A stretch of DNA of 64,000 nt, from assembly GCF_009834545.1 (NCBI RefSeq), contig NZ_CP019427.1:2920001-2984000 (forward strand). Reading direction: 5' to 3'. The notes under the pieces were generated by a model that did not search any database, was not told the DNA's origin, and worked only from the letters and a program-made list of their open reading frames with translations. Shown here one piece after another: positions 1-64,000 of this stretch (the stretch's first letter is position 1; each line of letters opens with the position of its first letter). The translations under genes and the position numbers were made by a program. The DNA is from Pseudomonas sp. S04. Lineage in GTDB: Bacteria; Pseudomonadota; Gammaproteobacteria; Pseudomonadales; Pseudomonadaceae.

Positions 1-2
1 CG

Positions 3-401
3 AGTGCGGAGCTTGCTGAGTTGGTGTCACTGAGCGCATCTCCATGCTGGCGACGGGTCAAAAGACTTGAGGAAATAGGTCTTGTACGTGGCTACCATGC
101 AAGCATTAATACCGAAATGCTTGGGTACGCTATTACTGCCTTTGTACAGGTCTCCTTAGATCAAAAGGATACTGCCCATATGAAGGCGTTCGAGGAGTCG
201 ATAACTTCTTTTGAACAGGTTATAGCCTGTCACTGTGTTTCAGGTGTTTATGATTACCAGTTGACTGTATTGGCAACTGATTTGGCTGAATTCAGTGAGT
301 TTGCAAGAAAGAATATAAATGGTTTTTCAAGTGTTAAAGATGTCTGTACCTCCTTTGTCGTAAAGGAAATTAAAGCGCCAGTGAATTTGATGGTCGGGTA
401 G
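3..401 (+). CDS. Lrp/AsnC family transcriptional regulator (5' truncated by window edge)
   Basis: The reading frame is open from the first bases of the window, so the N-terminus lies outside. The visible part starts in the recognition region of an AsnC-type winged helix (ASPCWRRVKRLEEIGLVRGY) and continues into the RAM ligand-sensing domain, ending EIKAPVNLMVG. Lrp/AsnC proteins are small leucine- or amino-acid-responsive DNA-binding regulators that usually control a neighbouring amino-acid gene; that neighbour must be to the left, outside the window. The DNA is clearly AT-richer than the rest of the window, which hints at horizontal origin. The ligand cannot be inferred. Confidence 0.85.
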   Translation, partial: SAELAELVSLSASPCWRRVKRLEEIGLVRGYHASINTEMLGYAITAFVQVSLDQKDTAHMKAFEESITSFEQVIACHCVSGVYDYQLTVLATDLAEFSEFARKNINGFSSVKDVCTSFVVKEIKAPVNLMVG

Positions 402-402
402 T

Positions 403-666
403 ATGGAGGATGCATCTAACCTATGTACTTTCACGCTGAAGCACCAATTGCCGTCTGACGACAACAATATGGATGTGATCATGAATCGCTTGGCGGAAGA
501 AGGCTGTGATGATGCGTTGGTCGGCGTCGGACAGCCAGGCCGCCTGGCGTTGGAGTTTGTGCGTGAAGCCCCCTCTGCACATGACGCAATTGAGGGCGTC
601 ATAGAAGACGTGCGCCGAGCCGTACCCAACGCACGCTTGATCGAGCAGCTCTCGCGCCATGACTGA
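403..666 (+). CDS. Small conserved protein resembling the N-terminal part of an HTH regulator, possibly truncated
   Basis: The 87-residue product contains the run EEGCDDALVGVGQPGRLALE followed by REAPSAHDAIEGVIEDV and ends soon after PNARLIE. From memory, this pattern matches the N-terminal domain of a family of small DNA-binding proteins in which a C-terminal helix-turn-helix follows the 'ARLIE' segment. Here the frame stops four residues later (LSRHD), so the helix-turn-helix would be missing. It begins one base after the upstream regulator's stop, with no strong ribosome binding site, so it may be translationally coupled or decaying. Function unknown. Confidence 0.5.
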   Translation: MEDASNLCTFTLKHQLPSDDNNMDVIMNRLAEEGCDDALVGVGQPGRLALEFVREAPSAHDAIEGVIEDVRRAVPNARLIEQLSRHD

Positions 667-1248
667 CTGCAGGCGCCATACATCGCGTGGCTGCCGAGCG
701 TCCCGTCTCCCATAACCTAGTGGCTTTTGCGGAGCGAAGAGAGGAGAGATGGTGTTCTGTGTTAACGCTGACGCCGAATTAACCTCCGAGCTGAAGCAAG
801 ACTGACCCACCTCTAAATCTGCACAAATCCCGCATAGGCAATGGTTCGAGAGGAACAGACTGGGTCAGTGACATCTCGGCAACTGGAGCAATTCGGCATC
901 GGTGCCAACATGCCAGCGCTTTGAAAAGCGTCGGAGTGAGGTCTGAATTCAGCTTGGCAAGCTACACCTGCGATCCTAATTGCACAGGAGGTATCACTCG
1001 GTTGCTCACGCACTTGGGCAGAGGAGAGCATCTCATCGGTCTACCTTCACTCCGCGGTGTGTGGGAACAACAAAGGGTGACTTTTCTAGAAGGGAACTGT
1101 TGGACCTCAGGCTGGGGGCATCCTTTTCAAACCATCCAAAGCATGCCCTCAGATGTGCCCCCAATGTAGCAATCCACTGGAAGTGAATGGAGCTCCATGG
1201 TCTGTGAAAAGGCAGAAATGATCAGCCGAACAGCCTTCCAGACGATCC
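667..1248. other. Intergenic stretch with no convincing gene; contains a spaced inverted repeat
   Basis: Short overlapping frames exist (for example 921-1169 and 980-1186), but none has a recognisable domain, a good ribosome binding site or GC-rich third positions. The one clear structure is a perfect 9-bp inverted repeat, ACTGACCCA at 801-809 and TGGGTCAGT at 861-869, bounding about 69 bp. It could be a remnant of a small mobile element or a regulatory structure; nothing else is visible. Confidence 0.4.
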
Positions 1249-2163
1249 CTAAAGACTCTCAGGATCGCCAAAAAACATCTGAATCCGCGACCGCAACCAA
1301 CGCTCCCCCGGATCGTTATCCTGGGACCCGCGCCAGGCCATGTGCAGCTCGAAGGTGCGGGTTGGTAGCGGTGGGTTTTCGGCGCGCAGGCCGCCGGCGG
1401 CGGTCAGGGCTTCGGCGGTGTAGTCCGGTACGGTGGCGAGGATGTCGGTGCCGGCCAGCAGGGTGCCCAGGCCGTTGAACTGCGGTACGGCGAGCACCAC
1501 GTGGCGTTTGCGACCTTGTTTCTCCAGCTCTTCATCGACGAAGCCACTGAGGTCGCCGGCAAACGACACCAGCGCATGGGGGCGGGCGCAGAAGTCGTCC
1601 AGGCTCAGTGCACCGGGCACGGTGTCGGCGCGCAGCAGCTTGGGCTGGCTGCGGCGCAGCACTTTGCGCTTGGCATTGGCCGGCAGGTCGGTGGTGTAGC
1701 TGACGCCAATGGAAATTTCTCCTGAGGCCAGCAGGTTGGGCATCAACAGGTAGTTGACCCGGCGCACCACCAGGACAATGCCCGGTGCCTCGGCGCGCAG
1801 GCGCTTGAGCAGCATGGGCAACAGGGCAAATTCGACGTCATCCGACAGGCCGATGCGAAATACCGTGGTGCTGGTAGCAGGGTCGAACTCGGCTGCGCGG
1901 CTCACGGCCGTGGAGATCGAGTCCAGGGCTGGGGAGAGCAGGGCGAAGATTTCCACCGCGCGGGCGGTCGGTTCCATGCTGCGTCCGGTGCGCACGAACA
2001 GAGGGTCGTCGAACAGCCCCCGCAGGCGCGAAAGGGCCGCGCTGATGGCCGGTTGGCCGAGGAACAGCTTCTCGGCGGCACGGGTTACGCTGCGTTCGTG
2101 CATCAGGGTTTCAAACACGATCAACAGGTTCAGGTCGACACGACGCAGGTCATTACGATTCAT
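1249..2163 (-). CDS. LysR family transcriptional regulator
   Basis: The start is taken at MNRNDLRRVDLNLL (ATG at 2163), because the 21 upstream residues in the same frame are not LysR-like. The winged helix-turn-helix covers roughly residues 8-65 (SVTRAAEKLFLGQPAISAAL then FDDPLFVRTG). The remaining ~230 residues form the LysR substrate-binding domain, giving the usual family length of 304 residues. The N-terminus (VDLNLL, RTGRSMEPTARA) resembles the NodD/LinR-like subgroup. It is transcribed divergently from the alcohol dehydrogenase/quinone reductase at 2431, separated by about 270 bp, which is the classic arrangement for a LysR protein controlling its neighbour. The inducer is unknown. Confidence 0.9.
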   Translation of the reverse strand: MNRNDLRRVDLNLLIVFETLMHERSVTRAAEKLFLGQPAISAALSRLRGLFDDPLFVRTGRSMEPTARAVEIFALLSPALDSISTAVSRAAEFDPATSTTVFRIGLSDDVEFALLPMLLKRLRAEAPGIVLVVRRVNYLLMPNLLASGEISIGVSYTTDLPANAKRKVLRRSQPKLLRADTVPGALSLDDFCARPHALVSFAGDLSGFVDEELEKQGRKRHVVLAVPQFNGLGTLLAGTDILATVPDYTAEALTAAGGLRAENPPLPTRTFELHMAWRGSQDNDPGERWLRSRIQMFFGDPESL

Positions 2164-2430
2164 CTGGAGTCCTGGCAGAGTCAGCAAGCTTGACGAGAGC
2201 GGCCATATGAGAACAATGACCGGCATGAATCTTACGGGGAAAGGCTGTTACTCTGCACCGAGTAATTCATTTTTCCCACAATGCTGGTTCGGTTTTCTAG
2301 ATTGATTGACGGATTTCCGGAGCTGCGGAATCAATGACAGGCATGTCGACTATTAATAGCCACTGATGGTCTTGGCCACAAAGCCCGGATAAAGTTCATG
2401 GCATTAGAGGTTACTTTGACGAGGTTTGCG

Positions 2431-3453
2431 ATGTCCCGCACGATCCGTTTTCACAAGTTTGGTCCAGCCGAGGTGCTCAAATGCGAAGAGCATGCGGCTG
2501 CTCTGCCGGCACCCGGTGAAGTACAGGTGCGTGTCGAGGCGATAGGCGTCAGCTGGTATGACATCCTCTGGCGGCAGAACCTGGCATCGTCCCATGCACG
2601 GCTGCCGTCCGGGCTGGGGCATGAGATGGCGGGCGTGGTCACGGCCCTCGGTGAAGGCGTGGATGACCTGGTAGTTGGCGACAAGGTGGCCAGCTTCCCG
2701 GCGGAAAGCCCCAATGACTACCCGGTGTACGGCGAGCAGATCGTGCTGCCGCGTTCGGCGCTGACCCGTTATCCCGATGTCCTGAGCCCGATCGAGGCGG
2801 CGGTGCATTACACGCCCTTGCTGATCGCCTATTTTGCCTACGCCGATCTGGCACGGGTCAAACCCGGGCAGTTTGCCTTGGTGACTGACGCCAGCCACTG
2901 TGCCGGCCCGTCCTTTGTGCAACTTGGCAAGGCCTTGGGTGTGCGGGTAATTGCCGCGACCAAGACTGCCGAAGAGCGTGAGTACCTGCTGTCGCTGGGT
3001 GCCGAGAAGGTGATTGTCACCGAAGAGCAGGACCTGCTCATGCAGATCAACAAGCTCACCGACAATCGTGGCGTGGATGTGGTGTTCGACGGCCTGGGCG
3101 GTCCACAGATGTCGCTGCTGGGCGACGTCCTGGCGCCACGGGGCAGCTTGGTGCTGTATGGCCTGCAAGGCGGCAACCAGACGCCATTTCCGGCCTGCGC
3201 AGCGTTTCAGAAGAACATTCAGTTTTTCGTGCACTGCATCGGTAACTTCACCGGCAAGCCAGAGCTGGGGATTGTCCAGGACCAGGCCGCGCTGCAACGG
3301 GCACTGCGCGAAATCAACCAATTGACCGCCGACCGCGTGTTGCTGCCGCTCAAGACCCGGGTCTTCCCGTTCGCCGAGTTCGTCGAGGCGCATCGCTATA
3401 TGGACGAGTGTCCGTGTCGCGAGCGAGTGGCGATTCTGGTCGAGCCCTCCTGA
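2431..3453 (+). CDS. Zinc-type alcohol dehydrogenase / quinone oxidoreductase family protein
   Basis: A medium-chain dehydrogenase/reductase of 340 residues. The GroES-like N-terminal domain (PAPGEVQVRVEAIGVSWYD, LGHEMAGVVTALGEGVDD) is followed by a Rossmann domain (residues ~130-270). MSRTIRF is preferred as start over an ATG 11 codons upstream because it fits the family N-terminus and has a G-rich ribosome binding site. The structural zinc cysteine cluster is absent. The nucleotide-binding turn reads VTDASHCAGPSFVQLG, not the common AAxGGVG, so this is probably a zinc-free, NADPH-dependent reductase-like member. The substrate is unknown; the divergent LysR gene is the likely regulator. Confidence 0.88.
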   Translation: MSRTIRFHKFGPAEVLKCEEHAAALPAPGEVQVRVEAIGVSWYDILWRQNLASSHARLPSGLGHEMAGVVTALGEGVDDLVVGDKVASFPAESPNDYPVYGEQIVLPRSALTRYPDVLSPIEAAVHYTPLLIAYFAYADLARVKPGQFALVTDASHCAGPSFVQLGKALGVRVIAATKTAEEREYLLSLGAEKVIVTEEQDLLMQINKLTDNRGVDVVFDGLGGPQMSLLGDVLAPRGSLVLYGLQGGNQTPFPACAAFQKNIQFFVHCIGNFTGKPELGIVQDQAALQRALREINQLTADRVLLPLKTRVFPFAEFVEAHRYMDECPCRERVAILVEPS

Positions 3454-3467
3454 GATCAGCTCAACAA

Positions 3468-3493
3468 ACAGCCCGCGAAAGCGGGCTGTTGCG
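3468..3493 (+). terminator. Hairpin terminator after the dehydrogenase gene
   Basis: A perfect stem, CAGCCCGC-GAAA-GCGGGCTG, lies 15 to 40 bases after the stop codon at 3453. The stem is GC-rich with a stable GAAA tetraloop. The following tract (TTGCGTT) is only weakly T-rich, so termination is likely but not textbook. Confidence 0.65.
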
Positions 3494-3499
3494 TTATGG

Positions 3500-4052
3500 C
3501 CCCAGGTAAACGCCGTACCCACTCCCCTGATAAACAGCCTGTTCAGCAACTGAACTGGTTTTTGTCTGTGATCTGTATCTTCTAATCAATATCCAAGCAC
3601 TGATAATTGAATGATCACTTTCATCTCAAGGAATGAGTCATGGCTGAGCCTTTTGTTTTAGTCAGCGCTATTAACAGTGTCGGGTGGCGGGCGCATTGCT
3701 CGCCCACGCCGGGCGTTGGTGTTTGGCAAGTAGCGCAGCTAACTACTAGTTGCGTATTTTTTGCCGGGTTATGGCTTCTTGGTTTTACGTACTCATTGTC
3801 TGTGGGAAGTTGTCGGAATTGTCCTAGGCCTTTCCGTGTTTGCCTGAAAGCCCCTGATTCAGGCGCACGCAGACGAACTTTCCGGCGTGCTGAATCTGTT
3901 AGGGCAACAGTGTCAAATAGTTGCCGAAGGCATAACGCCACCATCGATCGCCGATAATTACACCTCGCACTAATCAATCGAGATTGATCACTGCCACAGC
4001 GGTTGAGCGATGTTCTTTTGATACCGACTTATTGAATTTCAGGTAAATAACG
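3500..4052. other. AT-richer intergenic region with structured DNA and one doubtful small ORF
   Basis: No recognisable gene lies here. A frame at 3640-3957 has an AAGGA ribosome binding site 10 bases before ATG and a hydrophobic run (CVFFAGLWLLGF). Its third codon positions are not GC-rich, its C-terminus is arginine-rich, and it has no family resemblance, so it is not called as a gene. The segment around 3685-3720 can fold into GC hairpins (GGGCG/CGCCC arms). The promoter of the 4053 gene must be within this region. Confidence 0.35.
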
Positions 4053-5501
4053 ATGAGCACCATGCATGATTCAGCGATGAACAATGTCTATCACCAAGTA
4101 CTGACTCGTCTGCTGAGTTTCTTCTCCCGGGCAGAGCGCACCGCACTGCAACTTTTGATCCAGCGTTTACTGGTAGCGGCTGGCGGCCCGGAAAGAATCG
4201 AGCATTTCAAAGTCCTGCTGGCCCACTCCGGTAGCCAGCACAGCTGCTACTCGCTGGCGTTGCTGCGTGCCGCGCAGTTGAGCATCGCCGCCCGGTCGCC
4301 AGCGACCTTCCATCTGCGGGTGGCAACCCTGCGCATGGGCTCGACGACGCCAGTGATCATGGACAGTATTCACCGCAGCTATGCAGCGCTGTTTGTCTAC
4401 GATGACCCGCGCGTCGAGGTGCTGATGGTCGATAACCGTGAGGTATTGCCCTTTAGTCATTTACCAGCGCTGTCCGACGCCGGCCGAGAATGGAATCGCA
4501 CCAGCCTGTTGTTGCTCGGCCATTCGCGAGAGCCGGGGAGTCCTTATGAAGCCTGTGATGACGGCTACCTGGCCACCGGCGAATTTTATGGGCAGATGAG
4601 CCGCTGGCAGGGTGGCGTGGATGCGCTGGTGGGCGGAGCAACGGCACGTCAGCAGCGGCAGTTCCTGGCCGGGTTGGCGCGAGCAGCCCAGCGCGCCAGC
4701 TTGCCGACGCTGGCAGAGCCGGCTCTGAGCATGGATGGCCTGCTGAGCAGCCTCGAACAACTGGACAACGATTGCTACCGCGAGCTGTATGCCGAGCAAC
4801 AAACCGTGGCCTGGCGACCCCAGGCGGGTTTTGACGCGCGGCGCGGGACCACCTTTATCGATATCCAGGACCTGGTGACGGGCAACGCGCAAGAGCGCTG
4901 GCTGCTGCTCAACGAATTCCTCGGCCTGCAGGCGGAGGAAGCGGATGTGGCCCTGCGGGAAAACGACTACGCCAGCGCGCTGCTGTCGGCCCATTGTCGT
5001 GGATTGCAGGCCAGCTACCTGGAGGGCCAGCCGTATGAGCGCGGATTTGCCCAGTACGTGCAGCGCGGGTTGTTGCTCATGCGTAAAAAAGGCCTACCAG
5101 AGCCCGTTTGCCAGCAGGCCTCGGCGCTTTACGACAATCCCCCGGCATTGGCCGAGCGGCGCATCGAGGCCAACGCCGAACTCCAGCAGAACCTGGGTCT
5201 GTGCGAAGCGCAACTGGTGTGCCTGTTGTTCGCGCCCTTTGTCGGCCAGGGCGCGGGTCTGGAGAGATTTCTGCGACGTTGCCATCCCGGCATGCTGGTG
5301 GCTATTGGCGAGCTGCACAAGGCATTGCAGGGCGAGGCCGCGCCGGAGCAGGTGATGCACTGGATGGTGGATGTCAGCGGCTTGCCGATCAACCTGATGC
5401 GCACGCTATATCGCCGGCGTCCCGTGCTGGAGGCCGGCGTTGCGGACTCCAGTGGCGGGGCCTTGGTGCACGCGCTCAATGCTCTGTCAGCGCGACCTTG
5501 A
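4053..5501 (+). CDS. Unrecognised 482-residue protein upstream of a MocR regulator
   Basis: I do not recognise this protein. It has GC-rich third positions, an AGGT ribosome binding site and a clean length, so it is clearly coding. It begins MSTMHDSAMNNVYHQVLTRL and appears soluble and mostly helical, with no signal peptide or clear membrane segment. It contains leucine-rich helical stretches and short motifs such as MDSIHRSYAALFVYDDPRVE, RRGTTFIDIQDLVTG and LRRCHPGMLVAIGELHKALQ. The next gene (5607, MocR type) lies about 105 bp downstream on the same strand and may share its promoter. No function can be assigned; a signalling or scaffold role is only a guess. Confidence 0.7.
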   Translation: MSTMHDSAMNNVYHQVLTRLLSFFSRAERTALQLLIQRLLVAAGGPERIEHFKVLLAHSGSQHSCYSLALLRAAQLSIAARSPATFHLRVATLRMGSTTPVIMDSIHRSYAALFVYDDPRVEVLMVDNREVLPFSHLPALSDAGREWNRTSLLLLGHSREPGSPYEACDDGYLATGEFYGQMSRWQGGVDALVGGATARQQRQFLAGLARAAQRASLPTLAEPALSMDGLLSSLEQLDNDCYRELYAEQQTVAWRPQAGFDARRGTTFIDIQDLVTGNAQERWLLLNEFLGLQAEEADVALRENDYASALLSAHCRGLQASYLEGQPYERGFAQYVQRGLLLMRKKGLPEPVCQQASALYDNPPALAERRIEANAELQQNLGLCEAQLVCLLFAPFVGQGAGLERFLRRCHPGMLVAIGELHKALQGEAAPEQVMHWMVDVSGLPINLMRTLYRRRPVLEAGVADSSGGALVHALNALSARP

Positions 5502-5606
5502 GGAGCCTGGTTTGACTGATTCGAACTACATGGGCCGCGACACCTGCGCCCAGGCGTGTCTGCCCCAGGCTCGGCCCCTGACCCTTGCTGCGATTGGCCT
5601 GCGTCC

Positions 5607-7007
5607 ATGAAAGAGCAGAGAGAGAGCGACTTTGCCTATCAGGCGGTGTACCGCTACCTGACCTGCCTGATCAATGAAATGGAGGCCGAGACGCCAATCA
5701 AGCTGCCGTCACTGCGGCAACTGGCCGAGCGCCTGAGCGTGTCGATTTCGACTATCCAGTACGCCTACTCGCTTTTGGAGAAGGAAGGGCGGGTGTACTC
5801 GGTGGCCAAGTCCGGGTACTACGCCTTGCCGGTGTCGCTGAACGCGGCGTTCTGCGGCGGCAATGACCTGCTGGAAACCCTCTACGTAAGCGCCAGGCGT
5901 CCGGGCATGTTGGTGATGAGCACCGACGAGCCGGCCCTGCTGCAGTCGCTGGACAGTCCGTTACTGCTGCTGGAGCGCGAACTGGTGCGCCAATATCCGC
6001 GCCAGCAGCAACCGCATTCCCAACCCTGTGGCGAACTGGAACTGCGTACCGCGTTGGCAGCGCGCTACACCACATCACCGATCCGTTGCTGGCACGCTGA
6101 CGATGTCTACATTGGTGCCGATTTGCGCGGCGTGCTGGAGATCCTGATTGCGGTGCTGGCGCTCAAGGGCGCCACCGTGCTGGTGGAGTCGCCCTGTGAC
6201 TGGGTGATCCTGCGTTTGTTGCAGGCGGCCGGGGTCCAGGTTATCGAGTTGCCGATCGGCGAGGATGGCTCGCTCGACCCGCAATGGCTGGCACACCTGC
6301 TGGCGACCGAAACAGTGCGCCTGGTGCTGCTGTCCTCCGGCGTGAGCATGCCCAGGGGCAGCCTGATGCCGGCCGCCAACCGGCAGGACATCGCGCACCT
6401 GTTGCAGGAGCATGGTTGCTGGGTCCTGGAGAATGATGTCTACGGCGAGCTCGGGCACGAGCCAAACGAGTTGCGCTTTCGCGACCTGCTCGATCCCGAG
6501 CGCTTGATCGTGTTTTCGACCTTCGAAAAGCTCATGGGGCCCGAGGCGCCTTACGGCTACCTGCTGTCGCGCCCGCTCAGCGCTGAACTGCAGCGGACCT
6601 TTTTGCTGCGCTCCTTTCGCTTGTCACCGATCCGCCAGAAAGCCATTGCCCGGCTGTACAGCAGTGGACGCATCGACCAGCACCTGCTGGTATTGCGTCG
6701 CCTGCTCAGTGAACGCAAAAGCCGCATGGTGCAGCTGCTGCAGGAGCGCCTGGGTGATGCGCTGGACTTCGTCGAGCCGGCGGGTGGCGCGACCCTCTGG
6801 GCCCGCTCGCTGCGTCCGGTCGATATGCGCCGAGTGTTCCAGCGCATGCTCAAGCAGAGTGTGGTGATTGCCCCGGGGGAGCTGTTCAGCTTGCATGGCC
6901 TGTATTCGCAGCATGTGCGACTGAGCCATGCGTTTAATGGCCAGCACGATCTGGACACGACCATGGCGATGCTCGGCGATGCCCTGAGGCTGGAGTTGAT
7001 GGAGTAG
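5607..7007 (+). CDS. MocR-type regulator (GntR winged helix fused to class I aminotransferase domain)
   Basis: The 466-residue protein starts MKEQRESDFAYQAVYRY. Residues ~8-75 form a GntR winged helix (KLPSLRQLAERLSVSISTIQ, YSLLEKEGRVYSVAKSGYY). The rest is a fold-type I aminotransferase domain with NDVYGEL (PLP ring region) and FSTFEKLMGPEAPYGYL, whose lysine is the expected Schiff-base residue. MocR proteins use PLP as a sensory ligand and control vitamin B6, GABA, taurine or similar genes. A GTG 17 codons upstream could also start translation, but the GntR domain favours 5607. It follows the unrecognised 4053 gene and precedes pgm. Target unknown. Confidence 0.88.
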   Translation: MKEQRESDFAYQAVYRYLTCLINEMEAETPIKLPSLRQLAERLSVSISTIQYAYSLLEKEGRVYSVAKSGYYALPVSLNAAFCGGNDLLETLYVSARRPGMLVMSTDEPALLQSLDSPLLLLERELVRQYPRQQQPHSQPCGELELRTALAARYTTSPIRCWHADDVYIGADLRGVLEILIAVLALKGATVLVESPCDWVILRLLQAAGVQVIELPIGEDGSLDPQWLAHLLATETVRLVLLSSGVSMPRGSLMPAANRQDIAHLLQEHGCWVLENDVYGELGHEPNELRFRDLLDPERLIVFSTFEKLMGPEAPYGYLLSRPLSAELQRTFLLRSFRLSPIRQKAIARLYSSGRIDQHLLVLRRLLSERKSRMVQLLQERLGDALDFVEPAGGATLWARSLRPVDMRRVFQRMLKQSVVIAPGELFSLHGLYSQHVRLSHAFNGQHDLDTTMAMLGDALRLELME

Positions 7008-7117
7008 TCGAGGGGCAAATAATCCTGACCTGGCGCGGATAGATATCGTCGCTCTATAGTCAAACTGCCAGTAAACTCCCTGCCTATTCCTGAACCACTC
7101 TTTTTCAGAGGTTTTGC

Positions 7118-8761
7118 ATGACACTCAGTCCTTTTGCGGGCAAGCCGGCACCAGCAGAGCTCTTGGTCGATATCCCGCGACTGGTAACAGCCTATTACAC
7201 CGGTCGGCCCGATGCCTCGGTGGCGACCCAGCGCGTTGCGTTCGGCACCTCCGGGCACCGTGGCAGCTCGTTCGAGCTGAGTTTCAACGAATGGCACGTC
7301 CTGGCGATCAGCCAGGCGATCTGCCTGTATCGCCAGGCCCAAGGCATCGACGGCCCATTGTTCGTCGGTATCGACACCCACGCGCTGTCGACGCCGGCCG
7401 GTGCCAGCGCCCTGGAAGTGCTGGCAGCCAACGGCGTGACCGTGATGATCGCCGCCAATGACGAATACACCCCGACCCCGGCCATTTCCCACGCGATCCT
7501 GTGCTACAACCGCGGCCGCACTTCGGGCCTGGCCGACGGTATCGTCATTACGCCGTCGCACAACCCGCCGCAAAGCGGTGGCTACAAGTACAACCCTACC
7601 AACGGTGGTCCGGCCGATACCCACATCACCAAGTGGATCGAAGCCAAGGCCAACGAGCTGCTGGCCAACCAGTTGGCCGGGGTCAAGCGCATCAGCTACG
7701 AGCAGGCGCTCAAGGCCAGCACCACCCATCGCCATGACTTCCTCAATACCTATGTCGCCGACCTGATCAATGTGATCGACTTCGACGCAATCCGTGGGGC
7801 CAATCTGCGCCTGGGCGTCGACCCACTGGGCGGCGCCGGAGTGCGCTACTGGTCGGCTATCGCCGAGCACTACCGCTTGAACCTCGAAGTGGTGAACACC
7901 GAGGTCGACCCGACGTTCCGCTTCATGTCGGTGGACTGGGATGGGCAGATTCGCATGGACCCGTCCTCCAGCCACGCCATGCAGGGCCTGATCGGCCTAA
8001 AGGAGCGCTTCGACGTCGCGTTTGCCTGCGACCCGGATCATGACCGCCACGGTATCGTCACCCCCTCCGGTGGTTTGCTGGCGCCGAACAACTACCTGGC
8101 GGTCGCCATCGACTACCTGTTCCAGAACCGTCCGTTGTGGCGTGCCGATGCGGGCGTGGGCAAGACCGTGGTCAGCAGCGGCCTGATCGATCGCGTGGCC
8201 AAGCGCCTGGGTCGACGCCTGTACGAAGTACCGGTGGGCTTCAAATGGTTCGCTGACGGGCTGTTCGATGGCTCCCTGGGTTTTGGTGGCGAAGAGAGTG
8301 CGGGCGCTTCGTTCCTGCGCAAGGATGGCGGCGTCTGGAGCACCGACAAGGATGGTCTGATCCCGGCGTTGCTGGCCGCGGAAATGACCGCCCGCACTGG
8401 CCGCGACCCGAGCCAGGCCTACCGTGCCCTGACCGATGAGCTGGGCGAGCCCTTCGCCGTGCGCGTCGACGCCAAGGCCAGCCCCGAACAGAAAGCCCTG
8501 CTGGGCAAACTGGCGCCGGAGCAGGTCAAGTCGACCCAACTGGCGGGCGAAGCGATCCAGAGCATCCTCAGCAAGGCGCCGGGCAACGACCAGGCCATCG
8601 GTGGCTTGAAAGTCATGACCGAAAACGGCTGGTTCGCCGCCCGTCCTTCAGGCACCGAAGACATCTACAAGATCTATGCCGAGAGCTTCATTGGCGACGA
8701 TCACCTCAAGCAACTGGTGCAAGAAGCCCAGACCCTGGTGGATGGCGCGATCAGCGTCTGA
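7118..8761 (+). CDS. pgm: Phosphoglucomutase (alpha-D-glucose phosphate-specific)
   Basis: The 547-residue enzyme interconverts glucose 1-phosphate and glucose 6-phosphate, feeding glycogen, trehalose and surface polysaccharide synthesis in the cytoplasm. Visible hallmarks, in order, are GTSGHRGSS near residue 45, the active phosphoserine loop [13 protein letters not shown], the metal-binding loop DPDHDRHG, the sugar-recognition loop GEESAG and the C-terminal phosphate-binding [10 protein letters not shown]. Length matches the E. coli Pgm type. It is convergent with the response regulator at 9603, and the REPIN array fills the space between the two 3' ends. Confidence 0.96.
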
Positions 8762-8777
8762 ACCCGGCTCCCACCCC

Positions 8778-9465
8778 TGTGGGAGCGAGCCTGCTCGCGA
8801 TGGCGGTGTGTCAGGTACCGTCGATGTTGACTGTGCCGGCCCCATCGCGGGCAAGCCCGCTCCCACAGTGGTTCTGGGTGTTCGCAGATTCTGGGTACAC
8901 CCACTCAACCTGTGGGAGCTGGCTTGCCAGCGATAGCGGTGGGTCAGGTACCGTCGATGTTGACTGTGCTGGCCCCATCGCGGGCAAGCCCGCTCCCACA
9001 GTGGTTCTGGGTGTTCGCAGATTCTGGGTACACCCACTCAACCTGTGGGAGCTGGCTTGCCAGCGATAGCGGTGGGTCAGGTACCGTCGATGTTGGCTGT
9101 GCCGGCCCCATCGCGGGCAAGCCCGCTCCCACAGTGGTTCTGGGTGTTCGCAGATTCTGGGTACACCCACTCAACCTGTGGGAGCTGGCTTGCCAGCGAT
9201 AGCGGTGGGTCAGGCACCATCGATGTTGAATGGACTGGCCCCATCGCGGGCAAGCCCGCTCCCACAGTGGTTCTGGGTGTTCGCAGATTCTGGGTACACC
9301 CACTCAACCTGTGGGAGCTGGCTTGCCAGCGATGGCGGTGGGCCAGGTACCGTCGATGTTGGCTGTGCCGGCCCCATCGCGGGCAAGCCCGCTCCCACAG
9401 GGGGTCTGGAGGTGCTCGCAGATTTTGCATGCGCCACAGCCAACTTGTGGGCGCTAGCTCATGGG
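8778..9465. repeat. Tandem REPIN array, five units with a 133-bp period
   Basis: The string TGTGGGAGC recurs at 8778, 8911, 9044, 9177 and 9310, an exact 133-bp spacing. Each unit has a left REP (TGTGGGAGCTGGCTTGCCAG), a ~42-bp central segment including CAGGTACCGTCGATGTT, an inverted right REP (ATCGCGGGCAAGCCCGCTCC) and a ~45-bp spacer (GTTCTGGGTGTTCGCAGATT). The first unit has the CGAG-CTCG palindrome variant and the last spacer is degenerate, ending in a decayed REP-like GTGGGCGC near 9454. The array lies between the convergent 3' ends of pgm and the response regulator. It is a REPIN cluster and not a CRISPR, because the whole unit, spacer included, repeats. Confidence 0.95.
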
Positions 9466-9602
9466 AAATTCGTACACCAGGAAAAGCCAGGCCGGCCGGT
9501 AGGCCGTCTCGCCCACCCTTACCACTCAACAGGCCGAGTGTTAGCTCGCCTGCAGCTCTTGATCTTGATCCACACGCCCCAACCGCGAACCCGCAAAGGG
9601 CC

Positions 9603-10268
9603 TCAGCGGCGCAGGTACGAGCCGAAATCGATGTCCCCGGCACTGAGGATCGCCTGCACCCGGTTGTGCACGTTGAGCTTGCGCAGGATGGCCGAGACGT
9701 GGGCCTTGACCGTGGTCTCGGCGATTTCCAGGGTGTAGGCAATCTGCTTGTTCGACTCGCCCTTGGTCATCCGTTCGAGTACCAGCAACTGTTTGCGAGT
9801 CAAAGCCTGGAGCAGTTCCGGCGGGAAACTCGGGGTGTCGTTCATGCGCCGCTGGCTGCTGCTTTTTTGCGTGCGGATGATATCGGGCGGCAGGTACACG
9901 TTGCCGTTGAGAATCTGCTCGATGGCTTCGGTCATCTGCGCCCTGGGCGAGGACTTGGTGATGAAACCCACCGCGCCATAGGTAATGGCTTGCAGGACGA
10001 TCTGCTTGTCCTGTTCGGCGGAGACGATTACCACCGGGATGGTCGGCGCTTCGTTGCGCAAGTTGATCAGACCATTGAGGCCGTGCATGCCCGGCATGTT
10101 CAGATCCAGCAGGATCAGGTCCAGGTCGTCATGGCTCTGGGTCAGGGCCAGGGCACTGTCCAGGTCGGCGGTTTCCATCACCTCGCTGCCGGGAAAACCA
10201 TCGCTGATGACGTTATGAATGGCTTCGCGGAACAGTGGGTGATCGTCGGCAATCAGAATTTTGTACAT
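9603..10268 (-). CDS. agmR: NarL/FixJ-type response regulator of PQQ-dependent alcohol oxidation (AgmR/ErbR/PedR1 type)
   Basis: The 221-residue protein has a receiver domain (residues 1-120: DDHPLF acidic pocket, [11 protein letters not shown] with the phospho-acceptor Asp, ITKSSP lysine) and a LuxR-type DNA-binding domain (residues ~150-215: [20 protein letters not shown] then [19 protein letters not shown]). By sequence and location it matches the AgmR/ErbR (PedR1) activator of the ethanol oxidation and PQQ genes. The upstream bases read GAGG and AAAGG, a good ribosome binding site. No cognate kinase is directly adjacent; the hybrid kinase at 31500 and the pair at 14986/16245 are candidates for crosstalk. 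It may bind the TACC sites found across the locus. Confidence 0.85.
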
Positions 10269-10325
10269 AGCCTTTCACCTCGTTATTTTGATTATGGTGT
10301 GGCAACAACACGCAAGGGTGCAACG

Positions 10326-10883
10326 TCAGGGAAAGGGCTCCGGTTGGGCCAGGGTCACGGGCAGGTTTGCTGCCTGCCAGGCATCCAGGCCGTCGCGGTA
10401 CCAGTACACCGACTGATACCCCAGGGCTGCGGCGCGTTTTACCGCGTTCCAGCTCAGCCAGCAATCGGAGCGGCAGTAAAACACCAGCGCACGCCGGGTA
10501 TCGCCCGCGGTCAATGTTTGCAGGTTACGCGCAAAGTAGGCCTGCCAGGCAGGGCTCAGATCGCCGTCACCGGTGTTGGCCAGCCAGTGGCTGCCGGGCA
10601 GGTTCTCGTGGGGCTGGTCTTCAATGAAACGCTCATGCAGCCATTGCCGACGGTAGACGTCGATCAGCAGCGGAGGCGGTGTCTGGCCGAGCAGGGTTTG
10701 CAGGCTGGCGGTATCGACAATACTCGCGCCCGGCGCCTGGTCGGGCGTCGGGCTGCGGTACAGGCCGATGCGGTAGCCCTGGGCGGAAAACAGCGGGCTG
10801 TCGGCGTGGGCCACGCCCAGCAGCAGGCACAGCGACAGGGCAGTGAGAGGAGGGCGCAACAGGCGATGGCAGGCACGCAGCAT
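10326..10883 (-). CDS. PQQ-dependent catabolism-associated CXXCW motif protein (rhodanese-like, periplasmic)
   Basis: The 185-residue product begins with a signal peptide (LTALSLCLLLGVAHADSPLF) and contains a rhodanese-like fold ending in FYCRSDCWLSWNAVKRAAAL. The cysteine pair before tryptophan is the signature of the PQQ-associated CXXCW family, which occurs only beside quinoprotein dehydrogenase loci. It is presumably periplasmic and could handle thiol or redox chemistry, but no activity is established. A TACC-type site (10966-10978) lies about 83 bp upstream, suggesting co-regulation with the dehydrogenases. It is separated from the ABC genes by about 120 bp. Confidence 0.85.
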   Translation of the reverse strand: MLRACHRLLRPPLTALSLCLLLGVAHADSPLFSAQGYRIGLYRSPTPDQAPGASIVDTASLQTLLGQTPPPLLIDVYRRQWLHERFIEDQPHENLPGSHWLANTGDGDLSPAWQAYFARNLQTLTAGDTRRALVFYCRSDCWLSWNAVKRAAALGYQSVYWYRDGLDAWQAANLPVTLAQPEPFP

Positions 10884-10965
10884 AGCGGTTCAGTCCTTAT
10901 CGTTATGAACCTATTACATGCCAGACGTTGTGCCTTGGGAATGCGACGATAGACAGGAAAACCAG

Positions 10966-10978
10966 TACCAAAGTAGTA
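10966..10978. promoter_or_regulatory. Putative PQQ-regulon operator (TACCAAAGTAGTA)
   Basis: This near-palindromic 13-mer is almost identical to the site at 14783-14795. It lies 83 bp upstream of the CXXCW-protein gene. See the other entries of the same name; the pattern suggests a NarL/FixJ-family binding site for AgmR or PedR2. Confidence 0.5.
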
Positions 10979-11006
10979 GTTTTGCGCCTTTGCTGGCAAA
11001 TACCGC

Positions 11007-11798
11007 CTAACCCGCCTTGCGCAACGCTGCATGCTGCGGGTTGAACGTCAGCACCGCCAGCAGGCCGAACAGCAGCGTCAGCACGGCGCACACCGCCAAT
11101 GCCAGGGGGTTGAACCGCTCATACAGGGCAAACCGCACCAGTTCCACCGCATGGCTGAACGGATTGACCGCACACAGCCAGTACAGCCATTCGCTGGAGT
11201 CGCGCATTTTCCACAGCGGATACAGCGCCGACGACAGGAAAAACAGCGGGAAGATCACGAAATTCATCACCCCGGCGAAGTTCTCCAACTGGCGGATCCC
11301 ATTGGACAGCAGCAACCCCAGGGCGCTGAGCATCAAGGCCACCAGCAACAGCGCCGGCAGGGCGAGCAGCAGGCCCGCCACCGGTGGGCGCACCCCATAC
11401 AGCCAGGCAATCGCCAGGAAGGCATACACCTGCAACAGCGAAACCAGTGCGGTCGCCAGCAACTTGCTGCACAGCAGGAAGGTCCGGGGCAGGGGGCTGG
11501 TGAGCAGTACGCGCATGCTGCCCATTTCCCGGTCGTAGACCATCGACAGCGAACCCTGCATGCCGTTGAACAGCAGGATCATGCAGGCAAGACCGGGGAT
11601 GATGTAGACCTCGTAGGGGATGTAGGTGTCGTAGGGCTCGATGATTGCGATGCCCAGCGCCGCCCGAAAGCCGGCGGCAAACACCAGCAGCCACAACAGC
11701 GGGCGTACCAGGGCGCTGAGAAAGCGCGTGCGCTGCAGCACGAACCGCAGCCATTCGCGCAGCACGATCCCGCGCAAGCAGTGCCAGTAGGCGTTCAT
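11007..11798 (-). CDS. PQQ-associated ABC-2 type transporter permease
   Basis: The product, starting MNAYWHCLRGIVLREWLRF, is 263 residues with about six hydrophobic segments (for example LLWLLVFAAGFRAALGIAII, AFLAIAWLYG, LLLALPALLLVALMLSALGL) typical of ABC-2 export permeases. A much longer in-frame extension to 11987 is rejected because it overlaps the ATPase gene and is not membrane-like. It overlaps the upstream ATPase gene by four bases (ATGA), showing tight operon coupling. The transporter family is found with PQQ-dependent catabolism, but its cargo is unknown. Confidence 0.87.
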   Translation of the reverse strand: MNAYWHCLRGIVLREWLRFVLQRTRFLSALVRPLLWLLVFAAGFRAALGIAIIEPYDTYIPYEVYIIPGLACMILLFNGMQGSLSMVYDREMGSMRVLLTSPLPRTFLLCSKLLATALVSLLQVYAFLAIAWLYGVRPPVAGLLLALPALLLVALMLSALGLLLSNGIRQLENFAGVMNFVIFPLFFLSSALYPLWKMRDSSEWLYWLCAVNPFSHAVELVRFALYERFNPLALAVCAVLTLLFGLLAVLTFNPQHAALRKAG

Positions 11799-12526
11799 CG
11801 GGTGGCTCCCATGGTGGTCAGGCGGTTGAAGGCCGTGCCGAGGTCGCCGCCATGTTCCAGGCTCAAGTCCGCGGCCTGCCCGCTGGCCACCAGGCGACCC
11901 TGATGGAGAATCAGCAGGTCGTCGCTGGGCGACACCTCGTCCAGCAGGTGGGTGGTCCACAGCACGCTCAACTGTTGCTCGCGGCACAGGCTACGCAGGT
12001 GCTGGTTGAGGGCCAGGCGGCTGGCCGGGTCGAGGCCGACGCTGGCTTCGTCGAGCAGCAACAGGCGCGGTTCGTGTAGCAGGGCGCGGGCGATCTCCAC
12101 CCGGCGACGGTGGCCACCGTTGAGTTCGCGCACCCGTTCACTGCGGCGCTCGGTCAGGCCCTGGCGCGCCAGTTCGGCGTCCACCCGCTGGCTGCTCTGG
12201 CGCCGGGACAGGCCATGCAGGGCAGCGTGGTAACGCAGGTTCTGTTCGACGCTGAGGTCCAAGTCCAGGGTGCTTTGCTGAAATACCACGCCCAATTGCT
12301 TGAGCGCCGGACGCGGGCGGTCGCGCAATGAATGGCCGCCGACCCGGATCTCGCCGCGCTGCAGGTCATAGAGTCGGGTGAGCAGGGCAACCAAGGTCGA
12401 CTTGCCTGCGCCGTTGGGCCCCAGCAACGCGGCAAAACGCCCTGGTGCCAGACTGAAGCCGACCTGGTTCAGCGCCTGGCGGGCACCGTAGGCGAAGCTC
12501 AGGTCGCTGACGTCCAGGGCGTTCAT
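11795..12526 (-). CDS. PQQ-associated ABC transporter ATP-binding protein
   Basis: This is a 243-residue ATPase with Walker A GPNGAGKST (residues ~35-44), a variant signature NGGHRRRVEIARALL in place of LSGGQ, Walker B LLLLDEASVGLDP and the H-loop TTHLLDEV. It is most similar in layout to the ABC-2/CcmA-like export ATPases. It overlaps both neighbours by four bases (beta-propeller gene before, permease after), so the three are co-translated. Together they form the ABC unit conserved beside quinoprotein alcohol dehydrogenases; the substrate is not known. Confidence 0.9.
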   Translation of the reverse strand: MNALDVSDLSFAYGARQALNQVGFSLAPGRFAALLGPNGAGKSTLVALLTRLYDLQRGEIRVGGHSLRDRPRPALKQLGVVFQQSTLDLDLSVEQNLRYHAALHGLSRRQSSQRVDAELARQGLTERRSERVRELNGGHRRRVEIARALLHEPRLLLLDEASVGLDPASRLALNQHLRSLCREQQLSVLWTTHLLDEVSPSDDLLILHQGRLVASGQAADLSLEHGGDLGTAFNRLTTMGATR

Positions 12527-13482
12527 GGCGTGACCACCACGCCCCAGGGGTAACGCCCGACCTTCACCGACTTGATGACCTTGAGGCTGTCGACATCGAT
12601 CACCGAGACATCGCCGCTGACGCCGTTGGTGGCCAGCAATTGTTTTTGATCCGGGGTGAACGCCATCTGCCAGACGCGGCGTCCCACCAGCAGGTAGTCG
12701 AGGATTGCAAAGGTCCTGGCGTCGATCACCGCCACATGGTTGGCCGGGCCGAGGGCGACAAACCCGTACTTGCCGTCGGCGCTGAGCTTGACCCCCACCG
12801 GCTGGACCTTGTCCGGGTGCACGCCCTTGATCTGGAAGTTCAGGGTCTTGAGCACCTTGCGGCTGGCCACCTCGAGAATGGTCACGGTGCCGCCGATTTC
12901 CGCCGAGGCCCAGAGCTGCTGGCCATCCGGGGAGAACTCGACAAATCGTGGGCGCTGGTCCACCAGGGTGCTGTCGGCCAGGGTCTGGGTACTGGTGTCG
13001 ATCCAGTGCAGCATGTTGGTGGTTTCACTGGTGTTCACCGCCCACTTGCCATCGGGGCTGACGGCCATGCCTTCGGGTTCGACGCCGACGCTGATCTGCC
13101 CGAGTACCTTGGCGGTCTCGGTGTCGATCACCGTCACCAGCGCATCGTCTTCGTTGGAGACGTACAGCCAGCGGTTGTTGGGGTGCAGGGCGAACTGCTC
13201 GGGGTCCTTGCCGGAAGGCAGCTCCTTGATGATCTTGCGGGTCGCCACGTCCATCACCTGGACCCGGTCCGAATCACTGGCGCAGATGTACAGCAGCTTA
13301 TTGTCGTGGGACAGCAACAGGCCACGAGGGCGCTGGCCGACGGGCAGGGTGTCGGTGACTTGCAGGGTCTGCAGGTCGATCAGGCTCAGGCTGTTGTCCT
13401 TCTCGTTGGAGACCCAGGCGGTGCTGGCCGCGGCGTGCCCGGCGGCGAGCAACAGGGCGCATGAGAGCAGGGTGCGGCGCAT
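12523..13482 (-). CDS. PQQ-dependent catabolism-associated beta-propeller protein (YVTN family)
   Basis: The 319-residue protein starts with a signal peptide (MRRTLLSCALLLAAGHAAAS). It continues with repeated YVTN-type blades such as VSNEKDNSLSLIDLQTLQVT, LYICASDSDRVQVMDVATRK and LYVSNEDDALVTVIDTETAK. It is a periplasmic seven-bladed-propeller candidate and may act as a binding or scaffold subunit of the adjacent ABC system. The gene overlaps the ATPase gene by four bases, and the binding-protein gene ends 36 bp upstream, so all four belong to one transcription unit running leftward from 14703. No catalytic residues can be named. Confidence 0.88.
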   Translation of the reverse strand: MRRTLLSCALLLAAGHAAASTAWVSNEKDNSLSLIDLQTLQVTDTLPVGQRPRGLLLSHDNKLLYICASDSDRVQVMDVATRKIIKELPSGKDPEQFALHPNNRWLYVSNEDDALVTVIDTETAKVLGQISVGVEPEGMAVSPDGKWAVNTSETTNMLHWIDTSTQTLADSTLVDQRPRFVEFSPDGQQLWASAEIGGTVTILEVASRKVLKTLNFQIKGVHPDKVQPVGVKLSADGKYGFVALGPANHVAVIDARTFAILDYLLVGRRVWQMAFTPDQKQLLATNGVSGDVSVIDVDSLKVIKSVKVGRYPWGVVVTP

Positions 13483-13518
13483 GGCGGATACCTTCTGGTT
13501 GTTGTGGGGTGGGCAATT

Positions 13519-14703
13519 TCAGGGAAAGCGGCAACTGACCTCGGGCTTGTCGTAACCCAGGCTGTCCATTTCGTTGAAGGGGTGCAGGAAACCTTCCTGG
13601 GGTGAAGTGCTGACCAGCGCCCGGGGCTGCACGATGGGGATGGGTTGGCGTAACTGGCCATTCCAGGGGCGATAGCTGAGCTTGCGGCCCTTGAAGCCGT
13701 CCAGTGGCAGTTGGTCGCTGAGTTGCAGCTCGCGGATCGCCATGGGGTCGGCGTTGCGCAGTTTGCTCACCGCACTGGCGATGCTGCGCACGGCCATCCA
13801 GGCGGCGAAATCGCGGTCGTTCATCCAGCGCCCGGCCAGGGCCTCGAAGCGTTTTTGCAGCTGCGCGGCGCCGTAGGTTTCCACGGTCTTGTGCCAGCCC
13901 ACGGGAGTCAGGCCCTGGGTGCCGGCGACCGGGCGCGGGTACCAGGTCTGGTAGGGCACGTACTCGCCGAAATCGCCGCGTTCATCGGCCACCAGCACCA
14001 CGTCATACTCGGCGGTCTGGGTGAACAACGGCATGTCGGTCTGGGCGCTGCGGCGTTGGTCGTTGTCGAAACTCCAGGCCTTTTCTGCCACCAGTTGCAG
14101 GCCAAAGCGCTTGGCGGCGCGCCGCAGGGCGGCGGCATAAGCCTGGTCGTCTGCGGTCGGGCCGACGATCAGCAAGGCCCGCTGCCATTTGCGTTGCACC
14201 AGCAATTGCCCCAGGGCATCGGCGAGCATCGCCCGGCTCGGCAGACTGTGCAGCACATTGGGCAGGCAGTCGGTGCTGCGCAAACTGTCATCCGGACTCC
14301 CGGCATTGAACAGCAGGCTGTCGGGCAATGCCGCGCTCAGCTGGCGCAGGCTGGACGCCGGGGCGTTGACCACAAACAGCCGCAGCCCTTGCTCATGCTG
14401 GGCCTTGGCGGCGTCCAGCAGGGCTTGCGGGGTGACGACGCTGGCGCTGAGCAAGTGGTAGCTCTGGTTGAGAAAGCGCCCGGTGCTGTTGCTGTCGGTG
14501 ATCGCCAGTTCGGCGCCGCGCAGGCCGGCGTCAGTCGGTTCGCCAATCACGTTGGACAACAGCGGACCCGGGTCGGGGCGATAGCCCAGGTAGCCGATCT
14601 GCACCGGTAACGGTGGGTCCGCCGCCTGGCTTTGGCTCGCCACGCCGGCGGCGCAGGCAATCGCCAGCAGGTAGATCAGGGCGTAGGGGGCAAGCTGGCG
14701 CAT
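13519..14703 (-). CDS. PQQ-associated ABC transporter substrate-binding protein (branched-chain amino-acid binding fold)
   Basis: The 394-residue protein starts MRQLAPYALIYLLAIACAAG with a Sec signal peptide. The body has the type I periplasmic binding fold of the LivJ family (VQIGYLGYRPDPG, RALLIVGPTADDQAYAAALR, DVVLVADERGDFGEYVPYQT). It heads the leftward operon: binding protein, beta-propeller, ATPase, permease. Two AGTACCA half-sites and a full TACC-type site lie 65 to 92 bp upstream. The ligand could be an alcohol metabolite or a cofactor such as PQQ, but that is inference. Combining a type I binding protein with an ABC-2 (export-like) permease is unusual. Confidence 0.87.
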   Translation of the reverse strand: MRQLAPYALIYLLAIACAAGVASQSQAADPPLPVQIGYLGYRPDPGPLLSNVIGEPTDAGLRGAELAITDSNSTGRFLNQSYHLLSASVVTPQALLDAAKAQHEQGLRLFVVNAPASSLRQLSAALPDSLLFNAGSPDDSLRSTDCLPNVLHSLPSRAMLADALGQLLVQRKWQRALLIVGPTADDQAYAAALRRAAKRFGLQLVAEKAWSFDNDQRRSAQTDMPLFTQTAEYDVVLVADERGDFGEYVPYQTWYPRPVAGTQGLTPVGWHKTVETYGAAQLQKRFEALAGRWMNDRDFAAWMAVRSIASAVSKLRNADPMAIRELQLSDQLPLDGFKGRKLSYRPWNGQLRQPIPIVQPRALVSTSPQEGFLHPFNEMDSLGYDKPEVSCRFP

Positions 14704-14782
14704 AGGGCACTCCGTTCCAGGTAGCGCCAGCATAGGAAGCCCACGAGCAGGGGGAAATATGCAGAAAGTACCAGTCAGCCAG

Positions 14783-14795
14783 TACCAAGGTAGTA
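14783..14795. promoter_or_regulatory. Putative PQQ-regulon operator (TACCAAGGTAGTA)
   Basis: This is the best copy of the recurrent site, with a palindromic core CTACC/GGTAG type. It lies 80 bp upstream of the leftward ABC operon and 66 bp upstream of the rightward small ORF at 14861, so it could serve both. A second half-site, AGTACCA, starts 13 bp before it at 14768. Confidence 0.55.
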
Positions 14796-14860
14796 ACTGC
14801 GCCAAGGCGGCGTGGTTTTAGCATGGGCAATAACGGCTATTTCAGTGGAGGCGATTGATC

Positions 14861-14983
14861 ATGCGAATTCTCAAGGCGCTGCTCCTGCCGTTGTTGCTGA
14901 TCCTGAGCATGATCGGCGTCGACCGCCTGCACGGTCCGCAACCGGTCGCAGCGCGGGTCATGCCCGCTCTACCGGGGCGCTAG
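14861..14983 (+). CDS. Small hydrophobic 40-residue ORF preceding pedS2
   Basis: The frame starts ATG at 14861, preceded by a strong GGAGG (14848-14852) with suitable spacing. It encodes MRILKALLLPLLLILSMIGV followed by a short hydrophilic tail with several Pro and Arg residues (ending ALPGR). The stop is two bases before the GTG start of the sensor kinase. The N-terminal half looks like one membrane segment or a signal peptide. It could be a translational-coupling leader, a small membrane partner of the kinase, or a secreted peptide. Nothing in the sequence decides between these. Confidence 0.6.
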   Translation: MRILKALLLPLLLILSMIGVDRLHGPQPVAARVMPALPGR

Positions 14984-14985
14984 GC

Positions 14986-16248
14986 GTGTCGGCCCTGTGG
15001 CGGATCAACCTGTGGGTCTGCGGCTTTTTTGCCCTGGTGACCCTGGGGTGCATGGGCTTGCTGCTGCATCAGGCGCTGGCAGATGTCGAGCGGGAACTGC
15101 AGTCGGCAGAAGCGGTGGTCGAGTATTTGAGCGAAAGCGCCGCACGCGACCCGGTCAGCCTGCAGCCCCGGCTGACCGAAGGTCTGCGTCACGTGCGGGT
15201 ACGCTGGTTGCAGCCGGGGGAGGCGGCACAGGCTCCGGCGCACAAAGGCATGGATGCCTGGCTCGCCCGACTGCTGTTTGCCGAGCGCCTGCACAGCCCC
15301 CGTCTGCTTGATCTGCGTGACGGCCGGCGGGTACAAATTGCCCTGGACCCGCGGGACGAACTCGATGAAGTCTGGGACTCGGTGCAGCAACTGCTCGGCC
15401 TGTGCGCCCTGGCGTTGCTCGTCAGCCTGGTCAGTATTCGCTGGGCGGTACGCCGTGGCACGAGCCTGCTCGATGAGTTGTTGCGGGCCTTGCAGCAAGT
15501 GTGCGCTGGCCAGCTCAAGGTCCGTCTGCGCGGTACCGGCTTGGCGGAAGCGCGCCAACTGGCCCAGCAGTTCAACCGCATGACCGAGGCACTGGAACAG
15601 GCCCATGCCGACAATGCCCGGTTGACCCGCACCCTGTTGGCCGTGCAGGAGCAGGAACGCACCCATTTGGCCCAGACCCTGCACGACGATCTTGGCCAGT
15701 ACCTGGCGGGGATTCGCGCCCAGGCCTGTCTGCTGCGCCTGGTCGCGAACCAGCCCCAGACCATCGAGCGCACGGTGCGCGAGCTGGAGCACAACTGCGA
15801 ACACCTGCAGCAGGGCTTTCGCGCCCTGGTCCAGGATCTCTATCCGGTAGTCCTGCAGCACCTGCCGTTGAGCGCGGCCGTGGGCTTGCTGGTGCAGCAG
15901 TGGCAGACCCGGCAGGGCATCGATTGCCGGTTGCGGGTCAGCGCCGATCTGCCGCTGCTGTCCGCACCGCACCAGACCCATCTGTATCGGCTGCTGCAAG
16001 AAGCCCTGACCAACATTGCCCGTCATGCTGGCGCCAGTCAGGTGCGGGTGCGCCTGCATCATTGCGGCGGACGATTGCGGGTGCTGGTGCGCGATAACGG
16101 TCGTGGTGCGCAGCAACCACAGCAACCGGGTGTCGGCCTGTATTCAATGTTCGAACGGGCCCGTTGCCTGGGCGGCGAACTGCGCATCATCAGTCAGCCC
16201 GGCGCCGGTTGGGCGCTGGCCTTGAGCATGCCTTTGGAGGTGTCATGA
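14986..16248 (+). CDS. pedS2: Sensor histidine kinase of the PQQ alcohol-dehydrogenase locus (PedS2/EraS type)
   Basis: The GTG at 14986 (VSALWRINLWVCGFFALVTL) is the likely start, since the frame upstream overlaps the small ORF. The 420-residue protein has TM1 (~8-30), a periplasmic sensor region (~30-130), TM2 (LLGLCALALLVSLVSI), a HAMP-like linker, a HisKA_3 dimerisation box with LHDDLGQYLAGIRAQ (phospho-acceptor His) and an HATPase with EALTNIARHAG and DNGRGA. By synteny it corresponds to PedS2 of P. putida, reported to control the calcium/lanthanide switch between PedE and PedH, and to EraS/ExaD of P. aeruginosa. It overlaps the response regulator gene by four bases. Confidence 0.85.
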   Translation: MSALWRINLWVCGFFALVTLGCMGLLLHQALADVERELQSAEAVVEYLSESAARDPVSLQPRLTEGLRHVRVRWLQPGEAAQAPAHKGMDAWLARLLFAERLHSPRLLDLRDGRRVQIALDPRDELDEVWDSVQQLLGLCALALLVSLVSIRWAVRRGTSLLDELLRALQQVCAGQLKVRLRGTGLAEARQLAQQFNRMTEALEQAHADNARLTRTLLAVQEQERTHLAQTLHDDLGQYLAGIRAQACLLRLVANQPQTIERTVRELEHNCEHLQQGFRALVQDLYPVVLQHLPLSAAVGLLVQQWQTRQGIDCRLRVSADLPLLSAPHQTHLYRLLQEALTNIARHAGASQVRVRLHHCGGRLRVLVRDNGRGAQQPQQPGVGLYSMFERARCLGGELRIISQPGAGWALALSMPLEVS

Positions 16249-16883
16249 ACATTTTGCTGGTCGATGATCACGCGGTAGTCCGCCAAGGCTACGCCAGCCT
16301 GTTGCGGGCGTTGTTGCCGGCGATCGAAGTGCGCGAAGCGGCCACCGGCGAGGAGGCGTTGAGCCGGGTCCAGGAGGCGCTGCCGAACCTGGTGATCATG
16401 GACTTTGGCCTGCCGGGCATCAGTGGCCTGGAAACCACCCGCCGCCTGCGCCAGCGCTTGCCGCAACTGCGGGTGCTGTTTTTCAGCATGCACGATGAAC
16501 TGCCGCTGGTGCGCCAGGCCCTCGATGCCGGGGCGTCGGGCTACCTGACCAAAAGCTCGGCGCCTGAGGTGTTGATCGAGGCGGTGCGCCGGATTCTCGC
16601 CGGTCACGCCTATATCGAGCAGCCCCTGGCTACCCAGTTGGCGTGCCACCCGCAACAGGACGCCAGCGATCCGCGCCTGCAAAGCATGACCCAGCGTGAA
16701 CTGGAGATCTTCGTGATGCTCGCCAAAGGCACCCCGGCACGGCTGATTGCCGAGCAGTTGAGCATCAGCAGCAAGACTGTTTCCAACCACCTGACCTTGC
16801 TCAAGAGCAAGCTGCAGGTCAGCTCTCATGCCGAACTGGTGCACCTGGGGATTGATATGGGGGTGGTGCGGGTGGCGAGCTGA
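16245..16883 (+). CDS. pedR2: LuxR-type response regulator (PedR2/EraR/ExaE type)
   Basis: The start is MNILLVDDHAVVRQGYASLL, overlapping the kinase stop (ATGA). The 212-residue protein has a receiver domain with the DDH acidic pair, phospho-acceptor in VIMDFGLPGISG and the conserved YLTKSSAPE lysine. The C-terminal LuxR helix-turn-helix reads TQRELEIFVMLAKGTPARLI then KTVSNHLTLLKSKL. In related pseudomonads this regulator activates the calcium-type dehydrogenase gene and, with lanthanides, gives way to pedH expression. Its candidate sites are the TACC 13-mers in this locus. Confidence 0.87.
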   Translation: MNILLVDDHAVVRQGYASLLRALLPAIEVREAATGEEALSRVQEALPNLVIMDFGLPGISGLETTRRLRQRLPQLRVLFFSMHDELPLVRQALDAGASGYLTKSSAPEVLIEAVRRILAGHAYIEQPLATQLACHPQQDASDPRLQSMTQRELEIFVMLAKGTPARLIAEQLSISSKTVSNHLTLLKSKLQVSSHAELVHLGIDMGVVRVAS

Positions 16884-16889
16884 CGGAGC

Positions 16890-16958
16890 ATTCAACATCG
16901 ATGTCGCCTGACACACCGCCATCGAGAGCAAGCCGCAAGCGGGCGCTCGCTCCTTGTG
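16890..16958. repeat. REPIN-like element after pedR2
   Basis: The stretch contains CATCGATGTCGCCTGACACA, related to the central segment of the REPINs at 8778 and 53845, followed by CATCGAGAGCAAGCCGCAAG and GGGCGCTCGCTCC, a diverged REP. It fills the gap between the convergent pedR2 and pentapeptide-protein genes. Confidence 0.6.
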
Positions 16959-17040
16959 TCGGTGTATGCAAAATCTGCCGCTATCGAAAAATCCCACTGA
17001 GGGCACGAGCCAGGTGTTCGTAGAGCCTGCGTAAAGCCAG

Positions 17041-17688
17041 TCATTTATCCCAGGTCGTTGGGCAACCGACACACCCCTCCATGTTCGCATCCTGAAAGTT
17101 GCCGTAATGCTGGCGCGAGCCGCTGAGGTTGGCCTGGGCCAGGTTGCTTTCGCCGAACTTGGCTTCCTGCAGGTTGGCGTCGCTGAGGTTGGCGCCTTGC
17201 AGGTCGGCCTTGCTCAGCCAGGTCATTTCCAGGTCGGCGGCGCGCAGGTTGGCGTTGTGCAGCTTGGCGCCGGACAGGCGGGCGAATTGCAGGTAGGCGC
17301 CGCCCAGGTTGGCGTCCTGGAATTGCGCGCCTTGGGCAAACAGGCCCCAGCCCTGGACCGCCAGCAGTGTCGCGCCGGTGAAGTCGGCCAGGCGCAGGTT
17401 GCTTTGTTGCAGGCTGGCGCGAGTCAGGTTAGCGCCTTGCAGTTGGGCCTTTTCCAGGTTGGCCAGGTCCAGGCGGGCGTGGCGCAGATCGGCATCGCGC
17501 AGGTCGGCGCCGCTGAGGTTCATGTTGCGCAAGTCCTGGTTGCTCAGGTTGGCGCCACGCAGATTGGCGCCGGGGCATTGGCTGTGGTCGGCGATGGTGC
17601 AGCCGTTGATGATCAGCGGGGTGTCGTCACCGTCGTCGGCGTGGGCGGGGGTGAGGCTCAGGAGAAGCAGCAGAGGTAGATAGTTCAT
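17041..17688 (-). CDS. Periplasmic pentapeptide-repeat protein
   Basis: The start MNYLPLLLLLSLTPAHADDG gives a clear signal peptide; an upstream in-frame ATG at 17736 is rejected. After a cysteine-bearing N-terminus (NGCTIADHSQCPG), nearly the entire 215-residue protein is A(D/N)LxX pentapeptide repeats (LRGANL, LSGADL, LQGANL), forming a right-handed quadrilateral helix. A C-terminal CVGCP cysteine pair ends the protein. It lies just downstream of pedE on the same strand, separated by a hairpin, and is conserved beside quinoprotein ethanol dehydrogenases. A scaffold or dehydrogenase-partner role is plausible but unproven. Confidence 0.87.
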   Translation of the reverse strand: MNYLPLLLLLSLTPAHADDGDDTPLIINGCTIADHSQCPGANLRGANLSNQDLRNMNLSGADLRDADLRHARLDLANLEKAQLQGANLTRASLQQSNLRLADFTGATLLAVQGWGLFAQGAQFQDANLGGAYLQFARLSGAKLHNANLRAADLEMTWLSKADLQGANLSDANLQEAKFGESNLAQANLSGSRQHYGNFQDANMEGCVGCPTTWDK

Positions 17689-17717
17689 CGCAAGGTTCTC
17701 GGAGGTGCCGATTTCCC

Positions 17718-17747
17718 TGTAGGAGCGAGCGGGCACTCGCTCCTACA
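17718..17747. repeat. Perfect 12-bp inverted repeat (REP-like hairpin) between pedE and the pentapeptide gene
   Basis: The arms TGTAGGAGCGAG and CTCGCTCCTACA flank a 6-base loop. The hairpin sits in the 81-bp gap downstream of pedE. It could act as an attenuator or 3'-end stabiliser that uncouples pedE from the downstream gene. Confidence 0.8.
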
Positions 17748-17769
17748 AAGTATGTGTCAGTAGCGAGGA

Positions 17770-19656
17770 TCAGCGTTTGGCGGTCGGGTTATCCCAGCTC
17801 GGGATCTTGAACACCCAGAACGAGCCACCCTGGGCCACGGGTTTGGTCAGCTCCGCCATGTCGCCGCCCCACAACGGCACCGCGCCGCCGTAACCGACGG
17901 TCACGCCGATGTACTGCTCGCCATCCTGTTCCCAGGTGATCGGCGGCGAGACGATGCCGCTGCCGGTCTGGAACTTCCACAGCTCCTTGCCGGTTTTCGC
18001 ATCGAAGGCCTTGAAGAACCCGTCGCCGGTGCCGGTGAACACCAGGTTGCCCTTGGTCGCCAGCACGCCGGCCCACAGCGGCAAGGCCTCCTTGTGCTCC
18101 CAGACCACTTTGCCGGTGGTCGGGTTCATGGCGCGCAGGGTGCCGACGTGGTCGTCGTACATGCGCTTGATGCGGAAACCCATGCCCAGGTAGGCCGAGC
18201 CCTTCTTGTAGTTGACCTCTTCGGTCCAGTATTCCTCTTTCCACTGGTTGCCCGGGATGTAGAACAGCCCGGTGTCCTGGCTGTAGGCCATGGGGTTCCA
18301 GTTCTTGCCGCCGAGGAACGGCGGCGAGACTTCCACCGGCTTGCCCTTGGTTTCCCCTGGCAGGGGCTTGGCCGGGCGTTGGCCCTCGTTCTCCACCGGA
18401 CGTCCGGTCTTGAGGTCGATGTGGCTGGCCCAGGTGATGTTGTCGACGAAGGGGAAGGCGTTCTGCAGTTTGCCGTTGTTGCGGTCGACCACGTAGAAGA
18501 AGCCGTTGCGGTCGGCGTGGCCGGTGGCCTTGACCAGTTTGCCGTCCTTGTCCTTGTAGTCGAACAGCACCAGCTCGTTGTTGCCGGAGAAGTCCCAGGC
18601 ATCGTTCGGGGTGTGCTGGTAGAACCACTTGACCTCGCCGGTGCTCGGGTCGACCCCGACCTGGCCTGAGGTGTAGAGGCTGTCGTAATCGTGCGGGTTG
18701 CCGTCCTTGGAGGTACGCGCCCAGGTGTTCCAGGGCCCGGGGTTGCCAGCGCCGACGATGATGGTGTTGCTTTCCGGGTCGAAACTGGCGCTCTGCCAAG
18801 GAGCGCCGCCACCATGGCTCCAGGCCTCGACCTTGCCGGTCTCGGTAGTCGGGTCATTGGGCCAGGACGGTGCCTTGACGTCACCGGTGGGGGTGCTGTC
18901 CTTGCCGTTCAGGCGGCCCATGTGGCCTTCGACGAAAGGCCGCATCCAGACTTCTTCGCCGGTGTCCGGGTCGCGGGCGAACAGTTGGCCGACCACGCCG
19001 AATTCATCGCCAGAGCTGCCGTGGATCAGCAGCACCTTGCCGCTGGTCTTGTCCTTGATCAGCACCGGGGCGCCGGTCATCGTGTAGCCGGCGGCGTGGT
19101 CGCCAAACTTCTTGTTCCATACGACTTTGCCGGTGTTCTTGTCGAGGGCGATCAGCCGCGCGTCGAGGGTGCCGAAGTAGATCTTGTCGCCGAAAATCGC
19201 CGCGCCACGATTGACCACGTCGCAGCACGGACGAATGTTGTCCGGCAGGCGATGGTTGTAGGTCCACAGGCGCTTGCCGGTCTTGGCGTCGAGGGCAAAG
19301 ACCCGGGAGTAGGAACCGGTGACGTACACCACGCCGTCGCTGACGATGGCCTGGGATTCCTGGCCGCGCTGTTTTTCATCGCCGAAGGAGTAGGACCAGG
19401 CCGGGGTGAGCTTGAACACGTTCTGGTCGTTGACCTGGGCCAGCGGGCTCCAGCGCTGGGCGTTGGTGCCCATGCCGTATTGCAGCACGTCCTTGGTGGT
19501 CAGGTGGTCGTTGGCAATGTCTTCCCAGCTCACCTTGGTGCTGGTCGGGGCGGTGGCAGCGTACCCGGTGGTGCCCAGGGACAGGCCGCCCACCAGCAAG
19601 AAGGCCTGCACGGCGAGGGTCAGGGGGGAAAGGGCGGGTAGCGATCTTATTGTCAT
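17770..19656 (-). CDS. pedE: Calcium-type PQQ-dependent ethanol dehydrogenase (PedE/ExaA)
   Basis: This 628-residue quinoprotein oxidises ethanol and other alcohols to aldehydes in the periplasm, passing electrons to cytochrome c. A signal peptide (~1-33, LVGGLSLGTTGYAATA) precedes an eight-bladed propeller with tryptophan-docking motifs. The adjacent cysteine pair RPCCDVVNRG forms the ring disulfide over PQQ. The catalytic aspartate is Asp355 in AWDFSGNNE, and the residue two positions on is Ser357, where lanthanide enzymes have Asp, so this is the Ca-dependent form. It is nearly collinear with P. aeruginosa ExaA. It is divergent from pedF, with a shared TACC site at 19793-19805. Confidence 0.96.
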   Translation of the reverse strand: MTIRSLPALSPLTLAVQAFLLVGGLSLGTTGYAATAPTSTKVSWEDIANDHLTTKDVLQYGMGTNAQRWSPLAQVNDQNVFKLTPAWSYSFGDEKQRGQESQAIVSDGVVYVTGSYSRVFALDAKTGKRLWTYNHRLPDNIRPCCDVVNRGAAIFGDKIYFGTLDARLIALDKNTGKVVWNKKFGDHAAGYTMTGAPVLIKDKTSGKVLLIHGSSGDEFGVVGQLFARDPDTGEEVWMRPFVEGHMGRLNGKDSTPTGDVKAPSWPNDPTTETGKVEAWSHGGGAPWQSASFDPESNTIIVGAGNPGPWNTWARTSKDGNPHDYDSLYTSGQVGVDPSTGEVKWFYQHTPNDAWDFSGNNELVLFDYKDKDGKLVKATGHADRNGFFYVVDRNNGKLQNAFPFVDNITWASHIDLKTGRPVENEGQRPAKPLPGETKGKPVEVSPPFLGGKNWNPMAYSQDTGLFYIPGNQWKEEYWTEEVNYKKGSAYLGMGFRIKRMYDDHVGTLRAMNPTTGKVVWEHKEALPLWAGVLATKGNLVFTGTGDGFFKAFDAKTGKELWKFQTGSGIVSPPITWEQDGEQYIGVTVGYGGAVPLWGGDMAELTKPVAQGGSFWVFKIPSWDNPTAKR

Positions 19657-19792
19657 GGTTGCAGTTCCCAGTGGAGGTTTTGGCCTGCACAGGGTGCTGC
19701 GCCGTGTCGGTGGCGCCTACGGAAAAAATCCCGCTGTGGCCGGGAAGACTTCCCGGTCGGGCTATGAATTGGGTGTGCGTCACAAGCCCTAC

Positions 19793-19805
19793 TACCAAGG
19801 GAGTA
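19793..19805. promoter_or_regulatory. Putative PQQ-regulon operator (TACCAAGGGAGTA)
   Basis: The site lies in the 253-bp divergent region, 137 bp upstream of pedE and 117 bp upstream of pedF, with extended symmetry CTACtACCAAGGgAGTAG. It is one of several near-identical sites in the locus. Confidence 0.55.
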
Positions 19806-19909
19806 GAGCGCGGCCACCAAAGCAGCATGGGGCTTGTGCCAAGGCCTTTCTAAGATGGCTGCCATAGCCTCTGCCAAGAGGTTTTGCGTGCAATCCTGAG
19901 GGCATAACA

Positions 19910-20371
19910 ATGACAACAAAACGCAACGCCTTGCTCGTTGCCGGACTGCTGGCCGGCTTTATCAGTGCAGGTTCGGCCTGGGCCCACGGCAACGTGGTGC
20001 CACAAGCCGTCGAGACCCAGGGCCTGACCCCGATCAAGGATGCCGGCGTGACGCTGGATGGCGATGGCTGGGCTGCAGTGAACCCATACCGCACTTCGCC
20101 GGAACACGACAAGGCCGTGGCCATCGGTTCATCGGCCTACAACCAGAACTGCGCCGCCTGCCATGGCCTGGAAGCCAAGTCCGGGGGGATTGCCCCCGAC
20201 CTGCGCATGCTCGACGCCGGCGATGCCGGGGACGAATGGTTCGTCGAGCGCGTGCGCCACGGTGCCGTGCGTGACGGTCGGGTGTACATGCCGAAGATGG
20301 CCGACTACCTGAGCCAGGAAGCCCTGTGGGCGGTACGCACCTACCTCGATAGCGTGCACGTCGAGGAGTGA
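19910..20371 (+). CDS. pedF: Cytochrome c-550 PedF, electron acceptor of the quinoprotein dehydrogenases
   Basis: The 153-residue protein has a signal peptide (MTTKRNALLVAGLLAGFISA) and one haem-binding motif, CAACH, at about residue 81, followed by distal-ligand candidates including a methionine near VYMPKMADYL. It corresponds to ExaB/PedF, the soluble cytochrome that accepts electrons from PQQ ethanol dehydrogenases and passes them to the terminal oxidase. It heads a rightward unit with the periplasmic binding protein (5 bases away), the SoxYZ-like carrier and the zinc hydrolase. Confidence 0.94.
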   Translation: MTTKRNALLVAGLLAGFISAGSAWAHGNVVPQAVETQGLTPIKDAGVTLDGDGWAAVNPYRTSPEHDKAVAIGSSAYNQNCAACHGLEAKSGGIAPDLRMLDAGDAGDEWFVERVRHGAVRDGRVYMPKMADYLSQEALWAVRTYLDSVHVEE

Positions 20372-20375
20372 GCCC

Positions 20376-21251
20376 ATGCGCCTGCTCGCGGTGTTGATCA
20401 GTGCGCTGCTGCTGTGTTGCCCAGCGGCGCAGGCCCAGGTCCGGACGTATGACGAGATGATCGCCGCCGGGGAGTTGAAGGTGGCGGTGTACAAGGACTT
20501 TGCCCCCTACAGCTTCGAGGAAGCCGGGCAGCCCCGTGGGGTCGATGTGGAGCTGGCCCAGGCATTGGCCAAGGCTCTGGGCGTGCGGCTGCAACTGATC
20601 TGGGCGCCGGCCGGGGAAAAGCTCGACGACGACCTGCGCGATTACATCTGGCGTGCCAGTGCGTTGCACAACCAGCAACTGGCCGACCTGATGATGCGCG
20701 TGCCCTACGACCGCGACTTCGCGCAGAAACGCAATGAGCTGGGCGAGCTGGAAAACGGCCATGTGGTGATGTTCGGGCCGTACCAGAGCGAACAGTGGCA
20801 GGTGGCTTTTGACCGCCGGCGGCTGGACAAGGTGGCCAGTGTGGCGGTGTTCGAATACCAGCCGATCGGGGTCGAGGTCGACAGCGTGCCCTCGTTCTAC
20901 CTGACCTCGGTGTTCAACGGCATGCTGGCGAAAAACACCCGGCACTATCCCGGTGTGCCGCAGGCCTTTGCCGCCATGCAGGCTGGAGAAGTTGATGCGG
21001 TCATGGCCATGCGCGGCGAGATCGACTGGCAATTGCACCAAGCCGCCGACCCGCAGTTGGCGCTGGCAGAGAACGCCTACCCGAACATGGGCAAGCAACG
21101 CTGGGAAATCGGCATGGCGGTGCACGAGAGCAACCGTCAACTGGCCTACGCCGTCGAAGAGGCGCTGGAAGGTTTGATCCGCGAGGGTGCGGTGCAAGCC
21201 CTGTATAGCCATTACGGCCTGCGCTACGACGTGCCCGAGATGTATCAATAG
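20376..21251 (+). CDS. pedG: Quinoprotein-associated periplasmic solute-binding protein (XoxJ/PedG type)
   Basis: The 291-residue product begins with a signal peptide (MRLLAVLISALLLCCPAAQA) and has the family 3 extracellular binding fold (AAGELKVAVYKDFAPYSFEE, GVDVELAQALAKALGVRLQL). Proteins of this type sit beside quinoprotein dehydrogenases, and the methanol dehydrogenase homologue XoxJ is thought to aid enzyme maturation or cytochrome interaction rather than import. No ABC permease for a family 3 binding protein is nearby, which favours such a role. It follows pedF by 4 bases and is followed by the SoxYZ-like gene by 8 bases. The assignment to pedG is by synteny. Confidence 0.8.
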   Translation: MRLLAVLISALLLCCPAAQAQVRTYDEMIAAGELKVAVYKDFAPYSFEEAGQPRGVDVELAQALAKALGVRLQLIWAPAGEKLDDDLRDYIWRASALHNQQLADLMMRVPYDRDFAQKRNELGELENGHVVMFGPYQSEQWQVAFDRRRLDKVASVAVFEYQPIGVEVDSVPSFYLTSVFNGMLAKNTRHYPGVPQAFAAMQAGEVDAVMAMRGEIDWQLHQAADPQLALAENAYPNMGKQRWEIGMAVHESNRQLAYAVEEALEGLIREGAVQALYSHYGLRYDVPEMYQ

Positions 21252-21259
21252 GAGCTGCG

Positions 21260-22021
21260 ATGAACTGGCGAGCGAGTTGTCTGTTGGCCTGCTGGCTGCC
21301 GTTGTTGGCGGTGGCCGCGCCGGTCGACCCAGGGAAGGATCCGGTGCCGTCGGTGATGTGGGCCTTCTATCACAAGCAGATGCTCGGCGATGCGCCGTTC
21401 GTGTTCGATGAGCGGGTCAAGCTGCTGGCGCCACCGTTTGCCGAGGATGCGCGCCAGGTGCCACTGGAAATCGACGCCCGGGCATTCAAGGGCGAGGTGG
21501 TGAGAATCCTCGCCTGGGCCGAGTTGAATCCGTTGCCGAAGATCGTCGACTTCGAACCGCTCGGCGGGGTGCTGCCGTGGCTGGCGATCCGTATCCGTAT
21601 CGAGCAGGCCACGCCCCTGCGCGCGGCGGTGCAGACCCGGGACGGCCTGTGGCACGTTGGCTCGACCCTGATCGACGCCGCGGGTGGCGGCTGCACGGCG
21701 CCGAGTGTGGTGCGCAGCCAGCCAGGCTGGGAAGAACACATTGGCGAAGTGCTCGGTGGCCGTTATCCGCGGGACAGCTTCAGCCGCTTGCGCCTGCAAG
21801 TGGCCCATCCGATGGACAACGGCATGGTTGGCGGGATCCCGGAATTCTTCCTCAACCACGCTGAACTGCGTGACCAGGACGACCAGCTCATGGCCCGCCT
21901 GGAGCTGTTCCCTGCGGTCAGTGAAAACCCCAGCCTGGCCTTCGATATCGAAGGGGCAGGGCAGACGCGCCTGCTGCTGCGTGACAACAGCGGCAACCAA
22001 TTTTCCGCAACCCTGCCCTGA
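21260..22021 (+). CDS. Quinoprotein dehydrogenase-associated SoxYZ-like carrier protein
   Basis: The 253-residue protein has a signal peptide (CLLACWLPLLAVAAPVD), then a SoxY-like domain that ends with the swinging-arm motif GGGCTAPS (Cys145). A SoxZ-like immunoglobulin domain (~155-250, RLRLQVAHPMDNGMVGG, LRDQDDQLMARLELF) follows. In thiosulfate oxidation SoxYZ carries sulfur intermediates on this cysteine; here the two parts are fused and placed beside alcohol dehydrogenases. The cysteine lies at the domain boundary, not at a free C-terminus as in SoxY. The cargo is unknown. The gene runs into the zinc hydrolase gene with 16 bases between them. Confidence 0.85.
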   Translation: MNWRASCLLACWLPLLAVAAPVDPGKDPVPSVMWAFYHKQMLGDAPFVFDERVKLLAPPFAEDARQVPLEIDARAFKGEVVRILAWAELNPLPKIVDFEPLGGVLPWLAIRIRIEQATPLRAAVQTRDGLWHVGSTLIDAAGGGCTAPSVVRSQPGWEEHIGEVLGGRYPRDSFSRLRLQVAHPMDNGMVGGIPEFFLNHAELRDQDDQLMARLELFPAVSENPSLAFDIEGAGQTRLLLRDNSGNQFSATLP

Positions 22022-22037
22022 GCCCAAGGAGTACCTG

Positions 22038-22970
22038 ATGCGCTGGATGCTGTTGTTGTGCCTGTCGCTGAGCCTGCCGGCCCTGGCGGATCTCGACTAT
22101 GTGCTCAGCCCGCGACAGATCGCCGAAGACACCTGGCTGCTGGAGGGCAGCACCGACAATTTTGCCAAGGCCAACGGCGGCAATATCGTCAACACCGCGT
22201 TCATCGTCACCCGCCAAGGAGTGGTGGTGATCGACAGCGGGCCCTCCAAACGCTACGGCGAGGCCCTGCGCAAGGCGATCGCAACGGTCACTGACAAGCC
22301 GGTGATCCAGCTGCTGTTGACCCATCACCATCCTGACCACGTGCTGGGCAACCAGGCGTTCAGTGATGTGCCCATTGGCGCCTTGCCCGGGACCACCGAG
22401 CTCCTGCAACAGCAGGGTGACGCCATGGCCGAGAACATGTACCGGATGGTCGGCGACTGGATGCGCGGCACCGAAGTGGTGCTGCCAACCCAGACCCTGG
22501 CGCCGGGGCTGAAAAGTTTTGGGAATCACGATTTGCAACTGCTGAGCCTGGGTGGGCATACCGGCGCAGATCTGGCTATTCTCGACCAGCGAACCGGCGT
22601 GCTGTTTGCCGGTGACCTGGTGTTTTATCAGCGGGCCCTGACCACGCCCAACAGCCCGGGGTTGTCGGTGTGGCTGGCCGACATTGCCACGCTGCAGGGT
22701 TTGCCCTGGACGCAAGTGGTGCCCGGTCACGGCCCGGTGGCCAGCGATGCGCGTCCGTTCGAGCAGATGCGCGACTACCTGGCCTGGCTCGACCAACTGC
22801 TGCGTGACGGTGCCGCCAACGGCAGCGACATGGGCGAGATGATCCGCAGCCCGATCCCCGAGCGCTTCGCCGCCATCAACCTGAGCCGCTATGAATTGAT
22901 CCGCAGCGTCAGTCATTTGTATCCGCGCTATGAGCGCGAGCAGATGCAGCGGATTGACGCCACCCCGTAA
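22038..22970 (+). CDS. Quinoprotein relay system zinc metallohydrolase (metallo-beta-lactamase fold)
   Basis: The start is MRWMLLLCLSLSLPALADLD (ATG 22038, AAGGA upstream), giving a 310-residue protein with a signal peptide. The metallo-beta-lactamase motifs are all present: LLTHHHPDHVLGNQ (first metal sites), GGHTGADLAI, the bridging Asp in LFAGDLVFYQ and the late histidine in VVPGHGPVAS. It is related to SoxH-type hydrolases and always seems to pair with the SoxYZ-like carrier, so it probably releases a group from the carrier's cysteine. The actual substrate is not known. Confidence 0.87.
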   Translation: MRWMLLLCLSLSLPALADLDYVLSPRQIAEDTWLLEGSTDNFAKANGGNIVNTAFIVTRQGVVVIDSGPSKRYGEALRKAIATVTDKPVIQLLLTHHHPDHVLGNQAFSDVPIGALPGTTELLQQQGDAMAENMYRMVGDWMRGTEVVLPTQTLAPGLKSFGNHDLQLLSLGGHTGADLAILDQRTGVLFAGDLVFYQRALTTPNSPGLSVWLADIATLQGLPWTQVVPGHGPVASDARPFEQMRDYLAWLDQLLRDGAANGSDMGEMIRSPIPERFAAINLSRYELIRSVSHLYPRYEREQMQRIDATP

Positions 22971-23018
22971 TCCCATCGCATCGTTGCGCCGTAGTAGCGG
23001 CTATGGAATCGGACCCCC

Positions 23019-23031
23019 TACCAAGGAACTA
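23019..23031 (+). promoter_or_regulatory. Putative PQQ-regulon operator upstream of pedH (TACCAAGGAACTA)
   Basis: The site lies 120 bp before the pedH start, preceded by CCCCC as in the pqqA copy. It shares TACCAAGG with the pedE/pedF and ABC-operon copies. Confidence 0.5.
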
Positions 23032-23138
23032 ACAATCTCCACACTGCGGGCAATTGTTGCCAGGGTCGTGGCGCTGAAGAATCTGCTCCAGACCGGGAAA
23101 ATTTCCCGGGTATAACAAAAACCGCAGAGGTAGCCGCC

Positions 23139-24914
23139 ATGACCCAACCCGCACGTCGCCAACCCTTCGTCCTGTGTGCACTGCTCAGCGCCATGCTGCT
23201 GTCCGGCACGGCCCTGGCCGCCGTCAGCGACCAGGACATTCTCCAGGACCCGAAAAACCCGGAGCAGATCGTCACCAACGGTCTGGGCGTCCAGGGTCAG
23301 CGCTACAGCCCACTGGACACCCTCAACGTGAATAACGTCAAGGACCTGCGCCCCGTCTGGGCATTCTCCTTCGGTGGCGAAAAACAGCGTGGCCAGCAAG
23401 CGCAGCCGATGATCAAGGACGGCGTGATGTACATGACCGGCTCCTACTCGCGGGTGTTTGCGGTGGACGCGCGCACCGGCAAGAAGCTCTGGCAATACGA
23501 TGCGCGCCTGCCCGATGACATCCGTCCCTGCTGCGACGTGATCAACCGCGGCGTGGCGCTGTACGGCGACCTGGTGTTCTTCGGCACCCTCGACGCCAAG
23601 CTGGTGGCCTTGAACAAGGACACCGGCAAAGTGGTCTGGAGCAAAAAAGTCGCCGACCACAAGGAAGGCTACTCCATCAGCGCTGCGCCCCTGGTGATCA
23701 ACGGCAAGCTGATCACCGGGGTCGCCGGTGGCGAGTTCGGCGTGGTGGGCAAGATCGAAGCCTACGACCCGAAAAACGGCGAACTGCTGTGGAGCCGGCC
23801 AACGGTCGAAGGTCACATGGGCTACGTCTACAAGGACGGCAAGGCGGTCGAGAACGGCATTTCCGGTGGCGAAGCGGGCAAGACCTGGCCGGGCGATCTG
23901 TGGAAGACTGGTGGCGCCGCACCGTGGCTTGGCGGCTACTACGACCCGGAAACCAACCTGCTGCTGTTCGGCACCGGCAACCCGGCTCCGTGGAACTCGC
24001 ACCTGCGTCCTGGCGACAACCTCTACTCCTCGTCGCGTCTGGCCCTCAACCCGGACGACGGCACCATCAAGTGGCACTTCCAGAGCACGCCCCACGATGG
24101 TTGGGACTATGACGGGGTGAACGAACTGGTGTCGTTCAACTACAACGAAGGCGGCAAAGAGATCAAGGCTGCTGCCACCGCCGACCGCAACGGCTTCTTC
24201 TACGTGCTGGACCGCACCAACGGCAAGTTCATCCGTGGCTTCCCGTTTGTCGACAAGATCACCTGGGCCACCGGCCTGGATAAAAATGGCCGGCCAATCT
24301 ACAACGAAGCCAGCCGACCGGGTGCTCCGGGCAGCGAGGCCAAGGGCAGCTCGGTGTTTGTCGCGCCGGCGTTCCTGGGGGCCAAGAACTGGATGCCGAT
24401 GGCCTACAACAAGGACACCGGGCTGTTCTATGTGCCCTCCAACGAGTGGGGCATGGACATCTGGAACGAAGGCATCGCCTACAAAAAAGGCGCGGCATTC
24501 CTCGGTGCCGGCTTCACCATCAAGCCGCTGAACGAAGACTACATCGGCGTGCTGCGGGCAATTGATCCGAAAACCGGCAAGGAAGTCTGGCGCCACAAGA
24601 ACTTCGCGCCACTGTGGGGTGGGGTGCTGACCACCAAGGGCAACCTGGTGTTCACCGGTACGCCGGAAGGTTTCCTGCAGGCGTTCAACGCCAAGACCGG
24701 GGAAAAAGTCTGGGAGTTCCAGACCGGCTCCGGGGTCCTGGGCTCACCCGTGACCTGGGAAATGGACGGCGAACAATACGTCTCGGTGCTCTCGGGCTGG
24801 GGCGGCGCCGTACCGCTGTGGGGCGGCGAAGTGGCCAAGCGGGTCAAGGACTTCAACCAGGGCGGCATGCTCTGGACCTTCAAGTTGCCGAAGGAGCTGG
24901 TGGCCAAGCACTGA
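23139..24914 (+). CDS. pedH: Lanthanide-type PQQ-dependent alcohol dehydrogenase (PedH)
   Basis: The 591-residue quinoprotein has a signal peptide ([18 protein letters not shown]) and the same propeller architecture as PedE, with the ring disulfide Cys131-Cys132 in [11 protein letters not shown]. The catalytic Asp323 lies in GWDYDGVNE, followed two residues later by Asp325. That additional Asp is the hallmark of lanthanide-coordinating XoxF/PedH enzymes; PedE has Ser there. It should oxidise a similar range of alcohols and some aldehydes when rare earths are available. The gene has its own promoter region with a TACC site, and ends before a REPIN. Confidence 0.95.
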
Positions 24915-24937
24915 TCCCGACTCCACCGCATAACCCC

Positions 24938-25050
24938 TGTAGGAGCGAGCGCCCGCTTGCGGCCTGCTCGCGATGGTCGTCAACGATAACGCTGGAAACC
25001 TGATACCCCGTGGCGTTCTCGGGTTCATCGCGAGCAAGCTCGCTCCTACA
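24938..25050. repeat. REPIN of the TGTAGGAGCGAG type between pedH and pedI
   Basis: CTGTAGGAGCGAG near 24937 pairs with CGCGAGCAAGCTCGCTCCTA ending about 25050, with a central segment of about 60 bases containing CGTCAACGATAACGCTGG. It probably caps the pedH transcript. Confidence 0.85.
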
Positions 25051-25081
25051 GTGATCTGTGCAAAATCTACGACCAAATAAC

Positions 25082-25128
25082 GAGAGCCCCCCCTGCCAAC
25101 GGCGCATACGTCTGGCACGCGGGGCTCT
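25082..25128. promoter_or_regulatory. Large hairpin overlapping a TACC-type site upstream of pedI
   Basis: GAGAGCCCC (25082-25090) pairs with GGGGCTCTC (25120-25128). Inside is a second, smaller pair TGCCA/TGGCA and a weak copy of the regulon site, TGCCAACGGCGCA (25094-25106), 93 bp before the pedI start. Either the DNA site, the RNA structure or both may regulate pedI. Confidence 0.5.
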
Positions 25129-25186
25129 CTACTATCGGTGCATCGCCTGTTTGCCCGACAGGCATTGACCAAGACAGAGGCCCAGC

Positions 25187-26707
<1,521 letters not shown>

Positions 26708-26729
26708 CTTCGCACTAACGACAACCACC

Positions 26730-26830
26730 CTGTAGGAGCGAGCTTGCTCGCGATGGACGTCAACGATGACGCGTTCTGTCTGTATGTACGCGCTGTCTTC
26801 ACGTCCTTCGCGAGCAAGCTCGCTCCTACA
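26730..26830. repeat. REPIN of the TGTAGGAGCGAG type between pedI and pqqA
   Basis: TGTAGGAGCGAGCTTGCTCG at 26730 is mirrored by CGAGCAAGCTCGCTCCTACA ending at 26830, with about 60 bases between. It has the same subtype as the copy at 24938. Confidence 0.88.
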
Positions 26831-26862
26831 ACGTTTGTGCGTGCATGACGATCGCACCCCCC

Positions 26863-26875
26863 TACCAAATCACCC
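26863..26875 (+). promoter_or_regulatory. Putative PQQ-regulon operator upstream of pqqA (TACCAAATCACCC)
   Basis: A weaker copy, matching TACCAA and preceded by CCCCC like the pedH copy, lies 106 bp before the pqqA start. It supports joint control of cofactor and enzyme genes. Confidence 0.4.
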
Positions 26876-26968
26876 CGCCAACTCCTTCGAAAGTAGCATT
26901 CGGTCACCTCAAGCCCCGTGCATTAATGCCTGTACCGGAATCGCCCGGCACAAGAAGAGGAATGACCC

Positions 26969-27040
26969 ATGTGGACTAAACCCGCGTTTACCGATCTGCG
27001 CATTGGCTTCGAAGTGACGATGTATTTCGCCAACCGTTGA
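26969..27040 (+). CDS. pqqA: PQQ precursor peptide PqqA
   Basis: The 23-residue peptide MWTKPAFTDLRIGFEVTMYF ends ANR. Glu15 and Tyr19 are the strictly conserved residues (E-x3-Y) that PqqE crosslinks to build PQQ. An AAGAGGAA ribosome binding site lies just upstream. It is the first gene of pqqABCDE and is probably made in excess of the enzymes, because a stem-loop follows directly. Confidence 0.97.
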   Translation: MWTKPAFTDLRIGFEVTMYFANR

Positions 27041-27047
27041 TTGTCCA

Positions 27048-27073
27048 CCCGGCCAGCCATAGCGTTGGCCGGG
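27048..27073 (+). terminator. Stem-loop between pqqA and pqqB (attenuator candidate)
   Basis: CCCGGCCA (27048-27055) pairs perfectly with TGGCCGGG (27066-27073) over a 10-base loop, just after the pqqA stop. There is no T tract, so it more likely slows transcription or protects the pqqA message than fully terminates. It fits the need for much more PqqA than PqqB-E. Confidence 0.6.
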
Positions 27074-27095
27074 CCTGCCTTCTGGAGCAATGCCC

Positions 27096-28010
27096 ATGCA
27101 CATCCGTGTCCTCGGTTCCGCCGCCGGTGGCGGTTTTCCGCAGTGGAACTGCAATTGCCGCCAGTGCGCTGGCGTGCGCGCGGGCAGCCTGCGTGCGCAA
27201 CGGCGTACGCAGTCCTCGATTGCCCTGAGTGACAACGCTGTGGACTGGGTGCTGTGCAACGCTTCGCCAGACATTCGCGCGCAGCTGGAAAGTTTCCCCG
27301 CGCTGCAACCGGCGCGCCGGCTGCGGGATACGGCGATTAACGGAATCATCCTGATGGACAGCCAGATCGACCACTGCACCGGCCTGTTGAGCCTGCGCGA
27401 AGGCTGTCCGCACACCGTGTGGTGCACCGAACGGGTTCATCAGGACCTGAGCAGCGGGTTTCCCTTGTTTGACATGCTGGCCCACTGGAACGGCGGCCTG
27501 CAGTGGTCACCCATCGGCCTGGACCGCGCGCCGTTCAGCATCGCTGCTTGCGCGCACCTTGAGTTCCGGGCCATCCCGTTGGTCAGCAACGCACCACCGT
27601 ATTCGCCGAATCGTGGCAACCCGCAGCCGGGTGACACCATCGGTCTGTTCATCGAGGACCGGCGCAGCGGTGCGTCGTTGTTCTATGCCCCGGGCCTGGG
27701 CCAGGTCGACGACGAATTGCTCGGCTGGATGCAGCGCGCCGATTGCCTGTTGCTCGATGGCACGCTGTGGCGCGACGACGAGATGCGCCTGTGCGAAGTC
27801 GGCCAGAGCCTGGGCCGCGAGATGGGGCACCTGGCGCAAAGCGGCCCGGGGGGCATGCTTGAGGTGCTGGAGGGCTTTCCACGCCAGCGCAAGGTGCTGA
27901 TTCACATCAACAACACCAACCCGATCCTCGACCCGGACTCGGCCGAGCGGGCGGAGCTTGAGCGGCGCGGAATCGAAGTGGCCTACGACGGCATGCACAT
28001 CGACCTGTAG
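27096..28010 (+). CDS. pqqB: PQQ biosynthesis protein PqqB (metallo-beta-lactamase fold)
   Basis: The start [20 protein letters not shown] is chosen because GGAG lies 8 bases upstream; an ATG two codons earlier is too close. The 304-residue protein has the family length and the conserved N-terminal [32 protein letters not shown] (metal site region) and INNTNPILD near the C-terminus. PqqB acts as an iron-dependent hydroxylase on the PqqE/PqqF product in PQQ synthesis. A REP lies between it and pqqC. Confidence 0.96.
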
Positions 28011-28041
28011 GGCCTTTCGCCAGCAGGCTGACTCGGACCCT

Positions 28042-28066
28042 TGTGGGAGCGGGCTTGCCCGCGATG
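28042..28066. repeat. Single REP between pqqB and pqqC
   Basis: The half element TGTGGGAGCGGGCTTGCCCG followed by CGATG lies inside the pqq operon, in the 91-bp gap between pqqB and pqqC. It is a lone REP without its inverted partner. Confidence 0.8.
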
Positions 28067-28101
28067 CCCCCAGACCTCACCGAACCGCCAGGAGAAGCAC
28101 A

Positions 28102-28854
28102 ATGATTGACCAGCCAATGACCCCCAGGGAATTCGAAGCCGCCCTACGTGCCAAGGGTGCCTATTACCACATCCATCACCCGTTCCACCAAACCATGTAC
28201 GCCGGGCGTGCCACTCGCCAGCAGATCCAGGGCTGGGTCGCCAATCGGTTCTACTACCAGTTGAACATCCCGCTGAAGGACGCAGCGATCCTGGCCAATT
28301 GTCCAGACCGCGAGGTGCGGCGGCAGTGGCTGCAACGCTTGCTCGATCACGACGGCGCACCGGGCAGCGAAGGCGGGATCGAAGCCTGGTTGCGCCTCGG
28401 CGAAGCCGTCGGGCTGACCCGCGAACAAGTGCTGTCCCAGGAGTTGGTGCTGCCGGGGGTGCGGTTTGCCGTGGATGCCTACGTCAATTTCGCCCGGCGC
28501 GCCTGCTGGCAGGAGGCAGCGAGCAGTTCGCTGACCGAGCTGTTCGCCCCGCAGATCCACCAGTCGCGCCTGGACGCCTGGCCCCAGCATTACCCCTGGA
28601 TCGACCCGGCCGGCTACCAGTATTTCCGCACGCGCCTGGGGCAGGCCCGTCGCGACGTCGAGCATGGGCTGCAGATTACCTTGGCGCATTACGTCACCGC
28701 CGCCGGCCAGCAACGCATGCTCGACATCCTGCAATTCAAGCTCGATGTGCTGTGGAGCATGCTCGATGCCATGAGCCTGGCCTACGAACTGGAGCGCCCG
28801 CCGTACCACACGGTGACCAGCGCCAATGTCTGGCACCGGGGGATCGCCCTGTGA
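28102..28854 (+). CDS. pqqC: Pyrroloquinoline-quinone synthase PqqC
   Basis: The 250-residue, all-helical haem-oxygenase-like enzyme performs the last ring closure and eight-electron oxidation that gives PQQ. The start [20 protein letters not shown] has a GGAG ribosome binding site; a long upstream in-frame extension is REP sequence and is rejected. Active-site stretches [15 protein letters not shown] and [18 protein letters not shown] are present. Its stop overlaps the pqqD GTG start by four bases (GTGA). Confidence 0.97.
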
Positions 28855-29123
28855 ATCTGATCAAACACGAACAGGCACCCGTGCTGCGCCGTGGTTTTCG
28901 CCTGCAATGGGAACCGCGCCAGGACTGTCACGTGCTGCTGTACCCCGAGGGCATGATCAAGCTCAATACCAGCGCCGGGCAGATCCTCAGCCTGGTGGAC
29001 GGCCAGCGCAGTGTGGCGGCGATCATTACTCAATTGAGCGCCAGTTTCCCTGGGGTGCCGGGGATCGACGAGGATGTCCTGGCGTTCCTGGAGGTGGCCC
29101 ATGCGCAATTCTGGATTGAGTGA
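28851..29123 (+). CDS. pqqD: PqqD, PqqA-binding chaperone
   Basis: The 90-residue protein starts GTG (read as Met) at 28851 with [20 protein letters not shown]. It contains the RRGFRLQWE and [16 protein letters not shown] motifs of PqqD, which presents the PqqA peptide to PqqE (the RiPP recognition element fold). It overlaps pqqC by four bases and pqqE by 23 bases, pointing to coupled translation and 1:1 production of PqqD and PqqE. Confidence 0.95.
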
Positions 29124-30243
29124 AGCGCCACCTGGTCCACCGCTGTGGTTGCTGGCGGAGCTGACCTATCGGTGCCCGCTGCAATGCCCCTATTGCTCCA
29201 ACCCGCTGGATTTTTCCCGGCACGGCGAGGAGCTGAGTACCGCCGAGTGGATTCGAGTGTTCCGCGAGGCCCGCGACATGGGCGCCGCGCAACTGGGCTT
29301 TTCCGGTGGTGAGCCGCTGGTGCGCCAGGACCTCGCCGAGCTCATCAAGGCCGCCCGGGACATGGGCTACTACACCAACCTGATCACCTCGGGCATTGGC
29401 CTGACCGAACAGAAAGTGCGGGATTTCAAAGTGGCCGGGCTGGACCATATCCAGATCAGCTTCCAGGCGGCCGACGAAGCGGTGAACAACATGCTCGCCG
29501 GCTCGCGCAAGGCTTTCGCGCAAAAACTGGCGATGGCCCGGGCAGTCAAGGCCCAGGGTTACCCGATGGTGCTGAATTTTGTCACGCACCGGCACAACAT
29601 CGACCGCATCGAGCAGATCATCGAGCTGTGCCTGGAGCTGGAGGCCGACTTTGTCGAGCTGGCCACCTGTCAGTTCTACGGCTGGGCCGAACTCAACCGG
29701 GTGGGCCTGCTGCCGACCCGCGACCAGTTGCAGCGCGCCGAGGCGATCACCCAGGAGTACCGCAAGCGGCTTGAGGCGCAAGGCCATCCGTGCAAACTGA
29801 TTTTCGTTACCCCGGACTACTACGAGGAGCGTCCCAAGACCTGCATGAACGGCTGGGCCAACCTGTTTCTCGACATCACCCCCGATGGCACCGCGCTGCC
29901 GTGTCACAGCGCCCGGCAGTTGCCCGTGGCGTTCCCCAATGTGCGCGAGCACAGCATCGAGCACATCTGGAATGACTCGTTCGGCTTCAACCGCTTTCGC
30001 GGTGATGCCTGGATGAAGGAGCCGTGCCGCTCCTGCGATGAAAAACACAAGGACCTGGGCGGCTGTCGTTGCCAGGCATTCATGCTCACCGGCGACGCCG
30101 CCAATGCTGATCCGGTGTGCAGCAAGTCGGCGCACCACGGGGTGATCCTCAAGGCCCGGGAAGAAGCCGAGGCACCCGGGCCGGGCATGGAGGCGCTGAC
30201 GCTGCGCAATGAAAAGGCTTCGCGGTTGATTTATCGCGGATAG
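29101..30243 (+). CDS. pqqE: Radical SAM enzyme PqqE
   Basis: The start is [20 protein letters not shown] within the end of pqqD. The 380-residue enzyme forms the C-C bond between Glu15 and Tyr19 of PqqA. Cys25, Cys29 and Cys32 in [14 protein letters not shown] bind the radical SAM 4Fe-4S cluster, and C-terminal SPASM-like cysteines ([30 protein letters not shown]) bind auxiliary clusters. It is the last pqq gene here. No pqqF protease gene follows, so PqqA cleavage must use a protease encoded elsewhere. Confidence 0.97.
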
Positions 30244-30270
30244 ATAGTCAGATCTGGTTCGCTCTGGGGG

Positions 30271-30283
30271 TACCCAATGGTCT
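30271..30283 (+). promoter_or_regulatory. Possible PQQ-regulon operator upstream of ercA (TACCCAATGGTCT)
   Basis: This is the weakest member of the set, 82 bp before the ercA start. It matches TACC-CAA and a GGT core and lies in the only sizeable gap between pqqE and ercA. Confidence 0.3.
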
Positions 30284-30352
30284 GATTGCATTCACCACCG
30301 GATCGGTTAGTGTGGCTGTTACCTTTCAAAACAATAAAAAACAGGCTTTCCA

Positions 30353-31516
30353 ATGAGCCAGAGTCTCAGCCAACTGCGTAAGTTCGTTTCCCCTGAAATC
30401 ATCTTCGGTGCCGGTTGCCGGCACAACGTCGGCAACTATGCGAAGACCTTCGGTGCCCGCAAGGTACTGGTGGTCAGCGACCCGGGGGTGATTGCCGCCG
30501 GCTGGGTGGCCGATGTCGAGGCCAGCCTTCAGGCCCAGGGCATCGAGTATTTCCTCTATAGCGACGTGTCGCCCAATCCGCGGGTCGAAGAAGTCATGCT
30601 CGGCGCCGAGCTGTACCGGGAAAATCACTGCGACGTGATTGTCGCGGTCGGTGGCGGCAGCCCGATGGACTGCGGCAAAGGCATTGGCATTGTGGTCGCC
30701 CACGGCCGCAGCATTCTCGAGTTCGAAGGCGTGGACACCATTCGCGTCCCCAGCCCGCCGCTGATCCTGATCCCGACCACTGCCGGCACCTCGGCGGACG
30801 TGTCGCAGTTCGTGATCATTTCCAACCAGCAGGAGCGCATGAAATTTTCCATCGTCAGCAAAGCGGTGGTGCCTGACGTGTCGCTGATCGACCCGGAAAC
30901 CACCCTGAGCATGGACCCGTTCCTGTCGGCCTGTACCGGCATCGACGCGTTGGTGCATGCCATCGAAGCCTTCGTGTCCACCGGGCACGGGCCGCTGACC
31001 GACCCCCACGCCCTGGAAGCGATGCGGCTGATCAACGGCAATCTGGTGCAGATGATTGCCAACCCGGCGGACATCGCCCTGCGGGAAAAAATCATGCTCG
31101 GCAGCATGCAGGCCGGGCTGGCGTTCTCCAACGCGATCCTGGGTGCGGTGCATGCCATGTCCCACAGCCTCGGCGGCTTTCTCGACCTGCCGCACGGGCT
31201 GTGCAACGCGGTGCTGGTGGAGCACGTGGTGGCGTTCAACTACAACTCGGCGCCGGAGCGCTTCAAGGTGATCGCCGAGACCTTTGGCATCGACTGCCGT
31301 GGCCTCAATCACCGGCAGATCTGCGGGCGCCTGGTGGAGCACCTGATCGCGCTCAAGCACGCCATCGGTTTCCACGAAACCCTGGGCCTGCATGGGGTCA
31401 GTACGGCGGACATCCCGTTTCTCTCGCAACACGCGATGGATGACCCGTGCATCCTCACCAATCCGCGCGAGTCCAGTCAGCGGGATGTCGAGGTCGTCTA
31501 TGGCGAAGCCCTCTGA
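30353..31516 (+). CDS. ercA: Iron-containing alcohol dehydrogenase ErcA
   Basis: This 387-residue group III dehydrogenase has the NAD-binding motif VGGGSPMDCGKGIGIVVAHG, the family signature IPTTAGTSADVSQF and metal-binding histidines in HAMSHSLGGFLDLPHGLCNA. In P. aeruginosa, the homologue ErcA is needed for ethanol growth and probably has a regulatory or signalling role rather than a main catabolic one. Here it is co-transcribed with, and overlaps by 17 bases, the hybrid kinase gene, which supports a signalling role. Confidence 0.9.
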   Translation: MSQSLSQLRKFVSPEIIFGAGCRHNVGNYAKTFGARKVLVVSDPGVIAAGWVADVEASLQAQGIEYFLYSDVSPNPRVEEVMLGAELYRENHCDVIVAVGGGSPMDCGKGIGIVVAHGRSILEFEGVDTIRVPSPPLILIPTTAGTSADVSQFVIISNQQERMKFSIVSKAVVPDVSLIDPETTLSMDPFLSACTGIDALVHAIEAFVSTGHGPLTDPHALEAMRLINGNLVQMIANPADIALREKIMLGSMQAGLAFSNAILGAVHAMSHSLGGFLDLPHGLCNAVLVEHVVAFNYNSAPERFKVIAETFGIDCRGLNHRQICGRLVEHLIALKHAIGFHETLGLHGVSTADIPFLSQHAMDDPCILTNPRESSQRDVEVVYGEAL

Positions 31517-33227
31517 GCAGCAGCAACAGGCGCTGGCCGGGCTGCTGGGGCTAGGCAACCACTCGGCCCGCAAGAGTCATTACCCGGAACTGGCGGCGCG
31601 CCTGCAAGAGCTGGAAGCCGAGCGCAATCGCTACAAGTGGCTGTTTGAAAACGCCGTGCACGGTGTGTTCCAGGCCAGCTTGCTGGAAGGCATGCGTGCG
31701 GCCAACCCGGCGTTGGCGCGGATGCTCGGCTACACAGACCCGCAGGATGTCCTGTTCTCCCTGACGGACCTGGCCGACACGCTGTTTGTCGGCGGCGCCC
31801 GCGAGCTGGAGCAGATCCGCGAGATCCTGCAGCGCGAGCGCAGCCTGCTGGGCTACGAAACCCAACTGCGGCGCAAGGACGGCAGCGCACTGGACGTGCT
31901 GATGAACCTGTTGCTCAAGCCCGATCAGGAGGGCTTGGTGGAAGGGTTTGTCGCCGACATTACCGAACGCAAGCTGGCCCAGGAGCGCCTGCAACAGCTC
32001 AATGACCAACTGGAGCAACGGGTCACCGCACGCACCGACGAATTGCTCGAGGCCAACCGCAACCTGCAACAGCAGATCGCCGAGCGCGAGCAGATCGAGC
32101 AAGCCCTGCGTGATGCCCGGGACGCCGCCCAGGCCGCCAACCACAGCAAGGACAAGTACCTGGCCGCGGCCAGTCACGACCTGCTGCAACCGCTAAACGC
32201 CGCGCGGCTGCTGGTTTCGACCCTGCGCGAGCGGCATCTGCCCGAGGTCGAGCAGGTGTTGGTGGAGCGCACTCACCAGGCCCTGGAAGGGGCCGAGGAT
32301 TTGCTCACTGACTTGCTGGATATCTCGCGCCTGGATCAGGCAGCGGTAAAACCCGACGTAGCCCTGTATCGGCTCGACGAATTGCTCGGCCCGCTGGTCT
32401 CGGAGTTCCAGTCGGTGGCTGAAGCCGCCGGGCTGAATTTGCGGGTGCGCATGGGTGACTTCGGGATCCGTACCGACCTGCGACTGATGACCCGCATCCT
32501 GCGCAACTTCCTCAGCAACGCCTGCCGCTACACCGAGCAGGGCAGCATCCTGCTGGCCGCTCGCCGGCGGGGCGCACTGTTGCGCCTGGAGGTCTGGGAT
32601 ACCGGGCGTGGGATTGCGGCAGATCGCCTGGAATCGATCTTCCTCGAATTCAATCAACTGGATGTCGGCCGCGCGGCCGACCGCAAGGGCGTCGGCCTTG
32701 GGCTGGCGATCGTCGAGCGGATCGCCAAGATCCTCGATTACCGGGTCCAGGTGCATTCCTTGCCAGGACGCGGTTCGATGTTCAGCATCGATGTGCCGAT
32801 TTCCGACGACATCCCTCTGCCCATCAGCCTCGCGGTGCCCCAGGCGGGCACCGGCAATCCGCTGCCGGGCCGACGGTTGCTGGTGCTGGACAACGAAGTG
32901 AGCATCCTGCAGAGCATGAGCGCGTTGCTCGGGCAGTGGGGCTGCGAAGTGGTCACGGCCACCGATGAAAGCTCGGCCCTGAGCAACTTGATGGGCCAGG
33001 CTCCGGAGTTGATTCTGGCGGACTATCACCTGGACCACGGGGTAGTGGGCTGTGAGGTGGTGCGGCATTTGCGCGAGCATTTCCAGCAGGTGATCCCGGC
33101 AGTGATCATCACCGCCGACCGCACTGACCAATGCCGGCAATCCTTGCAGAAACTCGATGCGCCGCTGCTGAACAAACCGGTGAAGCCCGGCAAGTTGCGC
33201 GCGGTGTTGAGCCAGTTGCTGGGTTGA
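31500..33227 (+). CDS. ercS: Hybrid sensor histidine kinase (ErcS-like) with PAS and receiver domains
   Basis: The 575-residue protein starts MAKPSEQQQQALAGLLGLGN inside the end of ercA. Domains in order: a PAS domain (~35-160, FENAVHGVFQASLLEGMRAA), a coiled-coil linker (~160-215), HisKA with AAASHDLLQPLNAARLLVST (phospho-acceptor His), HATPase (NFLSNACRYTE, DTGRGIA, GVGLGLAIVERI) and a C-terminal receiver with LILADYHLDHG. There are no membrane segments, so it senses a cytoplasmic signal. No HPt domain or DNA-binding domain is present, so it must pass phosphate to a separate protein such as AgmR. The symbol is by synteny with P. aeruginosa. Confidence 0.8.
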   Translation: MAKPSEQQQQALAGLLGLGNHSARKSHYPELAARLQELEAERNRYKWLFENAVHGVFQASLLEGMRAANPALARMLGYTDPQDVLFSLTDLADTLFVGGARELEQIREILQRERSLLGYETQLRRKDGSALDVLMNLLLKPDQEGLVEGFVADITERKLAQERLQQLNDQLEQRVTARTDELLEANRNLQQQIAEREQIEQALRDARDAAQAANHSKDKYLAAASHDLLQPLNAARLLVSTLRERHLPEVEQVLVERTHQALEGAEDLLTDLLDISRLDQAAVKPDVALYRLDELLGPLVSEFQSVAEAAGLNLRVRMGDFGIRTDLRLMTRILRNFLSNACRYTEQGSILLAARRRGALLRLEVWDTGRGIAADRLESIFLEFNQLDVGRAADRKGVGLGLAIVERIAKILDYRVQVHSLPGRGSMFSIDVPISDDIPLPISLAVPQAGTGNPLPGRRLLVLDNEVSILQSMSALLGQWGCEVVTATDESSALSNLMGQAPELILADYHLDHGVVGCEVVRHLREHFQQVIPAVIITADRTDQCRQSLQKLDAPLLNKPVKPGKLRAVLSQLLG

Positions 33228-33317
33228 GCGGTAATCATTGGCGGCCCTCGGCGTACACGTTTCGTTTCGTGTGTCGCCAATGCTAGTCTTGGACAATGCC
33301 GCTGACAGGGAGCCCCC

Positions 33318-33938
33318 ATGGGCAATCACAAGATCGAGATCCGTCGCAGCAACGTCGAGAAAATCCTCCTGGCCGCGGAAAAAGTCTTCGCCGAAAAAGG
33401 CTTTGGCAGCACCGCGATGGCGGACATCGCCAGGGAAGTGCAACTGCCACGCTCCAACCTGCATTACTACTTCAGCACCAAGACCGAACTCTACAGCGCG
33501 GTGCTCTTCGACTTGCTGGAAGTGTGGAAGCAGGACGCGCTGTGCTTCGAGATGTTCGACGATCCGCGGGTGGTCCTGAGCAGCTACATTCGCGCCAAGA
33601 TGAACCATTCGCGCAGCCGACCCTATGGCTCGAAAGTCTGGGCCAATGAAATCATCCACGGCGCACCGACCCTGGGCCAGGCGCTGGACGCCAGCCTGTA
33701 CGACTGGGCCAAGATGAAAGAAGCCAAAATCCGCCAGTGGGTCGACGACCAACGCATCCTCCCGGTCGAGCCTTCCAGCCTGCTGTACATGATCTGGGCC
33801 TCGACCCAGCACTACGCTGACTTCGATCACCAGGTGAACATTCTCAACGAGCACCAGCCGCTGTCGGACATGCAGTTCGAGAGGGCGGTGCAGACGGTGA
33901 CGAGTGTGATCTTGCGGGGGATTGGGTTGGAGCCTTGA
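33318..33938 (+). CDS. TetR family regulator, RutR-like, for pyrimidine degradation
   Basis: The 206-residue protein has an N-terminal TetR helix-turn-helix (VEKILLAAEKVFAEKGFGST, SNLHYYFSTKTELYSAVL) and a C-terminal domain with LLYMIWASTQHYADF. That segment is nearly the same as in E. coli RutR, a uracil/thymine-responsive repressor. It lies beside the dihydropyrimidine dehydrogenase genes, which run toward it on the other strand, so control of pyrimidine breakdown is likely. The operator is not evident; candidate direct repeats occur in the promoter region near 38421. Confidence 0.85.
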   Translation: MGNHKIEIRRSNVEKILLAAEKVFAEKGFGSTAMADIAREVQLPRSNLHYYFSTKTELYSAVLFDLLEVWKQDALCFEMFDDPRVVLSSYIRAKMNHSRSRPYGSKVWANEIIHGAPTLGQALDASLYDWAKMKEAKIRQWVDDQRILPVEPSSLLYMIWASTQHYADFDHQVNILNEHQPLSDMQFERAVQTVTSVILRGIGLEP

Positions 33939-33962
33939 GGTCGGGATTGTCCGGGCTGGCTT

Positions 33963-34032
33963 CATCGCGAGCAAACGGAGCGACGCCCGGATCGCTCCCA
34001 CCAGCAAATGCATTCCTCCAGTGGGAGCGATG
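33963..34032. repeat. Degenerate REPIN between the TetR gene and preA
   Basis: CATCGCGAGCAAACGGAGCG at 33963 and CCAGTGGGAGCGATGACGG ending about 34036 are diverged REP halves, with CGATCGCTCCCACC between. It fills the gap between the convergent genes. Confidence 0.5.
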
Positions 34033-34040
34033 ACGGTCGG

Positions 34041-35315
34041 TCAGATTGCAACGTGGTAGGGGTTCCTCGGATCGTGGTTCCAGTCGAGGAAGGGTTTGCC
34101 GTTATCGACCGCCACCATCTCGATGCAGTCCTGCACCGGGCAGGTGATCTGGCACAGGTTGCAGCCCACGCATTCGTCGTCGATCACCTGGTACTTGTGG
34201 CTGCCGTCGGCCTGCTTGAGGCTGGCCACGGCCTGGTGCGAGGTGTCTTCGCAGGCGATGTGGCAGCGTCCGCAACCGATGCAGGCTTGCTGGTCGATCC
34301 GGGCGATCACTTGGTAGTTGATGTCCAGGTACTTCCAGTCGGTGGTGTTGCCCACCGCGCGCCCGGCGAAGTCCTGCACGCTGGCGTAACCTTGGCTGTC
34401 CATCCAGCGCGACAGGCCGTCCTTCATGTCCTCGACGATCCGAAAACCATGCAGCATCGCTGCGGTGCACACTTGCACTGCGCCGCTGCCCAGGGCCAGG
34501 AATTCGGCGGCGTCGCGCCAACTGCCGATGCCACCGATACCGCAGATCGGTAGGCCCTGAGTCTGCGGGTCGCGGGCGATTTCGGCGACCATGTTCAGGG
34601 CAATCGGCTTGACTGCCGAGCCGCAGTAACCGCCGTGGGTACTCTGGGTGCCAACCATGGGCAGGGCGACCATGCGGTCGAGGTCGACGCTGGTGATTGA
34701 GTTGATGGTATTGATCAGCGACACCGCATCGGCCCCACCACGATGGGCCGCTCGAGCGGCGACGCGGATGTCGGTGATGTTCGGCGTAAGCTTGACGATC
34801 ACCGGCAACGAGCAATAGGTCTTGCACCAGCGGGTGACTTGCTCGACGTACTCCGGCACCTGGCCCACTGCCGCGCCCATGCCGCGCTCCGGCATGCCGT
34901 GGGGGCAGCCGAAGTTCAGCTCGATGCCGTCGGCGCCGGTGGCTTCCACCAGCGGCAGGATGTGTTTCCACGACTCTTCGACGCAGGGCACCATCAGCGA
35001 GACGATCAGGGCGCGATCCGGCCAGTCTTTCTTGACCTGGGTGATTTCCCGCAGGTTGATCTCCAGCGAGCGGTCGGTGATCAGTTCGATGTTGTTGATG
35101 CCCATGACTTCACGGTTGGCACCAAAGTGCGCGGAATAGCGGGACGAGACGTTGACCGCCGCCGGGTCCTCGCCCAGGGTTTTCCAGACCACGCCGCCCC
35201 AGCCGGCCTCGAAGGCCCGGACCACGTTGTAGGCCTTGTCGGTGGGCGGTGCGGAGGCCAACCAGAACGGGTTGGGGGCCTTGATGCCGGCGAAGACAAT
35301 CGAGAGATCGGCCAT
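34041..35315 (-). CDS. preA: NAD-dependent dihydropyrimidine dehydrogenase subunit PreA
   Basis: This 424-residue subunit reduces uracil and thymine to the 5,6-dihydro forms. The start MADLSIVFAGIKAPNPFWLA follows the preT gene with a one-base overlap (TAATG). Residues ~1-300 form the FMN-binding barrel with the ELNFGCPHGMPERGMG and LTPNITDIRVAARAAH motifs. Two C-terminal 4Fe-4S ferredoxin motifs, CIGCGRCHIACED and CVGCNLCQITCPV, carry electrons from PreT. It is the second of the two-gene unit reading leftward. Confidence 0.95.
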   Translation of the reverse strand: MADLSIVFAGIKAPNPFWLASAPPTDKAYNVVRAFEAGWGGVVWKTLGEDPAAVNVSSRYSAHFGANREVMGINNIELITDRSLEINLREITQVKKDWPDRALIVSLMVPCVEESWKHILPLVEATGADGIELNFGCPHGMPERGMGAAVGQVPEYVEQVTRWCKTYCSLPVIVKLTPNITDIRVAARAAHRGGADAVSLINTINSITSVDLDRMVALPMVGTQSTHGGYCGSAVKPIALNMVAEIARDPQTQGLPICGIGGIGSWRDAAEFLALGSGAVQVCTAAMLHGFRIVEDMKDGLSRWMDSQGYASVQDFAGRAVGNTTDWKYLDINYQVIARIDQQACIGCGRCHIACEDTSHQAVASLKQADGSHKYQVIDDECVGCNLCQITCPVQDCIEMVAVDNGKPFLDWNHDPRNPYHVAI

Positions 35316-36682
35316 TACGCAGCCTCCACGTTGAGCATGAGTTGGGCATGCATGGCGTGCGCGGCGAGCTTGCCGTGCTGCACCGCTTGCACGGTCAGGT
35401 CCTGGTCGAGGCTGGTGCAATCGCCGCCGGCATAGACCCCGGGAATGCTGGTGCGCATCTGTTCGTCCACCTGGATTCGCCCGCCCTGGCGCTGCAGTTG
35501 GCAGGCCAGCGGATCGCTCAGGGCGTGCTCGTCGAAGCTTTGGCCGATGGCCTTGAAGATCGCATCGGCGGCCAGTTCGAAGGTCTCGCCGGTGTTGACC
35601 AACCGACCCTCATCCAGGCGGGTGCGGGCGAAGCGCATGCCGCGCACCTGGCCTTTAGCGTCGAGCAAGACTTCCTCGGGTTGGGCCCAGGTCATCAGCC
35701 GCACCTGATTGGCCTTGGCGATGTCTTGCTCGTGGTCGGTCGCGCCCATCTCCTCCAGGCCCCGGCGGTACACCAGGTTGACGTCACGGGCCCCCAGGCG
35801 AGCCATTTGCACGGCCATGTCGATGGCTGTGTTGCCAGCGCCGAGGACGATGCAATGCTCGGCCAGGGGCAGTTGGCTGAGGTCATCGCTCTGGCGCAGT
35901 TCGCGGATGTAGTCGGTGGCGGCCAGCAGGCCCGGCGCGTCTTCGTGGGGCAGGCCCAGTTGTTTGCTGGCGGCCAGGCCGAGCCCGAGGAACACTGCGT
36001 CGAACTGTTGGTGCAGGTCGCTGAGGCTCAGGTTGTCGCCGAGCTTGTGCCCGTGGCGGATTTCGATGCCGCCGATTTGCAGGAGGAAATCCAGTTCGTG
36101 CTGGGCGAAGTCATCCACCAGCTTGTACTTGGCGATCCCGTATTCGTTGAGTCCACCGGCTTTTTCCCGGGCTTCGAAGATCACCACTTCATGGCCGTGC
36201 ATGGCACTGCGGTGCGCGCAGGACAACCCGGCGGGGCCGGCGCCGACCACGGCAATGCGCTTGCCGGTGGCGGCGGCGCGCTGGAACGGATGCTCGCGAA
36301 AGTGCGCGTTGTCGATGGCATAGCGTTGCAGTAGGCCGATCAACACCGGCGCGCATTCCTCGGCGTTGTTGCGCACGCAGGCGTGCTGGCAGAGGATTTC
36401 CGTCGGACAGACCCGGGCACAGCTGCCGCCGAGAATGTTCGCCGAGAGGATTTTCTGCGCGGCGCCCTGGACGTTGTCCTGGTGGATGTTACGGATGAAG
36501 GAGGGAATGTCGATCTCGCTGGGGCAGGCGTTGACGCAGGGCGCGTCGTAGCAATACAGGCAGCGCGAGGCTTCGACTTCGGCCTGGCGCGCAGTGAGGG
36601 GCGGGGCCAGGTCGCTGAAGTGGCCGGCGAGGGTAGCGCCATCCTCAAGGGGATGGGGCAAGTGGTTCAGAGAATTGATCAC
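35315..36682 (-). CDS. preT: Dihydropyrimidine dehydrogenase subunit PreT (NAD(P)-binding flavoprotein)
   Basis: The 455-residue FAD protein has N-terminal cysteines for two 4Fe-4S clusters (CLYCYDAPCVNACPSEIDIP, CARVCPTEILCQHACV), an FAD-binding VVGAGPAGLSCAHRSA and an NAD(P)-binding IVLGAGNTAIDMAVQMARLG. It resembles the glutamate synthase beta-subunit fold and pairs with PreA as in E. coli YeiT/YeiA. It is preceded by the dihydropyrimidinase gene 77 bp upstream, likely in the same operon. Confidence 0.95.
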   Translation of the reverse strand: MINSLNHLPHPLEDGATLAGHFSDLAPPLTARQAEVEASRCLYCYDAPCVNACPSEIDIPSFIRNIHQDNVQGAAQKILSANILGGSCARVCPTEILCQHACVRNNAEECAPVLIGLLQRYAIDNAHFREHPFQRAAATGKRIAVVGAGPAGLSCAHRSAMHGHEVVIFEAREKAGGLNEYGIAKYKLVDDFAQHELDFLLQIGGIEIRHGHKLGDNLSLSDLHQQFDAVFLGLGLAASKQLGLPHEDAPGLLAATDYIRELRQSDDLSQLPLAEHCIVLGAGNTAIDMAVQMARLGARDVNLVYRRGLEEMGATDHEQDIAKANQVRLMTWAQPEEVLLDAKGQVRGMRFARTRLDEGRLVNTGETFELAADAIFKAIGQSFDEHALSDPLACQLQRQGGRIQVDEQMRTSIPGVYAGGDCTSLDQDLTVQAVQHGKLAAHAMHAQLMLNVEAA

Positions 36683-36759
36683 GGTCTAGGCCTCACGGTT
36701 ATTTGAGGGTTTGCCTCTGGCGGGCATTGGTTTTTGTATGGCCTGTGTGGGCCCGGATC

Positions 36760-38820
<2,061 letters not shown>

Positions 38821-40305
38821 ATGCAACAGAACAGATCCCAGGTCACCGAGCGCGACGGGTTGTACGAGCTGGACGCCGGCAGTGACGTCCTCGACAGCCC
38901 CAGGTACAACCACGACATTGCCCCGACCAAGGTGCATGAGCGCACTTGGAACAAATGGCACATCACCGCGCTGTGGGTCGGCATGTCGATCTGCGTACCG
39001 ACCTATACCCTGGGCGGGGTGCTGACAGCGTACTTCGGCCTGAGCGTCGGCGAAGCACTGCTGGCGATCCTGCTGGCCAACGTCATCGTCCTGATTCCGC
39101 TGACCCTCAATGCCTTTGCCGGGACCAAGTACGGTATTCCGTTCCCGGTATTGCTGCGGTCCTCCTTCGGGGTGATCGGCTCCAACGTACCCTGCCTGAT
39201 CCGCGCCCTGGTCGCTTGTGGCTGGTTTGGTATCCAGACCATGTTCGGCGGGCTGGCAATCCATCTGTTTCTGGGCTCGATCTTCGAGGGCTGGAAATCC
39301 CTCGGCGGCACCGGCGAGGTTATTGGCTTCATGGTGTTCTGGGCCCTGAACCTGTGGGTGGTGCTGCGCGGGGCCGAGTCGATCAAATGGCTGGAGACCC
39401 TATCGGCGCCGCTGTTGGTGCTGGTGGGGCTGGGGCTGCTGGTGTGGGCCATGCCGAACGTTTCCCTGACCGAGTTGATGGCGCAGCCGCCCAAACGGCC
39501 GGAAGGCGCCAGCGTCTGGAGTTACTTTTTCGCCGGTTTGACCGCCATGGTCGGCTTCTGGGCCACCCTGTCGTTGAACATTCCGGATTTCAGCCGCTAC
39601 GCAAAAAGCCAGAAGGACCAGATCGTCGGGCAGATCATCGGCCTGCCGCTGACCATGTTCCTGTTCGCCGCCCTGGGCGTGGTGCTGACCGCCGCCTCGG
39701 AAAAACTGGTGGGGGTGACAGTGTCCGATCCGGTGACCCTCATCGGCCACATCCAGAGCCCGCTCTGGGTCGCGCTGGCCATGGCCTTGATCATCATTGC
39801 CACCTTGTCCACCAACACCGCGGCGAACATTGTGTCGCCGACCAATGACTTCCAGAACCTGGCGCCCAAGCTGATCAACCGGACCATGGCGGTGATGCTC
39901 ACAGGGCTGGTGGGCCTGGCCCTGATGGGCCATGAACTGCTGAAAAAACTGGGTTGGATCGTCTCCGAGATCAGCCTGGAATCGGTGTATTCCAACTGGC
40001 TGCTGGGTTATTCGAGCTTGCTTGGACCGATCGCCGGGATCATGGTGGTGGACTATTTCCTGATCAAGAAACAGCAACTGGACCTGGCGGGGCTGTACCG
40101 CGATGACGTATACCCGGCGTGGAACTGGTTCGGTTTCATCGCGTTCGGCGTACCGGTGGTGCTGACCCTGTTGTCCCTGGGCAGCGATGCGTTCAGTTGG
40201 TTCTACAGCTACGGCTGGTTCACCGGTTCGGCCCTGGGAGGCCTGATTTACTACGGGTTGTGCACGATGCGGCCGGACGCTTCCATTGCGAAATCGGCGG
40301 TATGA
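38821..40305 (+). CDS. NCS1 family nucleobase:cation symporter
   Basis: The 494-residue inner-membrane transporter starts MQQNRSQVTERDGLYELDAG with a GGAG ribosome binding site. About 12 hydrophobic helices are seen, with the NCS1 signature regions VGMSICVPTYTLGGVLTAYF, GTKYGIPFPVLLRSSFG and LNIPDFSRYAKSQKDQ. Placement between dihydropyrimidinase and N-carbamoyl-beta-alanine amidohydrolase genes makes uracil/thymine or their dihydro forms the likely substrate; allantoin or hydantoin is less likely. Confidence 0.92.
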   Translation: MQQNRSQVTERDGLYELDAGSDVLDSPRYNHDIAPTKVHERTWNKWHITALWVGMSICVPTYTLGGVLTAYFGLSVGEALLAILLANVIVLIPLTLNAFAGTKYGIPFPVLLRSSFGVIGSNVPCLIRALVACGWFGIQTMFGGLAIHLFLGSIFEGWKSLGGTGEVIGFMVFWALNLWVVLRGAESIKWLETLSAPLLVLVGLGLLVWAMPNVSLTELMAQPPKRPEGASVWSYFFAGLTAMVGFWATLSLNIPDFSRYAKSQKDQIVGQIIGLPLTMFLFAALGVVLTAASEKLVGVTVSDPVTLIGHIQSPLWVALAMALIIIATLSTNTAANIVSPTNDFQNLAPKLINRTMAVMLTGLVGLALMGHELLKKLGWIVSEISLESVYSNWLLGYSSLLGPIAGIMVVDYFLIKKQQLDLAGLYRDDVYPAWNWFGFIAFGVPVVLTLLSLGSDAFSWFYSYGWFTGSALGGLIYYGLCTMRPDASIAKSAV

Positions 40306-40315
40306 CTGCAGGCCT

Positions 40316-40340
40316 CATCGCGGGCAAGCCCGCTCCCACA
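40316..40340. repeat. Single REP between the permease and amidohydrolase genes
   Basis: CATCGCGGGCAAGCCCGCTC followed by CCACA is a single REP half of the GTGGGAGC type, within the 90-bp gap of the operon. Confidence 0.8.
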
Positions 40341-40395
40341 GAGCGGAGCATGTGCCTGGTACCTGACAAAACAATAACAGCCTGAGGAGATCCCC

Positions 40396-41667
40396 ATGAA
40401 CGCGGCCGTAGACGTTCTGCAATCGAACCATCAGCACATCAATCGCGACCGCCTGTGGCAGTCGCTCATGGAGCTGGCCAGGCTCGGCGCCACGGTCAAG
40501 GGCGGCGTCTGTCGCCTGGCCCTGACCGACCTTGATCGTCAGGCCCGGGACATCTTTGTGCGCTGGTGCGAGGACGCTGGGTGCAGCGTGAGCATCGATG
40601 CCGTGGGCAACATTTTTGCCCGTCGCCCCGGGCGCAACCCGGACCTGCCACCGGTGATGACCGGCAGCCACATCGACACCCAACCCACCGGCGGCAAGTT
40701 CGACGGCTGTTTTGGCGTGCTGGCCGGGGTCGAAGTGCTGCGCACGCTCAACGACCTGGGGGTGGAGACCGAGGCGCCACTGGAGGTGGTGGTCTGGACC
40801 AACGAGGAAGGTTCGCGGTTTGCCCCGTGCATGATGGGTTCCGGGGTGTTTGCCGAAAAGTTCACCCTGGAAGAAACCCTGGCCAAGGTCGATGCCGAGG
40901 GGGTGACGGTCGGTGAAGCACTCAACGCGATCGGTTATGCCGGACCGCGCCAGGTCAGCGGGCATGCGGTGGGGGCTTACTTTGAAGCGCACATCGAGCA
41001 AGGGCCGATCCTGGAGGACGAGCGCAAGACCATCGGTGTGGTGATGGGCGCGCTGGGGCAGAAATGGTTCGACCTCAAGCTGCGCGGTGTCGAGGCCCAC
41101 GCCGGGCCAACGCCGATGCACCTGCGCAAGGACGCCCTGGTGGGGGCCGCAGTGATAGTCGGAGCGGTCAATCGCGCGGCCCTCGGTCATCAGCCCCACG
41201 CCTGTGGCACCGTCGGTTGTCTGCAAGCCTATCCGGGATCGCGCAACGTGATCCCCGGCGAGGTGCGCATGACCCTGGACTTCCGGCACCTGCAGCCGGC
41301 GCGCCTGGACTCGATGATTGCCGAGGTGCGCGAGGTGATCGACAGCACCTGCCAGGAGCACGGCCTGACGTATGAGCTGACGCCGACCGCCGATTTCCCT
41401 CCGTTGTACTTCGACCAAGGCTGTGTCGAGGCCGTACGCGGCGCGGCCCAGGGCTTGGGCCTGTCCCATATGGATATTGTCAGTGGCGCCGGGCATGACG
41501 CGATCTTCCTCGCCGAACTGGGCCCGGCCGGGATGATTTTCGTGCCGTGCGAGGGCGGCATCAGTCACAACGAAATCGAAAACGCCACGCCAGAAGATCT
41601 GGCGGCGGGTTGTGCGGTGTTGCTGCGGGCGATGCTGGCGGCATCGGCGGCGATCGCCAAGAGGTAG
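40396..41667 (+). CDS. N-carbamoyl-beta-alanine amidohydrolase (beta-ureidopropionase type, M20 family)
   Basis: The 423-residue zinc hydrolase removes the carbamoyl group in the last step of reductive pyrimidine breakdown, giving beta-alanine or beta-aminoisobutyrate with CO2 and ammonia. Motifs include the metal-binding TGSHIDTQPTGGKFDGCFGV, the Glu pair NEEGSRFAP, the dimerisation-domain FDLKLRGVEAHAGPTPM and SGAGHDAIFLAELGP. It follows the permease gene on the same strand and completes the PreA/PreT-dihydropyrimidinase pathway. Hydantoinase-linked carbamoylases are close relatives. Confidence 0.93.
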   Translation: MNAAVDVLQSNHQHINRDRLWQSLMELARLGATVKGGVCRLALTDLDRQARDIFVRWCEDAGCSVSIDAVGNIFARRPGRNPDLPPVMTGSHIDTQPTGGKFDGCFGVLAGVEVLRTLNDLGVETEAPLEVVVWTNEEGSRFAPCMMGSGVFAEKFTLEETLAKVDAEGVTVGEALNAIGYAGPRQVSGHAVGAYFEAHIEQGPILEDERKTIGVVMGALGQKWFDLKLRGVEAHAGPTPMHLRKDALVGAAVIVGAVNRAALGHQPHACGTVGCLQAYPGSRNVIPGEVRMTLDFRHLQPARLDSMIAEVREVIDSTCQEHGLTYELTPTADFPPLYFDQGCVEAVRGAAQGLGLSHMDIVSGAGHDAIFLAELGPAGMIFVPCEGGISHNEIENATPEDLAAGCAVLLRAMLAASAAIAKR

Positions 41668-41681
41668 GCCCAAGGCACAAA

Positions 41682-41724
41682 AAAACCGCCAGGATCGGCG
41701 TCAGCCGATCGTGGCGGTTTTTTC
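41682..41724. terminator. Bidirectional terminator between amidohydrolase gene and fabI
   Basis: AAAAAACCGCCA and TGGCGGTTTTTT arms flank a second stem GATCGGC/GCCGATC. The flanking A and T tracts make it a terminator in both directions, serving the convergent genes on either side. Confidence 0.92.
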
Positions 41725-41738
41725 TTGCCGCGCGAAGA

Positions 41739-42533
41739 TTACTCTTCGATGTTGCCCATGGCGGTGGTGTTGAAGCCGCCGTCCACGTACATGATTTCGC
41801 CGCTGATGCCGGACGCCAGGTCCGAGCACAGGAACGCGCCGGCGTTGCCGACTTCGTCGATGGTGACGTTACGACGCAGCGGGGTTTGCGCTTCGTTGGC
41901 GGCCAGCATCTTGCGGAAGTTCTTGATGCCCGAAGCTGCCAGGGTGCGGATCGGGCCAGCCGATACGCAGTTTACGCGGGTACCGTCCGGGCCCAGGGAG
42001 CCGGCCAGGTAACGCACGCCTGCTTCCAGGGAGGCCTTGGCCATGCCCATCACGTTGTAGTTCGGCATGGTGCGTTCGGCACCCAGGTACGACAGGGTCA
42101 GCAGGCTGCCGTTGCGGCCTTTCATCATTTCGCGACCAGCCTTGGCCAGGGCCACGAAGCTGTAGGCGCTGATGTCGTGGGCAATGCGGAAACCGTCACG
42201 GGTGGTGGCTTCGGTGAAGTCGCCGTCCAGTTGGTCGCCCGGGGCGAAGCCGACGGAGTGCACGATGCAGTCCAGGCCGTCCCACTTCTTGCTCAGTGCT
42301 TCGAAGACCTTGGCGATTTCTTCATCGCTGGCCACGTCGCACGGGAAGCACAGTTCGGGGCTCGAGCCCCAGCCTTGTGCGAACTCTTCGACGCGACCCT
42401 TGAGTTTGTCGTTCTGATAAGTGAAGGCAAGCTCAGCGCCCTCGCGATGCATGGCGGCAGCGATGCCGGATGCGATGGACAGCTTGCTGGCGACACCGAC
42501 GATCAGTACGCGCTTACCGGCGAGAAAACCCAT
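41739..42533 (-). CDS. fabI: Enoyl-[acyl-carrier-protein] reductase FabI
   Basis: This 264-residue short-chain dehydrogenase-type enzyme completes each round of fatty-acid elongation, using NADH, and is the triclosan target. The start [20 protein letters not shown] is family-typical. The catalytic pattern Tyr-x9-Tyr-x6-Lys is seen in [19 protein letters not shown]. It is the last gene after the peptide transporter genes, 19 bp from nppD, matching the order recalled in P. aeruginosa. Confidence 0.97.
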
Positions 42534-42552
42534 GTGTTGCTCCTCTTTCAGG

Positions 42553-44163
42553 TTATTGCGCAGTGGCTGGTGCCAGGAAAGCGGCTTCCAGCAACTGCTG
42601 TGTATACGGATGTTGGGGGGCGGCAAAGATACCTTGCGCGTCTCCCTGTTCGACCACTTGGCCATGCTTGACCACCATCAGTTGGTGGCTCAGCGCTTTC
42701 ACCACAGCCAGGTCATGGCTGATAAACAGATACGTCAGGTTGTACTTGCTTTGCAGTCTGCGCAGCAGTTCAACCACTTGGCGTTGCACGGTGCGGTCCA
42801 GAGCCGAAGTCGGCTCGTCCAGCAAAATCAACGCCGGTTTTAGCACTAAAGCCCGGGCAATGGCGATTCTTTGCCGTTGCCCGCCGGAAAATTCATGGGG
42901 GTAGCGGTGCCGGGTTGCCGGGTCCAGTCCTACCTCCTCAAGGGCTGCAATGATAGCCAGCTCCTGTTCGGCTTGCGTACCGATCTTGTGGATCTGCAAG
43001 CCTTCGCCGACGATCTGGCTCACGCACATGCGTGGGCTCAGGCTGCCGAAGGGGTCCTGGAAGACCACCTGCATCTCCCGCCGCAGCGGTCTGACCTGCT
43101 GCTGCGTCAAACCGTCCAACTGCTTGCCTGCAAAGCGGATCGCGCCTTTGCTGGCGATCAGGCGCAAAATCGCCAGGCCCAGGGTCGATTTTCCCGAACC
43201 ACTCTCGCCGACAATACCCAGGGTCTGGCCCTGGGGCAGGCTGAAGTTGATGCCATCCACCGCTTTCACATAATCGACCGTGCTGCGCAAGAAGCCTTTC
43301 TTGATCGGAAACCAGACTTTCAGGTCCTCGACTTGCAGCAGCGGCGGCCCGATTTCATTGGTTGCAGGCCGCCCGCTGGGCTCCGCGGCCAACAGCTCAC
43401 GGGTGTACGGATGCTGCGGCGCGCGAAACAATTGTTCACAGGATGCCTGTTCGACGATGCAACCGCGCTGCATGACACATACCCGATGCGCAATTCTTTG
43501 CACCAGGTTCAAATCGTGGCTGATCAGCAGCAGCGCCATGCCCAGGCGCGCCTGCAACTCCTTGAGCAATTCGAGGATTTTCAACTGCACGGTAACGTCC
43601 AGCGCGGTGGTCGGTTCGTCGGCGATCAGCAATTCCGGCTCGTTGGCCAGGGCCATGGCGATCATCACCCGCTGGCGCTGGCCGCCGGACAATTCGTGGG
43701 GCAGCGCCTTGAGGCGCTTGTGGGGCTCGGGGATGCCAACCAGCTCCAGCAGCTCCAGGGTGCGCCGGGTCGCGACCTTGCCGGTCAGGCCCTTGTGGAT
43801 CCCGAGCACTTCGTTGATCTGCTTCTCGATGCTGTGCAGCGGGTTCAGCGAGGTCATGGGCTCCTGGAAGATCATCGCGATCCGGTTACCGCGGATGTGG
43901 CGGATGGTTTTCTCTTTCAGGCTCAGCAGGTCGTGTCCGGCGTACTGGATGGTCCCTGTGGGGTGACGAGCGAGGGGGTAGGGCAGCAGGCGCAGGATCG
44001 AGTGCGCCGTGACCGACTTGCCCGAACCACTTTCGCCCACCAGGGCCAGGGTTTCCCCGCGCTTGATGTCGAAGCTGACGCCTTGCACCACGCGCTGCTG
44101 GTGTTCGCCAACCACGAACTCGACGCTGAGGTCGCGCACTTCGATCAGATTGTCCTGATTCAT
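42553..44163 (-). CDS. nppD: Peptide ABC transporter, double ATP-binding protein (YejF/NppD type)
   Basis: The 536-residue protein has two complete ATPase halves. Each has Walker A (ESGSGKSV and ESGSGKST), a signature ([12 protein letters not shown] and [12 protein letters not shown]) and Walker B ([12 protein letters not shown] and [12 protein letters not shown]). It powers the dipeptide/oligopeptide importer encoded by the four upstream genes. It starts two bases after the permease stop, in the same operon. The npp name follows the P. aeruginosa NppA1A2BCD system for peptidyl-nucleoside antibiotics and is by similarity and synteny. Confidence 0.92.
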
Positions 44164-44164
44164 T

Positions 44165-45184
44165 TCACTTCCTCGGGTCGAAGGCATCGCGAGCGGACTC
44201 GCCGATAAATACCAGCAGGCTGAGCATCACCGCCAGCACGGCAAAGGCACTGATGCCCAGCCAGGGTGCCTGCAGGTTGGATTTGCCCTGGGCCACCAGC
44301 TCACCCAGGGACGGGGCGCCGGGTGGCAGGCCAAAGCCGAGGAAGTCCAGGGCGGTGAGGGTGCCGATGGCGCCCGTGAGAATGAACGGCATGAAGGTCA
44401 TGGTCGAGACCATGGCGTTGGGCAGGATATGGCGGAACATGATCGCCCCGTTCTGCATGCCCAGCGCCCGGGCGGCGCGCACGTACTCCAGGTTGCGTCC
44501 ACGCAGGAACTCGGCACGCACCACGTCCACCAGGCTCATCCAGGAAAACAGCAGCATGATCCCCAGCAGCCACCAGAAATTGGGCTGCACGAAGCTGGCG
44601 AGGATGATCAGCAGGTACAGCACCGGCAACCCCGACCAGATTTCCAGGAAGCGCTGGCCCAGCAAGTCGACCCAGCCGCCATAAAAACCCTGCAGGGCCC
44701 CGGCGATAACGCCGATGATCGAGCTGAGCACGGTCAGGGTCAGGGCGAACAGCACCGACACCCGAAAGCCATAGATCACCCGCGCAAGCACGTCCCGGCC
44801 CTGGTCATCGGTGCCCAGCAGGTTATCCGCCGAGGGCGGGGCCGGGGCCGGGACTTTCAGGTCGTAGTTGATGCTCTGGTAGCTGAAGGGGATCGGCGCC
44901 CACAGGGTCCAGGCGTCCTTGGCCTTGAGCAGTTCGCGGATGTAGGGGCTCTTGTAGTTGGCTTCCAGCGGGAATTCGCCGCCGAAGGTGGTTTCCGGGT
45001 AGCGCTTGAGTGCCGGGAAGTACCATCCGCCGTCGTAATGCACCGCCAGCGGCTTGTCGTTGGCAATCAGTTCGGCGCCCAGGCTCAGGCCAAACAGGAT
45101 CAGGAACAGCCACAGCGACCACCAGCCACGCTTGTTGGCCTTGAACAGTTCGAAACGGCGGCGGTTGAGAGGGGACAGGTTCAT
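44165..45184 (-). CDS. nppC: Peptide ABC transporter permease (YejE/NppC type)
   Basis: The 339-residue permease has an N-terminal membrane segment (SLWLFLILFGLSLGAELIAN), a periplasmic loop with YPETTFGGEFPLEANY, then about five helices and the EAA-type loop (RGRNLEYVRAARALGMQNGA) that docks the ATPase. It pairs with NppB to form the channel. It lies one base from its neighbours in the operon. Confidence 0.93.
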   Translation of the reverse strand: MNLSPLNRRRFELFKANKRGWWSLWLFLILFGLSLGAELIANDKPLAVHYDGGWYFPALKRYPETTFGGEFPLEANYKSPYIRELLKAKDAWTLWAPIPFSYQSINYDLKVPAPAPPSADNLLGTDDQGRDVLARVIYGFRVSVLFALTLTVLSSIIGVIAGALQGFYGGWVDLLGQRFLEIWSGLPVLYLLIILASFVQPNFWWLLGIMLLFSWMSLVDVVRAEFLRGRNLEYVRAARALGMQNGAIMFRHILPNAMVSTMTFMPFILTGAIGTLTALDFLGFGLPPGAPSLGELVAQGKSNLQAPWLGISAFAVLAVMLSLLVFIGESARDAFDPRK

Positions 45185-45185
45185 C

Positions 45186-46259
45186 TCAATGCTCCCGGGT
45201 TTCGAAGTCGATGCGCGGATCGACCAGGGTGTAGGTGAGGTCGCCGATCAGTTTCACCACCAGGCCGAGCAAGGTGAAGATGAACAGCGTGCCGAAGACC
45301 ACCGGGTAGTCGCGGTTGATCGCCGCCTCGAAACTCATCAAGCCGAGGCCGTCGAGGGAGAAGATCACCTCCACCAGCAGGGAGCCGGTGAAGAAGATCC
45401 CGATGAAGGCCGAGGGGAATCCGGCGATTACCAGCAGCATGGCGTTGCGGAACACGTGGCCATAGAGCACCCGATGACGGGTCAGGCCCTTGGCCCGGGC
45501 CGTGACCACGTATTGCTTGTTGATTTCGTCGAGAAAGCTGTTCTTGGTCAGCAGGGTCATGGTTGCGAAGTTGCCGATCACCAGCGCCGTGACGGGCAGT
45601 GCCAAGTGCCAGAAGTAGTCGAGGATCTTGCCACCCCAGCTCAATTCGTCGAAGTTGTTCGAGGTCAGGCCGCGTAAGGGGAACCAGTCCAGGTAGCTGC
45701 CCCCGGCGAACACCACGATCAGCAGGATGGCGAACAGGAACGCCGGGATCGCGTAGCCGACGATGATCGCCGAGCTGGTCCAGACATCGAAGTGACTGCC
45801 GTGGCGGGTGGCCTTGGCGATCCCCAGGGGGATCGACACCAGGTACATGATCAGGGTGCTCCACAGCCCGAGGGAGATCGACACCGGCATCTTTTCCTTG
45901 ATCAGGTCGATGACCTTGGCGTCGCGAAAGAAGCTTTCACCGAAATCCAGGCGGGCGTAGTTCTTGACCATGATCCACAAGCGTTCCGGCGCCGACTTGT
46001 CGAAACCGTACATGTGCTCGATTTCCTTGATCAGCGCCGGGTCCAGGCCCTGGGCGCCACGGTAGCTGGAGCCGGCCACCGAGACTTCCGCGCCGCCACC
46101 GGCAATCCGGCTGGTAGCGCCTTCGAAGCCTTCGAGCTTGGCAATCATCTGCTCCACAGGGCCGCCGGGGGCCGCCTGGATGATCACGAAGTTGATCAAC
46201 AGGATGCCGAACAGGGTCGGGATGATCAGCAACAGTCGCCGTAATATGTACGCCAGCAT
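45186..46259 (-). CDS. nppB: Peptide ABC transporter permease (YejB/NppB type)
   Basis: The 357-residue protein begins [20 protein letters not shown], the characteristic first helix of DppB-like permeases, and has an EAA loop ([20 protein letters not shown]). Periplasmic residues between ~40 and 130 form the extended loop seen in YejB. It follows the second binding-protein gene after one base. Confidence 0.93.
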
Positions 46260-46260
46260 C

Positions 46261-48102
46261 TTATTGCTCCACGCCTGCAGGTTCGGTTTGCTCGTTGGTC
46301 AGCACCTCGATCGCGGGCTTGGCATCGGGCTTGATCCACCAGGTGTTGATGCCTATGTCATAGGCCGGTGAAATCTTGGGGTGGCCGATGTGGTTCCAGT
46401 ACGCCACGCGCCAAGTCTTGATGTGCCAGTTGGGGATCACGTAATAGCCCCATTGCAGCACTCTGTCGAGCGCCCTGGCGTGGGCCACCAGGCTCTGGCG
46501 TGAATCGGCGTTGATCAGCTCTTCCACCAGTTGGTCGATGGCCGGGTCCCTCAGGCCGATGGTGTTGCGGCTGCCGGGCTTGTCGGCACTTTCCGATTTC
46601 CAGAACTCACGCTGTTCGTTGCCCGGTGAGTTGGACTGCGGGAAGCTGCCGACCACCATGTCGAAGTCCCGTGAGCGCACGCGGGTGATGTACTGGGACA
46701 CATCGACCCGGCGGATCACCAGCTCGATCCCCAGGTCACTGAGGTTGCGCTTGAACGGCAGCAGGACCCGCTCGAATTCGGTCTGGGCCAGCAGGAACTC
46801 GATGCTCACCGGTTTACCGGTGGTGTCGACCATCTTGTCGTCGACGATGCGCCAGCCGGCTTCCTGCAGCAGTTGGTAGGCCTGGCGCTGCTGGGCGCGG
46901 ATCATGCCGCTGCCGTCACACACCGAGTTCTCGAAGGGCTGGCTGAACACCTGGTCGGGGATCTTGCCGCGCAAGGGTTCGAGGATCGCCAGTTGCTCGG
47001 CATCCGGTAGGCCGCTGGCGGCCATTTCCGAATTTTCGAAGTAGCTGCGAGTGCGGGCGTAGGCACCGTTGAACAGTTGTTTGTTGGTCCATTCGAAGTC
47101 CAGCAGCAGGCTCAGGGCCTGGCGCACTCGCACGTCCTGGAACACCGGGCGGCGCAGGTTGTAGACGAAACCTTGCATGCCGGTGGGGTTGCCGTTGGGG
47201 ATCTGCTCCTTGATCAGCCGACCTTCGGTGACGGCGGGAATGTTGTAGGCGTTGGCCCAGTTCTTGGCGGTCATTTCCAGCCAGTAATCGAACTGTCCGG
47301 CCTTGAGTGCCTCCAGTGCCACCGTGTTGTCGCGGTAGTAGTCGGTGCTCAGGGTGTCGAAATTGTAGAAGCCGCGATTGATCGGCAGGTCCTTGCCCCA
47401 GTAGTCCTTGACCCGTTGATAACGGATCGAACGCCCGGCCTTGACCTCGCTGACCTGGTACGGACCGCTGCCCAACGGCGCCTCGAGGTTGCCCTTGCTG
47501 AAGTCGCGGTTTTGCCACCAGTGCTTGGGCAGCACCGGCAGTTGGCCAAGGATCAGTGGCAGCTCGCGGTTATTGTTGTGCTTGAACTTGAACAGGACCC
47601 GCAGCGGGTCTTCGGCGATCACTTCTGCCACGTCGCCGTAGTAGCCGCGGAACAGGGGCGCGCCGTCCTTGATCAGGGTCTGGAAGCTGAAGACCACGTC
47701 CTCGGCGCGCACCGGATGACCGTCATGGAAGCGGGCTTCGGGGCGCAGGTAGTAACGCACCCAGCTGTTGTCCGGGGCCTTTTCGATCTTGCCGGCCAGC
47801 AGTCCGTACTCGGTGAAGGGTTCATCCAGGCTCTGGCGGGCCAGAGTGTCGTAGATCAGGTCGATGTTGTCGGCCGGCACACCCTTGCTGATGAAGGGGT
47901 TGAGGCTGTCGAACCCGCCGAAACCGGCCTGGCGGAAGATCCCGCCCTTGGGCGCGTCGGGATTGACGTAGGCAAAGTGCTTGAAGTCCGCCGGGTACTT
48001 GGGTGGCTCGTTGTACAGGGTCAGGGCATGTTGCGGGGCCGCTTGGGCGACGCAGGCCAGTCCTGCGAAGACCAGGCCCAGCAGGGTACGCAAAGGCATC
48101 AT
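46261..48102 (-). CDS. nppA2: Peptide ABC transporter substrate-binding protein (YejA-like, second copy)
   Basis: The start [20 protein letters not shown] gives a signal peptide ending near AQAAPQH, and its ATG overlaps the preceding gene's stop. The 613-residue family 5 binding protein contains [39 protein letters not shown] and [20 protein letters not shown]. It is a paralogue of the adjacent 48099 gene, so the transporter has two binding proteins with likely different ligand ranges. Confidence 0.9.
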
Positions 48103-49931
48103 TGGGCTTTCTCCGAAGTCTTCAGCCACCAGGCGTTGAGCCCCAGCGTATAGGGCGGCGTGGTGACGAAGGCGAACCGGTTGCGGTACGCCAGGCGATG
48201 ATAATTGATGTACCAGTTGGGAATGATGTAGTGCTGCCACAGCAACACCCGGTCCAGGGCCTTGCCGGCGGCCAGTTGCGCGTCACGGGATTGGGCGGCG
48301 AGCAGTTCTTCCAGCAGGTGGTCGACCACCGGGTTGGCCACGCCGGCGTAATTCTTGCTGCCCTTGACCTTGGCCTGGCTGGAGTGGAAGTACTGCCACT
48401 GCTCCAGGCCCGGGCTCAGGGTCTGGTCGAGGGTCATCAGGATCATGTCGAAATCGAACTGGTCCAGGCGCTGTTTGTACTGGGCCCGGTCGACGGTGCG
48501 CAGGCGGGCGTCGATGCCGATGCTGGCGAGGTTTTCCGTGTAGGGCTGGAGAATGCGCTCCAGGTTCGGATTGACCAGCAGGATCTCCAGGCGCAGCGGT
48601 TGGCCGGCGGCGTTCTGCAGGCGCTGGCCGCTGAGCTTCCAGCCGGCCTCGGCGAGCAGGCCAAGGGCCTGGCGCAGGGTGTCGCGGGGAATCCCGCGGC
48701 CATCGGTCTGCGGCAGGCTGAAGGGGGCGGTGAACAGCTTGGCGGGCAACTGCTCACGATAGGGTGAGAGCATCAGCCACTCGTGACCCACCGGCAGGCC
48801 GGTGGCGGCAAACTCACTGTTGGGGTAGAAACTCATGGCCCGTTTGTAGGCGCCGCTGAACAGGGTGCGATTGGTCCATTCGAAGTCGAACATCAGGCCC
48901 AGGGCTTCGCGCACCTTGGCGTCGGCGAACGAGGCGCGCCGGGTGTTCATGAACAGGCCTTGGGTCTGGGTCGGGATCTGGTGCTCGATCTGCGCCTTGA
49001 CCACCTCGCCACGGCGTACGGCGGGGAAGTTGTAGCCATTGGCCCAGTTTTTCGCCTGGTGCTCGATGTAGATGTCGAACTCGCCGGCCTTGAAGGCTTC
49101 GAACGCCACATCGCTGTCGCGATAGAACTCGACTTCGACGCGATCGTAGTTGTATTTGCCGCGATTGACCGGCAAATCCTTGCCCCAGTAATCCTTCACT
49201 CGCTCGAACAGCAACTGCCGGCCTGGCGACACCCGGGTGATGCGGTACGGCCCGCTGCCCAGCGGCGCCTGGAAGGTGGTGGCCTTGAAATCGCGGCCTT
49301 TCCAGTAATGCTGGGGCAATACCGGCAACTCGCCCAGGCGCAGGATCAGCAACGGGTTGCCCGCCCGCTTGAACACGAAGCGGATGCGCAGGGGGTTGAG
49401 GATATCCACCCGCTGCACTTCCTGCAGGCTGGTGCGGTAACGCGGATGGCCTTCCTTGAGCAGCAGTCGGTAGGAAAAGGCCACGTCGCGGGCGGTAATC
49501 GGCTGGCCATCGTGAAAGCGTGCTTCGGGCCGCAGGTTGAACACCACCCAGCTGCGGTCCTCGCTGTACTCGACGGACTGGGCGATCAAGCCGTAGCTGG
49601 AGGCCGGTTCGTCCCCTGATGGCGCGTACTGGCCGGTGCCGACCATCAACGGTTCGTTCAACTCGTTGATTCCGTACTGCAGGAAGTTAGCCGTGGCGAC
49701 CGGGCTGGTGCCCTTGAAGGTGTAGGGATTGAGGGTGTCGAACGTGCCAAAGGCCATGAGCCGCAACGTACCGCCCTTGGGCGCTTGCGGGTTTACCCAG
49801 TCGAAGTGGGTGAAACGTGTCGGGTACTTGAGTGTGCCGAACTGCGCATAACCATGGCTTTCGCTGATCGTCGCGCATGCGGGGAAGCTCAAGGCCAGAC
49901 TGATCAGGAACAGGGGCAGGGGACGCTTCAA
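48099..49931 (-). CDS. nppA1: Peptide ABC transporter substrate-binding protein (YejA-like, first copy)
   Basis: The 610-residue protein has a signal peptide (MKRPLPLFLISLALSFPACA) and the family 5 fold, with motifs parallel to its neighbour ([60 protein letters not shown]). It is the first gene of the leftward operon nppA1A2BCD-fabI. The SPACA segment does not fit a strict lipobox, so it is probably a soluble periplasmic protein. Confidence 0.9.
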   Translation of the reverse strand: MKRPLPLFLISLALSFPACATISESHGYAQFGTLKYPTRFTHFDWVNPQAPKGGTLRLMAFGTFDTLNPYTFKGTSPVATANFLQYGINELNEPLMVGTGQYAPSGDEPASSYGLIAQSVEYSEDRSWVVFNLRPEARFHDGQPITARDVAFSYRLLLKEGHPRYRTSLQEVQRVDILNPLRIRFVFKRAGNPLLILRLGELPVLPQHYWKGRDFKATTFQAPLGSGPYRITRVSPGRQLLFERVKDYWGKDLPVNRGKYNYDRVEVEFYRDSDVAFEAFKAGEFDIYIEHQAKNWANGYNFPAVRRGEVVKAQIEHQIPTQTQGLFMNTRRASFADAKVREALGLMFDFEWTNRTLFSGAYKRAMSFYPNSEFAATGLPVGHEWLMLSPYREQLPAKLFTAPFSLPQTDGRGIPRDTLRQALGLLAEAGWKLSGQRLQNAAGQPLRLEILLVNPNLERILQPYTENLASIGIDARLRTVDRAQYKQRLDQFDFDMILMTLDQTLSPGLEQWQYFHSSQAKVKGSKNYAGVANPVVDHLLEELLAAQSRDAQLAAGKALDRVLLWQHYIIPNWYINYHRLAYRNRFAFVTTPPYTLGLNAWWLKTSEKAQ

Positions 49932-50048
49932 GTCAGAGATCCGATCCAGGCGGCTTGGGCTACATGGTTCGTACAGTAACAGCTTGTATGGGCAGGAAAA
50001 AGGTAGGGTTCAAGGTTCTCCCACGCAACACGGGCCATCGTTGACGAC

Positions 50049-50115
50049 CATCGCCGGCAAGCCGGCTTCCACAAGGTTTGCGGTAGAAACTGTGGGAGCT
50101 GGCTTGCCAGCGATG
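50049..50115. repeat. REPIN-like pair between nppA1 and mltD
   Basis: CATCGCCGGCAAGCCGGCTT and TGTGGGAGCTGGCTTGCCAG are inverted REP halves about 25 bases apart, in the 252-bp gap (49932-50183). The pair is shorter than the canonical REPINs. The same gap must contain the nppA1 promoter. Confidence 0.75.
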
Positions 50116-50183
50116 CACTAAAGAACAACGCGGTGATTCAGGATGTACGCGTCATCGTTGGCGACCACCGCAGGCAAGGGGGC

Positions 50184-51611
50184 TCAGCGTGGCGAGGAGA
50201 CCGTCAGCATCTGCCCAGGCTTGAGTGCCTGGCCAACGCGCGGGTTCCAGCGCTTGAGGTGTTGCATCTCGACGTTGAAGCGCTTGGCTACCATGTACAG
50301 CGAGTCGCCTTGCTTGACCTTGTACTGGGTCTGCTTCTTGGTGTTGGCGGCCAGCACCGTAGTGGTGCGGCCGGTGCTGCGCTTGCGGGTGTCCTGCATG
50401 ACCAGGGTCTGGCCGGCCTTGAGGTTCTTGCCAGTCAAGTTGTTCCAGCGCTGCAGGTCCTTGACGTCGACCCGGTTGGCCTTGGCGATGGAGGTCAGGT
50501 TGTCGCCGCGCTTGACCCGATAGTTACGCTTGGCCGTAGCCAGCGCCGGGCTGTCTGCGCCCTCGAACACCGGCTTGAGCGAACGCTTGCTGATCAGCTC
50601 TTCGGGTTTCATGGTCGACAGGCTGGTCGTCAGCAGTTGCGCCTTGGACGTTGGCACCAGCAGGTGCTGAGGGCCGTCGATGGTGGTGCGTTGCTTGAAG
50701 GCCGGGTTGAGCTGGAACAGTTCGTCTTCGTCGATGTTGGCCACCGCGGCAACCTTGGACAGGTCCATGCGCTGGTTGATCTCGACGACTTCGAAGTAGG
50801 GTTCGTTGGCGATTGGATTGAGGTTCACGCCGTAGGCTTCGGGCGCCAGGACCACTTGCGAGAGGGCCAGCAGCTTGGGCACGTAGGCCTGGGTTTCTGC
50901 CGGCAACGGCAGGTTCCAGTAGTCGGTGGGCAGGCCGAGCTTTTCGTTGCGCTCGATGGCCCGGCTGACCGTGCCTTCGCCGGCGTTGTAGGCCGCCAGG
51001 GCCAGCAGCCAGTCGCCGTTGAACATGTCGTGCAGCTTGGTCAGGTAGTCCATCGCGGCCGTGGTGGAGGCCGTGATGTCGCGACGACCATCGTAGAAGC
51101 GGGTCTGGCGCAGGTTGAAGTAACGCCCGGTGGACGGAATGAACTGCCACAGGCCGACGGCATGGGAACGCGAGTAGGCCATCGGGTTGTAGGAGCTTTC
51201 AATGACTGGCAGCAGGGCCAGTTCCAGCGGCATGTTGCGTTCTTCGAGGCGTTCGACGATGTAGTGGATGTACAGGCTGCCGCGCTCGCCGGCGCTTTCC
51301 AGGTAGGACGGGTTGCTGGCGAACCACAAGCGCTGTTGCTCGATGCGCGGGTTAACGCCCAGGCCGTCTTGCAGCTGGAAGCCCTGGCGCATGCGCTCCC
51401 AGACATCCTGGGGGATTTCCGGGGCGGGCTTCTCGCTGAGCCAGATCGGTTTTTGCTTGGTGCGTACGGATAAGGTGTGGGCCGCGTCGGTTTGCGGCAA
51501 CTGACTGGTGCTGCTACAGCCCGCCAGGGTGGCGGACACAGCCACCGCGATGGCTTGAGCCAAGCGGGTCAATGCGTCTGAATGGATGGATTTACGAATA
51601 GATGACGACAT
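50184..51611 (-). CDS. mltD: Membrane-bound lytic murein transglycosylase D
   Basis: This 475-residue lipoprotein cleaves peptidoglycan with 1,6-anhydro product formation. A signal peptide with lipobox LAGC precedes the SLT domain with catalytic Glu in VIESSYNPMAYSRSHAVGLW and QFIPSTGRYFNL. At least two LysM domains end the protein (YRVKRGDNLTSIAKANRVDV, YKVKQGDSLYMVAKRFNVEM); a third, degenerate one may precede them. MSSSIRK is preferred over an ATG eight codons upstream. Confidence 0.95.
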   Translation of the reverse strand: MSSSIRKSIHSDALTRLAQAIAVAVSATLAGCSSTSQLPQTDAAHTLSVRTKQKPIWLSEKPAPEIPQDVWERMRQGFQLQDGLGVNPRIEQQRLWFASNPSYLESAGERGSLYIHYIVERLEERNMPLELALLPVIESSYNPMAYSRSHAVGLWQFIPSTGRYFNLRQTRFYDGRRDITASTTAAMDYLTKLHDMFNGDWLLALAAYNAGEGTVSRAIERNEKLGLPTDYWNLPLPAETQAYVPKLLALSQVVLAPEAYGVNLNPIANEPYFEVVEINQRMDLSKVAAVANIDEDELFQLNPAFKQRTTIDGPQHLLVPTSKAQLLTTSLSTMKPEELISKRSLKPVFEGADSPALATAKRNYRVKRGDNLTSIAKANRVDVKDLQRWNNLTGKNLKAGQTLVMQDTRKRSTGRTTTVLAANTKKQTQYKVKQGDSLYMVAKRFNVEMQHLKRWNPRVGQALKPGQMLTVSSPR

Positions 51612-51710
51612 TGGCTGGAAGTAAGTTCCGGGCAAAAATGTCGGGCGATTCTAGAAAGCGCACCGGGTGCGGTCAACCATTCAGAATTTTTCGGCCTATG
51701 GTGGCACTGC

Positions 51711-52478
51711 TTAGAACGTATCTTTCCATGCGCGCAGGGCCGCAAAAACCTCACTGGGGGCCCGGTTATCGGGGCCATTCCGTTCGTCTATTTTTTCTTT
51801 AACAGATGTTACGCCAGTACGCAGAAACGGGTTTGTCAGCTTTTCCAGCGCCAGGGTCGAAGGCAACGACATGCGTCCGGCTTCGCGTAACTGGGAGACC
51901 TTCTCGAATCGCTCGGCTATGTGCCGGTTGTCGGGCTCGACCGCGACAGCGAAACGCAGGTTGCTCAGGGTGTACTCATGGGTGCAATACACCAGGGTGT
52001 CCTCGGGCAGGGCGGCGAGGCGGCTGAGGGAGTCGTGCATTTGCTGCGGCGTGCCCTCGAACAGACGCCCGCAACCGGCGGCGAACAGGGTGTCGCCACA
52101 GAACAGCAGGCCGTGGTGGTAATAGGCGATATGGCCCAGGGTGTGGCCTGGCACCGCATACACCTCAAACTCCCAACCGAGTACGCTGACTCGATCGTTG
52201 TCATTGAGGGCCACGTCGCGCCCGGGAATGTTTTCGCTGGCAGGGCCGTAGACCGTCGCGCCCGTGGCGTGCTTCAGGGTTTCGACTCCGCCGACGTGAT
52301 CATGGTGATGGTGGGTGATCAGAATCTCGCTCAGCCGCCACTCCGGGTGTTGGGCCAGCCAGGCCTGGACCGGCGCGGCATCGCCTGGATCGACCACCGC
52401 GCAGCACTGGCTGCGATGATCCTGTAACAACCAGATGTAGTTGTCGGTGAACGCGGGAAGAGCACTGATCTGTATCAT
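51711..52478 (-). CDS. gloB: Hydroxyacylglutathione hydrolase (glyoxalase II)
   Basis: The 255-residue metallo-beta-lactamase-fold enzyme releases D-lactate and glutathione from S-lactoylglutathione in methylglyoxal detoxification. The [10 protein letters not shown] metal motif, [26 protein letters not shown] and the late [10 protein letters not shown] motif are all present. The start [20 protein letters not shown] is family-typical. It is divergent from the methyltransferase gene. Confidence 0.97.
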
Positions 52479-52543
52479 CGCGGGATTCGCCAAGCGGAAA
52501 ACATTGGTGCATCTTAGAGCTTCCTGGCGCATTGGAGAATGCA

Positions 52544-53302
52544 ATGACCGATAAAGCGTTCGCTCAGGCTGATCCGGACTGGCTGGCATTGATCAGCGCG
52601 GCCCGCGAGTGGCTGTCCGGTCCCCTGGGGCAATTTCTACTGAATGAAGAGCGGCGCATGCTCGAAGACGAGTTGGGGCGCTTTTTTGGTGGCTACCTGG
52701 TGCATTACGGGCCGTCTGCCGAATCTCCACCCAATGCGCCCCAGGTGCAGCGTAATGTGCGTCTTGGCGCACCGTTGCCGGGGGTGGAAATCGTCTGCGA
52801 AGAACAGGCCTGGCCCCTCAGCGAACACGCCGCCGACGTGGTGGTGATGCAGCACGGCCTGGACTTCTGCCTGTCGCCCCATGGCCTGCTGCGCGAAGCG
52901 GCCAGTGCCGTAAGGCCTGGCGGGCATTTGCTGATCATCGGTATCAACCCCTGGAGCACCTGGGGCCTGCGCCATGTGTTTGCCCATGACGGGCTGCGCA
53001 AGGCGCGCTGTATTTCGCCGTCACGGGTTGCCGACTGGCTCAACCTGCTGGGCTTCGCGCTGGAGAAACGCCGCTTCGGGTGCTATCGTCCGCCGCTCGC
53101 ATCCCCCGCCTGGCAAACACGCTTGGCCGGTTGGGAGCGCAAGGCCGGAGACTGGCAGGTATCCGGTGGTGGTTTCTATTTATTGGTGGCACGCAAGATA
53201 GTAGTCGGCCTGCGCCCGGTGCGTCAGGTTCGCCGCGAGCCAATGGGCAAGCTGATTCCACTGCCGATGGCCAAGGTCAACCGCCGCCACAGCGATCCGT
53301 AA
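52544..53302 (+). CDS. yafS: SAM-dependent methyltransferase (YafS-like)
   Basis: The 252-residue product starts [20 protein letters not shown], with GGAG upstream. A class I methyltransferase core is visible, with [20 protein letters not shown] and [20 protein letters not shown] (post-motif I/II region). The typical glycine loop of motif I is weak ([14 protein letters not shown]). Position between gloB and rnhA matches E. coli yafS. Substrate unknown. Confidence 0.85.
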
Positions 53303-53394
53303 CACCCTCATTATTTTCCCGGCCGGGCTTGCCCGGCCTCAGGCGTTGTCGGTCGTTGATCGGCAAGCCACCGACATTTTCTGGATAGATTGGC

Positions 53395-53838
53395 ATGAGC
53401 GATAGCGTAGAACTCTTCACCGACGGCGCCTGCAAAGGCAACCCTGGCCCCGGCGGCTGGGGCGCACTGCTGATCTGCAAGGGCGTGGAAAAGGAACTCT
53501 GGGGCGGCGAAGCCAATACCACCAACAACCGCATGGAACTGATGGGCGCGATTCGCGGCCTGGAAGAGCTCAAGCGTTCCTGCGACGTGCTGCTGGTGAC
53601 GGACTCGCAGTACGTGATGAAAGGCATCAACGAGTGGATGGTCAACTGGAAAAAGCGCGGCTGGAAAACCGCGGCCAAGGAACCGGTGAAAAACGCCGAC
53701 CTGTGGCGACTGCTGGACGAGCAGGTCAACCGCCACAACGTGACCTGGAAATGGGTCCGCGGGCACATTGGCCACCCAGGCAACGAACGTGCCGACCAAT
53801 TGGCCAACCGCGGCGTCGACGAAGTCCGGGGTCTGTAG
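53395..53838 (+). CDS. rnhA: Ribonuclease HI
   Basis: The 147-residue enzyme degrades RNA in RNA-DNA hybrids. The four catalytic acidic residues are seen: Asp in [17 protein letters not shown], Glu in [10 protein letters not shown], Asp in [11 protein letters not shown] and Asp in [12 protein letters not shown]. In most gammaproteobacteria dnaQ follows directly, but here the catechol/benzoate genes intervene. Confidence 0.98.
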
Positions 53839-53844
53839 GATCTA

Positions 53845-54054
53845 TAGGGGCGAGCCTGCTCGCGATGGTGATGTGTCAGGCACCGTCGATGTTGAATGTA
53901 CCGGCCCCATCGCGGGCAAGCCCGCTCCCACAAACTTTGTAGGTGTATGCGGGGTCTGTGTGCATCCAGAGCCACTGTGGGAGCGGGCTTGCCCGCGATG
54001 GGGCCGGCACAGCCAGCATCCATAGCGCCTGACACACCGCTATCGCGGCAGCGA
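53845..54054. repeat. Two REPIN-family elements between rnhA and catR
   Basis: The first (53845-53932) has the same central segment as the 8778 array (CAGGCACCGTCGATGTTGAA) and ends CGGGCAAGCCCGCTCCCACA. The second (53975-54054) begins TGTGGGAGCGGGCTTGCCCG and is inverted relative to the first, with a degenerate right half against the catR stop. They mark the left boundary of the catabolic island. Confidence 0.85.
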
Positions 54055-54936
54055 TCAAGCGCTGCGCAACTGCTCGATCAGCCGCAGGCAATGGTTCAGC
54101 CCCGGCGACACATCGCCGATGCGCTGGCTGAGGATGATCGGCGAGGTGGCATTGCTTTCCAGCAGTGGAGTGAAGCCGATGTCGTCGCGGTGCAGCAACT
54201 GCACCGAGGCCGGTACCAGCGTCACGCCGATTCCCGCGCCCACCAGCCCAATCGCCGTTTGCAGTTCGTTGGTCCACTGCGCCACCTTGATGCTGACCCC
54301 GTAGGATTCGAACAGCGCGATCACGTGATCGGCATAGCTTGGCCGGGGATTGCCCGGGTACAGCACAAAGGGTTCGGCGGCCAGTTCGGTGAGGCTGATG
54401 GGCCGTGCCAGCAGCGGGTGGCCAGCGGGCAGGGCGGCGACCAGGCGGTCTTCGTTGAGCACCGTCTGGATGATCGCCGGGTCGTCGATGCGAATCCGCC
54501 CGAATCCGACATCGATCCGCCCGGCCTTGAGTGCCTGCACCTGTTGCAGGGTGGTCATTTCCGACAGCCCCAGCTCCAGTTCCAGGATCTCGTTGCTGCG
54601 CAGGCGGCGAATCAGCTCGGGCAACACGCCATACAGGGTCGAAGGCGCAAAGCCGATGCCCAGCCAGGTCTTCTCGCCCAGGCCGATGCGCCGCGTGTTG
54701 TCGCAGACCTTGTGCAGTTGCTCGAGCAACGCTGTGGAATGCTCGAGGAAAAATCGTCCCGCCTCGGTCAGGCGCAATGGCCGCCCACGCTCAAGCAGCA
54801 CCACCCCCAGTTCATCTTCCAGTTGCTGGATCTGCCGGCTCAGTGGCGGCTGGGCGATATGCAGGCGCTCGGCGGCGCGTGTGAAATTCAGGGTTTGCCC
54901 CAGCACCTGGAAGTAACGCAAATGACGCAGCTCCAT
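54055..54936 (-). CDS. catR: LysR-type activator of the catechol operon, CatR
   Basis: The start MELRHLRYFQVLGQTLNFTR is characteristic of CatR/BenM/ClcR regulators; a long in-frame upstream extension overlaps the operator region and is rejected. The winged helix (~residues 1-60: LHIAQPPLSRQIQQLEDELG) is followed by the muconate-sensing domain. The 293-residue length is usual. It is divergent from catB, with ATAC-N7-GTAT type operator between, and is expected to respond to cis,cis-muconate. Confidence 0.93.
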   Translation of the reverse strand: MELRHLRYFQVLGQTLNFTRAAERLHIAQPPLSRQIQQLEDELGVVLLERGRPLRLTEAGRFFLEHSTALLEQLHKVCDNTRRIGLGEKTWLGIGFAPSTLYGVLPELIRRLRSNEILELELGLSEMTTLQQVQALKAGRIDVGFGRIRIDDPAIIQTVLNEDRLVAALPAGHPLLARPISLTELAAEPFVLYPGNPRPSYADHVIALFESYGVSIKVAQWTNELQTAIGLVGAGIGVTLVPASVQLLHRDDIGFTPLLESNATSPIILSQRIGDVSPGLNHCLRLIEQLRSA

Positions 54937-54962
54937 GAGCCCTCCACCGTCCACAGGAGTGA

Positions 54963-54977
54963 ATACCTTTAAGGTAT
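54963..54977. promoter_or_regulatory. CatR operator (ATACCTTTAAGGTAT)
   Basis: This perfect palindrome matches the ATAC-N7-GTAT recognition pattern of CatM/BenM/CatR proteins. It lies 27 bp from the catR start and 101 bp upstream of the catB start. It is the primary recognition site. Confidence 0.85.
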
Positions 54978-54986
54978 CGATCCAGA

Positions 54987-55001
54987 CCAATTCTATATTG
55001 G
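54987..55001. promoter_or_regulatory. Second palindrome in the catR-catB region (CCAATTCTATATTGG)
   Basis: CCAAT and ATTGG arms flank TCTAT, 24 bp from the first operator start. It may be the activation half-site of the catB promoter, or overlap its -10 region (TATATT). Confidence 0.5.
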
Positions 55002-55063
55002 AACCCAGAAAAAAGCCGTACGAGAATCGATCCCAGAACTTCAAGAACCTGACGGGTATCGAC

Positions 55064-56212
55064 ATGCTTGCTGCTGCCATTAAATCGATCGAGACGATCA
55101 TCGTCGATCTGCCGACCATCCGCCCACACAAGCTGGCGATGCACACCATGCAGAACCAGACCCTGGTGATCATCCGGGTACGCTGCGAGGACGGTATCGA
55201 GGGGATAGGCGAGGCGACCACCATCGGTGGCCTGGCCTACGGCAATGAAAGCCCGGACAGCATCAAGACCAACATCGACCAGCATTTCACCCCGCTGCTG
55301 CTGGGCCAGGATGCCAGCAATATCAACGCGGCGATGTTGCGCCTGGAGCGCAGCATTCGCGGCAACACCTTTGCCAAGTCAGGTATCGAAACTGCCTTGC
55401 TCGACGCTCAGGGCAAGCGCCTGGGGCTGGCGGTCAGCGAATTGCTCGGTGGCCGGGTGCGCGACGCGCTGCCGGTAGCCTGGACCCTGGCCAGCGGCGA
55501 TACCGCCCGGGACATCGCCGAGGCCGAGCAGATGCTCGACCTGCGTCGGCACCGGATCTTCAAGTTGAAGATCGGCGCCGGTGACGTCGACCGCGACCTG
55601 GCCCATGTGATCGCCATCAAGAAAGCCCTGGGCGATCGCGCCAGTGTGCGGGTCGACGTCAATCAGGCGTGGGACGAAGCCGTGGCCCTGCGCGCCTGCC
55701 GGATTCTCGGCGGCAATGGCATCGACCTGATCGAACAGCCGATTTCGCGCAACAACCGTTCCGGCATGGTGCGCCTGAATGCCATGAGCCCGGCGCCGAT
55801 CATGGCCGACGAGTCGATCGAGTGCGTCGAGGACGCGTTCAACCTGGCCCGTGAAGGCGCGGCCTCGGTGTTCGCCCTGAAAATCGCCAAGAATGGCGGT
55901 CCCCGTGCGGTGTTGCGCACGGCGGCGATTGCCGAAGCGGCGGGCATCGGCCTGTACGGGGGCACCATGCTCGAAGGCGGGATCGGTACCCTGGCCTCGG
56001 CCCATGCGTTCCTGACCCTGAACAAACTGAGCTGGGACACCGAGTTGTTCGGCCCGCTGCTGTTGACCGAAGACATCCTCAGCGAACCGCTGGTGTACCG
56101 CGATTTCCACCTGCACGTTTCATCGGCGCCGGGCCTGGGCCTGAACCTGGACGAAGAGCGCCTGGCGTTTTTCCGCCGGGACAAGAGCGCCCCTGCCCAC
56201 CATTTAGTCTGA
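55064..56212 (+). CDS. catB: Muconate cycloisomerase CatB
   Basis: The 382-residue enolase-superfamily enzyme converts cis,cis-muconate to muconolactone. The start MLAAAIKSIETIIVDLPTIR is family-typical. The catalytic Lys pair lies in FKLKIGAGD, metal ligands in VDVNQAWDE, LIEQPISRNN and IMADESIECV, and the second acid/base Lys in FALKIAKNGG. It is the first gene of catBCA. Confidence 0.96.
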   Translation: MLAAAIKSIETIIVDLPTIRPHKLAMHTMQNQTLVIIRVRCEDGIEGIGEATTIGGLAYGNESPDSIKTNIDQHFTPLLLGQDASNINAAMLRLERSIRGNTFAKSGIETALLDAQGKRLGLAVSELLGGRVRDALPVAWTLASGDTARDIAEAEQMLDLRRHRIFKLKIGAGDVDRDLAHVIAIKKALGDRASVRVDVNQAWDEAVALRACRILGGNGIDLIEQPISRNNRSGMVRLNAMSPAPIMADESIECVEDAFNLAREGAASVFALKIAKNGGPRAVLRTAAIAEAAGIGLYGGTMLEGGIGTLASAHAFLTLNKLSWDTELFGPLLLTEDILSEPLVYRDFHLHVSSAPGLGLNLDEERLAFFRRDKSAPAHHLV

Positions 56213-56222
56213 GGAGTTGCAC

Positions 56223-56513
56223 ATGTTGTTCCACGTAAAAATGACCGTGAACCTGCCGGTCGACATGAACCCTGAGCGAGCCGCTCAACTCAAGGCCGAC
56301 GAGAAGGCCCTGGCCCAGCGCCTGCAGCAGCAGGGCAAGTGGCGGCACCTGTGGCGCATTGCCGGGTTGTACGCCAATTACAGCGTGTTCGACGTCGACA
56401 GCGTGCAAGAACTGCACGATCTGCTGATGCAATTGCCGCTGTATCCCTACATGGCTATCGAAGTGACGGCGATGTGCAGGCATCCTTCTTCTATTCATGA
56501 GGACGATCGCTGA
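56223..56513 (+). CDS. catC: Muconolactone delta-isomerase CatC
   Basis: The 96-residue enzyme isomerises muconolactone to 3-oxoadipate enol-lactone. MLFHVKMTVNLPVDMNPERA is the usual start, and a GAGGAG site overlaps the catB stop. The C-terminal YMAIEVTAMCRHPSS matches the family. Confidence 0.96.
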   Translation: MLFHVKMTVNLPVDMNPERAAQLKADEKALAQRLQQQGKWRHLWRIAGLYANYSVFDVDSVQELHDLLMQLPLYPYMAIEVTAMCRHPSSIHEDDR

Positions 56514-56563
56514 GCCGCTGTTGCCTGTTCTGTACTCTAATAAATACAAGATGAGGATTAATC

Positions 56564-57493
56564 ATGAACGTCAGAATTTCCCACACTGCCACGGCCCAGA
56601 AGTTTCTCGAAGAAGCCAGCGGCCTGCTCAACGATGACGGTAACCCGCGTGCCAAGGCCTTGGTCTACCGCATCCTGCGCGATTCGGTGAACATCATCGA
56701 AGACCTCAACGTGACCCCGGAAGAGTTCTGGAAAGCGGTCAACTACCTCAACGTGCTGGGCAGCCGCCAGGAAGCTGGCCTGCTGGTGGCCGGCCTGGGC
56801 CTGGAACACTATCTGGACCTGCTGATGGACGCTGCAGACGAGCAGGCCGGCAAGGCCGGCGGCACTCCGCGGACTATCGAAGGCCCGCTGTACGTGGCCG
56901 GCGCACCGCTGTCCCAGGCAGAGGCACGCCTGGATGACGGCGTCGACCCGGGTGTGGTGCTGTTCATGCAGGGCCAGGTCAAGAACACCGACGGCACGCC
57001 GCTGGCCGGGGCTGTGGTTGACGTCTGGCACGCCAACACCGGCGGCACCTACTCGTATTTCGATGGCAGCCAGTCGGAGTTCAACCTGCGTCGGCGCATC
57101 GTCACCGATGCCGAAGGCCGCTATCGTTTTCGCAGTATCGTACCGTCGGGCTACGGCTGCCCACCGGATGGCCCGACCCAGCAACTGCTCGATCAACTGG
57201 GCCGGCATGGCCAGCGTCCGGCGCACATTCACTTCTTCATCTCGGCCGATGACCATCGCCACCTGACCACCCAGATCAACCTGGATGGCGACAAGTACCT
57301 GCACGATGACTTCGCCTACGCCACTCGTGACGAGCTGATCGCCCAGATTACCTTCAGCGACGACCAGCAGCGTGCCGCGGCCTACGGCGTGAGCGGTCGG
57401 TTTGCCGAAATCGAGTTCGACTTCACCCTGCAATCCTCGGCCCAGCCCCAGGAGCAGCAGCGTCACGAGCGGGTTCGCGCACTGGAGGACTGA
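56564..57493 (+). CDS. catA: Catechol 1,2-dioxygenase CatA
   Basis: The 309-residue nonhaem iron(III) enzyme performs ortho cleavage of catechol to cis,cis-muconate. The iron ligands are visible as tyrosines in TYSYFDGSQ and SGYGCP, and the His pair in RPAHIHFFIS. An N-terminal helical dimerisation/lipid-binding domain (~1-100) is present. It ends the catBCA unit before a strong hairpin. Confidence 0.96.
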   Translation: MNVRISHTATAQKFLEEASGLLNDDGNPRAKALVYRILRDSVNIIEDLNVTPEEFWKAVNYLNVLGSRQEAGLLVAGLGLEHYLDLLMDAADEQAGKAGGTPRTIEGPLYVAGAPLSQAEARLDDGVDPGVVLFMQGQVKNTDGTPLAGAVVDVWHANTGGTYSYFDGSQSEFNLRRRIVTDAEGRYRFRSIVPSGYGCPPDGPTQQLLDQLGRHGQRPAHIHFFISADDHRHLTTQINLDGDKYLHDDFAYATRDELIAQITFSDDQQRAAAYGVSGRFAEIEFDFTLQSSAQPQEQQRHERVRALED

Positions 57494-57508
57494 TCCACGC
57501 GGGAATCG

Positions 57509-57542
57509 AGCCACGGCAAAACCCAGCGGTTTTCCCGTGGCT
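57509..57542 (+). terminator. Terminator after catA
   Basis: AGCCACGG-AAAACC arms pair with GGTTTT-CCGTGGCT around a CAGC loop, 16 bases after the catA stop, followed by TTTG. The nested palindrome makes a long stable stem. Confidence 0.85.
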
Positions 57543-57647
57543 TTGCGCTGTGGGGTAAGTTGCCTAGAATGCCCAGGCCTGATTTGCCTGAGCAGGGCGC
57601 CACGAGCAGCCCTGCACAGCCTATAAAAATAATGAGAGTGACCGGTT

Positions 57648-58604
57648 ATGCAAGCGCATCTCTTGAGTGAGCGCAGCAGTGTCTTTGCGCAGGCCGACCC
57701 TTACGCGGTGTCGGGTTACGTCAATCAGCACGTGGGCAACCACTGCATCCGCCTGCCCAAGAGTGGCAGCCCGCAAGCCAGTCTCAATCACAGCAAATTC
57801 GCCAGCCTGGACCTGTGCCGCATCAGTTACGGCGGCAGTGTGCGGGTCACCTCGCCAGCGCTGGAGACCATCTTTCACCTGCAGGTACTGCTCAAGGGCA
57901 ACTGCCTGTGGCGCGGTCACAAGCAGGAACACTACTTCGCCCCCGGTGAACTGCTGTTGATCAACCCGGACGATCCGGTGGACCTGACATACTCCGACGA
58001 TTGCGAAAAATTCATCCTGAAAATGCCCGCCAGCCTGCTCGAGTCGGTCTGCCAGGAACAACGCTGGCTGCATCCAGGGCAGGGCGTACGCTTCCTCGAA
58101 AACCGCTACCAACTGGCCGAGCTCGAAGGCTTCGTCAACCTGCTGGGCATGGTCTGCCAGGAAGCCGAGGCCACCGAGAGCATGCCCCGGGTCCAGGAAC
58201 ACTACGCGCAGATCATCGTCAGCAAGATGCTCAGCCTGATGAAAACCAACGTCAGCCGCGCCGGTCTTGGTTCCCAGACCTCGAGTTTCGAGCTGATCGC
58301 CGACTACATCGAGCGCAATCTCAAGCAGGACATCTGCAGCGAGGAACTGGCGCGCCAGGCCCGCATGAGCTTGCGCTCGCTGTATGGCCTGTTCGAACGG
58401 CATGCCGCCTGCACGCCGAAAAACTACATCCGGCAGAAGAAACTGGAGCGGGTCAACGCCTGCCTCAGCGACCCCACCTGCACGGTGCGCAACGTCACCG
58501 AACTGGCCATGGACTACGGCTTCCTGCACCTGGGGCGGTTTTCCGAGAGCTACCGTAAACAGTTCGGCGAATTGCCTTCCGATACCCTCAAGCGCCGCCA
58601 TTGA
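57648..58604 (+). CDS. benR: AraC/XylS family activator of benzoate genes, BenR
   Basis: The 318-residue protein has an N-terminal ligand-binding domain (~1-190) and a C-terminal AraC double helix-turn-helix (LARQARMSLRSLYGLFERHA, VTELAMDYGFLHLGRFSESY). It is the benzoate-responsive activator BenR by similarity to XylS and its place directly before benABCD. The downstream benA promoter carries two direct repeats of the XylS/BenR type. Confidence 0.93.
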   Translation: MQAHLLSERSSVFAQADPYAVSGYVNQHVGNHCIRLPKSGSPQASLNHSKFASLDLCRISYGGSVRVTSPALETIFHLQVLLKGNCLWRGHKQEHYFAPGELLLINPDDPVDLTYSDDCEKFILKMPASLLESVCQEQRWLHPGQGVRFLENRYQLAELEGFVNLLGMVCQEAEATESMPRVQEHYAQIIVSKMLSLMKTNVSRAGLGSQTSSFELIADYIERNLKQDICSEELARQARMSLRSLYGLFERHAACTPKNYIRQKKLERVNACLSDPTCTVRNVTELAMDYGFLHLGRFSESYRKQFGELPSDTLKRRH

Positions 58605-58620
58605 CCGCCATGGGTGCAAT

Positions 58621-58656
58621 TGCACAAAACGGATAATGATCTGCAGCCAATGGCTA
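58621..58656 (+). promoter_or_regulatory. BenR binding sites upstream of benA (two direct repeats)
   Basis: TGCACAAAACGGATA (58621-58635) and TGCAGCCAATGGCTA (58642-58656) both fit TGCA-N6-GGNTA and are exactly 21 bp apart, the same arrangement as XylS sites at Pm. The proximal repeat ends about 22 bp before a possible -10 (TAGCAT at 58678), so it would overlap the -35 region. Confidence 0.88.
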
Positions 58657-58720
58657 TTGCCCCTCCAGCACCGGCTCTAGCATGAGCCTTGCCTGAATAA
58701 AAACAATGGAGGCGGCGGCC

Positions 58721-60085
58721 ATGTCCCTGCGACCCGAATACCTTCACTCCCTGCTCGAAGACGACAAAGAACAGGGTATTTTCCGTTGCAAGCGCGAGAT
58801 GTTTACCGACCCGCGCCTGTTCGATCTTGAAATGCAGCACATTTTCGAGGGCAACTGGCTGTATCTGGCCCACGAGAGCCAGATCCCCAACAAAAACGAT
58901 TTCTACACCACCACCATGGGCCGCCAGTCGATCTTCATCGCGCGCAACAAGGACGGTGAGCTCAACGCCTTCATCAACGCCTGCAGCCACCGTGGGGCGA
59001 TGCTCTGCCGCCACAAGACCGGCAACAAATCGTCCTACACCTGCCCGTTCCATGGCTGGACCTTCAACAACTCCGGCAAGTTGCTCAAGGTCAAGGACCC
59101 CTCGGCGGCAGGCTACCCGGCCAGCTTCAACTGCGAAGGCTCCCACGACCTGACCAAAGTCGCGCGCTTCGAGTCCTACCGTGGCTTCCTGTTCGGCAGC
59201 CTCAAGGCCGATGTGGTGCCGCTGGTCGAGCACCTGGGGGAATCGGCGAAGATCATCGACATGATCGTCGATCAGTCCGCCGACGGCCTGGAAGTGCTGC
59301 GCGGCTCCAGCAGCTACATCTACGAAGGCAACTGGAAGCTCACCGCGGAAAATGGCGCCGACGGCTACCACGTCAGTTCCGTGCACTGGAACTATGCAGC
59401 CACCCAGAACCAGCGCAAGCAGCGTGAATGCGGGGACGAGAACCCGACCATGAGCGCCGGCACCTGGGCCAAGCAGGGCGGCGGCTTCTACTCCTTCGAC
59501 AAGGGCCACATGCTGCTCTGGACCCGCTGGTCCAACCCCGAGGACCGTCCGCTGTACGAACGCCGTGACGAATTGGCCAGGGACTTCGGCAAGGCGCGCG
59601 CCGACTGGATGATCGAGAACTCGCGCAACCTGTGCCTGTACCCCAACGTGTACCTGATGGACCAGTTCAGCTCGCAGATCCGCATTGCCCGGCCGATCTC
59701 GGTCAACCGCACCGAAATCACCATCTACTGCATCGCCCCCAAAGGGGAGAGCGACACCGCGCGCTCGAGCCGGATCCGCCAGTACGAAGACTTCTTCAAC
59801 GTCAGCGGCATGGCCACCCCGGACGACCTGGAAGAGTTCCGCTCCTGCCAGATGGGCTACCAGGGCAGCACCAGCGCCTGGAACGACATGTCCCGTGGCG
59901 CCGAACACTGGGTCGAAGGCGCCGACGAGGCGGCCAAGGAAATAGACCTGCACCCGTTGCTCAGTGGCGTTCGCACCGAAGACGAAGGGCTGTTCGTGCT
60001 GCAACACAAGTATTGGCAGCAAACCATGCTCAAGGCGCTGGACGCCGAGCAGTCGGCGTTGATCAAGGTGGAGGAACTGGCATGA
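58721..60085 (+). CDS. benA: Benzoate 1,2-dioxygenase large subunit BenA
   Basis: The 454-residue alpha subunit has the Rieske motif [12 protein letters not shown] then TCPFHGW and the mononuclear iron site [11 protein letters not shown]. It dihydroxylates benzoate with BenB and electrons from Ben[21 protein letters not shown] is the start, with GGAGG upstream. Its stop overlaps the benB start (ATGA). Confidence 0.97.
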
Positions 60086-60570
60086 GCGTGACCTACGACA
60101 CCGTGCGCGACTTTCTCTACCGCGAAGCGCGCTACCTCGACGACAAGGACTGGGACAACTGGCTGGAGCTGTACGCCGCCGACGCCAGCTTCTGGATGCC
60201 GTCCTGGGACGACAACGACGAGCTGACCGAAGACCCGCAGCGGGAAATTTCCCTGATCTGGTACGGCAACCGCACCGGCCTTGAAGACCGCATCTTCCGT
60301 ATCAAGACCGAGCGTTCCAGCGCCAGCGTGCCGGACACCCGGACCTCCCACAACATCAGCAACATCGAGCTGCTCGAACAGCACGACGGCCTGTGCAAGG
60401 TGCGCTTCAACTGGCACACCCTGAGTTTTCGCTACAAGACCGTCGACAGCTATTTCGGCAGCAGTTTCTACACCCTCGACGTGCGCGGTGACAGCCCGCT
60501 GATCAAGGCCAAGAAAGTGATCCTGAAGAACGACTACGTTCGCCAGGTCATCGATGTCTACCATTTGTGA
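60082..60570 (+). CDS. benB: Benzoate 1,2-dioxygenase small subunit BenB
   Basis: The 162-residue beta subunit begins [20 protein letters not shown] and has the family's [20 protein letters not shown] and [20 protein letters not shown] stretches. It forms the alpha3beta3 oxygenase with BenA. Confidence 0.96.
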
Positions 60571-60580
60571 GGCCGCGCGC

Positions 60581-61594
60581 ATGTCCCATTCCATCGCTTT
60601 GAATTTTGAAGACGGCGTCACCCGTTTTGTCGACGCCAACCCCGGTGAGACTGTGGCCGATGCCGCCTACCGCCAGGGCATCAACATCCCGCTGGATTGC
60701 CGCGATGGCGCCTGCGGGACCTGCAAGTGTTTTGCCGAGGCCGGGCGCTATGACCTGGGTGAGGAATACATCGAAGACGCGCTGACGGCCGAAGAGGCCG
60801 AGCAGGGGTTTGTCCTGACCTGCCAGATGCGCGCCCAGAGCGATTGCGTGGTGCGGGTGCCGGCCTCGTCCGATGTCTGCCGCACCCAGCAGGCCAGCTA
60901 CAGCGCCGCCATCAGCCAGGTGCGGCAGTTGTCGGACAGCACCATAGCCCTGTCGATCAAGGGTGAGGCCCTGAGCAAGCTGGCGTTCCTGCCGGGGCAA
61001 TACGTCAACCTGGGCATTCCCGGTAGCGAGCAGACCCGGGCCTATTCATTCAGCTCGCTGCAGCGTGACGGCGAGGTCAGCTTCCTGATCCGCAACGTTC
61101 CAGGCGGGTTGATGAGCAGCTTTCTCACCGGCATCGCCAAGGCCGGCGACTGCATGAGTCTGGCGGGCCCCCTGGGCAGTTTCTACCTGCGTGATATTCA
61201 GCGGCCGTTGTTGCTGCTGGCGGGCGGCACGGGACTGGCGCCATTCACCGCCATGCTGGAAAAAATCGCCGACCAGGGCAGTGCCCATCCGTTGCACCTG
61301 ATCTACGGGGTGACCAACGATTTTGACCTGGTAGAGCTCGATCGCCTGCAAACCTTGGCCGCGCGCATCCCCAACTTCAGCTTCAGCGCCTGCGTGGCCA
61401 ACCCGCAAAGCAGCCACCCGCTCAAGGGCTACGTGACCCAGCACATCGAACCCCGGCATTTGAACGATGGCGACGTCGACGTCTACCTCTGCGGTCCGCC
61501 CCCGATGGTCGAGGCGGTGAGCCAGTACATCCGCGAGCAGGGCATTGCACCGAAGAATTTCTACTACGAAAAATTTGCCGCCAGTGCTGCCTGA
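60581..61594 (+). CDS. benC: Benzoate 1,2-dioxygenase electron transfer component BenC
   Basis: The 337-residue reductase has an N-terminal 2Fe-2S ferredoxin (CRDGACGTCKCFAE, and a fourth Cys in LTCQMR), an FAD domain (TRAYSFSSLQ) and an NADH domain (LLAGGTGLAPFTAMLEKI, LCGPPPMVEAV). It passes electrons from NADH to BenA. The start MSHSIALNFEDGVTRFVDAN follows the benB stop by ten bases. Confidence 0.97.
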   Translation: MSHSIALNFEDGVTRFVDANPGETVADAAYRQGINIPLDCRDGACGTCKCFAEAGRYDLGEEYIEDALTAEEAEQGFVLTCQMRAQSDCVVRVPASSDVCRTQQASYSAAISQVRQLSDSTIALSIKGEALSKLAFLPGQYVNLGIPGSEQTRAYSFSSLQRDGEVSFLIRNVPGGLMSSFLTGIAKAGDCMSLAGPLGSFYLRDIQRPLLLLAGGTGLAPFTAMLEKIADQGSAHPLHLIYGVTNDFDLVELDRLQTLAARIPNFSFSACVANPQSSHPLKGYVTQHIEPRHLNDGDVDVYLCGPPPMVEAVSQYIREQGIAPKNFYYEKFAASAA

Positions 61595-61620
61595 CAGGCT
61601 CAGGCAGCCACCCCATCCCC

Positions 61621-61710
61621 TGTGGGAGCGGGCTTGCCCGCGATAGCGCCGGGTCAGCCAACAATGATGTTGACTGTGCCGAAGTCATCGCGGGCAAGCC
61701 CGCTCCCACA
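61621..61710. repeat. REPIN inside the ben operon, between benC and benD
   Basis: TGTGGGAGCGGGCTTGCCCG and CGGGCAAGCCCGCTCCCACA bound a ~50-bp centre including ATGTTGACTGTGCCG, the REPIN family of the 8778 array. It fills most of the 147-bp gap, so benD may be partly uncoupled. Confidence 0.92.
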
Positions 61711-61741
61711 GGGATCAGTCACACCGTCTTGAGGATTGGAA

Positions 61742-62515
61742 ATGCACAGATTCCACGAAAAAGTCGCGCTGGTTACCGGCGCAGCCCAGGGTATCGGGCG
61801 TCGAGTGGCCGAGCGCATGGCGGCGGAAGGTGCGCGCCTGGTGCTGGTTGATCGCTCTGAGCTGGTGTTCGAGTTGCAGGAGCAACTGGGCGCACACTGC
61901 GAAGTCCTGACCCTCACGGCCGACCTTGAACAATACACCGAGTGCGACCGGGTGATGCAGGCCGCGGTCGAGCGTTTCGGACGTCTCGACATCCTGATCA
62001 ACAATGTTGGCGGCACCATCTGGGCCAAGCCGTTCGAACATTACGAGGCGCAGCAGATCGAGGCGGAGGTCCGGCGGTCGTTGTTTCCGACCCTGTGGTG
62101 CTGTCACGCCGCATTGCCGTACATGTTGGAGCAGGGCAGTGGGGCGATCGTCAACGTCTCCTCCATCGCCACCCGCAGTGTCAATCGTGTGCCTTATGGC
62201 GCGGCCAAGGGCGGGGTCAACGCCCTTACGGCGTGCCTGGCCTTCGAAACCGCCGGGCGCGGGATCCGGGTCAATGCCACGGCCCCAGGTGGCACCGAAG
62301 CGCCGCCGCGGCGAATCCCGCGCAACAGCGCCGAGCAGAGCCCGCAGGAGCAGGTCTGGTACCAGCAGATCGTCGACCAGACCGTCGACAGCAGCCTGAT
62401 GAAGCGCTATGGCACCATTGATGAACAGGTCGAACCGATCCTGTTCCTGGCGTCCGACGCCGCGGCCTATATCACCGGGTTGGTAATGCCGGTGGGCGGT
62501 GGCGACCAGGGCTGA
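61742..62515 (+). CDS. benD: Benzoate dihydrodiol dehydrogenase BenD (SDR family)
   Basis: This 257-residue short-chain dehydrogenase oxidises and decarboxylates the benzoate cis-diol to catechol. Motifs: TGAAQGIGRR (NAD loop), NNVGGTIWAK, SSIATRS and the catalytic YGAAKGG. The start MHRFHEKVALVTGAAQ is chosen over an in-frame TTG two codons earlier. No benK, benE or benF transporter follows; dnaQ does. Confidence 0.95.
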   Translation: MHRFHEKVALVTGAAQGIGRRVAERMAAEGARLVLVDRSELVFELQEQLGAHCEVLTLTADLEQYTECDRVMQAAVERFGRLDILINNVGGTIWAKPFEHYEAQQIEAEVRRSLFPTLWCCHAALPYMLEQGSGAIVNVSSIATRSVNRVPYGAAKGGVNALTACLAFETAGRGIRVNATAPGGTEAPPRRIPRNSAEQSPQEQVWYQQIVDQTVDSSLMKRYGTIDEQVEPILFLASDAAAYITGLVMPVGGGDQG

Positions 62516-62604
62516 GGCCTGCAACTGCCATCGGGCGGTGCTTTGCAGCTCTGTGTTAAGATCGCCGCCCTACGCAAAATGCTACGCAGAAGGGGTGTAC
62601 ATAG

Positions 62605-63363
62605 ATGGCTCAGAGGATGGTGGTGCTCGACACCGAAACCACCGGCATGCCGGTAACCGACGGGCACCGGATCATCGAGATCGGTTGCGTCGAGTTGCTC
62701 GGCCGACGCCTGACGGGCCGGCATTTCCACGTCTATTTGCAGCCAGATCGGGAAAGTGACGAGGGCGCGATTGGCGTCCACGGCATCACCAACGAGTTCC
62801 TGGTGGGTAAGCCGCGCTTCGCTGAAGTGGCCGATGAGTTCTTTGAATTCATCAAGGGCGCCCAACTGATCATCCATAACGCGGCGTTCGACGTTGGTTT
62901 CATCAACAACGAATTTGCCCTGATGGGCGCGCACGACCGGGCGGACATCACCCAGCACTGCTCGATCCTCGACACCCTGATGATGGCCCGGGAGCGTCAC
63001 CCCGGGCAGCGCAACAACCTCGATGCCCTGTGCAAGCGATATGGCGTCGACAACTCCGGCCGTGAACTGCACGGCGCCTTGCTCGACTCCGAGATCCTTG
63101 CCGACGTCTACCTGACCATGACCGGCGGCCAGACCAGCCTGTCGTTGGCTGGCAATGCGTCTGACGGTAACGGTTCGGGTGATGGCTCCGGCAGCCAGGC
63201 CAGTGAAATCCGTCGCCTGCCGGCGGATCGCACCCCGGCGCGGATCATTCGGGCCAGCGAAGCCGAACTGGCCGAGCATGCCGTGCGCCTGGAAATCATC
63301 GCCAAGTCCGCCGGCGCGCCCGCGCTGTGGACCCAACTGGCCGAAGCCAAAGCCCTGGGCTGA
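62605..63363 (+). CDS. dnaQ: DNA polymerase III epsilon subunit, DnaQ
   Basis: This 252-residue proofreading 3'-5' exonuclease shows the exonuclease motifs LDTETTGM (ExoI Asp/Glu), HNAAFDVGFINNEF (ExoII Asp), and HGALLDSEILADVYL (ExoIII His/Asp). A clamp-binding peptide QTSLSL follows at about residue 174, then a Gly/Ser-rich linker and a C-terminal polymerase-binding segment. Normally dnaQ is next to rnhA; here it is separated by about 8.8 kb. Confidence 0.96.
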   Translation: MAQRMVVLDTETTGMPVTDGHRIIEIGCVELLGRRLTGRHFHVYLQPDRESDEGAIGVHGITNEFLVGKPRFAEVADEFFEFIKGAQLIIHNAAFDVGFINNEFALMGAHDRADITQHCSILDTLMMARERHPGQRNNLDALCKRYGVDNSGRELHGALLDSEILADVYLTMTGGQTSLSLAGNASDGNGSGDGSGSQASEIRRLPADRTPARIIRASEAELAEHAVRLEIIAKSAGAPALWTQLAEAKALG

Positions 63364-63380
63364 GGAAGTAGCGCCGACCC

Positions 63381-63493
63381 TGTGGGAGCGGGCGCCCGCT
63401 TGCGGCTTGTCCGTGATGGACTTAAGGACCCCGCGTTGAGCCTGGCTTGGCGCGGCATCGTTCACGACCATCGCGGGCAAGCCCGCTCCCGCA
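63381..63493. repeat. REPIN between dnaQ and the decarboxylase gene
   Basis: TGTGGGAGCGGGCGCCCGCT at 63381 and ATCGCGGGCAAGCCCGCTCC ending about 63493 are the two halves. The remaining gap to 63667 contains no convincing gene and probably the decarboxylase promoter. Confidence 0.8.
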
Positions 63494-63667
63494 GGGGGAC
63501 GGTGTACCCATGGATTGTGCGGGCTTTTGTGCCGGGTTCATGGTGTTCTCGTATCAGCCATACCGTTTACCCGTAGGTTCCGGTGCATCGCTCGCTACAT
63601 GGGCCGCAACCCTCTACCCTGAGTGTATTGGCAGACCATGGTCCGCCGTCTCAGGACGCCAAGCCCC

Positions 63668-64000
63668 ATGTACAAAGACTTGAAGTTCCCGGTCCTCATC
63701 GTTCACCGCGACATCAAGGCCGACACGGTTGCCGGTGACCGTGTCCGGGGTATTGCCAGGGAGTTGGAGCAGGAAGGTTTCAGCGTCGTGTCGGCGGTGG
63801 ATTACGCGGAAGGGCGACTGGTTGCCTCGACTCACCACGGCCTGGCGTGCATGTTGATTGCCGCCGAGGGGGCGGGGGAAAACACCCACCTGCTGCAGAA
63901 CATGGCCGAGTTGATCCGGGTGGCCCGCGCCCGGGCGCCGAACCTGCCGATTTTCGCCCTGGGCGAACAGGTCACCCTGGAAAACGCCCCGGCCGACGCC
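63668..64000 (+). CDS. ldcA: Orn/Lys/Arg decarboxylase, LdcA type (3' truncated by window edge)
   Basis: The first 111 residues, beginning MYKDLKFPVLIVHRDIKADT, are the N-terminal wing domain of bacterial basic amino acid decarboxylases (NMAELIRVARARAPNLPIFA). The catalytic PLP domain lies outside. In P. aeruginosa a lysine decarboxylase lies just downstream of dnaQ in this position, so lysine is the likely substrate. This is inference from synteny. Confidence 0.8.
   Translation, partial: MYKDLKFPVLIVHRDIKADTVAGDRVRGIARELEQEGFSVVSAVDYAEGRLVASTHHGLACMLIAAEGAGENTHLLQNMAELIRVARARAPNLPIFALGEQVTLENAPADA

Follow-up and report, generated by a model that had tools for sequence, protein, structure and literature searches.

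In Azospirillum brasilense, a 17-bp EraR dyad reportedly lies upstream of exaA, the gene of a PQQ alcohol dehydrogenase. Azospirillum EraR is 45% identical to PedR2 and has been described as acting together with sigma54 (PMC6115532). A second related system is that of CrbR (also known as ErdR), a LuxR-type response regulator that recognizes the ACTU motif, an imperfect inverted repeat like the A box described below; in acs the ACTU site has been placed at -52 to -36, adjoining an RpoD promoter (PMC5715377). The pedE and pedH promoters are placed under PedR2 control by the available literature, and published mutant genetics report that the pedS2R2 promoter depends on PedR1 (AgmR) alone (PMC13390443). 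In the accessible text of the P. aeruginosa SELEX atlas, EraR is mentioned a single time, in a group of predicted motility regulators, and motif letters are given neither for AgmR/ErbR nor for EraR (PMC8041468); the atlas may contain motifs determined in vitro for the AgmR and PedR2 orthologs of that species. No operator for either regulator was found in the literature searched, which consists mostly of papers available without subscription. A DAP-seq survey of P. aeruginosa response regulators may likewise hold the motifs of these orthologs.

The window analyzed here (the whole stretch of 64,000 nucleotides) encodes two LuxR-type response regulators, both with Response_reg and GerE domains: AgmR (or PedR1/ErbR; 9603..10268, minus strand) and PedR2 (or ExaE/EraR; 16245..16883, plus strand), proposed here as readers of two different palindromes, the A box and the R2 box, respectively. 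An earlier note on this DNA had described a recurrent 13-bp near-palindrome, with four strong copies at 10966, 14783, 19793 and 23019. These positions are exact and the element is real, although it extends to an 18-bp dyad, CTACTACC-AA-GGTAGTAG (the A box), which occurs at five places: upstream of a PP_2666-like gene and agmR (10962..10979, minus strand; CCAGTACCAAAGTAGTAG on the plus strand; 27.2 bits), between the divergent pedA1 and pedS2-pedR2 (14779..14796; CCAGTACCAAGGTAGTAA; 26.6 bits), between the divergent pedE and pedF (19789..19806; CTACTACCAAGGGAGTAG, a near-perfect dyad; 28.0 bits), upstream of pedH (23015..23032, plus strand; CCCCTACCAAGGAACTAA; 23.4 bits) and upstream of pedI (25067..25084, plus strand; CTACGACCAAATAACGAG; 20.9 bits). 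The pedI copy had been misplaced at 25094. Scores come from a matrix built from orthologous sites, and the five boxes (20.9-28.0 bits) stand out clearly, the next-best match in the 64 kb reaching 9.7 bits and the peak in five shuffled windows being 14.3 bits.

Two further copies proposed in the earlier note fared differently. The one upstream of pqqA (26859..26876, plus strand; CCCCTACCAAATCACCCC), listed at 26863, gives a negative score as a full box, and it was retained as a half-site, TACCAA, which is conserved in 62 of 84 pqqA upstream regions, mostly 105-107 bp from the start. The ercA copy was rejected, since it belongs to a different conserved, ErdR-like element, GGTC(T/A)GA (25/38). 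The distance to the start codon, which had been put at 80-137 bp, is roughly right for PP_2666, pedA1, pedE, pedF, pedH and pedI (75-132 bp from the box edge) but not for pedS2 (189 bp when the GTG start is used). At five promoters a conserved GCA element lies 27-30 nt beyond the A-box centre, and we infer that it is part of the -10 region; for pedS2 the element is found at 36, and no such offset is seen in the pedE direction.

Conservation of the A box extends through many species of Pseudomonas and its relatives. In distant loci (those of further species, near loci being those of close kin) it was found in 36/36 cases for PP_2666, 47/47 for pedA1, 45/45 for pedF, 44/48 for pedE and 18/18 for pedH, and at pedI in 66 of 77 near and 11 of 16 distant loci; at pedS2 no more than 16 of the 51 distant regions gave a scoring box, which counts against the assignment to AgmR made below. 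In 22 loci of other orders there is a single box of at least 14 bits, and 15 of the 22 genomes are without an AgmR-like match at 1e-30. Two others (G1083 and G1317) encode AgmR-like proteins (60% and 72%), yet no A box was seen in the loci examined, which also speaks against AgmR as the reader. Because the PedR2-like matches in these orders (39-49%) may include non-orthologs, they were not relied on as a clean test of the A box.

It could be argued that the repeats are due to chance or to neutral intergenic similarity and have no regulatory role, given that neighbouring species have whole intergenic regions in common and that raw counts of the bare 13-mer are weak. With up to three mismatches the window contains 7 matches against 2.92 ± 1.61 expected, which is only mildly unusual (2 of 100 shuffles reached this number), and with up to two mismatches there is no excess genome-wide (37 versus 57 for a reversed-pattern control), so that only near-perfect 13-mer sites carry meaning, and mismatch counting with the bare 13-mer was dropped as too weak. 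At one mismatch or fewer, the 6.1-Mb genome has only three places, all of them inside this locus. Chance is hardly credible as an explanation, because other families of the order, with PedR2 at 52-61%, also have the box ahead of these genes, and because it is absent upstream of operon-internal genes (0/323, distant loci).

The earlier proposal that a dimeric regulator of the NarL/FixJ type encoded in the locus reads this element is well supported, and AgmR is the best candidate. Its nearest NCBIfam model is ErdR, below the cut-off; the 16 residues of its recognition helix are constant in 43/43 near and 56/57 distant proteins, and they nearly equal the ErdR helix (SEATIKAHVTAIFRKL), the regulator whose published box is related to the A box, which is one reason for preferring AgmR. 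AgmR was also present in all 18 of the PedR2-containing genomes queried, and the pedS2R2 promoter, reported to be independent of PedR2 (PMC13390443), has an A box and lacks an R2 box. The earlier note had named AgmR, PedR2 or both. Since PedR2 is likewise of the LuxR type and belongs to this locus, and pedE and pedH also carry the A box, it could be thought to recognize the TACCAAGG dyad by itself or jointly with AgmR; this is very improbable, because all 28 tested genomes lacking PedR2 retain the A box in front of both pedF and pedH, a result on which PedR2 was discarded as the main reader. In addition, the PedR2 recognition helix is unlike that of ErdR (the nearest NCBIfam model of PedR2 is of the UvrY/GacA type, below the cut-off), and a separate palindrome suits this protein better.

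Within the locus, this second palindrome, GGGAAnnnTTCCC (the R2 box), is confined to the promoters of pedE and pedH, the two rival alcohol dehydrogenase genes. Upstream of pedE it forms a pair spaced by 22 bp, composed of box 1 (19740..19756; CCGGGAAGACTTCCCGG) and a degenerate box 2 that is 22 bp nearer pedE (19720..19732, minus strand; GGGATTTTTTCCG on that strand); upstream of pedH there is a single copy (23093..23109; CCGGGAAAATTTCCCGG), whose core ends 31 bp from the start codon. Among near loci with PedR2, box 1 of pedE has an exact core in 21/21 and the pedH box is exact in 21/21, and no R2 box was found at pedS2 (0/21), PP_2666 (0/20), pedA1 (0/20), pedI (0/23) or pqqA (0/23). Among 54 distant pedE promoters, 34 have an exact box 1, 16 have one mismatch and 4 have two or more, and 18 of 21 distant pedH copies are exact, the other 3 having one mismatch. 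Box 2, for which a column consensus was computed, is present at the 22-bp spacing in 59 of 71 pedE promoters when up to two mismatches are allowed. Both elements are two-fold symmetric and conserved at regulated promoters (an 18-bp dyad for the A box and a 13-17-bp palindrome for the R2 box). The distances between A-box and R2-box centres at pedE fall at 48.5-49.5, 70.5-72.5, 82.5-84.5, 94.5-97.5, 106.5 and 119.5 bp; helical phasing is suggested by these values, but they come from few lineages and phasing is not claimed.

The 77 loci contain 62 copies of the R2 box (52 of them at pedE or pedH), against 0-2 for nine matched palindromes, which also counts against chance similarity, and 0-1 when the spacer is changed. 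Outside the order, 22 loci have 8 copies against 0-1 for controls. Across the genome of this strain there are 4 occurrences of the core and 3 of the reversed control, so the specificity of the R2 box rests on its place and conservation. Because the R2 box singles out pedE and pedH, whose promoters published work assigns to PedR2 control, it is the better match for this protein and is likely its operator, a putative assignment. An exact copy at pedH accompanies PedR2 in 20/20 genomes and is found in 17/28 without it (Fisher p 0.0012, kinship ignored). Against this assignment, those 17 PedR2-less genomes do retain the exact copy, and the 4 distant pedE promoters with two or more mismatches also disagree with it.

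Taken together, we consider it probable, at roughly three chances in four, that the A box is the AgmR (PedR1) operator and the R2 box the PedR2 operator for the lanthanide switch. AgmR would report the alcohol signal at every A box, acting on the agmR unit, the pedA1-C transporter genes with pedS2R2, pedE/pedF, pedH, pedI and, weakly, pqqA, and it would activate from about -40, as judged from the position of the GCA element. Without lanthanide, phosphorylated PedR2 would activate pedE by occupying its two tandem R2 boxes, and on the single R2 box near the pedH start codon it would block pedH. PedR2 has been proposed to lose its phosphate in the presence of lanthanide (PMC6115532); both effects would then cease, leaving the A box to drive pedH, and in this way PedR2 would exchange the calcium-dependent enzyme for the rare-earth one via the R2 boxes. 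More tentatively, GGGAAnnnTTCCC may be a portable operator of the lanthanide switch in pseudomonads and their relatives, which as a tandem pair, with a 22-bp spacing of roughly two helical turns, would be the activator site of pedE and as a single copy the blocker of pedH, and which would also precede a possible lanthanide receptor: in one related genus, the tandem R2 operator also precedes a TonB-dependent receptor gene adjoining pedR2. If this were true, the receptor could be the missing one for outer-membrane lanthanide uptake.

The accessible literature debates three points: the means by which a single response regulator can induce the calcium enzyme while shutting off its rare-earth counterpart, the source of pedH activation, and whether the enzyme genes are direct targets of AgmR (PMC6115532, PMC13390443, PMC12997753). 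With two distinct operators in a fixed layout, these questions would become simple mutation tests. The boxes could also be used to search for additional targets, the candidate lanthanide receptor being an example, and as parts for alcohol- and lanthanide-responsive promoters.

As an alternative to AgmR, the A boxes could be ACTU-type sites of ErdR, with acetate signalling directly driving the cluster. The recognition helices of AgmR and ErdR are near-identical, the A-box matrix gives 11.2 and 12.3 bits for two of the seven ACTU 17-mers in the literature, and in P. aeruginosa agmR and ercS have been put downstream of ErdR (PMC9927353, PMC12997753). However, the published ACTU letters do not match the A box, the other five sites staying below 7 bits (-10.7 to 6.6, against 19.5-26.6 for the five A boxes on the same columns), the 15 promoters given by the accessible ErdR mapping in P. 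aeruginosa do not include ercS or agmR (PMC9927353), and ethanol use by P. putida is reported to be unaffected by erdR deletion (PMC12997753). Direct control by ErdR is therefore unlikely, and AgmR is preferred as the reader, with the counterpoint that ErdR could possibly share some of the A-box sites. Compared with Azospirillum, where EraR uses sigma54, no sigma54 promoter is established at pedE. ACTU and the A box have the TACTACCA half in common (the acs site is TACTACCATCGTCGAAT) and differ in the right arm, GTC.AAT in ACTU versus GTAGTA in the A box (PMC5715377), the former serving acetate genes and the latter alcohol and PQQ genes.

The window (G000:C1:2920001-2984000, 64 kb of a 6.1-Mb Pseudomonas-type genome) has Pseudomonas kielensis as its closest named locus (99% at PedF). 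Its ped/PQQ cluster begins with agmR and a PP_2666-like rhodanese gene, followed by pedC, pedB, pedA2 and pedA1 (all on the minus strand), pedS2-pedR2 (plus strand), pedD and pedE (minus strand) and, on the plus strand, pedF, pedG, PP_2677-like and PP_2678-like genes, pedH, pedI, pqqA, pqqB, pqqE and ercA (gene names as in the available text of PMC12997753). Pseudomonas frederiksbergensis 36C6 has two separate pedF loci (L043 and L047) on the same contig, about 0.4 Mb apart.

The dyad that recurs at these promoters, here the A box, is an 18-bp unit, CTACTACC-AA-GGTAGTAG. The earlier note had described it as a 13-bp near-palindrome, whose four strong copies lie exactly where it placed them. Bare counting of this 13-mer in the window is unimpressive (7 matches with at most three mismatches, against 2.92 expected, a number reached by 2 of 100 shuffles). 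Genome-wide, it is found with at most one mismatch in only three places, all in the ped/PQQ locus, and at up to two mismatches its 37 matches are outnumbered by those of the reversed control (57). Scored with a matrix trained on 90 distinct orthologous sites, the window has five boxes (20.9-28.0 bits) and then nothing above 9.7; five shuffled windows peak at 14.3 bits. The weaker copies fared unevenly: that of pedI exists, at 25067-25084 instead of 25094; that of pqqA is only a half-site (seen in 62 of 84 upstream regions); and that of ercA is not the same repeat, belonging to another conserved element, GGTC(T/A)GA (30262-30290, about 73-74 bp upstream of ercA, kept in 25 of 38 upstream regions), which is closer to the ErdR-type box than to the A box. 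Inverted TGTAGGAGCGAGC / GCTCGCTCCTACA elements, which look like REP-type repeats, precede pedI (24935-25060) and pqqA (26730-26832). A 40-codon open frame (MRILKALLLPLL..., 14861-14983) lies between the A box and the GTG start of pedS2, and a similar frame is found in 5 of 21 near loci with PedR2, window included.

In the near set (80 fetched Pseudomonas loci, which also trained the matrix, plus the window), the A box, defined by at least 10 of 18 letters at most 4 bp off the expected distance, precedes pedF in 81/81, pedH in 74/74, pedA1 in 63/70, PP_2666 in 55/66 and pedI in 66/77. Kinship inflates these counts, and the safer evidence is the distant set with its internal-gene controls. For this set we fetched 77 more PedR2-containing loci, drawn from the same genus, from other genera in its family and from two additional families of the order; a box was counted when its score exceeded the 99% level obtained with shuffled upstream regions. 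With one duplicate removed, the box was found at PP_2666 (36/36), pedA1 (47/47), pedF (45/45), pedE (44/48), pedH (18/18), pedI (11/16), agmR (6/60), pqqA (4/10) and ercA (3/11); with the duplicate still included, at pedS2 (16/51), pedR2 (12/80) and pqqB (2/4). The start of pedS2 differs among species, and some compact clusters have pedR2 without a detected pedS2. The matrix scan of other genomes proposed earlier finds the box conserved before orthologous genes and, in the distant loci, in 0 of 323 regions upstream of the operon-internal pedC, pedB, pedA2, pedD, pedG, PP_2677 and PP_2678.

AgmR (PedR1), PedR2 or both had been suggested as readers of this box. Among 50 genomes (of the 80 loci) checked for PedR2, 22 have an ortholog (76-99%) and 28 have no listed match above 39%; the commonest near-locus cluster type (31 of 81, and 3 more also showing ercA) lacks pedS2, pedR2, pedD and pedE. 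In the 28 genomes without PedR2, the A box is retained at pedF (28/28), pedH (28/28), pedA1 (26/28), PP_2666 (26/27) and pedI (22/28); therefore, PedR2 is not needed for it to persist. AgmR is favoured as the predicted reader. AgmR was found in all 18 PedR2-containing genomes asked, and its recognition helix is one 16-residue sequence in 43/43 near proteins read and 56/57 distant ones. Two genomes (G1083, G1317) encode AgmR-like proteins (60% and 72%) but show no 14-bit A box in the fetched loci. Published genetics agree with AgmR/PedR1: in the available text of PMC13390443, the pedS2R2 promoter of KT2440 is dependent solely on PedR1, and direct PedR1 action on pedE, pedF and pedI is argued. 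ErdR (CrbR), the nearest AgmR paralog in the S04 genome (45%; NCBIfam 443 bits, cut-off 390; recognition helix SEATIKAHVTAIFRKL), could share A boxes. Its family is also the best NCBIfam one for AgmR (183.8 bits, below cut-off), that nearest to PedR2 being UvrY/GacA (158.3 bits, below cut-off). The ACTU box used by ErdR/CrbR, e.g., TACTACCATCGTCGAAT at acs (PMC5715377, available text), has the TACTACCA half in common with the A box. On the A-box matrix, two of the seven published ACTU sites reach 11.2 and 12.3, and the others stay below 7.

Side-by-side reading of the pedE and pedH promoters revealed a second common palindrome, CCGGGAAnnnTTCCCGG (R2 box), the proposed operator of PedR2, located at 19740-19756 (pedE) and, as a single copy 31 bp before the start codon, at 23093-23109 (pedH). 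In near loci with PedR2, its exact core GGGAAnnnTTCCC occurs at pedE (21/21) and pedH (21/21) and is absent from pedS2 (0/21), pedA1 (0/20), PP_2666 (0/20), pedI (0/23) and pqqA (0/23). The core is found in the pedF upstream region in 22 of 23 cases with PedR2 versus 3 of 28 without. PedR2-less genomes have it at pedA1 in 1/28 and at pedH in 17/28, the remainder showing one (9) or two (2) mismatches there. This retention at pedH counts against assigning the box to PedR2. The comparison of 20/20 with PedR2 and 17/28 without gives a Fisher p of 0.0012, uncorrected for kinship. In P. fulva (L102), included among the named loci examined (KT2440 is not), pedA1/pedS2 have the A box and no R2 box, and pedE and pedH have both.

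The distant loci contain 62 copies of the core. Nine other palindromes built from the same arm letters occur 0-2 times each, and versions with a spacer of 1, 2, 4, 5 or 6 occur 0-1 times. Of the 62 copies, 52 precede pedE/pedH, 9 lie elsewhere in five loci (L192-L194, L196, L197) and one is at the edge of L182. Among 54 distant pedE promoters, 34 have the exact box, 16 differ from it at one position and 4 at several; among 21 distant pedH promoters, 18 have it exactly and 3 differ at one position. A degenerate second copy lies exactly 22 bp closer to pedE (at most two mismatches in 59/71 promoters), and the A and R2 centres at pedH are 77.5 or 78.5 bp apart in all 42 promoters having both. Across the S04 genome the core occurs in four places (reversed control, three), two being the pedE/pedH sites; the others are G000:C1:653501 and 979530. 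Outside the order, 22 loci that encode PedR2-like regulators were scanned: 7 of them hold a total of 8 exact copies, one lying 61 bp upstream of a pedE homolog, against 0-1 for matched palindromes. Only a single A-box match reaches 14 bits in these 22 loci.

According to the available text of PMC6115532, phosphorylated PedR2 activates pedE and represses pedH, and both effects are proposed there to cease once PedS2 binds lanthanide. The promoter layout fits this model: from the tandem boxes well upstream of pedE, PedR2~P would activate, and from the single box near the start codon of pedH (31 bp away) it would repress. A GCA is conserved 27-30 nt beyond the A-box centre at PP_2666 (29 in 50/83 distinct promoters), pedA1 (28 in 67/104), pedF (27 in 99 and 30 in 83 of 112), pedH (29 in 40/75) and pedI (30 in 43/61); at pedS2 the offset is 36 (31/45), and towards pedE none is found at 27-30 nt. 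Read from sequence as part of the -10 region, it would place the A box near -40, similar to ACTU in acs (-52 to -36). From there AgmR would activate pedH, making it a candidate for the activator left unnamed in the available text of PMC6115532.

Four loci of genus g2 (L192, L193, L194, L197) carry exact R2 pairs with 22 bp spacing in a third place, beside pedR2 (about 9.0-9.3 kb), and a fifth (L196) has a single exact box there (8.9 kb). In L192 and L193 the adjoining minus-strand frame has the Pfam barrel and plug domains of a TonB-dependent receptor and stays under the cut-offs of the NCBIfam siderophore-receptor and PqqU models. In L193 the boxes start 30 bp before this frame. Its product is a candidate receptor for lanthanide, PQQ or a siderophore that PedR2 would control. 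Six compact clusters (L156, L157, L162, L163, L165, L167) have pedR2 and no pedS2 homolog in the fetched stretch, and the five of them that include pedE carry the R2 box as the one-mismatch variant GGGAAATTGTCCC. In L145, L147 and L149, one pedS2-like gene is flanked by two pedR2-like genes.

Operators of NarL/FixJ regulators are a known kind, and no published one for AgmR or PedR2 was found in the available text of the literature searched. The EraR dyad of Azospirillum and a P. aeruginosa DAP-seq survey could hold sites matching those described here; therefore, the claim is limited to the assignment of two predicted operators within the known NarL/FixJ kind.
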